This document shows, in pieces, positions 1-64,000 of a stretch of DNA of 64,000 nucleotides; the stretch's first letter is position 1; each line of letters opens with the position of its first letter. Below the pieces are notes generated by a model. It saw nothing but the letters and a program-made list of their open reading frames with translations. It searched no databases and was not told the origin of the DNA. Location: NCBI GenBank assembly GCA_963921795.1, contig OY997652.1, positions 55,549,838 to 55,613,837 of the forward strand. Reading direction: 5' to 3'. The position numbers were made by a program, and so were the translations under genes. The DNA is from Nannobrachium achirus (Eukaryota > Chordata > Actinopteri > Myctophiformes > Myctophidae).

Positions 1-1927
1 AACCTGAAACCCAAAGGTTACCAGAAACCCACAGTATTGCTTTGTGTAATAAGGCTGAGAGTGCTCCTGGCACAAGCATTTCATTGTATCTGTACCTACC
101 TGAAACTTTTATTGTATTCATTTATTTATTTATATTTTAATGGCAAGTACACCATTTCTGTCTCCATACTGCTGACTGCCGTAACTTTGAAAATGAAAAA
201 TAAAGTCTACATCAAATAAAGGACGCTGCTTATTCTCCCTTCAAAGACCCACCACACACAATCTTTCTTTTTTTTCTAGCATTGTGTTGTGTTATTTGAA
301 ATAAGATGAATAAAACGCAACCTTTAGCGTTAGTGACATTTAGCACAATTATTTTCATTGTGACAGTATAGACTAGAGACTGCTGGCTTTGAAGAGAGTG
401 TTGCTTGAGGACAGGAGGAGATCAGATTCTACCAGCTAAACTAGTTTTCTTTTTGGTAAGAACAGGTATTCTGTTGAGGAGAAAGGCTTGGAACATTATA
501 GTGTGGGGCCTTAAGGGGAGCAAATGATAATTTCGTGCAATTTTGTCTTAAAACGCCAAATTCTGCACAGATGTAGCCCAGGGCTTGCTCTAATGATTTA
601 GCTAGGGCGCCCGAGTCTGCGACCTTCGGGGTCGCCACAGCGGCCAAATCAAGTTGGGCTCCCATTGACTTTCTATACAGGAGGAAAATACCCAGAAAAA
701 GATTTTTTTTCTGGGTATTTAAGGAGGATCTGAGGGGTCTAACTAGGGGTTTGTCATGATCCTCAGAAAACAATACACGTATGGGTGAGTATTCATGTTA
801 GTCGGAGGCCTTAGGGTTTTTTTTCTCGTGCTAATCAGTCTAAAAGTGCAAAATTTTGCACAGATGTAGCTCAGGGCATGCTCTAATGATTTAGCTAGGG
901 CGCCCGAGTCTGCGACATTCGGGGTCGCCACAGCGGCCAAATCAAGTTGGGCTCCCATCGACTTTAGTGATGAAAGGTGATGAGTGGGTGCTGTGGTGAC
1001 CCCGAAGGTCGCCGACTCGGGCGCCCTAGCTAAATCATTAGAGCACGGAATGTTTTTTGTGCAAAACAAATGCCTGCAATGGATTCAGCATCATGACAAA
1101 CCCCTAGTTAGACCCCTCCTCCTTAAATACCCAGAAAAAAAATCTTTTTCTGGGTATTTTCCTCCTGTATAGAAAGTCAATGGGAGCCCAACTTGATTTG
1201 GCCGCTGTGGCGACCCCAAAGGTCGCAGACTCGGGCGCCATAGCTAAATCATTAGAGCAAGCCCTGGGCTACATCTGTGCAAAATTTGGCGCTTTAAGGC
1301 AAAATTGCACGAAATTAGCATTTGCTACCCTTAAGGCCCCACACTATTATTGTTAGGTATTCCATTCTAGTTAAGTAATGGAACATCAGAGGAAGAATCT
1401 TGAACACTGATTAAAATGACTGTCATGGCATGGAATGCAATGTCACAACTACTTTAAGAAAATCATTCAAAAAAGAAAAGAATAAAGAAATATAACGCAT
1501 TACCCCAACATGATAGATAGGGAGAAAGCTGTGAAAACCTGATTAAAGGGTGTAACAAACTTTTCTCAATTGATTCCAATGTAGTCTTCCCTGTAGAATC
1601 CATTTCTTTATTACATATTTTATTTTTTGTTTTGTTTTTTTCTTTTCATTTTTTGAACTCAGACAAACACAGAAGAGTACAGTAGAAGTATGTGCAAAGT
1701 ATATTGTTGTATTGCATAATTAATTCGCTAATTAGCATATTTGACTAAATCAGAGCCTCTGGGGTCCTGGGTAAGTGACGTTCACCTCTTCATCCAGGAT
1801 TTTGTGTCAGGTGAGTGGGTTTTACTGTGGGCAGTAGAACCCCTCAGGTGGAGGCTTGTAGCATTCTGGACACTTAGTGGCTTCTGAGACTTCCCAGCAC
1901 AACACACACGCACGAACGCACACATAG
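1..1927. repeat. Direct duplication, copy A
   Basis: This segment matches 5347-6422 in the same orientation, apart from the foldback element at 500-1345 and small indels. Shared landmarks include the opening AACCTGAAACCCAAAGG, the run around TAGCGTTAGTGACATTTAGC and the closing CAGCACAACACACACGCACG. No coding sequence is recognisable. The left boundary lies at or beyond the window edge, so the true length of the duplicated unit is unknown. Confidence 0.85.
500..1345. mobile_element. Foldback (long inverted repeat) element with empty-site paralogue
   Basis: Inverted ends AGTGTGGGGCCTTAAGG and its complement bound arms of about 250 bp (500-760 and 1090-1345). The middle holds further inverted and direct copies of the arm (850-965 direct, 995-1055 inverted), so the element is internally nested. 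Flanks are ATTAT at 495-499 and 1346-1350, and the paralogous segment at 5840-5844 has a single ATTAT, which is a clean empty site. If the first T is counted as part of the inverted end, the duplication becomes TTA, as in PIF/Harbinger elements; the sequence cannot decide. There is no transposase, so it is non-autonomous. Confidence 0.8.
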
Positions 1928-2079
1928 TCTAGTAAATCTAGGGAAAAAATACACTCAGGTTGGACAAAATTGTATTATTTAGTTTTTCAACTGATTCTGT
2001 TAGGAAATTAGGTCTACTAGCCAGGATAAGGATAATAACCCTAAAATCTACCATGATCTGCTCACTGCAAATACCCACA

Positions 2080-2440
2080 TTGGCCAAATCAAGTTGGGCT
2101 CCCATCGACTTTCTATCCACGAGTTTCCAACGCCCCATAGTGCATTGCGCAGACGCTGTACCGAGCTTCCGGCGCCGCAGCCGAGTGTGATTTACAAGCT
2201 CACAACAGGCTGCATCTGCGACGCGAGCTTGTATGTCTGCTGTTAAACCGGAAGTGTGGTGCAAACAGGTCCAAATAATCTCCAGCAAACTCCCGCGGAA
2301 ACAGGTGGATACAGTAGGAAAATACCCAGAAAAAAAATCTGCTTTAAGTAGGATGTGAGTGGTCTAACTAGGGGTTTGTCATGATGCTGAATCCATTGCA
2401 AGCATTTGTTTTCCACAAAAAACATTCCTTGGGCTATAGA
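2080..2440. repeat. Degraded relative of the 500-1345 foldback
   Basis: Pieces at 2080-2120 (CCAAATCAAGTTGGGCTCCC) and 2318-2436 (GGTCTAACTAGGGGTTTGTC) match the arm of the 500-1345 element, separated by unrelated DNA including a degenerate copy of the recurrent palindrome (2189-2243). The stretch at 2110-2150 also matches, inverted, 60007-60045. Confidence 0.65.
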
Positions 2441-2460
2441 CGCTGAGCTGGGACCACACA

Positions 2461-2735
2461 TATGGGGTCATCGGTATCATTTGGGGGGATTAATTCTCAT
2501 AGTGATTTTTGGGTAGGTATACACCTCTAGTGATAGGAAAAATGTGATAGCATTGCATCTGTGGTAGCTTTCTCTCTGCTATCTATCCTTTTATAACAAC
2601 ATGCCAAAAAACTGTTTTCAAAATCCGAATGGAACATTCTACTTCAAACTAATGATTTTCCTTAGTATTGACCCTCTGTCTTTGAAAAATGGCAAGGATA
2701 AAGCTCAGAATACATGTTTTTCATTGTACGTTGAC
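2461..2735. repeat. Dispersed repeat, copy 1
   Basis: Matches 3128-3382 in direct orientation (TATGGGGTCATC, AATGGAACATTCTACTTCAA, GGCAAGGATAAAGCTCAG), with about 10-15% visible divergence. Type unknown; nothing coding. 2736-3127 shows no recognisable feature. Confidence 0.75.
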
Positions 2736-3127
2736 ATGCACGTCCTCAGTCTTTGTAGTTCATTGTCAGACTGCATCTGTTCTACAGCTTGTTGGAAAAC
2801 TTAAAGAGGCAAAAGAGGAAGATGAACGATGAATGCTTTGAAAGAATAGTGAACTAGTCTAATGCTTTAACTTCCCATTTGATGAATGCCAAGCAGCCTA
2901 ACCTTAACTGATGTAACGTCAACAAATGTAAGAGGAAACTCAATACAATGACACTGGTGAATTTGCATCCATCAATGGGAAGGTCTGTTAATCATGCATA
3001 ATGACTTCTTCATTTCTTACAGGTTGTTTAGGACATTATAGCCTCAATGTAAAGTTCAGGCCACACAAATAATGTTCCCCTGGAGACTGTTGTGTTGTTG
3101 CCCATGAGCAAACACAGACTGAGACAG

Positions 3128-3382
3128 ATATGGGGTCATCAGTATCATTTGGGGGGAATGATGCTCATAGTGACTTTTGGGAAGGTATATACATACCTAG
3201 TACTAGGAAATATGTGATAGCCTTGCATCTGGGGTAGCTTTCTGTGTTATCACTTCATTTATAACCACATGCCAAAACACAGTTTTCAAAATCCAAATGG
3301 AACATTCTACTTCAAACTGATGATTCTCCCTTTAGTATTGAAAAATGGCAAGGATAAAGCTCAGTCTACATGTTTTTCAAAA
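3128..3382. repeat. Dispersed repeat, copy 2
   Basis: Second copy of the 2461-2735 sequence, about 0.67 kb downstream. The following DNA to 3700 is AT-rich with nothing recognisable. Confidence 0.75.
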
Positions 3383-3711
3383 AGTTGTTAAAAGTATCAT
3401 CTCTAGAAATGGTACATATTACAGGCAGTGACAACATACTGTAGTGATTAGACTACATTACATAAGATGTACTTTTGTTTTCATGAAAGGTGTAACACAA
3501 AGGGTTCCTTTATAAATAACCAAAAGATTTTAAACCATGTTTACATACATAGATTCTAAAGAAATGTATTGTGAAATTCATTAAACATATCCAAAATGCC
3601 CACTATTTGATCCGCTTGTCCTAGTATAGACAACGTCTGTGTAATCTAATTTTTGGGTTTTCATACGTGTAGAATCCATCTATACTATAATTTTGCGAAT
3701 GTCTGAGTGAG

Positions 3712-3766
3712 TGTCTGTCTGTCTGTCTGTCTGAGTGAGTGTCTGTCTGTCTGTCTGTCTGTCTGT
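3712..3766. repeat. CTGT microsatellite
   Basis: Run of CTGT/CTGA tetranucleotides, flanked by AACAGCGTTTCTCC. Confidence 0.9.
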
Positions 3767-3986
3767 AACAGCGTTTCTCCTCAGTGGCTGGAGCAATTGA
3801 TCTGAAATCGCATCACCATCAGCATATCAACACACCTGACATAACTGTGAAGCCCGTTTGTCACTTTCACAAATCGTATGCTGTATAATAGCATTTTTAT
3901 GGTGTATCTATATCTATTTAGCCTACAGTACCTTTTGTGACCACACATGTTAAGGGAGGGGCGCTGTTGTTCAGGCCATGCACAAT

Positions 3987-4052
3987 CACACACAAACCCA
4001 CACACACACACACGGGGGGGGGGGAGTGTGTGTGTGTGTGCGGGCGGGCGGG
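3987..4052. repeat. Compound AC/G/TG microsatellite
   Basis: A CACACA run, a run of 11 G and a TGTGTG run follow one another, giving a self-complementary layout. 4053-5109 holds no recognisable gene; 4800-4900 resembles 60155-60245 (GGCCTTCAAAATAAGA) and looks like an old dispersed repeat. Confidence 0.9.
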
Positions 4053-5109
4053 CCCTGTTACAGATGTTGTCCAAAAATCATGCAGATCGGTACACAGCAT
4101 CTCTGTAGCCGTTAAATGGAACGGGTATTTCTTACATTGATGCTCCTACATATTATCATGCAAGCACCAGTTAAAGTTACTTTCCATCCCTCATATACTG
4201 TGTGCACAGTGCACATCCCATAACCCACCCACTGCACATCATTTCAGAGCTCATATCTTTGAACGGGTAAGGGCTAGTTATTTTTAAATGGTCAGTCTCA
4301 CATGTTAAGGTCAGGTCAAGGTTACTTTTGACCTCTGGGAGAACAACAAATGGAAACAACTTGATGAATATTCATCTTTCACTTAATTAAAACTCATTTG
4401 TAGCCGATCCAGAGTATACTCGCGAAATATACTCGAGTATTTATAGTGCCGATCCCGAGTATACGCGCGATATTTACTGTATATATAGTAAAGCTTTCAA
4501 GGGCTACGTACCGTCCGTTGAAAAGTGCTGGCACGGGTGGACTTGCCGATTCATCATCATCGCGCATCCACGTGCACACAATAGTGATCCCTTAACATGG
4601 AAGCCAACAGTCTTTCTCATCTTTGATGTCCATTTTCTCCAAAAAACACTTTTGATGCCAAGGATGGCATTGGATTCTCGCTAAAATAGTACAAGCTGAA
4701 AGGCATCGATCCTCCATTACTGTTTACGCTTTGGACGACAACACTTCCGGGTAAATCTCAAACATCGTCAAGTAAGGAATTGTGAGCACGATCTACTTCC
4801 GGCCTTCAAAATAAGAGACTGGCCGCGGACGGAGCGGGCGGCCGGCAGCTTGGACTTTTAACCCTTTCATGTCTGGAGCACTAAATGGGTTAAGTAGTAT
4901 GTTTTCATATAATGACCCATGTAATTTTCGCCTAGTGTTATAAAATAAAATGCATGATAGCACCCATAAAGCTACCACTGGTGCAAGGCTATCACATATT
5001 TTCTAACTCTAGACATGTATACCATGACAAAAATCACTATGAGCATTAATCCCCTCAGTTGATACCGACCAACCCCAGTGGCTCACCGTCTGGCAGTAGA
5101 ACCCCTCAG

Positions 5110-5176
5110 GCACGCACGCACGCACGCACGCACGCACACACGCACACACGCACACACGCACACACACACACACACC
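5110..5176. repeat. CACG/CA microsatellite
   Basis: CACG tetranucleotides grade into CACACG and CA units. Confidence 0.9.
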
Positions 5177-5253
5177 TGTTCCAGAAATGGACCTGGGAGT
5201 ACCGATAGGGTTTTTTTGCATGGGTGACACCAGGAACATTGGTCATTGTGACC

Positions 5254-5346
5254 ATGTCTTTGTGTAATAAGGCTGAGAGTGCTCCTGGCACAAGCATTTC
5301 ATTATATCTGTACCTGTATGGATATGTGACAATAAAACTGAATCTG
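5254..5346. repeat. Non-LTR element 3' tail-like sequence
   Basis: Contains ATTTCATTATATCTGTACC followed by GTGACAATAAAACTGAATCTG, the style of 3' tail seen on fish SINE/LINE elements. Its first 60 bp recur just downstream (from 5388) within duplication copy B, so there is a short local tandem duplication. Confidence 0.5.
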
Positions 5347-6422
5347 AACCTGAAACCCAAAGGTTACCAGAAACCCACAGTATTGCTTTGTGTAATAAGG
5401 CTGAGAGTGCTCCTGGCACAAGCATTTCATTGTATCTGTACCTACCTGAAACTTTTATTGTATTCATTTATTTATTTATATTTTAATGGCAAGTACACCA
5501 TTTCTGTCTCCATACTGCTGACTGCCGTAACTTTGAAAATATAAAAATATATATCAAATAAAGAAGGACGCTGCTTATTCTCCCTTCAAAGACCCACCAC
5601 GCACAATCTTTCTTTTTTTCCTAGCAATGTGTTGTGTTATTTGAAATAAGATGAATAAAACGCAACCTTTAGCGTTAGTGACATTTAGCACAATTATTTT
5701 CATTGTGACAGTATAGACTAGAGACTGCTGGTTTTGAAGAGAGTGTTGCTTGAGGACAGGAGGAGATCAGATTCTACCAGCTAAACTAGTTTTCTTTTTG
5801 GTAAGGACAGGTATTCTGTTGATGAGAAAGGCTTGGAACATTATTGTTAGGTATTCCATTCTAGTTAAGTAATGGAACATCAGAGGATTAAAATGACTGT
5901 CATGGCATGGAATGCAATGTCACAACTACTTTCATGTTTATTCTGATGCAACACAACAGTATCATGCTACAAAGAAAATCATTCAAAAAAGAAAAGAATA
6001 AAGCAATATAATGCATTACCACAACATGATAGACAGGGAGAAAGCTGTGAAAACCTGATTAAAGGGTGTACCAAACTTTTCTCAATTGATTCCAATGTAT
6101 TCTTCCCTGTAGAATCCATTTATTTTTTACATATTTTATTATTATTATTTATTTTTTAAACTCAGACAAACACAGAAGAGTACAGTAGAATCCATTTCTG
6201 CAAAGTATATTGTTGTATTGCATAATTAATTAGCTAATTAAGTAATTAGCATATTAGACTAAATCAGAGCCTCTGGGGTCCTGGGTAATTGTGGGAGACG
6301 TTCACCTCTTCATCCAGGACTTTGTGTCAGGTGAGTGCTGTGGGCCGTAGGACCCCTCAGGTGGAGGCTGGTAGCTTCTGAGACTTCTCAGCACAACACA
6401 CACGCACGCACGCACAAACGCA
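5347..6422. repeat. Direct duplication, copy B (empty of the foldback)
   Basis: Counterpart of 1-1927 without the 846-bp insertion. The uninterrupted junction GGAACATTATTGTTAGG around 5836-5850 is the pre-insertion site. Copy B has a 45-bp stretch near 5930-5975 that copy A lacks, so the two have also diverged by indels. Confidence 0.85.
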
Positions 6423-6423
6423 C

Positions 6424-6453
<30 letters not shown>
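6397..6453. repeat. CACG and CAGG microsatellites
   Basis: Adjacent runs of ACGC and CAGG tetranucleotides at the end of duplication copy B. Confidence 0.9.
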
Positions 6454-6454
<1 letters not shown>

Positions 6455-6855
6455 ATATACTTTGCAGAAATGGATTCTGCAGGAAAAATTACATAAGGAA
6501 CAACTAAGAAAAGTTTGGTAAACCCTTTTATAATATTTTTATAGGATTTTTCTTTTTTCTTTCTGCTCATGTGTCATATTATTTGACACATGGGTGGAAA
6601 TGACAGGACAAACACTATTAAAATAATTTCTGCAATGTACATTTTCGTATTGTGCATATTTAACCTGGTTAACCAGGTTTTTAGTGTTTTTATGGTAGTT
6701 ATAAAGAGAAAAAAGTAAGTGGATGACTTTACCCCCTTTATTTATCTGGTATGTCCCCATGTTCAACAAGGGTCCATGGCATAAACAAGTGTGAGAACTA
6801 ACTGCGCTAAACAATAGATAACAGTGCCTGTGCCATGGCATCATGACTCATGGTC

Positions 6856-6934
6856 AGTGAAAATAGCCGATCTACAAGCACACAACGCCACACAGTGCGA
6901 GGCGTTGTGTGCTTGTAGATCTGCTATTTTCACT
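6856..6934. repeat. Short palindrome (recurrent family), full 79-bp copy
   Basis: Arms AGTGAAAATAGCCGATCTAC and complement, through ACAAGCACACAACGCC / GGCGTTGTGTGCTTGT. The variant CACACAAC in the left arm is matched by GTTGTGTG in the right arm. About 65 bp to its right (6935-7000) recurs inverted beside the copy at 37490-37568. Confidence 0.85.
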
Positions 6935-7009
6935 ACTCTAAATCATTTTAAAAATGATAAATACAAAACAAACGGTTTTGGACATACAAGGTTTCAATTC
7001 AATTAAATT

Positions 7010-7130
7010 CAATGTTATTAAAGTGTCAAATCAACAAGTTATCTCAAGGCACTTTACATACAGAGCAGAGACCCGAGCAGAGACCTCATGGTAGAAGACA
7101 ACACAAGTATCAAGCAGCAGCTAATGATGG
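7010..7130. repeat. Dispersed fish repeat
   Basis: The sequence around TTATCTCAAGGCACTTTACA is a motif I associate with an abundant teleost interspersed repeat. Family not determined. 7131-7750 shows no gene; it is AT-rich. Confidence 0.4.
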
Positions 7131-7759
7131 AATCATTGCTGTCAGACAGAAATTATAACTTTTCATAAATGAATGCCCTATTGATCATATTATGCAGTGT
7201 TTGAATCCTGGAAAGTAATGTATGAGGCTTCCACCTGACAGAGATGATAATATACTTTGATGTATTGTCTTACCTTCAGCCATTGTTTGCTCACAGAATT
7301 ACAGTCTTTATGCACAATGATCATCCAAAAAAGATAACTGAATGAAAAATATTACAAAAAGAGTGTAGTGTAGTGGTAAAAAAAGAAAAAAAAGAAAAGA
7401 AAAAAGATAATGAGTACAACTACTGTATCAACCACTTCAGTTAGCTAACTGAGGAGTAATTCCTTTACAAGGGCATTAGCAGCTGCCCCTTTTTTCTATT
7501 TTTCTACACCATGCATTTAAAAAATAATTAATATAATATTGTCTTTCCCAAAAACGTTTTTCAAAAGGTTTGAGGCTAAATTACCACTACTGAATACAGA
7601 GCCCCTGTCATTTCTGCCTGACTTTCAGAGCATTTTCAGCTGCAGTAGGCCTATATAACTTGTCCTGCCTCTCCCAGTTCCTCCCCTTCTCCTTCTCAGA
7701 CCTGCCCAACCCCCACTCAGCACAGCACACAGCACATTAAGGATGTCCATAATTACAAC

Positions 7760-8254
7760 TCCAGAGGCAGCGCCACAGATCAGTTTCAACCCAGAGTCAA
7801 AACCAACAAAGGGTCAAACTCTTTTTTCTGCTATACCACCAAAATGTGGAAAGCCTTACCGAAGCCCATAAAGTAGTGTGGATCACTAGCATCCTTTAAA
7901 ATTGCCCTGAAAAACCACTTACAGGCAGCAGCCGTTCGAACTGGTAAAAAAAAACTAACCTAGCCCAACCCTACCCTCCCCTGCCCCTTCTTTGTATATA
8001 CTTACTTACTGTTTAGACTCTTTTTTTTTCTCTCATTTTTTCTTTTCTTTACATATCTACTGCATAGTACTGTGTTCTATTCGTCTGTCATTCAATGTTA
8101 TATGAGATACTTAAATGGTTTCCTGTGGAAATAAGCTTAGTCTTTTCATGGATCTCCTTTTAGTAGACCTTGTACCAGTGAACTGTACCGTCATGAAACT
8201 GTACCTTTTCCTATGCAAACTTCTAATAAAGTCTTCAATCAATCAATCAATCAG
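7760..8254 (+). mobile_element. LINE 3' end (L2-like), 5'-truncated
   Basis: Translation around 7830-7950 gives a degenerate match to the carboxy-terminal end of L2/Rex-type reverse transcriptase ORFs (a conceptual KCGK-P...LKLP-KTT pattern), then a 3' UTR ending in AATAAAG and four CAAT repeats. The same 3' UTR occurs inverted at 46938-47012 plus 48354-48560, which supports a repeated element and defines its end. The coding part is broken. Confidence 0.65.
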
Positions 8255-8584
8255 CAGCAGCCCGTTCTGACTCTGAGACCTGCTTACATAGATCTGCCCA
8301 TAAACTGAGAAAGACACATTGCTCAGAAATAGGACATTGTGAGGAAGGTGCTGGTGGGACATAAAAAAAGACATAAACATGAGATTCGTGATGCCATTTG
8401 TTGCTCTCAAGTTATACAATGAGACACACAACGGTCCCATGGCAAGGACAAAATGTAACCTAGGAGTGTCGATATTGCAACATAACATTTGTTCGACATC
8501 CCACTAGTTCGACGCAGGTGAACGCTAACCTGGTGAAATGCTTACCTGTTGACACTGGTGAAAGCACCAGGTTAACCTGGTGAA

Positions 8585-8700
8585 TGTTAACCACTATGCC
8601 TAAACCTAACCCAAACCCAAACCCTAACCCAGACCCTAACCTCAGTAAAACTATGTCTAAACCTAAACCTAACCCTAACCCTTAGTCAAACTAAGGGTTT
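8585..8700. repeat. Degenerate telomere-like CCCTAA array
   Basis: Runs of CCTAAACCTAACCC, CCCTAACCC and the like, mixed with ACTAAGGG. Units are imperfect. 8255-8584 contains no recognisable feature. Confidence 0.6.
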
Positions 8701-8904
8701 TGCTTTAAGGTAACTTTTTTGTTTGTTTGGCACTGCAGATGTTTTAAGTATTATGATGTGACACTTTTGGGCTGGCTGTTTTTCATTTTGTTTTAGTTTG
8801 TTTTTCCCTATAGGGTCTGGCCTGGCTGGTGTGTGGACGTGTGGAGGTCTGCCTGGGCGGCGTTCTCATTTCCCAAATCCTCCTGCTGTTGGCTGGCTGC
8901 TCAC

Positions 8905-9575
8905 TAGCTCTGGTCCATAGCGTTAGTGGAGTTCTCCCTAACTCTATGTTCCTCTACCTCCGCATTTCTTGGCAAAACCGGAAAACCCCGCCGCCTGGTC
9001 CGAAAATATCAAAAACTGTTACGCCCCCCACCAAACAAAAGGTATCATTGGACAGTTGAAAGCTTACTCTTAGTGGACGTGGTCTGAGCCCCCCACCACA
9101 AGCTTAAAATACATTTTTAGGGCAAAATGAAAAATATTCCACCGGATGGAGACAACATTTCTTCTCATTTTTCACTATTTGTCATCGCCATCACGGCGAC
9201 AACTCACTACTGCCGCGCAGGTTAGAGGACCGAATTACACAGAGCATCGTCTCATTGGGTGTTATTCAACTCTGCGACGTTGGAAGCGCTGTTTCGTAAA
9301 AACAGTCTTCAACCAGGAATAGTGTCTCCATCCGGTAGAATATTTTTCATTTTGCCCTAGAAATGTATTTTAAGCGTGTGGTGGGGGGCTCAGACTGCGT
9401 CCACTAAGTAGAGTAAGCTTTCAACTGTCCAATGATACCTTTGGTTTGGTGAGGGGCGAAACAGTTTTTGTTATTTTCGGACCAGACGTTGGGGTTTTCC
9501 AGTTTTGCCAAGGAATACGGAGGTAGAGGAACATAGCGTTAGGGAGAACTCCACTAACGCTATGGACCAGAGCTA
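8905..9575. mobile_element. Foldback element, TAG ends, 9-bp TSD
   Basis: Inverted ends TAGCTCTGGTCCATAGCG extend inward for more than 150 bp on each side. A perfect 9-bp duplication GCTGCTCAC lies at 8896-8904 and 9576-9584. The size of the duplication and the long arms suggest a Mutator-like non-autonomous element. There is no transposase. A 55-bp derivative with the same end sits at 48299-48353. Confidence 0.85.
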
Positions 9576-9775
9576 GCTGCTCACCTGGGGTGGTTCTAGC
9601 CTGGTTAATAAACCAGAATGCACAACACCACCCCCTGGTGGTAGTGGTGGTGTAGTGTGGTCTGGCCCCTCACAATTGAGAATTCATTTCCACCAGCCAC
9701 CAGAAAGGGTTAGCCAATCAGGGCTGTAGGCTGTGTGGACACAAAAACATTCCCCCCTCCCCTCTATGACAAGCA

Positions 9776-9900
9776 TCAAACAGGTAGTTGTCTTTGATGC
9801 TTTCATTGATTAGAGAGAACACTAACGAGGTCACAGGCATCAAACAGGTAGTTGTCTTTGATGCTTTCATTGATTTGAGAGAACACCAACGAGGTCTTGA
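9776..9900. repeat. 64-bp tandem duplication
   Basis: The segment CATCAAACAGGTAGTTGTC...AACGAGGTC occurs twice in tandem with few differences. Confidence 0.9.
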
Positions 9901-10784
9901 CACTTGTATGGCCCAATCAATTACCTTATTGCACAACCCCTTTGAAGTTCAAAGGGAGCAATTAAGCCCCCCAGAAATGGAATCTCATCCTGCAATCCCA
10001 GATTCTCTTCCCAAAACGAAGTGTGTTATAGAGGCTGGCACCGCCAGGCTCGGGTGGTTCCTCTCAATCAAGCAGAGAGGATAAAAGCCTGGCTCTCCAC
10101 TCCAGCCTTTGCCAGTTTGTTCAGTTGCCGACCGGTAAAAGTTACTGTGCCTCTGTTCCTCAGTTTGTTTTCGACTGCGTTTTGCGCATTACTAATTCTC
10201 CCTGCCTTTCTCACTCAGATCGCTCCCATTACTCCACGCTTGCTGCCTGCCTGCTTTATGAACTTAAAGCATTAAGTGAAGGTGGGGGCCACATGTGGCC
10301 CCCGGGCCGCCAGTTGCCCATGTATGCCCTAGATCACACATGGGCAACATGGGGCCTGGGGGCCGGACCCGGCCCTTTGACCATCTCAATCAGGCCCTCG
10401 AAGTCCTCAAAGTAAAAAAAAATATATTGTAGGCCAGAGTAGGCTATGGTGTAGCCTACTCTGGCCTACAATCATTTTTTGATACAGCCAGGGGCGGTAA
10501 CATAGGGTACGCCTGGGAGCTCAAGCGTACAGCAATGAGTCTTTTTGGACCGGACCTTATTTTTGTCTCTCTTTTTTCCCCCAAACGGCGCTATAGTCCC
10601 AACGTTCCCAGTCAATGGGAACGCGACGCAATGTCGCCGCGACCCCCTTACACATGCCAATTGCTTCTAATCTAATACACAAGTATGTCTGTGCTAAACA
10701 TGTTCAACCGGTTCTTAATGTCTGTATCAAGTAGCCTACTGTAGGCCTACTTTATTTTTCTTTATGGAGTAGGCTTATTTCCAA
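9901..10784. other. No gene recognised; transposon fragments
   Basis: A TATA-like GATAAAAGCCTGG near 10078 resembles that at 12212 on the other strand, hinting at related transcribed repeats. Around 10290-10390, complementary GGGCAAC/GGCCC-rich blocks look like hAT-type ends, but I could not place two matching termini and a TSD. Confidence 0.4.
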
Positions 10785-10965
10785 GTTTCAATAGCCTACT
10801 TTTACTTCTACTCCACTACATCTCAGAGGCAAATATTGTGGGCTACTTTTACTCCACTACAAATATTTGAAAACGGTTAGTTACTTTTCAAATTCGATTA
10901 TTATAAAGGCATAACCACTTCAGCCCTCAGCCCTACATTTGGGCTATTTGAAGATACAAGCTCAT
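10785..10965. repeat. Dispersed repeat (ACTCCACTAC type), copy 1
   Basis: Contains TACTTTTACTCCACTAC, ATTTG and TTAGTTACTTT motifs shared with 37870-38075; a widespread fish repeat in my experience. Family undetermined. Confidence 0.6.
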
Positions 10966-11099
10966 GTAGTACCGGCGTAATAAGCCTGACAACGCCACCT
11001 CCCATAAATAGAGGGGACAGGAGGAACCCCTTAAAGCTTAGACCTTCTAAATATACAACACTGTAGTGTGACCAAACTTCCCCTTAAACAGGAACAATT

Positions 11100-12330
11100 T
11101 GACAGAGGCACTTTGTTATGAAAAATAGTACAAATCTTTATTACAAAGTAGCTACCAAATACATTAACATAACTTTAATAAAAGTATCGGGCAAACAGGT
11201 ATAAGGCAAGACTTAATTAATAAAGTGACTAGTTAGCGGAAAACTCTCCTATAAGGAAGGGCGGGTCAGCCCGTGCACACTATGCTATATACCAACAATG
11301 CTAGGGAAAGAAAAGGGGACAGGCCTGGCACCAATATAACTCATGCAGTAATAAAAAGGATTCAATACAAAACATGCAGTGCCAGAGATTAAATGTACAC
11401 ACCAATAAAAACCAAAGGTCCCACAGTGCAGTCCCAGGAGAGAGGAGAAGCTATGTGCAACAGGGCGGACCCGGCCTTGAACAAGGTTACACTGTAACAG
11501 AGGGAGGAGAGAAAACCAATTAATACATGTCACTGTAAATGCAACCTAAAATCATGCCAAACTATTGTACCTCAAATAAACAACTAATAAACCAAACAAA
11601 TCAAAAGGGTAAAATAACAGTGGGGAAAACAGTGGCTGGACTGGTCCCTTTAAGGAAACAAAACATACATTAGTTGCCAGCCCTAGTAGAATAGACAGCA
11701 AACACTGAATTCAAATCATAAAAATACATCAGTTGCCAGCCCTAGTATCTAAATCGAATTCAAATCATAAAAAGAACAAAATAGCTTAAAAACCTACTTT
11801 GTGTTGCAGGTAATGCATACACAATGCAAGGGCAAAGGCAGGGGACCATCAGCACCAACAGCTACTGTGTAAAAGAAGACATTGATGTTACAAAACGAAA
11901 CATGTATTAAAATACAGAAGAGGCAACACATTAAATGTATACTGTTTTACCAGTAGGCCTATATCCAGATCTTACAGGAGGACACCGGTCAATTCAGCAC
12001 AGCACTGGAGGTTCTTTCATTTGTGAACTGAAATAATAAATACAATTAAAACAGGATAAAACACAGTGCATGTGCTCGACCAACAAACAAAAGGCTAGCA
12101 GTAGCATTAGCCTACCATGTGTTCTCGATCTCTTTCACCCTATGAGAGGGGAATGTCATTCTCTGCACCCAGAGTCAAATGCAAATGGCTTTCTGAAGGG
12201 AGGAACCAGGCTTTTATACTTCCTGGTTCCTATCATGTGACTAGGTCAGGTGCACTCACTGGATTCCCACACTCACAATGTGACGCATATTGTGAGCTTA
12301 GATCTGCTAAAATATTTTATACAAACAATT
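11100..12330 (-). other. Transcribed-repeat-like segment, no coding frame
   Basis: Read on the minus strand, a TATA box (ATAAAAG, 12212-12219) in a GC-richer stretch is followed about 1.1 kb later by AATAAAG near 11135. Between them I see no long open frame. A short direct repeat (CAGTTGCCAGCCCTAGTA, near 11668 and 11730) lies inside. It could be a non-autonomous LTR element or a pseudogene transcript unit; terminal repeats were not found. Confidence 0.3.
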
Positions 12331-12439
12331 GTGAAGACCTGTCAAATCAAATGGGACATTCTGCATAATGACTACTAGGCTACGGTACATTTTGATTACC
12401 CAAAACGTCATTGCTCCAGGAGGCCTACATTTTGAACAT

Positions 12440-12975
12440 GGTGTTTCATTCTTGCCTCTCATGCACAGAATGGACGGTTAAAGCAATTGTAGCTGCTTAC
12501 ACTTTTATTAACAATAAGTTTAACTCAGAACGTAGCACATAACACACAGGCTGTCAGCTCGAGGGAGCCCTGGTCAGCTCTGCTGCACTGGTGACTCACA
12601 CTGTAATCGGTCCGTGTGGAAACACGTACCCACATAACAATCCTATTGTTACATCCTTTTTCTTTTCTTTTGAAGTGTAGTCGCTTAATCAAAAAGTGCA
12701 TCAACATCACATAACAATTGTAGTGTAAATTCTTATTCCAAAATGCAATAATAAACTTCAAACTGAAAATATATTCTTCTCTGAGCAATCCAAAATACTT
12801 TAGCAAAATATCAAATAGAAATCTCAACAATATTACTCAAAGGCATATCACATAACTGAAATAGACTCAAGGGTCCAAAATCACATCCTTGGCAATATTC
12901 ATTCAACAAGTTCAACATTACACTTGGCAATATTCATTCAACAAGTTCAACATTACACTCAATAATCCCCCTTTC
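12440..12975 (-). repeat. Probable 3' LTR of the Gypsy element
   Basis: It follows the integrase end and a purine-rich tract (GAAAGGGGGA on the minus strand, 12966-12985), as a 3' LTR follows its polypurine tract. It contains an AATAAAAG signal near 12515 on the minus strand. A 37-bp tandem duplication occurs at 12885-12960. A matching 5' LTR was not found above 16640, so exact ends are uncertain. Confidence 0.5.
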
Positions 12976-13040
12976 TTTTTTTTTTCTCTTTTCTTTTTTT
13001 AACCCCCCCAAAGGCCATTTGTCACATTAGTGACCACATA

Positions 13041-13703
13041 TCAGTGCGCATAGTCCTGTAAGTACATTGGCTTAACCACCGGTCGGCCACATCTGGTAGT
13101 CACAGTCTGTTGTGCATCAGTCGTGACACTGTCAGTGGTCGTGAGTCTGTCAGTGGTCGTGATTCTGTCAGGGGTCGCAACTCTGTCAGGGGTCGTAACT
13201 CTGTCAGGGGTTGTGACAGTGTCTGGTGTTGTGTGAGTGTCAACAGTCACTGTACGGGCTGTCACACTGGGCACTGTGCCCTGATCCCGTCTCAGGTGCC
13301 GTCGATTCCTCCGTAGCACACCTCCATTGTCCAGCTGTACCGTGTAGGACCTGTGGTCAACAGGCTGCACCACAGTAGCCTTCCTCCAGGTTGTGTGTGG
13401 TTCAAAAGGCTGAACTCTAACACGGTCTCCCTGTTTGAGCATGTCCATGTCCTTAGCTGTCCTGTTGTAGTATTTGGCTTGTTTCTCCTGCCTGTCGATC
13501 TGCTGTTGTGTTGTATCTTTCACCTCAGGTTTTAGAAGACTGTCCCGCGTTGGCAGTAGGGTTCTGGTCCTCCTGCTCAGCAGTCTCTGCGCCGGGCTTG
13601 TATTCAGGCCTTGAGTAGGTGTGTTGCGATGATCCAACATAGCCAGATACGGGTCTTGTCCCGCTGCCTTAGCTTTCAGCATCAGTCTTTTCGCCACTTT
13701 CAC
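13041..13703 (-). pseudogene. Ty3/Gypsy integrase C-terminal part
   Basis: The frame opens with the stretch around KAESAVKVAKRL, which is the usual neighbourhood of the third catalytic residue (Glu) of the DD35E integrase core, then passes through the YLAMLDHRNTP and SPAQRLLSRR segments typical of Ty3/Gypsy integrases and a C-terminal WRKATVVQ... RRNRRHLRR domain. The last 60 residues are a Thr/Pro/Asp-rich run made by a 24-bp minisatellite (13125-13225). The upstream zinc-binding domain and the first two catalytic Asp are missing: the frame abuts the RNase H frame at a deletion junction near 13710. Not functional as an integrase. Confidence 0.85.
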
Positions 13704-15550
13704 AGCAGACTCGGCCTTTGTAGAGAGTATGGGATGACAGCTCTCTCCCCTCTGAAGATGATGCCATCCTGTACACTCAGTTCATCCTGGAATGAGTAGT
13801 ATTGCATAATATCCATCGGTGTGTCTTTCTTGTGTTTAGGCCATCCCTTCTGAATGGTGTTAATCAGTGTCTGTAGCATTTTGTCAGTTTGTGTAGCAGA
13901 GCGGATTGTGCTCAGTCTCTCTTCGGAGATAGGTAAGTACGACACCATGTTGACTGTCTCAATCTCAGCCTCCACTGTTCCAGTAGTTGAGCACTCTGGT
14001 AGGTATGCTCTGCTCAGTGTATCTGCAAGTAACATGTCACGACCTGGGACATAAATCACATCAAAATCATATCTCTGAAGCCTGAGCAGCATACGTTGCA
14101 GTCTCTTTGGTGCACTTAACAGTGGCTTCTTGACAATGTTCTCTAAAGGCTTATGGTCGCTCTGTACAGTCACTCTCCGGCCATAAGTGTATTGATGGAA
14201 TTTCTCCATGCCATAGACAATAGCTAAACATTCTTTTTCAATTTGGGCATAGCCCCTTTCAGTTGGTGTCAGTGCTCTGCTCCCGAATGCTACAGGTTTA
14301 CCTTCTTGTGTCAGTGCTGCTCCTAGCCCTGTTTCTGAAGCATCACACTGCAAAGTCAGTTCCTCTTTTGGATCATAGTACTTCGGTACTGGTGCTTTGG
14401 CTATATTGTCCTTAAGCCTGCTGAATGCTCCGTCGTGCATTTCTGTCCATTCCCACATATTTTCCTTGTGTGTGAGCTGTCTCAGTATCTCACAGTCATC
14501 TGACAGGTGTTTGTAGAATTTAGAGAGATAATTCACCATGCCCATCAGTCTCTGTACACCCTTAACATCAGTTGGTTTCGGCATGTCTCTCACTGCTCTG
14601 ACCTTCTCAGGGTCAATTCTCAGTCCATCTGCTGTCAGCAGGTGTCCGATGTATGGCACTTCCTGCTGCCTCAACTTGAACTTTTCAGCATTCAGTTTGA
14701 TGTTCTTTTCTCTGCATCTGCTTAGAAACTGTCTCAATTTCACATCATGGTCCTTGTAGGCCATCTCTTGTGTATCACCTTCTCCTGTGATCAACACGTC
14801 ATCAGCGATGAGGTAGATGCCTGGCAGACCCTCCAGCGCTTGAGTCAGCATCCGCTGGAAAATCTCAGGTGCTGGGCTGATTCCCATCGGCATCTTGAGC
14901 CACCTAAATCTGCCAAACGGTGTAGCAAATGTAGTTAGATAGCTCGACTCCTCCTCTAGTTTCACATGCCAAAATCCATGTTTGACATCACAGACTGTGA
15001 AGACCTTCGCTCTAGACAGGTCTGGGAGGATGTCATCAATTGTAGGGAGTGGGAAGTGGCTCCGCCTCAGAGCCTTGTTCAGTGGTCTAGGATCGATGCA
15101 TATTCGTGGCTTGCCATTTGGTTTCTGCACTGTGACAAGGCTACTTATCCAGTTTGTGCTTTTCTCCACAGGTGCGATGATCTCTCTCCTTTGTAGATCT
15201 TGCAGCTCTAACTTGAGAAGAGTCATCATGGCAACCGGGACTCGTCGTTTGGGGAGTTTCACTGGCTCCACCCTCTCGTCGATCTCTATCCTGTACTCTC
15301 CTTCCAGGCAGCCATCACCTGTGAACACATCACTGTACTCTTTCTTTATTTGTTGCATATCTAGACCACTCTGAGCTGGTTTCTCCTCAGTTACAATACT
15401 GTCAATAGCTTGTATGTTCTCATACTGTACTTTAATGAGTTTCATTGCTTCGCTTGCCTTTTTTCCCAACAGTGGCAGTCTACAGTCCTCATTCACCACC
15501 TCAAACTCCAGGCGGTACTGCTTTTGGTTCCTCGGATTTCTCACCTTCAC
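13700..15550 (-). pseudogene. Ty3/Gypsy reverse transcriptase-RNase H
   Basis: 616 codons are open. Residues about 100-305 form the reverse transcriptase: the first catalytic Asp lies in FTVCDVKHGF (about residue 188), and the active-site pair is IADDVL (about 250-251), where Ile replaces the common Tyr, a variant I recall in K02A2.6-type Gypsy elements. RNase H follows with QCDAS (Asp 403), IEKECL and QSDHKP (Asp 465). The frame ends just before the expected integrase zinc-binding domain because of a deletion. Its 5' end overlaps the gag-protease frame in a different phase (15501-15550). Antisense frames over this region are shadows. Confidence 0.92.
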
Positions 15551-16628
15551 CTTGCACTTTCCAAGTGGATGCAGTGGTCTTGTTGTACATTACCAGCACT
15601 GTCTTTGTACTCTCCAGCTGAGTGTCAGGACTCAAAAGGTTTACAGGAATGACATTACAGCTAGCTCCACAGTCTATCTGAAATTTCACCAGCTCCTTGC
15701 CGATGAGCATCCCTGCGAAAAGCTGGCTGTTCTTTGTCTTGTCCTCACTGGCCTCTTTACCGGTCACTGTGAGTATCTCTGCAGTAGTGACACTCATGAT
15801 GTCCTCATACTCCTCACCGTCCTCTTCAGTCACTTGGTGTACTTGTTTTCCTTTGTCCTTATCCCGTTTTGTTTTACATTTGACAGCAAAGTGATTTTCT
15901 TTCCCACACTTTTTACAGCGTTTTCCAAAGGCTGGACACTTGTTCTTGTCCCTTTCATGTGTACCTCCACAGAATTTGCATAACACTGTGTTTGTGTTTT
16001 TATCCTGCCTTGCTGTCTGTTTCATCATGTGCACTTCTTCCACTGTATGTGCTCCTGCAAGGGTTCTAGTATTTTCACGTGACAGTTCTGTAGCTCTGCA
16101 CAACTGTAGGCACTTATCTAATGTCAGGTTGTCCTCCCTGAGCAATCTCTCCTTCAGTCCAGAATCAATAATGCCACATACTATTCTATCACGTATGAGT
16201 GAGTCTCTTATTTGTCCAAAGTTGCATGTGCTAGACAACATTCTCAGATCAGTGACATATGTATCAATGTTTTCATCCTGTCCCTGATTTCTCATGAAAA
16301 AACGGTATCTCTCCACTGTTTCATTTACCTTGGGTTTGCAATGTCCATCAAATCTCTCAATCATGTCTTTTACAGTCCTCCTGGCTGCAGTCACATCACT
16401 CATCAGAGTTTCACAGAGTTCTCTCCCTTTCTCTCCAATCAGATAGTAGAACAATTTCACCTTCATGGTTTCTTCTGCATCTGGCAAAGAAAGGTCCAAG
16501 AAAAGTGTAAACTCCTCCTTCCATGATTTCCATGACTTCGCAAGATTGCCAGAGTCCAAACATAACGTTGATGGTGGTTTCAGTCCATCCATTGTCGACT
16601 GACGTGACGAGCGTCTCCTCCAGCACAC
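15501..16628 (-). pseudogene. Ty3/Gypsy gag and protease
   Basis: 375 codons. The likelier start is Met 13 (16592). A capsid-like helical region is followed by zinc knuckles: CKFC...C at about 217-231 and CKKCGKENHFAVKC (CX2CX4HX4C, 238-251), then an aspartic-protease motif FQIDCGAS (about 317-323). The carboxy end reads into a non-homologous tail; the look of the next frame upstream of the RT suggests a single-base frame change around 15560-15590. That could be a programmed shift or a mutation; together with the integrase deletion, mutation is more likely. Upstream, 16640-16760 should hold the leader but no 5' LTR is visible. Confidence 0.88.
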
Positions 16629-16639
16629 TGCTTGTTAAT

Positions 16640-17084
16640 TAGCAACAGGCTAGCTGGTTAGCTGCACAGCAAAGGGGTAAAAAACGAGCACCCAGCTCAA
16701 TATTGAAACTTCATCGCCCCTGGATACAGCTGTCTTGTTGTGAAAGGACCTCATTGTAAAGTAGTTTGCCGTGTCTACCAAATTCATGCACTTTGAACAT
16801 GATTGGTATGTGTCAAGTTTAAATTAAATTGTACAATGTTCTTATTTAGTTTTCAGTCAGTGAGAAAAGAAAGGTATTAGACTCTGGGACTTCAAGGTCT
16901 ATCTACTTTAGTTAAGGTTTTAGTTGATCCCCATCATAAAATTGCCTATTTTTTTTAGTATTGTGTAGATAAATTATGTGTGAACACAGTATCAGATGTT
17001 TCCAATCTGACCGCGAACTTCACAATAAGAAAACGTAATATATAATTTCACTACTTATTATTAAAAACCTGGCAACACCATACC
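16640..17084. other. No gene seen
   Basis: AT-rich DNA. 16835-16885 (TTATTTAGTTTTCAGTCAGTG) also occurs at 49688-49735, so part is a dispersed repeat. Confidence 0.5.
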
Positions 17085-17275
17085 TGGCAACCGAAGTATA
17101 AGCCAATCAAAGCTTGTGTTCCTTATACGGCTCAGCTGTTTCGGCCAATCGCGTTCCTTGATGGAAGAAGCAGGAAGTACCGTTCTGAGCTCTATGGTGG
17201 TAAACAACAGCAGGATGCTATGATCATATGAGCGTCTTGCGACACAGCGACAGCTCCTGCGAAGGTAATATTTGT
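17085..17275 (+). promoter_or_regulatory. Possible promoter and first non-coding exon
   Basis: Two CCAAT boxes (AGCCAATCAAAG near 17100, GGCCAATCGCG near 17146) precede a GC-richer stretch that ends at a good splice donor (GCGAAG|GTAATA, about 17265). No protein-coding frame follows, so any transcript would be non-coding or have a distant coding exon. Weak call; the CCAAT pair and donor are what is seen. Confidence 0.35.
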
Positions 17276-17639
17276 CACGATGATAATTGTTTGATTATTT
17301 ATGAAGCACTAATATTAGATCATTATAACGTTCTTGAAATCATAGACATGGCTGTTTTGTAGATGCACATTTAGCGTGAATATTTACAGCTGCAAATAGA
17401 GTTGATATCTCATTAATGTTTTCTGATTATCAAATCACATCTCGTATCATTTCTGTTCATATCGCTGCAGTCACTGTGCCAAGGTGCTTGTTTGTTTGTA
17501 ACGGTTCGCGATTTTGTTCATTTTCTCTTGAAAAGATCTAAGCTTATGTCCAGGCTTCTGCTGGAAAGTTGTTGACCAGAAGCTAATAATATAGCGATTA
17601 GCGAATTAACAACAGCTGCAAGTTCTTAAAATAAAATTA

Positions 17640-18940
17640 ACCAGTGACCAATCAATATGCACCCCTGTAGAGAGCTGCCGCTATGATTGGCCCAGCTAAA
17701 TATTAGTTTATTGATTCCAAATGGCCACAGCCAGATCGACTCGATCACTTTCATTTCATCCATCAAAACTGCACTCGATCCAGTCACGGTCTGTGCATGA
17801 TGCATCCGATACCTTAGGCCTACTGTAAGTTTAATTAGGTGTTTTTGGGTTACAGTTGGTTATGTATCATGTGCTCTAAGTCTTTCTTTAATGTTTAATG
17901 CTTGATTACCAGTTAATGTAAACTGGGCTGGTATAGTCAAGTTTGTTCGGTTGATGTCTTGATGTTGTCTGCGTTTAGCTTAGTTCCTTGTGTGGAGGTT
18001 AGTTGGCCTATATGTTGCTGTTTATTTCTAGTTTAACTGTTTATGTCAACAAGGCTCATATTTCGTTTTTTTTAAACGGTGTAATCTCCATGTGTCTGTG
18101 CACAACTGCGCAGTGCGCACATTCACTATACGCCTGAAGTTAATTAGCTTGTGAATTTAGTTTATTTCATAATTCTGTTCCTGCGTCCATATATGATGGT
18201 TATGACCTTATTGATTATCTGCTACCTTAGCTTTTCATACCAAGATATTCTAACAGACGAAAACTACACAATTATTGAAAATAGAATATAAACCACACCA
18301 GATGCAAATAATTAAAAATGTCTGCCTATGCTATTAAGCAGTGACCAATCAATTTGCCCCTCTTTACAGATGGCATGATGATTTACTACACATAGTTTTA
18401 TTGATTTATGATTTCTGTCACGTCTCTTTTGTCATGGTGAAACTTGAGTGCCCAACTCCTTGAAGTGCAGTGTTCAGGATTAGACCTGTCCTTTCCATAC
18501 AGGTTAGTATCTTACTATGCATTTCTTGTTTAGCTGTTCATGTGCTCATATATTTCTTTTATATGTATTTTTTTCCTCCCCACTATGCCCCAAGTTAATT
18601 TGCTTATGCATCCTGCTGCCATGTTAAGCTGGCTATGACCTTATATTGTCTGCTACCTTTAGCTTTTCATACCAAGAACTTGTAAACAGACATTCTGTTT
18701 TCACAATTAGTGAAAACAGAATGTACACCACACCAGATGCAAATAATTTAAAATGTATCTGAATGCTAGATACTATTAAACTGTGACCAATCACTCTTTA
18801 CAGTTAGCTTGCTATGGCTGACAACTACACATTGTTTTATTGACTGCCATCTGTATATTTCATTTCTGTTCAGAACTCTAGTTGCTGAGCATCCTGATCA
18901 CAGTGGGCTCAAAACAGCAGTGCTTCAAAGATGGGTAAGA
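17640..18940 (+). repeat. Tandem units carrying fragments of the neighbouring nuclease gene
   Basis: Units start with a GTGACCAATCA box (17643, 18342, 18783) and share GCTATGACCTTAT, AGCTTTTCATACCAAG and ACCACACCAGATGCAAATAAT. Units 2 and 3 are clear duplicates about 440 bp apart. Each unit ends with an exon-like stretch and a donor-like GT (17826, 18503, 18934). The stretch at 18431-18502 is homologous to coding DNA at 19501-19606 (identical AGTGTTCAGGATTAGAC), in the same orientation, so on the plus strand it is antisense to the nuclease gene. 18880-18935 is a more diverged copy of the same region. Confidence 0.6.
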
Positions 18941-19058
18941 AGGAAAGTCACAGCAGGTTAGGTTAGCAGACACAAATTTTAGTGAATTAACACAAGACAA
19001 AATGACATTGGACCAGGCTCACTTCATGCAAAATTTTGCTAATATAATTTCTCACATT

Positions 19059-21550
19059 TTATGTTTCATTTCCATCTGCAATATTGGAGCATTCAACACA
19101 TTTGCACATGTCTGTGCATGGCAGCTGGTTTTGCCTACATGTGCATCTTCCCTGCACACAATGTGTTGCTTTGCATTGGCAGTGCACTAGCTCCAAGAGG
19201 CTTTTGGGTGCTGGAGGAAGTGACATCCAGTTAATTGCAAAGGAGTCTCCCTCAATCCTCCATCCATGCTGAATTGGTGGAGGGATGTCTGGCTGGCTTT
19301 CCAAGCTTCTCTTGTATATAGCAGCCTGGTAATTTGCCCGCTGAATGTGGAGATAGAGGGAGTCCTTGTTGGGTGGAAGGCTTCTCTCAGAACATTTTCC
19401 GCTTCTGAACATTTGCCACCTTGCCGTGTTCACATCTTTGAGACCGTGGCAATCATATAGCTCGCAGGTGAATCCCTCAACTGCCTCATACAATTCTTGT
19501 GTCATGCTGAAACTCGTGCCCAGCTGCTTGAACGTAGTACAGTGTTCAGGATTAGACAATAGTGCCTTGAAAGCCTTTGTCTTTCCGATTCCATACAGGG
19601 AACTCACACTATCACAGCCAGTGAAGCAGTGGAGACCGATCATGGCATCACAGATGTCTGCTCCCAGGTGGTTGTGGACCTGTTGGACATTCACTGTTCG
19701 TGTGCGCACTCCTCTCCCGGTATGAAAGTAAAGGAGGGCCCCAACCTCTTGGTAAAAGGCAAGGGCCAAAACAAACACATCAGTGTCAGGGCTTGAGATG
19801 ACAATATGTTTACTGTAATTGGCAGCGTGTGCACAGTGTAGCATAAGTCTAGTGTCTGCCTCTTCCTGTATTGTGAACAGTGCCGGCATTGGTGACACCT
19901 CCAGATCACCTGTAGTTTGATCTTTTCGCAGAGCATGGCACTCTCCTCCATGTCCAACAATTAAAGTGAGGTCCTGGATCTGATCCCTGGCAGACTTGCA
20001 CCATCTCTCAAAAAAGAATTGCAGGAGATTTTCTTTGTTTTCACCACATGCCAAGAACTTTGGCCATTGTTTTGGAGTCCTCTGGTCTTCTGAGTAGATT
20101 TTAGTAACCAGAGCTCCCTTAACAGCACGTCGAGCTCGTTCAGCATTCTTGATGCAAATTTTTTGGTATGTGTCTGGTACAAAATGGATGACCTTTGACT
20201 TTCTTATTTTAGCTGTATTAATAATTGACCTCAAAGCACTGTCTGCAAACATTCCAAATGTTGGTTGTGGCTTTAGGACTTGCACAAGTGCCATTGCATC
20301 CCATACCCATGTTGAGCCCTCAGGAATGTTCTCCATTGTCGCTGGTGGGTTGACCGCTGCTTCCAGACAGTGCATCAGCTTTGCTTTATCTGTTTTCATG
20401 AGGGAGCCATCGAAATGAGCCAGTGATGCAGGTAAGTGCCCCAAACTGTGTACAAGCATTTCACTTAAATCTATTTTTCTCACAGTTCCAACTACAATTA
20501 GTCTGGCAAATAGATCACAATCGGCTCTTAGGGTTACCTCTCTGCTTTTTGTTTTTGTTACAGATGAGGATGCTGTGTCTTTGAAGGTCTTGAGCTTCAT
20601 TTTTTTAATTGGGTCATAGAGTCCAACCTCATTGGTTTGTAGCCTCTTCTCACAGAAGTCTAACAAGGCTTTCTCACCCCTCTCTTTTGCCTCAAGCAGA
20701 TCTGCAGAAATTGCGTCTGATGCTACCTGGCCTGATGTGATATGATAAAGCACTTCCCTATCAATGGAAATATCAAATGGGTTTATCATGTTCTGAATAC
20801 TGGACATGATGTTCTTTATATCCATCTCATCACGTTCTGTTCTTGTATTATCCAGTTCAGCTCGTTGCCGTGCAGTGGTGGTTTGTCCAGCCATGTCTCT
20901 GCATTCCATAGTGATGGCAGCTCGCTCATGTTGTGTGAGGGTCCATCTATGAACTGCGCCTTTATTAAGTGTAAAGCCTGTTAGTCCACCTTTTGTCTTC
21001 GAGTCACGGTTTGCTGTCTGCTCAATCACTTGATCACATGCAGTGTTACTAAAAGCATATGTCTGTTGTCTCTGAGCAACAAAATCTCCTGATTGAAGCT
21101 GGTGGTGTATGTTCGGATGAGTGTCCTCTAAACAGCTCATCTCCATCCAGTATGCTGACAGGTATCGGGCATAGTTGATCCCATCATAGGCAAAGAACCA
21201 TGGCAAAATGGAACGGACACTTGAGAGATGGAGACTCCAGTTTGCCTCTCGTGTCCCTCTGATGAAGAGGAGAAGGTCCTCTACCATACTGATGTATGTG
21301 CTCCAAAAGTGAAACGTTTTGTTTGTGCTGTTGTCTTTGATAACATTTTCATACCCTCCCATAACCTTCAAGAATTTCTCCGACATTACCAGGTTGTCAA
21401 AATCTTCACCAGGGAAGGCTGTCTGCAGATCAGTGGCAATCTCCATAGCAGCTACACAGTCCTCTGCTGAAAGGATGTCAAGGTAAGCCTGCCATCTTAA
21501 TCTTTGAAGTGCCTCACACATTAACTTGTGGGTACGCATGCTTCTGCGGC
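19059..21550 (-). CDS. FEN/XPG-like nuclease with CXC domain, main 3' exon
   Basis: Open for 826 codons from a Met at 21539, but that Met is not the native start: homology to the same protein continues in 26196-26544 beyond an insertion. Features, numbered from that Met: WVWDAMALV (Asp 414) and HFVPDTY (Asp 456) followed by a basic, Glu-containing helix resemble the N-region of FEN1-type nucleases; EEADTR (559-564), SPDTDV (583-588) and TGCD (640-643) match the acidic residues of the I-region; GIGKTKAFKALL follows like the helix-turn-helix after the GSDY of FEN1. Residues 787-817 hold nine Cys in CXC (TSO1/tesmin-like) spacing. Proteins of this architecture are common uncharacterised genes in fish and cnidarian genomes and I suspect a mobile origin. 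All acidic motifs are retained. Family function is unknown; a structure-specific DNA nuclease guided by a CXC DNA-binding module is inference. Confidence 0.75.
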
Positions 21551-22035
21551 TTCAAATGCTATCAATCCATTCAAAGGGAATTTGTCATGTGTAATAAGAG
21601 CCTTGAATGGTGAGAGTAGCTGGCATACTGTCTACCCGGTAGGTGTTTGTCATTATTCTGTGGGTTGATAATGGCTTTTGCTATTTTATCCCAGCTACTG
21701 CTATTGAAAACGAAACTTAAGCTCAGTAGGTGTTTTGTCATCATTCTGTGGCCGAAAATGTCACGTTGTTTTAGCGCTGGTTCAAATCTGGGGAGGGGAG
21801 AAAAATTATAATAATGACATTATTTAAATGTACTTTTCTCCGTGGCAAATATATGATAAGGTTATATGAATATGGGCATTGTATGGCTCAACAGTTTAAA
21901 GTTTGTTACAGTTGCTATGGCAACCATAACAACGTGATTTCTTTTTGTTTATGTTTCTTTAAATTAATTCCCCTCCAATCCACAAAATGCAGCTTCTGGG
22001 TGATTCCCCCACGGGATAAATAAAGGAATCTATCT

Positions 22036-22069
<34 letters not shown>

Positions 22070-22155
22070 CAAGTTTATACACAGCTTTTTTTTTTTTTTG
22101 TAATCTTTTTCGAACTTGTTAGAGTCTGTTTAGACACTTCTCTTGATACACAAAG

Positions 22156-22243
22156 GACCATGGTAGTCTACTGGTTGAGATGCTTGACCTGCAATCCTTC
22201 TACTTTTCCGCAGGGCAGAGGTTCAATTCCCAGAAGGGGTTGT
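22156..22243 (+). repeat. tRNA-like sequence, left arm
   Basis: Box A-like TGGTAGTCTACTGGTTGAGA and box B-like GGTTCAATTCC are correctly spaced. The centre (TTGACCTGCAATCC) resembles an anticodon arm with GCA. Acceptor ends do not pair well, so this is a tRNA pseudogene or SINE-like head, not a working tRNA. Confidence 0.5.
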
Positions 22244-23007
22244 GAATGGAACATAATTATTAGAGCACATAGTTTCCACATTCGCTTTTTTTTGCTCAAA
22301 GGGGCTTTTCTAAATATATGTTATATAAATATTGGTCCATAATACGGTTTTATATAGGTTTTACACTAAACAACCACTCGGATATTCATGATTATTCTGT
22401 CCAAAGAAATCACAATTTACAATATTATCGCGATAATCCTATCCTAACATCCATTATCCTGGGGAGGAACATTAAACATGCTAATTTAATTGTTTTATTG
22501 GCTATATAGACTATTCTATATCATCCCTAGCCCATTGGTTCTCAAACTGGGGGTCTGGGGAACCCCAGGGGTCCTTCAGGGAGTTCCAGGGGATCCCCAG
22601 CTAAATGATAGTTAGGAACCAAATGGACCCTTATGGGTCTGTAACTCAGAGAGCTAGCCTACACTCTCCGAGTTCAATTAATATTGATTTTACAATAATA
22701 AATGGGGTCATAGAGATTAAATGGGGGGTCCGTAGCCTAATGGAAAAGCAAACTAGGGGTCCTTGAAATTAAAATGGTTGGGAAAATCGGCTGAAAAAAT
22801 CTTCTCTTATGGGGGTCCCCGGCATTACATTGACTCAGTTCCACAGATAGGCTACATGTTGTGAAAACAGCAGATCTACAAGCTTGCTTGCAAAGGCATT
22901 GCCATTTTTGAGACGCCATTTTATTATTCTGCTCCAGGATTCTGGCTACCCCCCCCAAATCACATGTGCGAAGTCCGAATATGCAGGTTTTATTTCGATG
23001 CACCATC

Positions 23008-23475
23008 GTCTGTACGACAACCAGAAGTGCCTCAAATAGCCACTTCCTGGTGTGTTTCAGGCAGTTCCCGGAAGTAACCCTGGAATTTTACCACTCCCCT
23101 AGTCTAATTTTGGGAAGCAGAGTCGAATGGTACCAGACTTATGTCTATACAACAACCGGAAGTGCCTCAAATAGACACTTCCTGGTGTGTTTCAGGCAGT
23201 TCCCGGAAGTAACCCTGGAATTTTACCACTCCCCTAGACTAATTTTGCGACGCAGAGTTGAATGGTACCAGACTTAGGTCTGTACGACAACAGGAAGTCC
23301 CTCAAATAGCCACTTCCTGGTGTGTTTCAGGCAGTTCCCGGAAGTAACCCTGGAATTTTACCACTTCCCTAGACTAATTTTGGGACGCAGAGTTGAATGG
23401 TACCAGTCTTATGTCTTTATAACAACCGGAAGTGCCTCAAATAGCCACTTCCTGGTGTGTTTCAGGCAGTTCCAG
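23008..23475. repeat. 135-bp minisatellite, 3.5 units
   Basis: Units begin at 23008, 23143, 23278 and 23413, each starting GTCTNTANNACAAC and containing CCACTTCCTGGTGTG. The period is exactly 135 bp, so one frame stays open across the first units; I do not regard it as a gene. Confidence 0.92.
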
Positions 23476-24921
23476 GTCAGTAGGTGTTCCGATATATTTT
23501 TTATCCAAAACTACACGTAATTTTAGCCCTAAGGTTGAAATTAGTAAGGCAAATATCCTATTGTGATTTTATAGTAATTAAAAGAATGCTAACCCTAGCG
23601 TCGCACAGCGAATGTCGCAACGAAACGAAACACATATCAAAGCGTGCGTCTCAATGCGCTCTAAAACATACTAAAAGATGAGCCCATGAAATGCATTGGT
23701 TCGTGAATAAAAGCCAACCCTAGTTAGCCTAGGGTTAGCCTTTTAGCCTTAATAACTCAGAGACGATAAGATATCAGAACTTCGTTTTGAGATATGTTGT
23801 AGTGCTTTCCGAGACGAACATTTTGATATCTCATATGTCCCTCTACGACATTCTTATCCCTGGGATCTCCAATTTCACAAGGGTCATAGAGTGTATACCC
23901 CTTAGAGCCCTTTGGCCAGCAAACCAAAGTTACCAATCAACTCACAGGAGTGTTTGTGTGCGAGGAGAGTTATATAGGCTTGTTCGTCTCTGCGATACGA
24001 ACACGCTGATGTGTCTATCATCTCTCTACGACATTCGTGTACGGAGTAAAACGTACCCCTAGTTGGAATTAGGGTTAGCCCCCTAGGGGTCGCTCAGAAA
24101 TGACACACACATCAATGCGTCCGTCTCGGTGAGCAGATCAAGAATCTGTTACCCTTTTGTCTCTACGACCCCTAGAACCCGAGCTAGCCCTTCTAGAAGT
24201 GTTAGAAACGGACCGAAATATTTTCAAACAACGGCACCAGCACCAACGGACTTGGCGTCAAAAAGTAAGTCGGAATAAGTGTCCTTTATCCGAAAAAATG
24301 TGTAATCGTGTTCATGGCGTGCAAATTTCGTGTCTTTTTCGCAATAGGAAAGGGTTAAAATTGTCGGAGATTCCCGAAACCCATTCCATTGGATCGGGCA
24401 TACTTCAAATATGAAAGGCGTGTCCTGCCTGAAACAGCCAGATTTTATTTGAATATTTTATTGATTTTAAGGCCAAAAGGCCCATTTTGGAGCCATAAGC
24501 GACCTTTTTCCTTGACCTTTAGAGTTAGGAGTGTCGTAGAGAGACAAGACCGGGTTCATTGGATTCAGCGTCAAAAAGCGTGTCAGAATAAGTGTCTTTT
24601 ATCTGGGAAAATGTTTAATTCAGCTTACGCAGTTGAAATAGGGTATTTTTTTATACCCCGAAATCGTGATTTGACCCCTTCGATCTTAAAAAAGCAAATG
24701 AAACTCTAGGTCAGGATTTGAGGGGGGGCCTTCTGCAATGAGACCCTATGTGGAAGCTGGTTCAAATCTGGTGCTGTTGCATTGTTTGAAGGAAGCCAAA
24801 CCAAAATAGGTTTTAATCTTATGTACCTGTACAGTAGTACATCAGTGGTTCTCAAACCATTTCATGTCAAGAACCCCCAAATTGACACTTATTGGCCCGT
24901 CGTCCCTCATTTGAAAAGATA
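23476..24921. other. Centre of the inverted repeat, no gene
   Basis: Includes a direct repeat pair (GCGTCAAAAAG...AATAAGTGTC near 24256 and 24566) and several CTCTACGAC motifs. No transposase or other coding frame is recognisable. Confidence 0.5.
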
Positions 24922-25508
24922 TGCCGGAGACACATACAAGAGAAGATTTTTCAGCCGATTTTCCCAACCATTTTAATTTCAAGGACCCCCAGTTTGCCTT
25001 TCCATTAGGGTACGGACCCCCCATTTAATCTCTATGACCCCATTTATTATTGTAAAATCAATATTAATTGAACTCGGAGAGTGTAGGCTAGCTGAGTTAC
25101 ACTCTCTGAGTTACAGACCCATAAGGGTCCATTTGGTTCCTAACTATCATTTAGCTGGGGATCCCCTGGAACTCCCTGAAGGACCCCTGGGGGTCCCCGG
25201 ACCCCACTTTGAGAACCAATGGGCTAGGGATGATATAGAATAGTCTATATAGCCAATAAAACAATTAAATTAGCATGTTTAATGTTCCCCAGGATAATGG
25301 ATGTTAGGATAGGATTATCGCGATAATATTGTAAATTGTGATTTCTTTGGACAGAATAATCATGAATATCCGAGTGGTTGTTTAGTGTAAAACCTATATA
25401 AAACCGTATTATGGACCAATATTTATATAACATATATTTAGAAAAGCCCCTTTGAGCAAAAAAAAGCGAATGTGGAAACTATGTGCTCAAATAATTATGT
25501 TCCATTCA

Positions 25509-25596
25509 CAACCCCTTCTGGGAATTGAACCTCTGCCCTGCGGAAAAGTAGAAGGATTGCAGGTCAAGCATCTCAACCAGTAGACTACCATGCTCC
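25509..25596 (-). repeat. tRNA-like sequence, right arm
   Basis: Inverted counterpart of 22156-22243 in the other arm of the 4.6-kb element. Confidence 0.5.
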
Positions 25597-26195
25597 TTCA
25601 TGTAATAAGAGAAGTGTCTAAACAGACTCTAACAAGTTCGAAAAAGATTAAAAAAAAAAAAAAAGCTGTGTTGTATAAACTTGATTGATTGATTGATTGA
25701 TTGATTGATAGATAGATTCCTTTATTTATCCCGTGGGGGAATCACCCAGAAGCTGCATTTTGTGGATTGGAGGGGAATTAATTTAAAGAAACATAAACAA
25801 AAAAAAAATCACGTTGTTATGGTTGCCATAGCAACTGTAACAAACTTTAAACTGTTGAGCCATACAATGCCCATATTCATATAACCTTATCATATATTTG
25901 CCACGGAGAAAAGTACATTTAAATAATGTCATTATTATAATTTTTCTCCCCTCCCCAGATTTGAACCAGCGCTAAAACAACGTGACATTTTCGGCCACAG
26001 AATGATGACAAAACACCTACTAAGCTTAAGTTTCGTTTTCAATAGCAGTAGCTGGGATAAAATAGCAAAAGCCATTATCAACCCACAGAATAATGACAAA
26101 CACCTACCGGGTAGACAGTATGCCAGCTACTCTCACCATTCAAGGCTCTTATTACACATGACAAATTCCCTTTGAATGGATTGATAGCATTTGAA

Positions 26196-26544
26196 ATGGG
26201 TGGTAGTGATGGCCATTTATGACTCCTTCTACAGACCCTGCGGCCACAACTTCAGCCTCAACAATGACATCTTGAAATCCTGCATCCTTGAAGCGCCTCC
26301 CAATACAAGACAGGTATGCCATAGCTGTATGAAACTCACCCATTCTCAGAACGAGTCGATCCTTGAATGTAGTGTTCATCCAACGGATTTCTTGTGCTTT
26401 ACAGTATATAGCCTGATCCATTACCAACACAATTTCTTTAAGTGCCAGTTTGTCAGCTATTTCTATGGAACGAGTGAGGATAGTGTGTACTGTGTTTATG
26501 TCTGTTGGACTGGCGTCAATGACTGGCAAATAACCTATGTTAGA
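26196..26544 (-). pseudogene. Nuclease-CXC gene, upstream coding part cut off by the insertion
   Basis: On the minus strand a splice acceptor (TTCCCCCACAG at 26545-26556) opens a frame starting around NIGYLPVIDASPTD, through LVMDQAIYCKAQEIRW, LVLRMGEFHTAM and EVVAAGSVEGVINGHHYH, segments that in related proteins directly precede the RTHKLMCEALQRL stretch found at 21539. The coding reading thus jumps the 4.6-kb inverted repeat. In the present sequence the frame runs into the repeat arm and stops within about 15 codons. The exon's own upstream intron is hit by a MITE at 26567. Exons further 5' were not found. Confidence 0.75.
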
Positions 26545-26566
26545 CTGTGGGGGAATCATACCTCTA

Positions 26567-27030
26567 TAGCCCATTTTCCACTGGCCCAACTCCACACCAC
26601 TCCACACCACACCACCCACTTGTGCCAGGTTTTCCACTACAAGGACCTGGGTAGAGTGGTGTGAAAGTGGTACTAAACGTGGTACTAAAGAGTATCCAAT
26701 CTAGAGTAGGTCTGAGCTAGGCCAAACAGGGCCAAACACTTCATAATGACTGATCACTCACTGACTTTTCATTTAGACCAGTTGTAATACATGATAATAG
26801 ATTCTATTGCGTTATAATCACAGTTATAATCCATTATAGTGTATTATAATTTAGGATAGTTGTAATACAAATTTATATTGTATTATAATCACAGTTAAAA
26901 GGGTCAATTTGTTTCTTACCGATAGGGGTACTTTTGTGTAATGGAAAATGCAGATATTTTTATGTGGTGCGGTGTGGTGTGGTGTAGTGTGGTGTGGTGT
27001 GGTGCTAAAGCTGCAGTCGAAAAGGGGCTA
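26567..27030. mobile_element. MITE (GGTGTGG-type), copy A
   Basis: Ends TAGCCCATTTTCCACTG and CAGTCGAAAAGGGGCTA are inverted repeats. The interior has stretches of GTGGTGTGGT at both ends and ATAATAC repeats in the middle, and matches copy B at 31601-32360 in the opposite orientation. It sits 22 bp from a splice acceptor of the nuclease-CXC gene. The TSD is ambiguous. Confidence 0.8.
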
Positions 27031-27240
27031 AATGGTTCCATTTGTACGCTGTCAGAGTTACAGACTTGTATGGGTCAATTTAGACCCCCCTAAAGGAACC
27101 CACAGAGTCCCTGGAATCCACTTTGAGAACCACTGCTCTAGTATACTACTCCTCTCGATATATCCTCTCTCCTCCTCTCTAACAATCCCCTGTCTCTCTG
27201 TCTAAAGGCATGTCCATAGTACTTTACTCTGCTCTCACCC
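27031..27240. other. hAT-like remnant
   Basis: CTTTGAGAACCACTG near 27118 is a typical hAT end and the preceding TTACAGACTTGTATGGGTC parallels the arms near 22640 and 25110. Confidence 0.4.
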
Positions 27241-27242
27241 GT

Positions 27243-27277
<35 letters not shown>
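27243..27277. repeat. TC microsatellite
   Basis: CT dinucleotide run with a T interruption. Confidence 0.9.
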
Positions 27278-27428
27278 ACTTCTCCTCCCTCTTTCATCTC
27301 CCTCTTGTGCGTGTTCTCTATGGATCTGTATTGTGAACTCAACTTGCAAATGTGCCTGCGTGCACTTTGCTTGCGATGCATGTCCTTTTTTATGATGTGG
27401 CTGCTAAGGGGCAAACCTTTGAAATAAC

Positions 27429-28026
27429 GGTCCCATCCTCTTTTACAGTACACTTTAAGACATAATAAGACATAATAAGACAGAGTAAAGCCATAATAAG
27501 AAATAATGTGTTGGTAATTAGAGCTAATATATTTTATTAGACAGAAACAAAGACAGAATAGTAGAAAGAGCGAATACATTCTCTGGCACCGTCACCTGCC
27601 GGTCCCGTAAGCGTAAACTGCCCGTCCGTGCGGTGGTGGCTGCCGCGGCAGTTACCAGCGATGCCGGTGCCAGATAATGTATTCGCTTTCTGCTATTCTG
27701 TCTCAGCCACCACCGCACGGACGGGCAGTTTACCGCTACGGGACCTGCCGGTCTGTGCGGCGGCCGCCGGTCCTACTGGCAGGACTGCTGGTCCTATCGC
27801 CGGCGATGCAGTGCGACTGCTGGTCGAACTAGCGGTCGTGCGGCAGTGTCTGCCGCTGCAGTTCCGCGGCAGGTGACGGTGCCAGAGAATGTATTCGCTC
27901 TTTCTACTATTCTGTCTTTTTTTCTGTCTAATAAAATATATTAGCTCTAATTACCAACACATTATTTCTTATTATGGCTTTATTCTGTCTTATGTCTTAA
28001 AGTGTACTGTAAAAGAGGATGGGACC
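27429..28026. mobile_element. Foldback element with perfect 8-bp TSD and GC-rich core
   Basis: Ends GGTCCCATCCTCTTTTACAG and complement; arms run about 170 bp. The 8-bp duplication GAAATAAC is at 27421-27428 and 28027-28034. The core (27590-27880) is strikingly GC- and CpG-rich compared with the AT-rich arms and has its own inverted blocks (CACCACCGCACGGACGGGC near 27711 and its complement near 27625). The 8-bp TSD fits hAT or Merlin-type transposition; ends beginning GG are not the hAT norm. Confidence 0.85.
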
Positions 28027-28360
28027 GAAATAACTAACTTCTTAAAATGTATGTTTTATACCGTAAGTCAGGGAAGGTTGTTTGAGTTGAAACTCATATT
28101 TAAGCATGTCATAGATAAGTGGCTGCTGCTCCTTTTTGGGACCTTCCCGGTTAGGTCTGGTTATATGGAAACGTAAGCAGAACTTGGTCCCGGAACTTAA
28201 CAGGTTCTTGAAAGTTCTTGGTTCTGGAAAGTTCTGGTTCTAGTTCTGGTTCGGCCCTGTAGTGTCTTGTTTTCATTACTCTTCGCATCTTGTCTTGCAA
28301 ATGAAAAGCCTGATTTATACATGGCTGCATGCCGGTGTCGCACAAACGGAAAAAAAGACA

Positions 28361-28421
28361 ATCCACAAGCTCACAACGCATTGCGCTGCGACTCAGTGTG
28401 AGCTTGTATATCTGCTATTTT
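28361..28421. repeat. Short palindrome copy
   Basis: ATCCACAAGCTCACAACGCA pairs imperfectly with GTGTGAGCTTGTATATC; the loop side carries GCGCTGCGACTC. It stands alone, not inside a recognised element. 28035-28360 and 28509-28901 hold no recognisable gene. Confidence 0.65.
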
Positions 28422-28474
28422 AAAAGCATGACATGGGGCGCAACCAAATATAAATGATGCAATCACTTCTCTCC

Positions 28475-28508
28475 CCTTCTCTTCTCTTCTCTTCTCTTCT
28501 CTTCTCTG
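28475..28508. repeat. TTCTC microsatellite
   Basis: Pentanucleotide run CTTCT. Confidence 0.9.
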
Positions 28509-29135
28509 TTTTACTGTTAACTTCCACCGTCTTTTGTACAAACTGTGACGCAATAATCTGACCCACATGTGAGGACTTGTTTGTACTGTAATTTACAGTA
28601 GCAATATGAAAGGGAAACGTGTCAGGGACAAGTTGTAATTACTCAGTCTGTGAGACGCACATTGTACTTACGCATGTAGCCTGCATTCTCTGTGTACAAT
28701 CAATCCTGCTGCACATGACAGTTAATAATAGGGAAGTGCCATTATCTTTCTCACAGCAGCCTCTAGTTAGCCAGCATGCATGCATGCCCACACTGCCCTC
28801 AATGACAATCCTAACCCATTGTACTTCCTCTTTCCACTTTTTTTTCCTTTTCTTCGCATTCCTGAGACAATAGTTTCATGACCAGCAGTGGTTCCCTATG
28901 GCAGCGGTTCTCAACCTGTGGGTCGGGACCCCTAGGGGGGTCCCCAGATTATTTTGGTGGGTCTCATTTCGACAACGGAGCGTCGGCATTTATCGCTACT
29001 CACCCCACGGAGGTTAGGGTTAGGTTTGGTTGTCGAAAAGATGACTTGTAGAAATAGCGACTCGCTCCCAACAAACCAGCATACAGTATAATTGAGTACC
29101 TGAGACGAATAACAGTATATGTCCATATTTGATTT

Positions 29136-29140
29136 TTTTT

Positions 29141-29209
<69 letters not shown>
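29136..29209. repeat. TA microsatellite
   Basis: Uninterrupted AT run inside the hAT element. Confidence 0.95.
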
Positions 29210-29212
<3 letters not shown>

Positions 29213-29623
29213 TTACCAGACTGTAAACCACAAACTAGTCATTTTTTATCTGTTAAATTGTTAATGCAATCCCCCCTCATTTTGTTTAATTGTCGGTTTC
29301 AATGTTATCTGCTCCCTTTGTCTGCTGAATATTGCTTGTACGGACTTATACTGTTGTTCCACAAACTGCGGGAGATATACTGTTTTTCCACTTTCCATAA
29401 GTATTATGTCTTATAATTCCTAATATGAGTTAAGTAAAAAAAATCTAATTCAACAAAATGAAAGGGGAGTACATTAAGACTTTAAGAGATTAAAAACTTC
29501 TAGTTTGTGGTTTACAGTCTGATAAATCAAAAAAAAATATCTTTATACAAAATTTTAAAATACGGACTTAGACTGTTATTCGTCTCAGGTACTCAATTGT
29601 ATAGAAGGTATCTGCACATTTCT

Positions 29624-29626
<3 letters not shown>

Positions 29627-29666
<40 letters not shown>
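29627..29666. repeat. GATA microsatellite
   Basis: About ten GATA units. Confidence 0.95.
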
Positions 29667-29765
29667 CCTTTATTATCCCAAGGGGGAAATTCAGTAAAGT
29701 GACAATTTAAGGACTTTTTTAATACCTCTAAAATGACAAATTAAACATTGGCCAAATTGTCAGTA

Positions 29766-29830
29766 ATTGTGAAAATAGCAGATCTACATGCTCACAAAGG
29801 CGTTGTGAGCAGATCTGCTATTTTCACAAT
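29766..29830. repeat. Short palindrome copy inside hAT
   Basis: ATTGTGAAAATAGCAGATC and complement. The variant CATGCTCACAA replaces CAAGCTCACAA; the right arm has lost part of its complement. Confidence 0.8.
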
Positions 29831-29974
29831 AGAACCGTGTTATACAAAATGTAATGCCTCAACTCTTAGTGCTGGTCAGGGTGGGGGGGTCCCCAGTTAA
29901 AATATGATTATTTTGGGGGTCGTGGCCTGAAAAGGTTGAGGACCACTTCCCTATGGAGACACAAAGGAGACTCT

Positions 29975-30172
29975 TTAGCCCCATTCGCCCTGGATTAACA
30001 TTACCTGGGGACGTGGGGTAAAGTAATCTTTACCCCCTGTCATCCGTGATTATTACAGACATGGACGATTCGCACGGGATTAAAAAAACAGAGGACCTCA
30101 GTGATCTTTCCACTTTACCTGGGGTCCTCAGGTAATGTTAATCCCGTCCGAATTGAGCTTTAGTCACTACTA
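29975..30172. repeat. Small inverted-repeat element
   Basis: GGATTAACATTACCTGGGG near 29992 is complemented by CCTCAGGTAATGTTAATCC near 30128. Possible flanking TTTAG on both sides. Family unknown. Confidence 0.55.
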
Positions 30173-30378
30173 GAAAAAAAAACATTTTGGTGGTGAACTA
30201 TCCCTTTATCCCTGCAACACCCACTGTCGCTTTTTGGATACATTTATATTTTATCAAAAAAAAAGAAGAAAAAATAAAATATTTTTTTCCTGTTATTTTT
30301 TCACCTAAAAATCACCATTGGATCCTATTGTTTAGTATTACAATGCCATTGGCCACGACATTTGCATACCCCCCACAG

Positions 30379-30483
30379 AGGCTGACATTCACACAACTTC
30401 AAGATCTATGGAGTCCAGAGTCTGGACGAACAAAATCTAAATTTTTCACTGAAGCTATTCCTCACAAAAACAGTAAAATAGTA
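30379..30483 (+). CDS. Candidate exon (35 codons, phase 0-0)
   Basis: A good acceptor (CATACCCCCCACAG, ending 30378) and a strong donor (GTA|GTAAGT, 30484) bound 105 bp that are open in the frame reading RLTFTQLQDLWSPESG and ending NSKIV. Phase 0 at both ends agrees with the all-phase-0 introns of SCPP genes, and it lies upstream of the SCPP-like acidic exon on the same strand. The peptide itself is not recognisable, so membership in that gene is inference. Confidence 0.4.
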
Positions 30484-30786
30484 GTAAGTAAAATGCCTGT
30501 AATATATACCAGGATGCCTGTATATATATATATATGATCATTAGAATTTCTAGAACATGTACGTTATTATTGTGAAAGATATCCCCCAAATAACAATTAG
30601 AGCATGATTAATATTTTTTTCTTTTTGGCTATAAAACCTTTCTTTCTTTCTTTTTATTTTTTTTTGCAAGTAGAAATTAGTTTGGGTCTTACAGGGTTAC
30701 GCAGTATGTGGAAGAAGAACTTCTAGAACAGCTTTTCTCTCCCTCTGGTCAACTTTAGAGTTGACCAGATTTACCCCAATTTAGAG

Positions 30787-31189
30787 CAGGGGTCGTCAAC
30801 GTTTTCAGGACCCCCTCTACATATTGTATAAATGTTTGATGCAGATTTTCATCGATTACATAGATGGATTCATAGACTAGTTGTTTGACAGCACTGTCAT
30901 CAGTCTATGTTGGATTTGTCCATTCACCATTCGTTGACCATTTGTTTGCTCTTATTTTACCTCTACACCAAACCTATTTGCTGTAAATAGACGATCTCCA
31001 AGCTTGCGCTGCGAGGCGTTGAGAGCTTGTAGATCTGCTATTTAGGGCTAACGTTCTCCCAGAATAGCAATGCGAGGGTTCAAGTTCTTAATTAAAAAAT
31101 AAATAATCCTATCACAAAGATTTAGCGGCCCTCCTGTAGTAACTCTGAGGACCCCCTAGGGGTCCCGGACCTCCTGTTGAAGACCCCTG
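30787..31189. mobile_element. hAT-type element (CAGGGGTC ends)
   Basis: Ends CAGGGGTCGTCAACG and GTTGAAGACCCCTG, flanked by ATTTAGAG and ATTTAAAA (6 of 8 matching). It contains a copy of the palindrome at 30985-31043. A related piece is at 62171-62340 in the opposite orientation, with the palindrome in the same place. Confidence 0.7.
30985..31043. repeat. Short palindrome copy inside hAT
   Basis: AAATAGACGATCTCCAAGC against GCTTGTAGATCTGCTATTT, with a GCGCTGCGAGGCG middle. Confidence 0.75.
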
Positions 31190-31238
31190 ATTTAAAATGT
31201 ACCCCTGATTTAAAGTGTACCCCTGATTTAAAGTGTAT
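31183..31238. repeat. 18-bp minisatellite, three units
   Basis: ACCCCTGATTTAAAGTGT repeated three times directly upstream of the SCPP-like exon's acceptor; the first unit overlaps the hAT end, suggesting the array grew from the insertion junction. Confidence 0.85.
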
Positions 31239-31274
31239 GTCTGAAATTGGTGTGACATGCTCCCGCCTCCACAG

Positions 31275-31587
31275 GCCGGCTGGTCGCGGCATCGCGACGC
31301 CGATATCGACGACGACGACCACGACCTGTCCACGCTGCTCGAGCTGCACGCCACGAGGTCATCCGAATCCTGGCGGTCCTCCCAGTCTTCGGAATCTCGG
31401 CAGTCCTCCCAGTCGTCAGAGTCGTCGGAGTCCAACGAATTCTCGCGGGAAGATTCCTCTGACTCATCGGAATCCAGCGAGGAGGAGGAGGAGGAAGATT
31501 CCGATTCTTCCGAAGAATCCTCGGAGGAAGTACTCCCCGTCACCCCTGTCCCGACCACGGCCGGACCGGAGTCGCCTTCCACAGCAG
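31275..31587 (+). CDS. SCPP-like (osteopontin-type) acidic phosphoprotein, first part of the last exon
   Basis: An acceptor (CCCGCCTCCACAG) opens phase 0 into a peptide with an Asp-rich block (RHRDADIDDDDHDLSTLL), then repeated Ser/Glu blocks (SSESWRSSQSSESRQSS, SSDSSESSEEEEEEDSDS) and a Thr/Pro stretch (VLPVTPVPTTAGPES). S-x-E sites typical of FAM20C-phosphorylated secretory calcium-binding phosphoproteins are dense, and GC content is above that of the surrounding DNA. The exon is interrupted at 31585 by a hAT element and resumes at 33938. A signal-peptide exon was not located. It could also be another acidic secreted protein; spp1 is the closest type I can name, without certainty. Confidence 0.55.
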
Positions 31588-31600
31588 GCACGTGCACACA

Positions 31601-32360
31601 TAAGTCCCTTTTCGACTGCAGCTTTAGCGCCACACTCAGGGCTGGATTCACCATTGGGCCGGTGCACGGCCCTTGGCTCTCAGGGGCCCTTGGGGGAACT
31701 GGGCCTCTTGGTCATTGACAATTTACTAAAATGAAATGTATACGTTAGTAAAATATCAAATAGGTGGGCCCCTCCACTGTTGTCTACAGGTACATTCTTG
31801 ACCCATAGACGATCATCATGGGTAGTGCGCGTCGGGAGGGAGGGAAGGTTATGGTGGAGGGTGGGGGCCCTAAAGAATTATCGGCCAGGGGCCCTCGCGG
31901 GGTTAATCCGTCCATGACCACACTACACCACACCACACCGCACCATATAAAAATATCTACATTTTCCATTACACAAAAGTACCCCTATCGGTAAGAAACA
32001 AATTGACCTTTTTAACTGTGATTATAATACAATATAAAGTATGAATGTATTGCTATGATAATTATAATACACTATAATAGATTGTAATAGTAGTTATAAT
32101 ACAATATAATCTATTATCAATATCATGCATTACAACTATATCCTGGTGGTCTAAATGAAAAGTCATTGAGTGATCAGTCATTATGAAGTGTTTGGCCCTG
32201 TTTGGCCTAGCTCAGACCTACTTTAGATTGGATACTTTTTAGTACCACGTTTAGTACCACTTTCACACCACTCTACCCAGGTCCTTGTAGTGGAGCACCT
32301 GGCACAAGTGGGCGGTGTGGAGTGGTGTGGTGCTGGGCCATGTCAGTGGAAAAGGGGCTA
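31601..32360. mobile_element. MITE (GGTGTGG-type), copy B, interrupted
   Basis: Matches 26567-27030 inverted. Its left end (AAGTCCCTTTTCGACTGCAG) is separated from the rest by the hAT at 31637-31916. Confidence 0.8.
31637..31916. mobile_element. hAT-type element nested in MITE copy B
   Basis: Ends CAGGGCTGGATTCACC and GGGGTTAATCCGTCCATG. TSD GCCACACT / ACCACACT (7 of 8), and the MITE reads through once it is removed. Confidence 0.8.
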
Positions 32361-32599
32361 TAGACATCAAAAGGGGGCTTGAGCCCCTGCCCCTTTACTT
32401 GTCTGTATAAAAGTGCCCTCTCCAGACCATGCATGCAGTTTTTAGTTTTTACAATGGTGAAGGAAATGCAAATGCCCTCTTTCCATACCTGAAGGCGGCA
32501 TTCAAGAGAATTGCCTTGTCCAAACTCTCTCGAATGTGAATGCATCTTATGTTGAAAGAATTGCCCTCTCTGTGTAGAGACCCATGCCATACGCTACAT

Positions 32600-33282
32600 C
32601 AGGTGCCGACTGGAAGAAATGCGGGGCCCTGAGCGAAGTCCGACACCCCTCCCCCCCGCGCGCGGAGCGCGGCCGCGTTTATTTAACTTGCTTTGCTGTG
32701 CATCTAGAAATGCTATGGAATTAAGCAGCAACTCTACCTCTAAAACGGTAAGACAGAAGCATGTTTCTTCTGCTGCTTTTATTGTACACGGCCACAAAGC
32801 AGACTCCTGCAGAATGAATGCAATAGCTGAATGGGACCATGTATTTACTTCACTAGGCTATCAATCAGACACAAGATCGTCATGTTGTCAGATGAGGGGA
32901 TTCCTCATAACTTTGTAGAACATTACCCTGGCCTTACCTCGCGCAGATATGATGCTCTCTCTCTCAACTCTCTCATAAGTAAGTAACGGAAGGGAAGGGA
33001 ACGCTGAATCAAGTTGTAGGATCCCCTGTCTCAAGACTAGATACAGTAAATCCCATAGCCCGAGGGGACAGTCAGCCGTTTCACTGGTTGTTGCTGGTTG
33101 TCCGGGAGATATCACAGCCAATCGGTTGACAGGCTCTGTCTCCGTCCTGCAGATTGCGGTGTTTGTGCGAAGATTTAATATGAAAACAAAACCAAATCAA
33201 TTAACCAAGCCTAGCGCGGGGCCCTTGCAGGTGCGGGGCCCTGTGCGACCGCACCGTTCGCTCTACCCTAGAATCGGCCCTG
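32600..33282. mobile_element. hAT-type element
   Basis: CAGGTGCCGACTGGAAG and AGAATCGGCCCTG ends with GCGGGGCCCT blocks repeated near each terminus (32621, 33214 and 33233). Flanks CGCTACAT / GGCCACGT match at 5 of 8, so the TSD is decayed. Confidence 0.55.
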
Positions 33283-33337
33283 GGCCACGTCACTATTGAC
33301 TAATCAATGCTTAGTTCAGTGTGCTATCAAGTACTGA

Positions 33338-33405
33338 AAATAGATGACCTCCAAGCTCACAACGCATCGCTGTGACGCGTTTGTGAGCTTGGAGGTCTGC
33401 TATTT
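33338..33405. repeat. Short palindrome copy with compensatory change
   Basis: GACCTCCAAGCTCACAACGC pairs with GCGTTTGTGAGCTTGGAGGTC; the CCTCC/GGAGG variant is present in both arms and is rare elsewhere in the family. Confidence 0.85.
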
Positions 33406-33493
33406 AACACGATTTCCAGGAGTATATAACAATAATCCAGCTCAATAACAAGTCGCTTAATCCTATGCACAATGCCCAAAGACAGGTAGTATA

Positions 33494-33735
33494 TGGCAGT
33501 GGTTCTCAACCTTTTCAGGCCGTGACCCCCGAATTAATCATAGCTGTAGTCTATTTGAACTGGGGATCCCGGCACCCTGAGGAGCACTAAGAGTTGAGGA
33601 ATTTTGTATAACATGGTTTTATTGTGAAAATAGCCGATCTACATGCTCAGTAGATCTGCTATTTTCACAATTTCTTTCTCTAATATTTGACAATTTGGCC
33701 AATGTTCAATTTGTCATTTCAGAGGTATTAACAAA
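33494..33735. mobile_element. Fragment of the 28902-type hAT, with palindrome
   Basis: Starts CAGTGGTTCTCAACCTTTTC. The palindrome at 33621-33671 is reduced to a 51-bp nearly perfect hairpin. The right end is missing. Confidence 0.75.
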
Positions 33736-33937
33736 ATCAATAACCAAAGACAATGCATATAGCTATTTTCTTTTACCTTCCAAGACCCTTGATCAATTCC
33801 AAAACTTTTCCAGTACTGGAAAAAATATTTTTCTAATTTCAAAATATTTCCAGGAATTTCATGACCGTGGGAACCCTGCCTTTTAGACATTTCAGCCCCT
33901 GCCTCTCTAACATTCTCTGCATGTCCCTGTTCCACAG

Positions 33938-34170
33938 CAGCCAGGCCAACTGCCGACGCCACGCCAACTGCCGACGCTACGACTGCGACTGTGGCGCCCA
34001 CGCCCATAGCAGAGAGGATAAGCACCAGTGGGCCAACGGCGCCGCCTATCACGCCGCATGTCACCTTGCCGGGAGAGACACAAGCCCCGTGTGTCACGGA
34101 CAACATTGTGACCGCTACGCCCGACATGGTGACCGATGCGCCCGTCACCGAGAGTCGAGGCGACAACTAG
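33938..34170 (+). CDS. SCPP-like acidic phosphoprotein, C-terminal part
   Basis: Continues the frame of 31275-31587 after the hAT. Ala/Thr/Pro-rich (PTADATPTADATTATVAPT), then PITPHVTLPGETQAP and an end VTESRGDN followed by TAG (34168-34170). RGD is an integrin-binding motif found near the end of several SCPP/SIBLING proteins, including osteopontin, and supports the assignment. The stop codon is native: without the hAT at 34178 the DNA reads directly into a plausible 3' UTR. Confidence 0.55.
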
Positions 34171-34177
34171 ACCGAGT

Positions 34178-34410
34178 CAGGGCAGTGGCGTCAGTTCAAA
34201 AAAGGCTAAGGTATGGCAACATGACTGGTGTCTGTCATGTTGCCATACCTTAGCAACAGGCATGATACATTTATTTTAAGAAGTACATTCTATTCCTCTG
34301 CCTCGACACGTTGTGGGCTTGTAGATCTTCTATGTTTGGTTCGTGCCGATTGTGGTGGGCCGGTCTGGGCCAAGATGCCAGGGCCGAATTTATGTCCCAG
34401 CCCGGCCCTG
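34178..34410. mobile_element. hAT-type element just after the stop codon
   Basis: Ends CAGGGCAGTGGCG and CCCGGCCCTG; perfect 8-bp TSD GACCGAGT (34170-34177, 34411-34418). It contains a hairpin (34204-34254) and a half copy of the recurrent palindrome (34303-34334). Confidence 0.8.
34204..34254. repeat. Perfect 21-bp-stem hairpin
   Basis: GCTAAGGTATGGCAACATGA and its exact complement are separated by about 9 bases. Not related to the recurrent palindrome. Confidence 0.9.
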
Positions 34411-34418
34411 GACCGAGT

Positions 34419-34925
34419 CATACAGAGTAAATTTGTAGCCTCATCCAATGACTAATAACTTCACACCCTTCTATGCTTACATGTACCGGCAAGTTATGGA
34501 AAAGACAACTTGCATTACAGTACCTCTCAGTGTGACATTAGATCTACAGTAATCTAATCCACTTCTCTGTACCACACAACTAAAGGACATAACACTTTCA
34601 ACATCCTAGACATGGGAAATATATCTCAAAACGTGACCACTGCAGAAGACTACCCGACCACCTAACCAGATAAACGAGTGAATGCTTCCATCACACGATA
34701 CACTTTACTGCACACATTTTGAGTCCAGCCAAAGACAAAAGATCTTGTTATTTTTCAACATTTTTCAAGAACAGAAATCTCTCAAACTCGACTTAGCTCT
34801 AAAGAATGAGAATACTTTTTTTTTTTTTTTTTTTTTTTTTTAAGTGACAGGGGGCTAGTGAAAGATATGGATATACTTTTCAACTCAATCACGGTCGGGG
34901 TCATACAACAATATAGATATATAGG
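34419..34925 (+). other. Possible 3' UTR of the SCPP-like gene
   Basis: Native sequence after the second hAT, with no open frame and no AATAAA seen. A 28-base T run lies at about 34816-34843. Confidence 0.3.
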
Positions 34926-35224
34926 CAGGGCCGGATCTAGGCATAGGCATAGGCAAGGGGGGGCAATGCACCATCATGGCATGCAAAAATCTAAAATTTC
35001 AAAAACATTAAATTTAAAAACTATTTTAAATGTTATGCTACAACTTGGTAGATGGATAGATGCACTGATAAGATATTAGGGAGAGAGAGATAGATAGGTG
35101 TAAGACCTGTTGTTTGTATTGCGTGTTATAGATATAAGTGTGCCAAAATGCTAAGTTTTCTATGCACTTTGGGTATTTTAGGGGGTTTGTCCCCCCATGC
35201 TGCTAAAGGCTAGATCCGGCCCTG
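34926..35224. mobile_element. hAT-type element (CAGGGCCGGATCTAG ends)
   Basis: Inverted ends CAGGGCCGGATCTAG and CTAGATCCGGCCCTG; flanks TATATAGG / TCTATAGA (6 of 8). No transposase. 35225-35725 shows no gene. Confidence 0.75.
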
Positions 35225-35763
35225 TCTATAGAGCTAGTTCAGTTACTCATGTTTTGCTCCCTGTCAGCGACTGGAATGATCAGCTCAAAGTTTCATTCCT
35301 GACCAAGATTTTAAAGGTTGTATGATGAAAATGTACATATTATATTATATGTATATATGATGTATTTTCTAAGTATTAACTTCAGATATATAGTCTGGAG
35401 TCTGTTATTGTGCTGCACTGATCGTGTTACCTCATTGCATTTACTGTACACATGACGTAGCCACAGTATTCATACACAAGTATTTACAGTCACAATGTGT
35501 AGGCTTTTAGAAAACAACATTAGAAGAAAACCAACTCAGTGAAATGTGGAATGTTAATTTAACTTTGTGTTTAAAGGACCATTTTTATATGAGCATGCAG
35601 TGAGCACAACCAGATTAGTTCTGAAGAGAGCTATATTTTCATCCATGCCTTGCCATTTAGGGATAACCTTATCCCTAAACCGCTTTGCCATTTCTTTATG
35701 CCTATTGTGAAAAACATTTTAAAATACTCCGATTAGACGTCGACACGTTGTGAGCTTGTAGAT

Positions 35764-36160
35764 CAGGGGTGCCCACACTTTTTTGTGAGATCTACTTTTA
35801 AAATGACTAGCTCAACATGATCTACCCATCCAAAATGTTTTAGCTGAGGGCCTGAGGGGGGCTTTGGAATAGCAGCACTGGTATTACATTTTAGACAAAC
35901 ACACTTACTGTAAGGGGGAAATAAATGGGAAATACTGGGGGAAATGTCTTCATCCCATTCTGTATGGAAGTGGTTGGTTTTGGGGTTCTTTGTAACGCTA
36001 TTGACTCTTGAACAAAGTATTGCATTGGAGGTTTGCCTATACTTTAGAAGCCATGAAGGGAGCTGACAGGCCCTTCTTGATGTCATATTGACATATTCTT
36101 TTTATATTTTAATCATAATTTAAGAGGCATGTCATGTGGTCTACCTTTTGGGCACCCCTG
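35764..36160. mobile_element. hAT-type element inserted into a palindrome copy
   Basis: Ends CAGGGGTGCCCACACTTTT and TTTTGGGCACCCCTG; flanks TTGTAGAT / TAGTAGAT (7 of 8). The target is the TTGTAGAT arm of a recurrent-palindrome copy (35726-35763 continuing at 36169). Confidence 0.8.
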
Positions 36161-36282
36161 TAGTAGATAGTCTATTTGAACTATTCAAAACCATTTGTCA
36201 AAATAGTAAAAAGAAAAAGACAAAGGAGTTTAGGGATAAAGAGCAAGGCATGGACGGAAAATAGGGCCCTAGGCCTGCAAAT

Positions 36283-36705
36283 TAGGGCTCTCACGATTAT
36301 GACATTTTACACAACGATTAATTGTCAATCAAATAATGCGATTAACGATTTAATTGTGTTTCTGTCATTGATAATTACATTCCTGTTTGGCTTGTAGGCT
36401 TTGAAGTTGCACTTGGCAAATATGACATATAACCTAAATATACAAAGAAATGACTTACTTATTTGACAACTTTATACTTGAAAAAGAACCTTGATAGATG
36501 GAAATAGCCGATCTACAAGCTCACAGCGCGTCGCGATGCAACGCGTTGTGAGCTTGTAGATAGGCTATTTCCACTATTTTGGAAAAATATTTGAAATTAT
36601 GAACATTTTTCAACATGTAAACGATCATGACGATTATGACAAAATAATTGCGATTATGTCAAATAATGGCGATTAGACGATTATGTAATAATTGTGACAG
36701 GCCTA
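36283..36705. mobile_element. hAT-type element (TAGGGCTGTCAC-like ends)
   Basis: TAGGGCTCTCACGATTA and AATTGTGACAGGCCTA ends; TSD CTGCAAAT / CTACAAAT (7 of 8). A complete palindrome copy lies inside at 36500-36572. A fragment of the same family is at 45835-45870. Confidence 0.75.
36500..36572. repeat. Short palindrome copy inside hAT
   Basis: GGAAATAGCCGATCTACAAG and complement. Here the outer arms read GGAAATAG/CTATTTCC, both changed from the usual GAAAATAG/CTATTTTC. Confidence 0.85.
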
Positions 36706-37489
36706 CTACAAATAGAACCAAATGGATTTTTTTTTATTATCATATATTGTTTTGTTTCGTTGCTTCTCATAGGAAATGATGGCAGATGTGAGCGAGTTAA
36801 GAATGTACAAGTGTATCAATAGACTAGGAGTGGGAGTGTTTGTTTGGTGAAACGAATGCCACGGGTCGATCTCCCGCCGTCTGCTTGTCTGTGCACGTTG
36901 AGGGCTGAACAGGGCTTAACCGAAAGATTGCAGCAAGACAGTTTAATTACAGGACTGTGCATGGTTAAATATGTCTGTATGCAATCAAAACAATACCTTA
37001 GTGCTGTTGCTTTGATGTGGACGTGACTTGTTTAGGTCTTGGCATTTTATGCTTTCCACATAATTGTATGTTATTGTGCGTATGTGTCAGTGTTTTTTTT
37101 TTTTTTTTTTAATTTTCAATAAATTATCTGAACAAAAGCGTGATCTCTCGTGTTATCATTGCCATTGTGAAACCAATATTGCAGTAACTGTATCCCTGTG
37201 TAGTGTTGTGTGGGAGGAAGTTACTGTTGCAATGGAACATGCAGCTGGGTGTCAGGCAGGGACGTGCTGGGCCCCTGTTTCAGCCCGGGGAAAAAAAGAG
37301 TTGGAGAGGCCCGCTATATAGAGAGAGATCGCGCTGCTGCTACTCAAAGATTTGCCGTTTCAGATCATGACAAGTGACAAGCCAGTGGGCCAATTACTGT
37401 ACATGAGTTATATTTCCTCGTTGTCGGGTGGAAACCTTATGTCCAAAACTGTTTGTTTTGTATTTATCATTTTTAAAATGATTTAAACT

Positions 37490-37568
37490 AGTGAAAACAG
37501 CAGATCTACAAGCACACAACACCTCGCACCGCGAGGCGTTGTGTGCTTGTAGATCAGCTGTTTTCACT
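37490..37568. repeat. Short palindrome copy, full 79 bp
   Basis: AGTGAAAACAGCAGATCTAC and complement; AACAGC/GCTGTT and CACACAAC/GTTGTGTG are both double changes. It shares flanking DNA, inverted, with the copy at 6856. 36714-37489 otherwise contains no gene. Confidence 0.85.
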
Positions 37569-37869
37569 ACTTTTGTGCAACCGCCTTGCATGATGAAGCA
37601 GGGCTTTGCTTTGGAAAACATGTACAAATTTGAAACTTGGAGATACGAGGTTTCTGCCCGACAGTGACGATTTACTTTGTTGGCCGCCCAGCCCCCAAAA
37701 TGGAACGAAGGCCGACATTTTATTTTTAATTTTTTCCTAATGGCCGGCCTGGACCGGCCGTTCGGGAGTTGTCCCGCTTTTCCCAATGGCCAGCACGTCC
37801 CTGGCTGGGTGTCAGGTCGGCCCTGTTGCCTCTGGCTGTGAGCAAAGTGTACAGTACGAAGTAGCCTAC

Positions 37870-38075
37870 ATGTAAAGTAAAGTATTTTGAGTATTTCTAA
37901 TTTCCAATACTTCTGCTTCTACTCCACTACATCTCAGATCCAAATATCATACTTTTACTCCACTACATTTATTTGGACACTTTAGCGACTAGTTACTTTG
38001 TAGATTTTTATTATTGCAAAACATACAGTACATTCAACTCTTCAACCCTATACATTTCGACCATTTGAAAAATGA
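37870..38075. repeat. Dispersed repeat (ACTCCACTAC type), copy 2
   Basis: Shares TCTACTCCACTACATCTCAG and TAGTTACTTTG with 10785-10965. Confidence 0.6.
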
Positions 38076-38089
38076 AAATAGCCGATCTG

Positions 38090-38293
38090 TTTGTCATTTT
38101 AGAGGTATTAAAATGTCCTTAAATTGTCACTTCAGAAATGTGCAGATACCCTCTATACAATTATACTGTATGCTTTTTTGTTTACTGTCGAGTGAGAAAA
38201 CAATGTTGCACATTAAGTTAATCATCTGGGGACCCACCAAAATAATCTGGGGACCCCCCTAGGGGTCCCGACCCCACAGGTTGAGAACCACCA
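38090..38293. mobile_element. Right-hand fragment of the 28902-type hAT
   Basis: Matches 50118-50319 (ACAATGTTGCACATTAAG) and ends GGTTGAGAACCACCA. Confidence 0.7.
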
Positions 38294-38616
38294 CAATAAG
38301 GAAACATCTGTCAGTCAGTCATGCATAACCTGTCTGTTCCGCATGGTTCTGCTGAACTTGCACACGGGCATTGACCATTAGCACGAAGCCCGTTTCTCAC
38401 TTTCCCAAATTGTTACGCTGTTTATTAGCGTTTTTGCGTAAACACCGGAGGATCAGAGTTGAGGCTATGGGATCTGTCACCATGGTTACATCCCTGCATT
38501 CTATGGGATCATCTCTAGCCGCTGGCTCCACACTGCCACACTGAGAGAACGGCAGAACACACACACTGCAAAACGTATAGGGCCTGTGTCCACATTTATG
38601 GCCTGTCTCCACACAC

Positions 38617-38762
<146 letters not shown>

Positions 38763-38794
38763 GGTGTCGGGCCTTTGGTGCTTTAACTATTGAC

Positions 38795-38844
38795 AAATAG
38801 CAGATATATAAGCTCACAGCGCGGCACACTGCGAGCTTGTAGAT
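38795..38844. repeat. Short palindrome copy
   Basis: CAAATAGCAGATATATAAGC, GCGCGGCACACTGCG, AGCTTGTAGAT; the outer right arm is lost, while the duplicate at 51408-51467 keeps it. Confidence 0.7.
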
Positions 38845-39051
38845 TGAAAAATATTGATTTTTCATTCATTTTTGCAAGTCTTTGAATATTTCAAATCCTT
38901 CTAAGGTTTTATGAAAAACCAATGTTTCCCAGCTCAAAATATTTAGTTACAGGGACACCCCCCCCCCCCCCCCAGAAGCAAAATGTGTTACAAATGTTTG
39001 CTTAAGAAATACATATATTCAAAGATTTTCATCCATTTTCACAACTTTTCA

Positions 39052-39111
39052 AAAATAGCAGATCTACTAGCTCGCAGCGCGGCACTCTGTGCTGGTAGAT
39101 CTGCTAATTTT
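39052..39111. repeat. Short palindrome copy
   Basis: AAAAATAGCAGATCTACTAGC against GCTGGTAGATCTGCTAATTTT. Confidence 0.75.
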
Positions 39112-39199
39112 CAATAGCTAAATAATTAAGGCCCCTCCACCTTGGGCCCTAGTAAGTAACCCAGTTCCACTTTTTTTCCCCTCCAGGGGAATCAGACTA

Positions 39200-40585
<1,386 letters not shown>

Positions 40586-40586
40586 C

Positions 40587-40595
40587 TGAGAGAGA

Positions 40596-40648
<53 letters not shown>
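40587..40648. repeat. GA/CT microsatellite forming the splice-acceptor tract
   Basis: On the gene strand this is a CT run ending CTCAG directly before the finger exon, so the microsatellite serves as polypyrimidine tract. Confidence 0.85.
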
Positions 40649-40650
<2 letters not shown>

Positions 40651-40848
40651 AAGAAGGGGAGAGGCAGGTTAAAACTGTTAATTATAAAATGAGGAGCAAG
40701 TATGGCTTCCCTGATAATATTTCTGTCAAGGCTTTGTTACACATTTTTAGGTGATGGCTAGAAAACTACACCGCAGTGAGGTGATAGCTCTTCACCTTGG
40801 ACTATGAAAGAGGCTTCAGTCCTATCCCTGTGTTTAACACTGACTCAC

Positions 40849-41670
40849 CTCCACTGGTCTCCTCCCAATCGTCACTGTCTTCAGTGACTTCAGAGTCAGA
40901 TTCAAGCTCGACTTCAACTCCAGAACAGTGTGAAGAGATGTCTTCATCGTCTGCCTCACTTTTCACAGCTGGTAATGTCGATGTTGACCCTTCAGGCTCC
41001 TCTGGTCTTTGAAGTAGCTCCTCATGTTCCTCCTTAATGTGTGGAGGCCCTGGTTCCTCCTGTTCTACTTTAATGTGTGGAGGCTCTGGTTTCTCCTGTT
41101 CCTCTTTAATGTGTGGAGGCTCTGGTTCCTCCTGTTCCTCCTTAATGTGTGAAGGCCCTGGTTCCTCCTGTTCCTCCTTAATGTGTGAAGGCCCTGGTTC
41201 CTCCTGTTCCTCTTTAATGTGTGGAGGCTCTGGTTCCTCCTGTTCCTCTTTAATGTGTGGAGGCTCTGGTTCCTCCTGTTCCTCCTTAATGTGTGAAGGC
41301 CCTGGTTCCTCCTGTTCCTCTTTAATGTGTGGAGGCCCTGGTTCCTCCTGTTCCTCTTTAATGTGTGGAGGCTCTGGTTCCTCCTGTTCCTCTTTAATGT
41401 GTGGAGGCTCTGGTTCCTCCTGTTCCTCCTTAATGTGTGGAGGCCCTGGTTCCTCCTGTTCCTCTTTAATGTTTGAAGGCTCTGGTTCCTCCTGTTCCTC
41501 TTTAATGTGTGGAGGCCCTGGTTCCTCCTGTTCCTCTTTAATGTTTGAAGGCTCTGGTTCCTCCTGTTCCTCCTTAATGTGTGGAGGCTCTGGTTCCTCC
41601 TGGAGAAGACTGGAGCTCCTCTCCTGTTCAGGAGAAACCTCTTCTTTACACACAACCACGTGCAGGATGT
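40849..41670 (-). CDS. C2H2 zinc-finger protein 1, acidic repeat exon
   Basis: Acceptor TTCTCCTAG before 41670 and donor GTGAGTCA after 40849; both junctions are phase 1 and join in frame to the neighbouring exons. It begins ILHVVVCKEEVSPEQERSSS, the amino-terminal style of fish KEE-type zinc-finger genes, then has 16 copies of a 12-residue unit (EPEPPHIKEEQE; 36-bp period, 15 with IKEE and one with IKVE), then a Ser/Asp/Glu-rich end. IKEE and the later VKSE fit the SUMO-acceptor consensus (hydrophobic-K-x-E). The plus-strand Cys/Gly/Ser-rich frame opposite is a shadow. Confidence 0.85.
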
Positions 41671-41950
41671 CTAGGAGAAGAAAATAAATAAATATCCAAT
41701 AATTCAAATCTCCACGGGGTGAGTAATTGATAGATAAACATACAAAGTTGGGGTGAACTATCCCTTTAAGTGTAAACAAACATGTCCATCCTCTGTGTAC
41801 AAAATTAGGTATCATCTGCTCAACTCAATTACTGCCACTCACGTCTTTTTACCATTTATATATTCTTTTTTTCAAAGGCCCACACTGCCAAAAACCTCTT
41901 TTCAAGTGTGATTTTTTTCATCAGAGTTTATGCTAGATGGTGCTCTTTAC

Positions 41951-42439
41951 TAGCCTCGCAAGCCATCCCGAGTTACGTCATCACCAATGTGCTTCCTTTC
42001 TCGGTCTGGTGTCCCTCCCATCGAGTCTCTTTATTAGAATTTGGTTCTCAATTTGCAATCAAAAGGCTGCATTTCGAGCGAACCCGCCTCACACCGCTCC
42101 TTATTGGTCGAGCGGCTGCTACAGCTCTCGCATTTTGACAACAAACATGGCGGACCCCATGTCCGATGCGAGTTCACAAATCGCAAATAAAAGCTGCATT
42201 AAGCAAAGTTTTATCTGAAATCAACAGCATCTCATAACTTAAAAACGAACAACAGTTTGCACCTTTGGAATTTCTGTCTGGAAAAGACGTATTTGATGTT
42301 CTCTCAACAATGTTTTGATGCGCTGATGACTACTGAATGGACCTGTCAGTCAAAGTAAGTAACTATGTCATCGCGTAATGCATTGTCTATGGGGAACTCT
42401 CAGACTCTCCTTTTGGAGAGTCTGGCTGTTGCGAGGCTA
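41951..42439. mobile_element. Inverted-end element (TAGCCTCGCAA), copy 1 only
   Basis: TAGCCTCGCAA at the left and TTGCGAGGCTA at the right. Absent from the corresponding place in duplication copy 2 (near 55188), although that site also has a deletion, and no TSD is evident. Confidence 0.55.
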
Positions 42440-42608
42440 ACATATGAGTCACCATTTCATTCTCTAACACACCATTTTTTTGTTTTGTTTTGAAGCTGAT
42501 GAAATACCCGCACACGCACAGGCAGTAAGAGACAGACATTTTCGGGTTGCTCTGGTGGTCGCCGTCAATGAGTTGAACTTCGTTGCTATTTTTTTACTTT
42601 TTTAATAC

Positions 42609-42663
42609 TTCAAATAGCCGATCTACATCGACATTTTTTCAGCTTGTAGATGAGCTATTTGAA
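42609..42663. repeat. Short palindrome copy
   Basis: TTCAAATAGCCGATCTACATC against AGCTTGTAGATGAGCTATTTGAA; the duplicate in copy 2 is at 55283-55334. Adjoining DNA (GAAGTTTAGGGATAAAG) recurs near 36225. 42664-43455 has no gene, only repeats shared with 55335-56090. Confidence 0.75.
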
Positions 42664-43537
42664 CAATTGACTGAAAATCGTACAAAAAAGTCAAAGAAGT
42701 TTAGGGATAAAGGATACGGCATGGACTGAAATTGGGCCCTTTATCCCCTCTCCTCTGTCTGTTTTGGACAGACATGCTATATTCAAGGGTCCATGGTGAA
42801 TCGTACTGAAGCGTCATAATGCTTAGTTGGCACCGCTTGCATCAACGCCACACTAGCTTTTAGGATGATTTTTTAACTCAATTATAAAGCTGTCAAAATT
42901 ATCACATTAACAGCGGTAATTATTTTTGGGAATTAATTGCGTGAACATATTTGAAACATTTAACGCATGAGCAGAATGACCCGCCCCATTCACTGATCCA
43001 AGGAGTCTTCACTCTGTAGAACACTGTGCTATGGAGAAGTATAACTCTGCTCCCCCTCAGCACAGACCCCCTGAGTCTGCAGAGCAGGAGAGAGAGAGAG
43101 AGACAGAAAGACGCTAAGCTGCCGTCTCAAAGTGAAGTTGTTAAAACCATGTCTTGGACCACTACTATCTGTGTTGCTGTTGTCATCTCAAATTGACCAG
43201 CCAAAGTGAAATCCACCATTTTAGGCTCCAACTTGCTTGGGTTAGAGTAGTGATCGCGGTGGATGTGTTTTCAACACTGTGTATATTATTGCCAGTCAGC
43301 TATGCTAAAGTTTGTAACATTAGCAGGTTAACAATGGCTTGTTGAGAAATGGACATTTGACCCTGATTTGACTACATACTGTAGGCCAGGGGTTTTTAAA
43401 GTTGGTGATAATATTTTGAGTTTAATTGGACACTTGAAAAGATATTAGTATCATCAAGCCGTGAGCTTGTAGATCGGCTATTTTCAGCACATGTTCCCCC
43501 TGCATAGGGATGCTAGGGTTCAAGTGGTTAAACTTAC

Positions 43538-43639
43538 TGAAGTGTTGGTGGTCTTCAGGTTCCTCCTGTTTAATAGAAATGTCCCTGGCTGAGTCTGGAG
43601 AGTTCATCTTCACCTGCAGTCTGGACTCCACACACTGCT
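43538..43639 (-). CDS. C2H2 zinc-finger protein 1, first coding exon
   Basis: Acceptor TTTCAG before 43639, donor GTAAGTT after 43538. The ATG at 43607 (GTGAAGATGA) starts MNSPDSARDISIKQEEPEDH; 70 coding bases leave phase 1, which fits the next exon. IKQE is another SUMO-type motif. The same exon occurs at 56175-56276 and 60351-60452, nearly identical. Confidence 0.8.
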
Positions 43640-43674
43640 CTGAAATGAAGCAATTCAACAAGGACTTTAGTTTT

Positions 43675-44515
43675 TAGTTTACTTGAGTTTCTGTGCATGA
43701 GACTGTAAAACTCAAGGACTCTTGCAGCTTCGTCTACCCTGGCTCAACGTCAAGATAGCTGCTTCTGTACGAGACACTGAAACTCTGACATTTTTATTAG
43801 TGAAGCAGAATTACCAAGACAAGAAAGAACGGGACAAATACAAATGAATTATTCTTCCTGCCATTTGTGCTCAAGACAGCTGCTTCTGTACAACAGACAG
43901 TAAATCCCTTGTCTCAAGGACATGCCGCTTGATAACCCTGTAGCCAAAACACTGCGCCAACTCTACTACAGAAAAATTTCAAACTGACTCAGATAAAGAA
44001 TGCAAAACACGGGCTTCCAGCCCAAGTGGATGTGCACGTACTGTAACCATATTTGAACTGAAGCGTAACAAAGGGAGGCCACAACTGAATTAACCTGGAA
44101 AATATCATGGACAATGATCGAAAAATAGACACAAGAAATGGTCAGCAATGACCTAAAGCGTAATTATGGACACAAACCTAGAAAAAAAAATACATTTACT
44201 CTATCATGTCTTTACCTCCATTTATTATTACACGTATTATTGTTATTATTATGATGATTATTATTATTATTAATAATATTATTACCCTTATTATCCTTTC
44301 ATCAAGTTTCCTTTTGTTTTGTCTCTTTTTCCCTTTTTATTGAAACTTATCGGGACATGTCTTAATTTTCCATTTAATTGTTTTTTTTCCATTCTCTCAT
44401 CTGCTATGAGGCCGATATATCCTTGAATTTCAAACATTCCTATAACTAATCACTGTATTTTACTCCTTGAATAAGTAGGATAGGCTTCTACAAGCTTTCA
44501 GCTTCAGCCTATTCC
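43675..44515. mobile_element. Insertion specific to duplication copy 1, LINE-like
   Basis: Copies 2 and 3 have about 100 bp here in place of some 840 bp. The right part (GGATAGGCTTCTACAAGCTTTCAG) looks like the 3' region of a fish non-LTR element. Coding capacity is not seen. Confidence 0.45.
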
Positions 44516-44599
44516 ATCTGCTTTTAATGTTTAACCTTTAACTGTTCATTATAGCACAGCTAGCTGTGTTGTATTCATTTCACCCCTCGAAAAAGGGAA

Positions 44600-45115
44600 G
44601 ATATTTTAAGAATATTTCAGGCAGTGTGTGGCGCGTGTATCAAAAGAGCATCCCGATTCCAGCAGTGGAAGCTCGTGATTGGCTGAACTGGAGGTAGAGA
44701 GCGCTCCTTTGTGTTCCCCTGGACCGCGCGGAGGTGACGAAAGTCGAGGAGGCTGAAGATTTACTGTTCTGTCCATAAAGACCCATAAGTCGGTAACAAC
44801 GCTGAGTCGGCTCATGCGACCGTCGCAACGCTCGACACGGCGACTCGCTCGCTACCGCTCACTCGGCGGTGTCTCACGTGGCTCATGGTCGCCTGAGACG
44901 GCGCGCCTCCGTCATCTCCATCGAAAACAAGCGCTCCGCCCTTGGTCCATTGTTGGAACCGGATCTCGAGACCAGTTTAACTCCAGACAGCATCAGTCGT
45001 CGTCCTGTTAACACGCTAAGGAGACGGTGCCACCTCTCAAAAATATGGAGTCATGGACTTAAACATTCCGGAGAGCTTCCTGATGGATAGATTACCCTTT
45101 GGAGCAAGAAGGGAA
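44600..45115 (-). promoter_or_regulatory. CpG-rich promoter/5' UTR segment of zinc-finger gene 1
   Basis: Much richer in CpG than its surroundings (GCGACTCGCTCGC, ACCGCGCGGAGG), with a minus-strand CCAAT box (inverted ATTGG at 44678-44682). It lies upstream of the first coding exon and is conserved in all three duplicate copies (56480-56975, 60660-60953). Exact transcription start not determined. Confidence 0.5.
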
Positions 45116-45410
45116 GACCTTTTATTTTGTATTCGTGCATGTTTGGAACAGTAAGAGAGTCAAACGAGCTCACCGACCGTCCATGGGCTATGTTAATAAA
45201 TAAATAAATAAATAAATAAAACACGCACAAATGCAAAATACTTTATAAAGGTGCTCCATTCTTGCTCCAAGTGTAATCTATCCATCAGGAAGCTCTCCGG
45301 AAAGTTTAAGTACACATTTTTGGGTGGTGGCACCGTCTCCTTAGCGTGTTACCAGGACGTCGACTGACGCTGTCTCGAGTCAAACTGGTCTCGAGATAAA
45401 CTATAACACT
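44957..45410. repeat. Inverted repeat beside the promoter
   Basis: CACGCTAAGGAGACGGTGCC (45013) and GGCACCGTCTCCTTAGCGTG (45329) plus long matching blocks form arms of about 155 bp around a TAAA microsatellite (45195-45222). Present in copy 2 (56820-57225), not in copy 3. Confidence 0.8.
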
Positions 45411-45504
45411 GGGATGCAGTTTTGATCCAGGCGTGTGTGGCAGTGTGACTCTGTGTGAGTGTCTTTTATTCTTCACTATAAATCCAGGCTATCCATTCCA
45501 GACT

Positions 45505-45800
45505 AGAGTTCTCAAATTCTGCCCGAACCCGACCATACCCGAACCCGACCGACATTTAGGGTAGGGTAGGGCCTAAAATGTATGCTAATTAGTCGGGCCG
45601 GGTAGGGTCTCGAGCTCAATGAAAAAATAAAATATTTGTTTTTATTATTTTATTACTATTACTATATGATAGACGACCCGACGTTTTCGGGCCGGGTAGG
45701 TCCTAAAATGTATGCTAACTAGTAGGGCCGGGTAGGGCCTCGGGCCTGCCCAGTTAGGGCCGGGCCTTAATTTTCAGGCCCGTTGAGAACTCTATTCCAG
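45505..45800. repeat. Dispersed CCCGACC-rich repeat
   Basis: GGGCCGGGTAGGGTC and CCTAAAATGTATGCTAA blocks occur twice within the segment and again in copy 2 (57315-57555). Confidence 0.6.
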
Positions 45801-45905
45801 ACCTTAGTTTGGGCTAAAAATGGCTGCGCCAATAGGCCTGTCACAATTATTACATAATCCTCTAGCAGATCTACAAGATACTTTTTGACAGAGCACTTTC
45901 TGAAT

Positions 45906-46660
45906 TAGCCCTAGAATGTCTGTCATTCATATAGACTTTGTCAATATTTCATGTATCACAGCCATAGAACGCCCCCATTGCGCGGCGGTTAGCAGCTAAT
46001 CTGCGCGGCCCTAAAGTGCTGCGCATTACTTGTGTACTCACCCAATAATGTATTCCTCATCCTGGGAGAAAGACATTGTCATATAGTGTCATATCCATTT
46101 GAAAGTTCTGGCTAAAAACGTGTACTTGTGTAAAATATCTCCACTTATCACGAGCCAACACGGACGACTTACACGACCGGGCGAGGGGCCCGGAATGACT
46201 GCTGGACTGAATATATCAAAACTTCCTTTTGGAAGCACAAACCGTACGGGGCACACAATCACGCAGGTGGTGTGATTAGCCACCCCACGTCAATCACAAG
46301 CACCTGTCAATTGTGTGGCCCGTACGTTTTGTGCTTCCAAAAGGAAGTTTTGATATGTTCAGTTCAGCAGTCATTCCGGGCCCCTCGCCCGGTCGTGTAA
46401 GTCTGTGTTGGCTCGTGATAAGTGGTGATATTTTACAAAGTACACGTTTTCAGCCAGAACTTTCAAATGGATATGACACTACAGGACAATATCGTTCTCC
46501 CAGGCTGAGGAATACATTATTGGGTACACAAGTAACACGCAGCACTTTAGGGCCGCGCAGATTAGCTGCTAACCCCCGCGCAATGGGGGCGTTCTATGGC
46601 TCTATTTGAGGGATTACACGAAGTGTCAACCGACCGAAAATCAGAGACATTCCAGGGCTA
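45906..46660. mobile_element. Foldback element, TAG ends, 9-bp TSD, absent from copy 2
   Basis: Ends TAGCCCTAGAATGTC and GACATTCCAGGGCTA; perfect TSD TTTCTGAAT at 45897-45905 and 46661-46669. Copy 2 has the uninterrupted site (CACTTTCTGAATATGCAATT, about 57660-57678). The arms (45965-46285 and 46313-46605) are nearly perfect inverted copies, so most of the element is a palindrome. Confidence 0.9.
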
Positions 46661-46937
46661 TTTCTGAATATGCAATTATTCATAACCTTTAAGGTCTCTT
46701 TTCACTCAAATATGTTTTGTCTTCATCACATTATATGTGGAAAATACAACTAATATCATAATGTTACTCTCTCTGGAAAATGTTACTCTTTAAATTTAAG
46801 TAGAATGATTATTTTCTTTTTGGAAACATAACTCGATTATTTAGTGAATGCTTTGTGCAATGAGATATTTTATTCATTTATTTCAAGTAAACACTGTTCA
46901 GGTTCACAACCTAAATAGTGAAATGCCTTTTACATTC

Positions 46938-47012
46938 TTGATTGATTGATTGAAGAATGTATTAGAAGTTTGCATAGAAAAGGGTAACAGTTTCATGAAA
47001 GTACAGTTCACT
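46938..47012 (-). mobile_element. LINE 3' end, minus strand, first part
   Basis: Inverted match to 8165-8254 including the ATTG tail. The element resumes at 48354 after two foldback insertions. Confidence 0.75.
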
Positions 47013-48288
47013 TAGCCGCAAATTGCAACACTAGATTTTATTTTAATCGGACGAATCTAGGGTTGCAATACCTCCCATAGGCTGCCAATGCATCAAAACC
47101 GTTTTTTTGCTATCTGAATGTATTAAACGACGTCAAACTCACCAATATTGGGGTTGTATGGAAAGCTCTGAGTATCCTCTTTCTATCTGCAAAGAGTTTC
47201 TTTAATAAAACCCCACTGTAGACATGTTATGAGCTACTTTCTGTCAAGAAATCCAAGCAGACATGGTTTATTTTCCAAGTGTTGAACTTCGGAAGCGCTA
47301 TTACGCAGCGTCCCGCTGCCTCCTGCATTATGTGTCATTTAAAACCAGGTGGTACACAGGATCGCTGAGTGATTTCCCACAAGCACTTCCAAACTCCAGC
47401 ACTTAGAAAAAAATATCACCTGAAGCCAATTTCTTGATAGAAACTGGCTCATAACATGTCTACGGTTGCTTTTTATGAAACAAACACTTTGTAGATAGAA
47501 AGAGGATAGCCTACTCCAGGCTTTCCATAGAGCCCCAATATTGGTGAGTTTGACGTAATTTAATACAATCAGATAGCAAAAAACTGTTTTGATGCATTGG
47601 CTGCCTATGGGAGGTATTGCAACCCTAGCCGCAAATTGAAACACTAGATTTTATTTTAATCGGATGAATCTAGGGTTGCAATACCTCCCATAGGCAGCCA
47701 ATGCATCAAAACATTTTTTTGCTATCTGATTGGATTAAACGACGTCAAACTCACCAATATTGGGGCTGTATGGAAAGCTTGGATTATCCTCTTTCTATCT
47801 GCAAAGTGTTTGTTTCATAAAAATCCACCGTAGATATGTTATGAGCTACTTTCTATCAAGAAATTGGCTTCGGGTGATTATTTTTTCTAAGTGCTGGAGT
47901 TTGGAAGCGCTTGTGGGAAGTCACTCAGCGGACAATAGTACCAGCTGGTTCTAAATGATACATAATGCAGGAGGCAGCGGGACGCTGCGTAATAGAAGAC
48001 CAAACGCTTCCGAAGTTCAACACTTAGACAATAAACCATGTCTGCTCGGATTTATTGACAGAAAGTAGCTCATAACATGTCTACAGTGGAGTCTCATGAA
48101 AGAAACTCTTTGCAGATAGAAAGAGGATACTCAGAGCTTTCCATACAGCCCCAATATTGGTGAATTTGAAGTTGTTTATTACAATCAGATAGCAAAAAAC
48201 TGTTTTGATGCATTGGCTGCCTATGGGAGGTATTGCAACCCTAGATTCATCCGATTAAAATTAAATCTAGTGTTGCAATTTGCGGCTA
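47013..48288. mobile_element. Composite foldback, TAG ends, 9-bp TSD, in a LINE
   Basis: Ends TAGCCGCAAATTGCAACAC and complement; perfect TSD CAGTTCACT (47004-47012, 48289-48297) made from LINE sequence. It holds two successive inverted-repeat halves meeting near 47630, where the end sequence recurs internally. Copy 2 carries a related insertion at the same LINE position (from 58017), so it predates the segmental duplication. Confidence 0.88.
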
Positions 48289-48298
48289 CAGTTCACTG

Positions 48299-48353
48299 TA
48301 GCTCTGGTCCATAGCGTTAGTGGAGTTCTCCCTAACGCAATGGACCAGAGCTA
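48299..48353. mobile_element. 55-bp minimal derivative of the 8905-9575 foldback
   Basis: TAGCTCTGGTCCATAGCG...CAATGGACCAGAGCTA; little but two ends. Flanks AGTTCACTG / AGTTCAACT (7 of 9). It sits one base beyond the right TSD of the previous element. Confidence 0.75.
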
Positions 48354-48560
48354 AGTTCAACTAAAAGGATAAGCTCAGGAAAGCCGTGGCATTTTTTTTA
48401 TTTTTTTTTACTCTTAACATTGAATGACAGACAGATAGAACACAGTACTATGCAGACAGCAGAAGAGAAGATATCAAGGAGAAAAAAGGGAAAACATAAA
48501 TAAAAAACTGTCGTAAAAATACAACACGCCAAAATAAATGGTATTAGAATGATCAGGGGG
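48354..48560 (-). mobile_element. LINE 3' end, minus strand, continuation
   Basis: Inverted match to 8000-8160 (CATTGAATGACAGAC, GAACACAGTACTATGCAG). Confidence 0.7.
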
Positions 48561-48847
48561 AGGGTAAGGTTAGATCTTACCCTCTAATGTTAGATCTATG
48601 TAATCAACAACAACAATAAGGGGGGGGGGGGAACTAAAAAAAACATACCTTCTTCAGAACGTATCCTGGTAGAAAACACACTTTAACGCATCGCTAAAGT
48701 AAGGATTCTAGTCTCCACAGTTTAGAACGTCTCCTGGTAGAAAACACTTTTTAACGCAGCTCTGAAGTAAAGGAAGTAAAGATTACTTTCTCTGTATCGT
48801 GTGATCGTGTTAGCTCGCTCTCTCTGTTGTTTCGTGTTGTTTACGCT

Positions 48848-48918
48848 GTTTCAACCCGGACGAGAGAGGGGGGCGGAAACGGTGCTCGTCCTTCCCTCTA
48901 TCTTGTCCGGGTTGAAAC
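48848..48918. repeat. Short inverted repeat
   Basis: TTTCAACCCGGACGAGAG and TTGTCCGGGTTGAAAC enclose a G-rich loop. 48561-48847 and 48919-49100 show no gene. Confidence 0.7.
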
Positions 48919-49102
48919 ACAGTACACTACACCAAAGTTCCGGGACTGCTGCAGAAGTACAAAAAACAAGCTGGTTTTGATTGATTGATTGACTGAATAC
49001 GTTATTAGCCGTTTGCAAAGGAAAAGCACACCACAGTTCAGAAGGTCATTGAAACCAAAGAAAGCACTATGCCTTTTTCATTATTATGTTTTACATTGGG
49101 GT

Positions 49103-49551
49103 CCTTTTGTAGGTAGGCTATAGTAAAGGTCGACCTAAAACAAAGTCGACCCAAACTCGTTTCCCAACGGGTCTGTGGCCTTATGCTAGATGCAGAATAG
49201 ACCAAAATCAAATCTTTGCTTCTGGGGGTCCCTGGAACAAAGTATTTTACGATGGGGGTCCGTGGCCAAATACATACATTCACATTCTGGGGGTACTAGT
49301 CCTAGACATGACACAGTTTGAGAAACAATGATAGCAACATAATAATTATTATTTATTTTTTTTCCAGGAAAACTGGATTTAAAAGACAAATTTAGAATGT
49401 GCCTAGGCCTATGCAGTGGTTAAGGACCCCAAAATGTGTTTTTGGTGGCGGACCCCCAGAAGCAAAGATTAGATTTCGGTCTATTCTAGTGCATCTAGCT
49501 TATAAGGCCACAGCCCCGTTGGGAAACGAGTTTGGGTATTCCTTTTGTACA
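49103..49551. repeat. Inverted-repeat element with hAT-like fragments
   Basis: CCAAACTCGTTTCCCAACGGG (49152) and CCGTTGGGAAACGAGTTTGGG (49517), with GCTTCTGGGGGTCC also inverted further in. No convincing TSD. Confidence 0.6.
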
Positions 49552-49811
49552 TAATTCAAATGATCTCTTCTCCACTAGTCCCTTGACTCCCTCCCTAACA
49601 TTGTAGGCCTAGTCTAGTTTTTATTGGTTGAGGGAGTCGTCAATGTATTTAATCTCAGTTTTAGTCATCATAGATTAGTTGTATTTAGTTCTTATTTAGT
49701 TTTCGGTCAGTGAAAAAAGAAAGGTATGGCGATGTCCCCTGACCGCGAGATCAATGTATCAATGGGTTAATGCTACCCTCTAGTGGCAATTTAGGAAAAT
49801 ACATGCAGTAC

Positions 49812-49812
<1 letters not shown>

Positions 49813-49849
<37 letters not shown>

Positions 49850-49875
49850 TGCGCGTGCGTGCGTGCGTGCGTGCA
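49813..49875. repeat. TG/TGCG microsatellite
   Basis: GT run grading into GCGT units. Confidence 0.95.
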
Positions 49876-49973
49876 GCAGAGGAAATGTTCAGATGTCTGT
49901 TCTTCATACTGCCATTCAGCCGGATCTTAGGGTTGACCTCTGATGAGCCTTTTTTCAACACCGTTGCCTAAAC

Positions 49974-50319
49974 CAGTGGTTCTCAACCTTTTCAGGCCGC
50001 GACACCCAAAATAATAATGTTTTAACTGGGACCCCCCCCCCCCCCCCTGACAAGCACTTGGAGTTGGAGTTTCACAATTTCTGCCTCTAATATTTGAATA
50101 TTTGGCCAATGTTTAATTTGTCATTTTAGAGGCATAAAAAAGTCCTCAAATTGGCACTTTAGAAATGTCCAGATACCCTCTACACACTTAAACTTTATGT
50201 TGGTTTGTTTACTGTTGAGTGACAAAACAATGTTGCACATTAAGTTAATCATCTGGGGACCCCCCAAAATAGTTTGGGGACCCCCCTGTGGGTCCTGACC
50301 CACAGGTTGAGAACCACTG
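49974..50319. mobile_element. hAT element (28902 type), complete, without palindrome
   Basis: CAGTGGTTCTCAACC to GGTTGAGAACCACTG; TSD GCCTAAAC / GCCTAACC (7 of 8). Where relatives carry the palindrome, this copy has only TTTCACAATTTC. 50337-50400 matches the end of the 31585 hAT. Confidence 0.85.
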
Positions 50320-50873
50320 GCCTAACCTGTAGGAGCAGGGATGTGCAGAGAATGTTAAAGAGGCAGGGGCTGCGCTCCGTTTCTCGATCTTACTGTTTCT
50401 CTATCTAACCGTGACATACATTCGAAAACTTGAAATAGGACATCCTGCACAATGAGTAGTTTTGGTTCTTTAAGTACATTTTTGCTGCCAATACTTTCCT
50501 ACTTTTACCCAAATTGTTAAGCTGTTTATTAGCATTTTTGTGCAAACACCGGAGGATCAGAGTTGAGGCTATGGGATCTGTCACCATGGTTACAGCCCTG
50601 CATGCTATGGGATCATCTCTAGCCGCTGGCTCCACACTGCCACGCAGAGAACGGCAGAACACACACTAGGACATTCACCAAAATATTAGAATATAAAGTC
50701 ACTATTCGACGTTGTTCACCGAAGTCGAATATTCGCTTATTTTTTTGGAAAAAAATGTTTTCTCTTTAAAAAATCTATATTTTATAAAGCTTGGCAAGAT
50801 AGGAAGTCATAAGAATGAGTTGTCAATGCCCCTGGTGGATGAATTTGTTAATGCTCTATACCAGGGGTTCTCA

Positions 50874-51100
50874 AACCTTTTTAGGCCGTGACCCCCAAAA
50901 TAAACATATATGAACTGGGGACCCCCACCCTGACAAGCACTCGGTTCCGCAGATATATTATTATATTATATATATTGTGAAAATAGCAGATCTACATGCA
51001 ACGCCTCGAGGCGTTGTGAGCATGTAGATCGGCTATTTTCACAATGTCCGCCTCTTGCTTACTTAATATTTGACAGTTTGGCCAGTCCTGTCGAATATTC
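50874..51100. mobile_element. Fragment of the 28902-type hAT with palindrome
   Basis: CAGGGGTTCTCAAACC start; the palindrome at 50974-51045 has a central CGCCTCGAGGCG, so the two arms meet almost without a loop. It lies within duplication copy 2 only. Confidence 0.75.
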
Positions 51101-51219
51101 GTCTATTCGAATACTTTGAGGTCGAATAATTTGAATACTAAAAATGACTATTCGTGAATGCCCTAACACACACATTGCAAAACTTATATAGGGCCTGTGT
51201 CCACATTTATGGCCTGTCT

Positions 51220-51376
<157 letters not shown>

Positions 51377-51407
51377 GGTGTCGGGCCTTTGGTGCTTTAA
51401 CTATTGA

Positions 51408-51467
51408 CAAATAGCAGATATATAAGCTCACAGCACGGCACACTGCGAGCTTGTAGATCTGCTATTT
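51408..51467. repeat. Short palindrome copy
   Basis: CAAATAGCAGATATATAAGC to GCTTGTAGATCTGCTATTT; duplicate of 38795 with an intact right arm. A shortened hairpin of the same family is at 51641-51673. Confidence 0.75.
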
Positions 51468-52254
51468 TTTGAAAAGTCTTGGACATTTTAGCAAGTCTTT
51501 GAATATTTCAAATCCTTCAAATGTTTCCCATCTCAAAATATTAAGTTCCAGGGACCCCCCCAGAAGCAAAATGTGAGTTACAAATGTTTGCTTAAAAAAA
51601 TACATATATTCAAAGATTTTCACCCATTTTCACCACTTTTCAAAAATAGCAGATCTACAAGCTCGCTATTTTTCAATAGCTAAATAATTAAGGCCCCTCC
51701 ACCTAGGGCCCTAGTAACCCAGTCCCACTTTTTGGGGTTACAGAAAAGGTTTACACTCAGTGGGAAATGAGCGGTGCTATTCATAAGTTAATTGCAACCA
51801 CACTAAACAATAATAATCGAACAAATATACAGAATAATGAGTTTTATTCATTTCAATACTAGTAAGACACCTCAGGGTGACTTGCGACCTCAGGGTGACA
51901 TGCGCCAATTCTTGGCCATCTGGCCAGTGATGTATATGGGACCAGTTACTCATAATATGGAGACCCCTTCATGATAGTTATGTTATGTCTAAACATGCCC
52001 ATATATGGACATTACCAAATATGGGCATTCCCATATATGTCCTTAACACCTTCTAAGCCAAGGGGGGCCCCTTAATGTTAAAACCGTACTATATCGCACA
52101 TCCCCCCAGGGACTCTCAGCCAGGCCGTCTATTCCCGGACTTTGTCTTTAAAACCGGAATAAAAGCTTTTGATCCGAAAATCGGCGATCGTCTAACCTTC
52201 CCTAGTCACCACTCGTGCACTGATGGCTCATGCAGACCGTGCATGAAGCAGAGG

Positions 52255-52262
52255 TGACGTCA
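52255..52262 (+). promoter_or_regulatory. CRE-like TGACGTCA
   Basis: Palindromic cAMP-response element sequence 72 bp upstream of a candidate start codon in GC-richer DNA. Confidence 0.4.
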
Positions 52263-52334
52263 GCGCCTCTCCTTCTCCAAGGCACCTTCCACCCATCCGT
52301 TTACTGTCTACACACTCGAGCTCCTCCTGCAGCC

Positions 52335-52499
52335 ATGCTTGGGGCTATGCTAGCGAAACTTTTCAGTTCTGTTCTTCAGTCACACATGGACTATTTGCGG
52401 GGACATTTACGTGAAAGGATCGCGCACGCGAAACGCACGGGGACATCGACGATCGGCCAAAACCCCCATTCTATCCCAACGGAGATCGAGAAAATCATG
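52335..52499 (+). CDS. Candidate first coding exon, unknown protein
   Basis: ATG at 52335 in a good context (GCAGCCATGC) opens MLGAMLAKLFSSVLQSHMDY and continues through RGHLRERIAHAKRTG and IPTEIEKIM to a strong donor (ATCATG|GTGAGT). It gives 55 codons, phase 0, and is CpG-rich compared with its surroundings. No family recognised; no downstream exon found on the plus strand before the zinc-finger exon of the opposite strand. It lies in the segment that replaces the distal fingers of gene 2. Could be the 5' exon of a captured gene or transposon. Confidence 0.4.
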
Positions 52500-53188
52500 G
52501 TGAGTTACTGGCCTGGGGGGAAAAAAAAAAGAAAAAACAGCGGCGCTGTTCAAGATGGAGGGGCTGCGGGGTCATGTTTATAAACATAATATTATGTCTC
52601 AGATCACAATACAATAATAGAAATTTCACGGCTAATCTACCAACCACCATTCTATTTCGGACTGCAACGTGTTAATATTGATAACATAATATCCTTAATA
52701 ATGTCCTTAATATTGACAATATAGGAATCTCCAAAAGGTTGTTTTCTTTTTCTGGGAATGACCATATATTTTTATTTTATCCTTTATTAATAATAATATG
52801 TATCCATATACATACAATTTATGTTATGCCCAATTTGCCCATACATGGAGATCCCTATCTGAACCAGCCACGGTATTTGCCCTGCATGTACGTGTGTCTC
52901 GTCTGCGTTGCGGCCTTGCGGGGGCCAATACGGATACCGAAACCACGTCATTGCCTTCGAGCAGGACTTGCATAGCTTTGTTTTGTTGACGCACTACCTC
53001 GGACTACACGTGATTCCCACATAATCATCATACGTAAGCAGGGCAACAACAACACACACAAGGATTTCCGGGTTCGTCGTGAACGTATCGATTCTGCCTT
53101 AAAATGTTCTTAATATTGACAATATAGGAATCTCCATATATGGGCATAAAACGTAGGGCCTTGGGCATAAGGGGGTACCCTAACATTC
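52500..53188. other. No gene seen
   Basis: AT-rich; contains repeated AATATTGACAATATAGGAATC blocks near 52710 and 53110. 51740-52254 similarly holds repeats of CCATATATGG-type words. Confidence 0.4.
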
Positions 53189-53733
53189 TCATTTTCGTTT
53201 ACAGTGGAAAGGTTTTTTTCCAGTATGAACATGCTGGTGTTTCTTCAGGTCACCTAACTGCCTGAAACTCGTGTCACAATGTTCACAGTGGTAGGGTTTT
53301 TCTCCAGTGTGGACACTTTGGTGGCTTCTCAGGCTTGATAACTGAGTGAAACTCTTTTCACAATGTTCACAGTGGAAAGGTTTTTCTCCAGTATGAACAC
53401 TCTGGTGTTTCTTCAGGTCACCTAACTGCCTGAAACTCTTGTCACAATGTTTACAAGGAAAAGGTTTTTCTCCAGTGTGGACACGCTGGTGGGTCTTCAG
53501 GTTACATGACTGACTGAAACTCTTGTCACAATGTTTACAGTGGAAACGTTGTTCTCCAGTGTGAACACGCTGGTGGCTCTTCAGGTTAAATGGCTGATTG
53601 AAACTCTTGTCACAATGTTTGCAGTGAAAAGGTTTTTCTCCAGTGTGAACACGCGTGTGGGTTTTCAGGAGAGATGGATGATTGAAACTCTTGTCACAAT
53701 GTTTACAGTGGAAACGTTTTTGTCCAGCGTCTC
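53189..53733 (-). CDS. C2H2 zinc-finger protein 2, finger exon (truncated)
   Basis: Acceptor in a CT tract, then [14 protein letters not shown] and six complete fingers; a seventh begins FHCK and ends RK-stop at 53189, where homology to gene 1 is lost. Fingers 4 and 6 share RQLGDLKKH. The loss of the distal array is due to the replacement segment at about 51735-53188. May still encode a shortened protein. Confidence 0.8.
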
Positions 53734-53734
53734 C

Positions 53735-53741
53735 TGAGAGA

Positions 53742-53810
<69 letters not shown>

Positions 53811-53845
53811 GCGGGGAGAGTAGGGTAGAGGGGAGAGAGAGAGAA
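53735..53845. repeat. GA/CT microsatellite forming the splice-acceptor tract
   Basis: Counterpart of 40587-40648, longer and with several interruptions. Confidence 0.85.
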
Positions 53846-54229
53846 GAAGAATTGGGGAGAGGCAGGTTAAAACTGTTAATTATAAAATGTTAATTATAAA
53901 ATTATGAAATTACGGCTTCCCTGATAATATTTCTGATTTAATTGTATTTTTCTTTTATTCCAACTCCCAGTTTCTTTTCCCCACACATGTACTGTAAAAG
54001 CCTCTATCATAGTCAAAGGTGAAGAAGAGCTATCACCTCACCGCGGTGTAGTTTTCTAGCTATCACCTAGGCTTTGTTACACATTTTTAGGTGATGGCTA
54101 GAACACTACACCGTGGTGAGGTGATTGCTCTTCACCTTGGACTATGAAAGAGGCTTCAGTCCTATCCATGTGTTTAACACATGGATAGGACTGAAGCCTC
54201 CACACAGTCAGTGTTTAACACTGACTCAC

Positions 54230-54727
54230 CTCCACTGGTCTCCTCCCAATCGTCACTGTCTTCAGTGACTTCAGAGTCAGATTCAAGCTCGACTTCAACT
54301 CCAGAACAGTGCGAAGAGATGTCTTCATCATCGTTTTCACTTTTCACTGCTGGTAATGTCGACGTTGACCCATCAGGCTCCTCTGGTCTTTGAAGTAGCT
54401 CCTCCTGTTCCTCCTTAATGTGTGGAGGCTCTGGTTCCTCCTGTTCCACTTTAATGTGTGGAGGCTCTGGTTCCTCCTGTTCCTCTTTAATGTGTGGAGG
54501 CTCTGGTTCCTCCTGTTCCTCTTTAATGTGTGGAGGCTCTGGTTCCTCCTGTTCCTCTTTAATGTGTGGAGGCTCTGGTTCCTCCTGTTCCTCTTTAATG
54601 TTTGGAGGCCCTGGTTCCTCCTGTTCCTCTTTAATGTGTGGAGGCTCTTGTTCCTCCTGGAGCAGACTGGAGCTCCTCTCCTGTTCAGGAAAAACCTCCG
54701 CTTTACACACAACCACGTGCAGGATAC
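54230..54727 (-). CDS. C2H2 zinc-finger protein 2, acidic repeat exon
   Basis: Same design as 40849-41670: ILHVVVCKAEVFPEQ, then 7 units of the 12-residue IKEE repeat (one IKVE), then the Ser/Asp/Glu end and a GTGAGT donor. The 324-bp length difference from gene 1 is exactly nine 36-bp units. Frame and phase are intact. Confidence 0.85.
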
Positions 54728-55282
54728 CTAGGAGAAGAAAATAAATATCTAATAATTCAAATCTCCATGGGGTGAGTAAATCGATAGATAAAAATACATT
54801 TTTGGGGTGAACTATCCCTTTAACCCCATCAGTGCCAGCTTTCACCACTAGAGGGCGCCCAGTGGCCAAAGAATTCATCATAAAGATACACTGTTACATG
54901 CACAAGCCCTGCGCAGCCATGATGCACCAGAACACTTTCCTCTGTTCATTTACAGGAACAGGATGAAGTTAGCTTGAAGTTAACATTTAAAAAAATGGGA
55001 TAGGCACTGTATGAGTTAAGTGTAAACAAACATATGTCCATCCTCTGTGTACAAAATGAGGTATCATCTTCTCAACTCAATTACTGCCACTCACGTCTTT
55101 TTACCATTTATATATTCTTTTTTTCAAAGGCCCACACTGCCAAAAACCTCTTTTCAAGCGTGATTCTTTTCTTCAGAGTTTATGCTACACGCACAGGCAG
55201 TGAAAGACAGACATTTTCGGGTTGCTCGGGTGGTCGCCGTCAATGAGTTAAACTTCTTTTCTATTTATTTCTATTTTAATAC

Positions 55283-55334
55283 TTCAAATAGCCGTCTACA
55301 TCGACACGTTTTCAGCTTGTAGATCAGCTATTTG
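55283..55334. repeat. Short palindrome copy
   Basis: TTCAAATAGCC-TCTACATCGAC against AGCTTGTAGATCAGCTATTTGAA; duplicate of 42609. Left arm lacks GA of the GATC. Confidence 0.7.
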
Positions 55335-56174
55335 AACAATTGACTGAAAATCGTACAGAAAGGCAAAGAAGTTTAGGGATAAAGGATACGGTACAGACGG
55401 AAATTGGGCCCTTTATCTCCTCTCCTCTTTTTGGACAGACATGCTATATTCAAGGGCCCATGGTGAATAGTACCGAAGCGTCATAATGCTTAGTTGGCAC
55501 CGCTTGCAACAACGCCACACGATGATTTTTTAACTAAATTCTAAAGCTGTCAAAATTATCACATTAACAGCGGTAATTATTTTTTGGAATTAATTGCGTG
55601 AACATATTTGACACATTTAACGCATGAGCAGAATGACCCGCCCCATTCACTGATTCAAGGAGTCTTCTCTGTAGAACACTGTGCTATGGAGAAGTATAAC
55701 TCTGCTCCCCCTCAGCACAGACCCTCTGAGTCTGCAGAGCAGGAGAGAGAGACAGACAGAAAGACGCTAAGCTGCCGTCTCAAAGTGAAGTTGTTAAAAC
55801 CATGTCTTGGACTACTACTATCTGTGTTGCTGTTGTCATCTCAAATTGACCAGCCATGATTTTAGGCTCCAACTTGCTTGGGTTAGAGTAGTGATCGCAG
55901 TGGATGCGTTTTCAACACTGTGTATATTATTGCCAGTCAGCTATGCTACAGTATGTAACATTAGCAGGTTAACGATGGCTCGTTGAGAGATGCACATTTG
56001 ACCCTGATTTGACCACATGGGCCAGGGGTTTTCAAAGTTGGTGATAATATTTGGAATTTATTTGGACACTTAAAAAGATATTTAGTATCATCAAGTCGTG
56101 AGTTTGGAGATCGGCTATTTTCTGCACATGTTCCCCCTGCATAGGGATGCTAGGGTTCAAGTGGTTAAACTTAC

Positions 56175-56276
56175 TGAAGTGTTGGTGGTCTTCAGGTTCC
56201 TCCTGTTTAATAGAAATGTCCCTGGCTGAGTCTGGAGAGTTCATCTTCACCTGCAGTCTGGACTCCACACACTGGT
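56175..56276 (-). CDS. C2H2 zinc-finger protein 2, first coding exon
   Basis: ATG at 56244, MNSPDSARDISIKQEEPEDH as in gene 1; acceptor TTTCAG and donor GTAAGTT retained. Confidence 0.78.
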
Positions 56277-56479
56277 CTGAAATGAAGCAATTCAACAAGG
56301 ACTTTAATAATCTCAGACCTAGTGGTGTCAAGAATATGAAAATAATGGTATAAAAGTGAATTAGATGGAAGTAGACAAGCTGCTTTTAATGTTTAACCTT
56401 TAACTGTTTATTATAGCACAGCTAGCTGTATTGTATTCATTTCACCCCTAGAAGATATTTTAAGAATATTTCAGGCAGT

Positions 56480-56975
56480 GTGTGGCGCGTGTATCAAAAG
56501 AGCATCCCGATTCCAGCAGTGGAAGCTCGTGATTGGATGAACTGGAGGTAGGGAGCGCTCCGTTGTGTTCCCCTGGACCGCGCGGAGGTCCCGAAAATCG
56601 GGGGGGGGGGCTGAAGATTTACTATCCTGTCCATAAAGGTACATAAGTCAGTAACGGCGCTGAGTTGGCTCATGCGACCCTCACAACGCTCGACACGGCG
56701 ACTCGCTCGCTACCGCTCATTCGGCGGTGTCTCACGGGCTCATGGTCGCCTGAGACGGCGCGCCTCTGTCATCTCCACCGAAAACAAGCGCTCCGCCCTT
56801 GGTCCATTGTTGGAACCGGATCTCTTGACCAGTTTAACTCCAGACAGCATCAGTCGTCATCCTGTTAACACGCTAAGGAGACGGTGCCACCTCTCAAAAA
56901 TATGGACTTAAACATTCCGGAGAGCTTCCTGATGGATAGATGACCCTTTGGAGCAAGAAGGGAAGACCTTTTATT
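56480..56975 (-). promoter_or_regulatory. CpG-rich promoter/5' UTR segment of zinc-finger gene 2
   Basis: Counterpart of 44600-45115; the CCAAT box is kept (GTGATTGGATG, 56530). The GCGGAGGTCCCGAAAATCGG area differs from the other copies and contains a new G run. Confidence 0.45.
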
Positions 56976-57225
56976 TTGTATTCGTGCATGTTTGGAGCAG
57001 TAAGAGAATCAAACGAGCTCATCGACGTGTTAAAAAATAAATAAATAAAACACGCACAAATGCAAAATAAAAGGTGCTCCATTCTTGCTCCAAGTGTAAT
57101 CTATCCATCAGGAAGCTCTCCGGAAAGTTTAAGTACACATTTTTGGGCGGTGGCACCGTCTCCTTAGCGTGTTACCAGGACGTCGACTGACGCTGTCTCA
57201 AGTCAAACTGGTCTCGAGATGAACT
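56820..57225. repeat. Inverted repeat beside the promoter, copy 2
   Basis: Same arms as 44957-45410, with a shorter TAAA-containing loop. Confidence 0.75.
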
Positions 57226-57937
57226 ATAACACTGGGATGCAGTTTTGATTCACGCGTGTGGCAGTGTGAGTGTCTTTTATTCTTCACTATAAATCCAGGC
57301 TATCCATTCCATTCCGAAATTTAGGGTAGGGTAGGGCCTAAAATGTATGCCAATTAGTCGGGCCGGGTAGGGTCTGGGGCTCAATGATAAAATTTAATAT
57401 TTGTTTTTATTATTATATTACTATTACTATATGATAGACGACCCGATGTTTTCGGGCCGGGTAGGTCCTAAAATGTATGCTAACTAGTAGGGCCGGGTAG
57501 GGCCTCGAGCCTGCCCAGTTAGGGCCGGGCCTTAATTTTCAGGCCCGTTGAGAACTCTATTCCAGACCTTAGTTTGGGCTAAAAATGGCTGCGCCAATAG
57601 GCCTGTCACAATTATTACATAATCCTCTAGCAGATCTACAAGATACTTTTTGACAGAGCACTTTCTGAATATGCAATTATTCATAACCTTTAAGGTCTCT
57701 TTTCACTTAAATATGTTTTGTCTTCATCACATTATATGTGGAAAATACAACTACCTCATAATGTTACTCTCTCTGGAAAATGTTACTCTTTAAATTTAAG
57801 TAGAATGATTATTTTCTTTTTGGAAACATAACTCGATTATTTAGTGAATGCTTTGTGCAATGAGATATTTTGTTCATTTATTTCAAGTAAACACTGTTCA
57901 GGTTCACAACCTAAATAGTGAAATGCCTTTTACATTC

Positions 57938-58374
57938 TTGATTGATTGATTGATTGAAGAATGTATTAGAAGTTTGCATAGAAAAGGGTAACAGTTTCAT
58001 AAAAGTACAGTTCACTTAGCCGCAAATGGCAACAGTAGATTTTATTTTAATCGGACGAATCTAGGGTTGCAATACCTCCCATAGGCAGCCAATGCATCAA
58101 AACTGTTTTTTTTTTGCTATCTGATTGCATTAAACGACGTCAAACTCACCAATATTGTGGCTCTATGGAAAGCTTGGAGTATCCTCTTTCTATCTGCAAA
58201 GTGTTTGTTTCAGAAACATCCACCGTAAACATGTTATGAGCCAGTTTCTATCAAGAAATTGGCTTCAGGTGATATTTTTTTCCAAGTGCTGGAGTTTGGA
58301 AGCGCCTGTGGGAACTCACTCAGCGATCCTGTGTACCACCTGGTTCTAAATGTCACATAATGCAGGAGGCAGCG
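57938..58374. mobile_element. LINE tail plus left part of 47013-type foldback, copy 2
   Basis: The LINE 3' end (57938-58016) is followed by TAGCCGCAAATGGCAAC as in copy 1. The foldback is interrupted at 58375 and resumes at 58996, then is truncated near 59150. Confidence 0.75.
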
Positions 58375-58986
58375 TAGCTCCTTTCGGAACCCCTCACTCC
58401 ACTACTACGCAGCTCCGAGATGGGGTTCCTACTGGTCGGCTGCCGAAATCTTGTTGTTGGATCCACGATCCGCCGTTAGCGATCACTTCTTACCTTTGAT
58501 GAACACTCTATCCAAAAAGTGACGGGCCTCTGTGAAAGTATAATCGTTTTAATCCTTTAGCGTGGAACAAACTCAAAGCACTGGGGTGAAATGAAGACTT
58601 TATATGGCTCAAAAGACCAGCCGGTTCTGTGTTTTTAGACATTCCGGAGGTTGCGGCCGCATACGAAAACATTACTGCCTCCCCTGGTCACGTGGTATAT
58701 ACACGTTACACAACGGGAAAAACACAGAACCGGCTGCCCGCGGCTGGTCTTTTGAGCGATATAAAGTCTTCATTTCACCCCAGTGCTTCGAGTTTGTTCC
58801 ACGCTAAAGAAGTAAAACGATTATACTTTCACAGAGGCCCGTCACTTTTTGGATAGAGTGTTCATCAAAGGTAAGAAGTGATCGCTAACGGCGGATCGTA
58901 GATCCAACAAGATTTCGGCAGCCGACCAGTAGGAACCCCATCTCGGAGCTGCGTAGCAGTGGAGTGAGGGGTTCCGAAAGGAGCTA
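58375..58986. mobile_element. Foldback element, TAG ends, 9-bp TSD, absent from copy 1
   Basis: Ends TAGCTCCTTTCGGAACCCC and complement; perfect TSD GAGGCAGCG (58366-58374, 58987-58995). Copy 1 has the uninterrupted site (GCAGGAGGCAGCGGGACGC, near 47968). Arms of about 270 bp, centre with a CACGTG and MboI-like spacing of no known meaning. Confidence 0.9.
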
Positions 58987-59357
58987 GAGGCAGCGGGACG
59001 CTGCATAATAAAAGACGAGCGCTTCCGAAGTTCAACACTTAGAAAATAAACCATGTCTGCTCGGATTTCTTGACAGAAAGTAGCTCATAACATGTCTACG
59101 GTGGGGTTTTATGAAAGAAACTCTTTTCAGATAGAAAGAGCCCACTGAGCATTTTGAGGTTTATTAGTTGCCTAATAGTGGTGTTTTTATCTTCTACACC
59201 ACGCGTTGAAAATCAGTGTTGTAAAGGTCTAGATTTGAAATGTTTTGCTAGTTGTTTAGTCGGCTATATTTACACGGGTTGCTACACTAGACCACTATTA
59301 GTCGGATACAAAAAGTCTACATTTCGCCGTTAGCGGCCGTCGAAAGTAGTGAAAAGT

Positions 59358-59431
59358 AGGGCGACGGTGAGATTCGATCCAGTGATCTCTGGCACTCAAG
59401 TCGGCGACGCTATCCATTCGGCCATCAATGC
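59358..59431 (-). repeat. tRNA-Arg-like pseudogene or SINE head
   Basis: On the minus strand, TGGCCGAATGGATAGCGTC matches a box A/D-arm and GGATCGAATCTCACC a box B/T-arm; the body resembles tRNA-Arg. The 5' acceptor half does not pair with the 3' half, so it is not a functional tRNA. Confidence 0.5.
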
Positions 59432-60239
59432 AGATATGATAGTATAGACTTTCTGGCCGTATTAAAAGGTGACATTGCCCACCTGTGTTCATTTTAGGGC
59501 AGTGCGCATTGTTGAGGAAACTAAATGTATTGGGCGTCTAATAAGCCTATAGCGATTACAATTATTTTTTTTAATCAGTACGTATTGAATGATGTGGCGG
59601 GGGCGGCGCCGCGGCTGTGTTTGACTGTGTGTGTTGCTGTCAGAAATGTAATTCAGAGTAGCATGCTGTCTGGACGTTTCCACTTTACAGTGAGTGACTA
59701 CACACAATCACGGTAATTAATTAACACTCTACCGGCTTACCGCGCCTTAGTACCAAGGATAACTTTTACATGGTCTAAAGATAGTCGTTGAAATGCTGTA
59801 TTTAAAACGACTACACCCAGACCGTCCAGACGCATACCTTATAGTGATGAATGGCTATTAAAATAATTTTACACCAATATTTGGCTATCAGTTCTGCAAC
59901 GTGCAGTTGTTTTTTAAATAAATATTTATTAAAACAGGGATTAACTTCAATTGTCTAAATTATGTCTAAATATAAACGTAGATACGCCGACTATACACTA
60001 CTATACGCAATGCACTATGGGGCGTTGGAAACTCGTGGATATAACACATGTTGAAAAGCACCGATCCGCTATTAAACAACCACATGTTGACGATGACCGC
60101 TTCCTGTGAATGACGCGATGACGTCAAACCGGAAGTGTTTACGCTATGGACTTCTGGCCTTCAAAATAAGACAACAGTCGTGGATGCAGCCTGCGGAAGG
60201 CACGCTGGACATTTTAATCCGTTAATTTCAGGAGCACGA
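59432..60239. other. No gene seen
   Basis: 60005-60245 matches pieces at 2110-2150 and 4795-4890 and is an old dispersed repeat; the rest is unassigned. Confidence 0.4.
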
Positions 60240-60350
60240 AATGAGTTAAAAAGATATTTAGATTCATCAAGTCGTGAGCTTGTAGATCGGCTATTTTCAG
60301 CACATGTTTCCCCTGCATAGGGATGCTAGGGTTCAAGTGGTTAAACTTAC

Positions 60351-60452
60351 TGAAGTGTTGGTGGTCTTCAGGTTCCTCCTGTTTAATAGAAATGTCCCTG
60401 GCTGAGTCTGGAGAGTTCATCTTCACCTGCAGTCTGGACTCCACACACTGGT
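60351..60452 (-). pseudogene. Third copy of the zinc-finger first coding exon
   Basis: ATG at 60420, same peptide start as genes 1 and 2, both splice sites kept. No acidic-repeat or finger exon follows on the minus strand (the DNA below 60240 is unrelated), so it is an orphan exon. Confidence 0.75.
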
Positions 60453-60659
60453 CTGAAATGAAGCAATTCAACAAGGACTTTAATAACCTCACACCTAGTG
60501 GTGTCAAGAATATGAAAATAATGGTCTAAAAGTGAATTAGGTGAAAGTAGCCAATCTGCTTTTAATGTTTAACCTTTAACTGTTTATTATAGCACAGCTG
60601 GCTGTATTGTATTCATTTCACCCCTAGAAAAAGGGAAGATATTTTAAGAATATTTCAGG

Positions 60660-60953
60660 CAGTGTGCGGCGCGTGTATCAAAAGAGCATCCCGATTCCAG
60701 CAGTGGAAGCTCGTGATTGGCTGAACTGGAGGTAGGGAGCGCTCCGTTGTGTTCCCCTGGACCGCGCGGAGGTGACGAAAGTCGAGGAGGCTGAAGATTT
60801 AATGTTCTGTCCATAAAGACCCATAAGTCGGTAACAACGCTGAGTAGGCTCATGCGACCATCGCAACGCTCGACACGGCGACTCGCTCGCTACCGCTCAC
60901 TCGGCGGTGTCTCACGAGGCTCATGGTTGCCTGAGACGGCGCGCCTCCGTCTA
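60660..60953 (-). promoter_or_regulatory. Third copy of the CpG-rich segment, truncated
   Basis: Matches 44640-44912 closely, then breaks at TAGGGATGTGCGCGATTATTC, which looks like a hAT end. Confidence 0.5.
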
Positions 60954-62170
60954 GGGATGTGCGCGATTATTCGGTTATCCGACTACACTGACTACACCGA
61001 CTACACTGATCCAGAGTGGGTGCACGTCGCTGAATGCTGCGGCAGCAGCAGCTGTCTGTCTGTCTTTCTGCTGCTTCAACATGAGTAGGCCTACATTGAG
61101 TGATTTAGCAGCATTCATCATTCATTAATCTTAAAACTTGCTACGTTGAAAAGTTTGTCTGAGTGCTTTGTCTTTGATGGAGAAATCAAATCCAAACAAG
61201 GCGACTGGATGTGAATCACTCGTTACCTCAGCTCGAGCCTGTTGCATCAGTGTGATCCGCTCATCTGAAGAATAATCCATTTTGAGGTGAGAACATGGAG
61301 AAAGTAGTAGTCTCAGTCAGGGTTCGAGTTATGTGGGTGCCAGTAGGGGCTTAGCCCCCATAGATAAAGTCTGGGACCCCATAGTAAAAAACCCCTATGG
61401 GGTCTCTTTTTTTTCCCAAGTGTGTTTTTTTTTTTTTTTTTTTTTTATTATTTTTTTTTTTTTACTGACAGTCCCACATATCATACCTAAATGTCCAAAT
61501 AGATAAACGTATTCCCACCATACATTGCCGGCAAATATCGAACACAAGGATTTTCAGTTTCACAGTGCAAGGAGTGCAGTTAACATAGGTGCAATACAGC
61601 CAGCCGCCTGCACTGTTTGTAGCGGGGGCGCTAGCGAGATAGAGATAGTTGAGAGGACTGAATTTTGCACAGTGAGGAAGAAGAGAGACGAACGCTCCGT
61701 GCAGTGAGCAGCTGAGGAGAGGGGACTGGAGTGAGCTCCGTGAAGTCAGCTGCATTAGCGTTTCCGGCCTGGGAGCTGGCTGCATTAAGCGAAGCTCCAG
61801 CCTTCAAAATAAAAGTCCACTAAATAATGTTTATTTAAAAGACACAAATGTATTTTAGAAATACGTGTATGATGTATGTCTCTATACTAGTGTACTTCTA
61901 ATTGTCCTAACACATTTTCCAGGTTATTTCAGATTGAAATTCGTGGTATGCGAGCCATTAAAGGCCACTTAACAAGTTAATTCCATTCTTTCTATTGTAA
62001 TCCATAGAAGAGCTTCAATTGGTTGTTGAGTAGGCTACATCTAATGAGGTCCAGTTACTTAATTATCAATTTTACTTTATCTGTTTATTTAGATTGGGCA
62101 GATGTAATGTATGGTAGGCTACTATGGGCTTAATGTAAGTAATGAAAATACACCGTGTGTGCATGTACAC
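60954..62170. other. No gene recognised
   Basis: Begins with a hAT-like end, followed by CTGT/CAG short repeats and a T-rich tract (61407-61463). No coding frame I can support. Confidence 0.4.
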
Positions 62171-62340
62171 CAGGGGTCTTCAACAGGGGGTCCAGGACCC
62201 CTATCGGGTCCTCAGAATTACTACAGGGAAAGGCACCAAATCTATGTGTGATAGGACCATTCTTTTGAGGAGAACTTTAGCCAAAAATAGAAGATCTACA
62301 AGCTTGTAGATCTGCTATATTTGGCAATAGGTTTGGTGTT
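62171..62340. mobile_element. Fragment of the 30787-type hAT with palindrome
   Basis: CAGGGGTCTTCAACAGGGGG start, GGTCCTCAGAATTACTACAG as in the inverted 30787 element. The palindrome (62282-62323) is reduced to GAAGATCTACAAGC/GCTTGTAGATCTGC with no loop. Confidence 0.75.
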
Positions 62341-62504
62341 GAAGTGAAAAAGCCGGAAACCAAGTACAGAGTGAAAGGTAAAATGTACTAAGTAAAAGAT
62401 GGAACAAGGATGTAAGGAGTTCAATGTAAAAAAAAGAAAACGCCCCCAAAAGCTCTAGTGGGCACTAGACAGGCGTTGGCACTTTGAACACACGCAAAAA
62501 AGTG

Positions 62505-64000
62505 ACATTTTCAAACTCTAGTTGGCGCTGGAGAGCAGACGACTCTTTGCGTCGGCACTTTGGAGACACGCACGCGTTCGGGGAGACCTCCTCTATCACT
62601 CCACACTCTCCGCTAAGCAGCAGAGGTGTAAAATCAATTTCTGTTGGCTGTCCAGTGCAGCCACTCGCTCAAAATAGTGACATTTTCAGGCATTTTCAAA
62701 CTCTAGTTGGCGCTGGAGAGCAGACGGCTCTTTGCGTCGGCACTTTGGAGACACGCACGCGTTCGGGGAGACCTCCTCTATCACTCCACACTCTCCGCTA
62801 AGCAGGAGAGGTGTAAAATCAATTTCTGTTGGCTTTCCAGTGCAGCCACTCGCTCAAAATAGTGACATTTTCAGGCATTTTCAAACTCTAGTTGGCGCTG
62901 GAGAGCAGACGGCTCTTTGCGTCGGCACTTTGGAGACACGCACGCGTTCGGGGAGACCTCCTCTATCACTCCACACTCTCCGCTAAGCAGGAGAGGTGTA
63001 AAATCAATTTCTGTTGGCTGTCCAGTGCAGCCACTCGCTCAAAATAGTGACATTTTCAGACATTTTCAAACTCTAGTTGGCGCTGGAGAGCAGACGGCTC
63101 TTTGCGTCGGCACTTTGGAGACACGCACGCGTTCGGGGAGACCTCCTCTATCACTCCACACTCTCCGCTAAGCAGGAGAGGTGTAAAATCAATTTCTGTT
63201 GGCTGTCCAGTGCAGCCACTCACTCAAAATAGTGACATTTTCAGGCATTTTCAAACTCTAGTTGGCGCTGGAGAGCAGACGGCTCTTTGCGTCGGCACTT
63301 TGGAGACACGCACGCGTTCGGGGAGACCTCCTCTATCACTCCACACTCTCCGCTAAGCAGGAGAGGTGTAAAATCAATTTCTGTTGGCTGTCCAGTGCAG
63401 CCACTCGCTCAAAATTTTGACATTTTCAGGCATTTTCAAACTCTAGTTGGCGCTGGAGAGCAGACGGCTCTTTGCGTCGGCACTTTGGAGACACGCACAC
63501 GTTCGGGGAGACCTCCTCTATCACTCCACACTCTCCGCTAAGCAGGAGAGGTGTAAAATCAATTTCTGTTGGCTGTCCAGTGCAGCCACTCGCTCAAAAT
63601 AGTGACATTTTCAGACATTTTCAAACTCTAGTTGGCGCTGGAGAGCAGACGGCTCTTTGCGTCGGCACTTTGGAGACACGCACGCGTTCGGGGAGACCTC
63701 CTCTATCACTCCACACTCTCCGCTAAGCAGGAGAGGTGTAAAATCAATTTCTGTTGGCTGTCCAGTGCAGCCACTCACTCAAAATAGTGACATTTTCAGG
63801 CATTTTCAAACTCTAGTTGGCGCTGGAGAGCAGACGGCTCTTTGCGTCGGCACTTTGGAGACACGCACGCGTTCGGGGAGACCTCCTCTATCACTCCACA
63901 CTCTCCGCTAAGCAGGAGAGGTGTAAAATCAATTTCTGTTGGCTGTCCAGTGCAGCCACTCGCTCAAAATTTTGACATTTTCAGGCATTTTCAAACTCTA
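62505..64000. repeat. 185-bp satellite, runs off the window
   Basis: About eight monomers of 185 bp, each with TCTAGTTGGCGCTGGAGAGC, TTCGGGGAGACCTCC and GTGTAAAATCAATTTCTG. Monomers differ at a few sites; three variants recur at 555-bp spacing. The 84-codon frames in each unit are identical shadows. Confidence 0.97.

Follow-up and report, generated by a model that had tools for sequence, protein, structure and literature searches.

A near-perfect palindrome is confirmed to recur inside several unrelated small DNA transposons of Nannobrachium achirus. The unit consists of two arms of 33-40 bp and a 3-nt spacer, about 70-85 bp in total, and is the part common to the element families F1, F2, F3 and F4. 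Its hosts are short, unrelated and presumably non-autonomous DNA transposons. The palindrome is probably an internal component that these hosts have spread, with the likeness of its arms maintained by template switching during replication.

The arm 15-mer GTAGATCTGCTATTT has 109,372 + 109,036 = 218,408 matches in the 1.66-Gb genome, against about 3 expected under equal base use and 0 for its reversed control, which excludes chance. A covariance model finds 66 palindrome places in 250 kb, which extrapolates to a genome total of about 4x10^5. The preliminary description had listed 17 full copies in the window (the whole 64,000-nucleotide stretch analysed); all are present and were recovered by model R1, with E of at most 0.021 on the best strand for every copy except that at 2189 (Table 1). 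Nine stretches of the window were folded: z-scores range from -7.9 to -13.9 in seven, with -4.1 for 28350-28421 and +1.1 for the badly placed stretch 2204-2258. The 15-mer counts, the fold z-scores and the covariation described below reject chance or AT-rich folding as the source of the palindrome. Nor is it a known RNA family or a tRNA: Rfam models gave no match in the window at gathering score, and no tRNA was found. One 20-mer had no match in viral or prokaryote contigs, and no mention of the arm 15-mer was found in the literature.

The paired arm variants pointed out earlier are visible in the sequence: CACACAAC at 6856 and 37490, GGAAATAG at 36500, GACCTCC at 33338, AACAGC at 37490 and CATG at 50974. 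The window copies do occupy several contexts, but they are less independent than the preliminary description implied, as duplicates and shared families reduce the 17 to about nine contexts. Segmental duplication accounts for the pairs 38795/51408, 39052/51641 and 42609/55283 and the half copies 43456/56094/60270; the copies at 29766, 33621 and 50974 belong to one element family and those at 6856 and 37490 to another, and an F1 flank is common to 30985 and 62282. The weakly scoring copy at 2189 gains support from relatives at L011:7573 and, in a loose scan only, at L012:8357.

Table 1. Palindrome copies and associated elements in the window.
Feature	Positions	Strand	Remarks
Diverged palindrome copy, F7	2189..2237	.	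model E 0.13; relative L011:7573
Palindrome, F3-type	6854..6936	.	CACACAAC arms; F3 right flank, left flank without family label
Diverged palindrome copy	28345..28427	.	
Palindrome, F2	29766..29830	.	hAT-type end CAGTGGTTCTCAACC about 110 bp off in family alignment
Palindrome in F1-type element	30978..31050	.	
Palindrome	33331..33410	.	arms GACCTCC/GGAGGTC
Palindrome, F2	33621..33671	.	centre deleted
Palindrome	36495..36577	.	outer arms GGAAATAG/CTATTTCC
Complete F3 element	37416..37669	+	inverted ends; 4-bp target duplication ATTT; palindrome central
Palindrome of the complete F3 element	37488..37570	.	
Palindrome, F4	38788..38859	.	first of the element's two
Palindrome, F4	39046..39116	.	second of the element's two
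Palindrome	42605..42667	.	outer arms TTCAAATAG/CTATTTGAA
Half copy	43461..43485	.	adjoins end TTAA/CCACTTGAACC
Palindrome, F2	50974..51045	.	CATG arms
Palindrome, F4	51402..51474	.	segmental duplicate of 38788
Remnant palindrome, F4	51637..51678	.	duplicate of 39046
Palindrome	55279..55340	.	duplicate of 42605
Palindrome, F1	62278..62327	.	centre deleted

The hosts had been described as at least three different hAT families and other repeats; the short DNA transposons found to carry the palindrome fall into three kinds at least, namely hAT-type, TTAA-flanked, and an element of about 257 bp with a 4-bp A/T target duplication. An F4 host at L007:3163-3670 has ends of the CAG..CTG type and the 8-bp target duplication GAGACATG on both sides, and the hAT-type ends CAGGGGTCTTCAA of the F1 host are seen in the alignment only. 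The F1 core CCACTTGAACC..GGTTCAAGTGG has TTAA at both sides in five of eight end pairs, four of which contain the palindrome, and on this sequence pattern it would be a TTAA-flanked (piggyBac- or Kolobok-like) MITE. Two of the three end pairs without flanking TTAA may be chance matches. TTAA was found directly outside the F4 core CTATTG..CAATAG in 0 of 21 cases, and a TTAA/CCCATTTAG end lies farther out on one side of some F4 copies. For F3, the 4 bp at the two ends agree in 30 of 41 end pairs, a count in which some elements appear on both strands and many share one insertion. Because the hosts differ in both ends and target duplications, pure descent of the palindrome inside one transposon lineage is rejected. 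The hosts resemble hAT and TTAA-flanked MITEs in being short and in having hAT-like ends with an 8-bp duplication or TTAA on both sides, but differ in having in common, apart from their terminal repeats, a long and nearly perfect palindrome in the interior. In zebrafish, the Angel elements are short MITEs with a strong tendency to form hairpins. The palindromic hAT-derived MITE gadMor-hAT-1784 of another fish, the Atlantic cod, also has inverted repeats in its interior and is credited with recombination, but its repeats are about 600 bp long and made of 167-169-bp tandem units, and the available part of that report does not describe a short palindrome common to several superfamilies (PMC12368964).

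The arms vary together between families. Their covariation is 0.228 against 0.130 in shuffled data, a value reached in none of 500 shuffles, and falls to 0.05-0.07 when the arms are slid; the excess of pairs changed on both sides is weaker (18 against 14.5 in shuffles; 16/500). The stem extends into family-specific flank: at outer-arm positions 7, 9, 10 and 12 the match within copies is 0.61-0.73, against 0.29-0.41 between copies, and it has vanished by position 16. The preliminary description had proposed counting compensatory against single changes; within the young families the excess of paired private changes is weak. Paired private changes number 2 in F3 against 0.87 expected (P 0.22) and 4 in F1 against 2.0 (P 0.13), beside 68 and 62 unpaired single-arm changes, respectively; the pooled figure of 10 against 4.0 (P 0.006) comes from a pool that mixes subfamilies. 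Mismatched pairs are kept in the consensus of F4 (two), F1 (one) and F3 (one). Since the paired excess in young families is small and non-significant, the greater identity within copies than between them, to which the preliminary description had drawn attention, is largely a matter of family history rather than of continual repair of each copy.

Both orientations of the spacer occur in two families, and in F3 the spacer changes several times on a tree. Among 70 ungapped F3 copies it reads ACC in 50, GGT in 15 and otherwise in 5, and a tree built from the flanks alone of 40 F3 copies needs 7 spacer changes, at least 4 of which are forced by supported branches. One exact 89-mer context, identical except for the spacer, occurs at 84 places with GGT and 23 with ACC. 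Among the 31 F1 copies listed, 17 have GCT, 10 have AGC and 4 have another spacer. Spacer states could also be transferred between copies through ectopic gene conversion, or could come from a few amplified flipped masters. Spacer inversion is a footprint of replication template switching, and of the two explanations offered earlier, selection on the hairpin or repair from arm to arm, it therefore favours arm-to-arm copying, to which the stem extension also points; selection is not required by any of the results.

Selection could nevertheless act if the palindrome were a functional site, either a transposase-binding or a regulatory hairpin, maintained in active masters and passed on with its arms to dead copies. 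We consider this unlikely. The paired changes lie mainly at family level with little within families, F4 has two palindromes per element, and in piggyBac and piggyBat the transposase is known to bind palindromes of subterminal position (PMC11707139), all of which would suit such a role; selection, however, leaves unexplained both the inversion of the 3-nt spacer and the matched outer arms that differ among families, and hosts that differ in their ends and target duplications should need different transposases, yet they carry the same palindrome. The piggyBac and piggyBat palindromes, which likewise lie within the ends of TTAA-type transposons, are described in the available part of that report as about 14-19 bp long and bound by transposase domains, much shorter than arms of 33-40 bp, whereas here 66-80 bases are paired and non-TTAA hosts are included (PMC11707139).

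We infer template switching as the mechanism. The palindrome lies within short DNA transposons of several unrelated kinds, whose transposition would have raised it to roughly 4x10^5 copies. In each host lineage a stalled replicating strand would copy the partner arm, keeping the arms alike and turning arm mismatches into paired changes; the same switching would lengthen the stem so that it takes in family-specific flank, and would invert the spacer. Slippage across the hairpin may give rise to centre deletions, and central deletions are observed in palindrome copies. Unrelated flanks might be joined where palindromes belonging to different elements occasionally exchange. Arm homogenisation, stem extension and complete spacer or loop inversion have all been attributed to template switching at inverted repeats, in two studies (PMC8604942; PMC8794818) which, in the parts available, follow individual events at yeast genes and at loci for microRNA and rRNA; these comprise ten spacer inversions in yeast genes and, in PMC8794818, 69 loop clusters. 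The present case is alike in all three effects but differs in that a single palindrome is present about 4x10^5 times in one genome and that two families each have both spacer states in common use. Most inferences of hairpin template switching start from isolated events; the near-replicate copies here number hundreds of thousands and have datable flanks, so that one genome would allow measurement of how often the spacer inverts, the arms are homogenised, the stem is extended and the centre is deleted, and whether paired stem changes need selection at all could be tested directly. A stronger version, in which the palindrome would be a replication-error element that renews itself, its hairpin-induced switching renewing and extending the arms, flipping the spacer and sometimes swapping flanks between transposons, appears quite improbable; if it were true, one short sequence would persist and act as a joint for building new transposon families.

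It is similarly improbable that the palindrome serves as an exchange hub, where recombination between copies joins unrelated element ends into new transposon families. Some inter-family junctions do fall exactly at the palindrome: at L022:7352 (tandem copy 4162) an F1 flank is joined to an F4 flank, and at L088 two right-hand flanks of F1-type elements are joined head to head; some inner and outer flank types of F4 also combine in more than one way. These are, however, the only two clear events of this kind in a set of 105 hairpins, of which 67 have both flanks clustered, and the exact F1R-palindrome-F1R product has 0 matches genome-wide against 1275 for the normal arrangement. Three further candidates that combined F2R with flank cluster 18 (L096, L098 and L104) were dropped as exchanges at the palindrome because the joint in L098 and L104 sits about 12-14 bp outside it.

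The palindrome had also been thought to spread as a module. It is indeed present in several unrelated elements, but most of the sampled copies have repeated flanks, as the 67 hairpins just mentioned do, and hence spread together with the host element. That a mobile, ultra-short foldback inserted separately into several transposons is very unlikely, even though the palindrome is what F1, F2, F3 and F4 have in common and 18 of the 105 hairpins lack a clustered flank on either side. A comparison of occupied and empty sites, proposed in the preliminary description, recognised no clean empty site among F2 copies or the 100 listed of 175 short F3 forms. CTAGTG abuts CACTAC in none of these 100; two of them read CTAGTGACTAC, one base short of exact abutting, and resemble a possible empty site, but the joins in the listed forms are diverse and in several cases recurrent, which fits deletions. 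By eye, the sequence at the palindrome edges is inverted and forms no direct target duplication except in one doubtful case, the old copy L006:4616, with TGTCACRTGACA, itself palindromic, on both sides. Three of the four F2 copies without the palindrome are deletions that retain one half of it.

The palindrome usually reads AAATAGC[A/C]GATCTACAAGCTCACAACGC[C/G]TCGC-NNN-GCGA[G/C]GCGTTGTGAGCTTGTAGATC[T/G]GCTATTT, with 33-bp arms around a 3-nt spacer and, in many copies, 5-10 extra paired bases outside. A covariance model trained on 31 canonical copies recovers all 17 full copies that the preliminary description had placed in the window, which represent about nine independent contexts once duplications are collapsed. 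The arm 15-mer GTAGATCTGCTATTT matches the genome (1,658,514,493 bases, 564 contigs) 109,372 times on the forward strand and 109,036 times on the reverse, and the reversed 15-mer control has no match. With model E up to 0.001, 25 ten-kb stretches sampled from contigs C1-C22 at round coordinates (250 kb in total) contain 66 distinct palindrome places, counted by hand from 156 strand-wise matches; 21 of the stretches bear at least one, and the window bears 14. This extrapolates to about 4x10^5 copies per genome, or some 2% of its length. No paper was found for the 15-mer, nor any shared palindrome of such kind in the titles and abstract openings searched, with most subscription journals outside the coverage, and this silence is no proof of novelty.

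The palindrome is common to unrelated element types, since its hosts, which include families F1 to F4, do not all have the same ends and target duplications. F3 is an element of about 257 bp with ends CGTCGTTGTCGGGTG and a central palindrome, and copies of it are lodged within several larger hAT-like composites. Matching 4-bp A/T target duplications flank 30 of 41 F3 end pairs, a sample in which most elements were fetched for carrying the palindrome, some are counted on both strands, and many go back to a single insertion within a larger repeat. The F1 core, nested within a hAT-like element, is flanked by TTAA on both sides in five of eight end pairs, four of these five with the palindrome. 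F4 carries two palindromes; one copy has hAT-type ends and an 8-bp duplication, GAGACATG, while others have a one-sided end where TTAA abuts CCCATTTAG. One hAT-type end was seen for F2. Judging by their length, the hosts are probably non-autonomous. Different short palindromes lie just inside three other TTAA-type ends (Table), as if subterminal palindromes were common among them.

The data lend no support to the idea that the palindrome is a mobile element in its own right. A second pattern search yielded 175 (67+108) very short F3 forms; the 100 listed display many different joins, several of them recurrent, and none has CTAGTG directly abutting CACTAC, as an exact empty site would. Two of those listed read CTAGTGACTAC, which leaves narrow room for an F3 empty site lacking the palindrome. 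By our own reading, 23 of the 30 gapped copies among 100 listed F3 copies have lost four or more bases in or close to the centre, the visible deletion sizes being limited by the gap range of the search pattern. Flanks were clustered for 105 hairpins, 33 of them from 40 loci fetched from contig C1, and both flanks fell into clusters in 67. Two clear inter-family junctions were found among the 105, leaving out some F4 flank types that pair in more than one way. A strict genome search returned no palindrome with the F1 right flank on both sides against 660+615 F1 copies in the normal arrangement, and inter-family exchange at the palindrome is therefore rare.

The claim that the arms vary together stands between families: the covariation score of 30 distinct aligned palindromes is 0.228 against 0.130 when shuffled (0/500 as high) and 0.05-0.07 with slid partners, and both partners have changed in 18 of 40 pairs, where shuffles give 14.5 (16/500 as high). 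In the outer arms, scored in the 71 of 72 hairpins whose flanks are long enough, matches within a copy (0.73, 0.61, 0.61 and 0.62 at positions 7, 9, 10 and 12) exceed those between copies (0.41, 0.29, 0.33 and 0.34), and the effect is gone by position 16. The excess persists in 24 non-redundant contexts (0.83 against 0.51 at position 6; 0.54 against 0.28 at position 13). Within families the claim fares less well. The 70 ungapped F3 copies among 100 listed bear 33 left-arm and 41 right-arm changes and two paired doubles, against 0.87 by shuffling (P 0.22), one of them in a copy that also bears a nearby deletion. The 24 ungapped F1 copies among 31 listed bear 62 single-arm changes and four paired doubles, against 2.0 (P 0.13), two of these lying three bases apart in a single copy. 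Pooling 34 ungapped hairpins of four families gives 10 paired doubles against 4.0 (P 0.006), with subfamilies mixed in the F1 group. The scarcity of paired doubles within F3 and F1 indicates that the covariation is mostly old and family-wide, and that new mutations are usually left unrepaired. Pair 12 of 33 in the F4 consensus (GATATAC/GTAGATC) is a family-wide fixed mismatch in an otherwise pairing stem; across the families, 15 of the 30 aligned palindromes used for the covariation score are unpaired there.

In F3 and in F1 the spacer occurs mostly in two mutually reverse-complementary states. The same 70 F3 copies have ACC in 50, GGT in 15 and other spacers in 5; the 31 listed F1 copies have GCT in 17, AGC in 10 and others in 4. 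A flank-only tree of 40 F3 copies (14 picked for GGT, 26 with ACC) requires at least seven changes of state, at least four of them forced by well-supported branches, in a tree whose bootstrap is not fully settled and whose row L030 sits on a long branch. An exact 89-mer context, which joins 44 left-flank bases to the left arm, the spacer and 8 right-arm bases, occurs with GGT at 84 places and with ACC at 23, the latter spread over 13 contigs. Repeated inversion of the spacer in place is what we infer, and only infer, because a given state might also have passed from copy to copy by ectopic exchange, or have multiplied along with a few amplified flipped masters.

Template switching makes the arms of a hairpin alike, lengthens its stem and inverts its loop, according to the portions of PMC8604942 and PMC8794818 drawn on here; those of the latter describe 69 inversion-compatible loop clusters in hairpins that pair perfectly, and loop inversions linked to compensatory changes as extremely rare in its data. 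Acting along transposon lineages, template switching would homogenise the arms, extend the stem and invert the spacer, and transposition of the hosts would supply the copy number; the set of footprints fits such a process. Selection on hairpin function in master elements may explain why the arms are maintained, but gives no reason to expect flipped spacers.

The window also contains a segmental duplication with internal tandem units and a separate tandem array (Table). C2H2 zinc-finger arrays likewise have units of 84 bp. The 84-bp units and the transposon types together may point to a vertebrate genome, probably that of a fish.

Features by location (L, loci outside the window with internal coordinates; the window is C15:55549838-55613837)
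Feature	Location	Description
Inter-family junction	L022:7352, tandem copy 4162	flanks of different families meet at palindrome
Inter-family junction	L088	two right-hand flanks head to head at palindrome
F4 copy with hAT-type ends	L007:3163-3670
Palindrome array	L091:55-240	four units head to tail, joints AGCTTGTAGATCTACAAGCT shared
Old palindrome copy	L006:4616	TGTCACRTGACA, itself palindromic, on either side
Other TTAA-type ends	L016:5786, L023:2744, L012:9899
Segmental duplication	window 38090-48300, 50117-59140	about 10 kb
84-bp tandem units	window 39210-40668, 53197-53815	within segmental duplication
36-bp units	window 41019-41602, 54400-54659	within segmental duplication
Tandem array	window 62504-64000	period about 185 bp, units 98-99% alike, continues past window end
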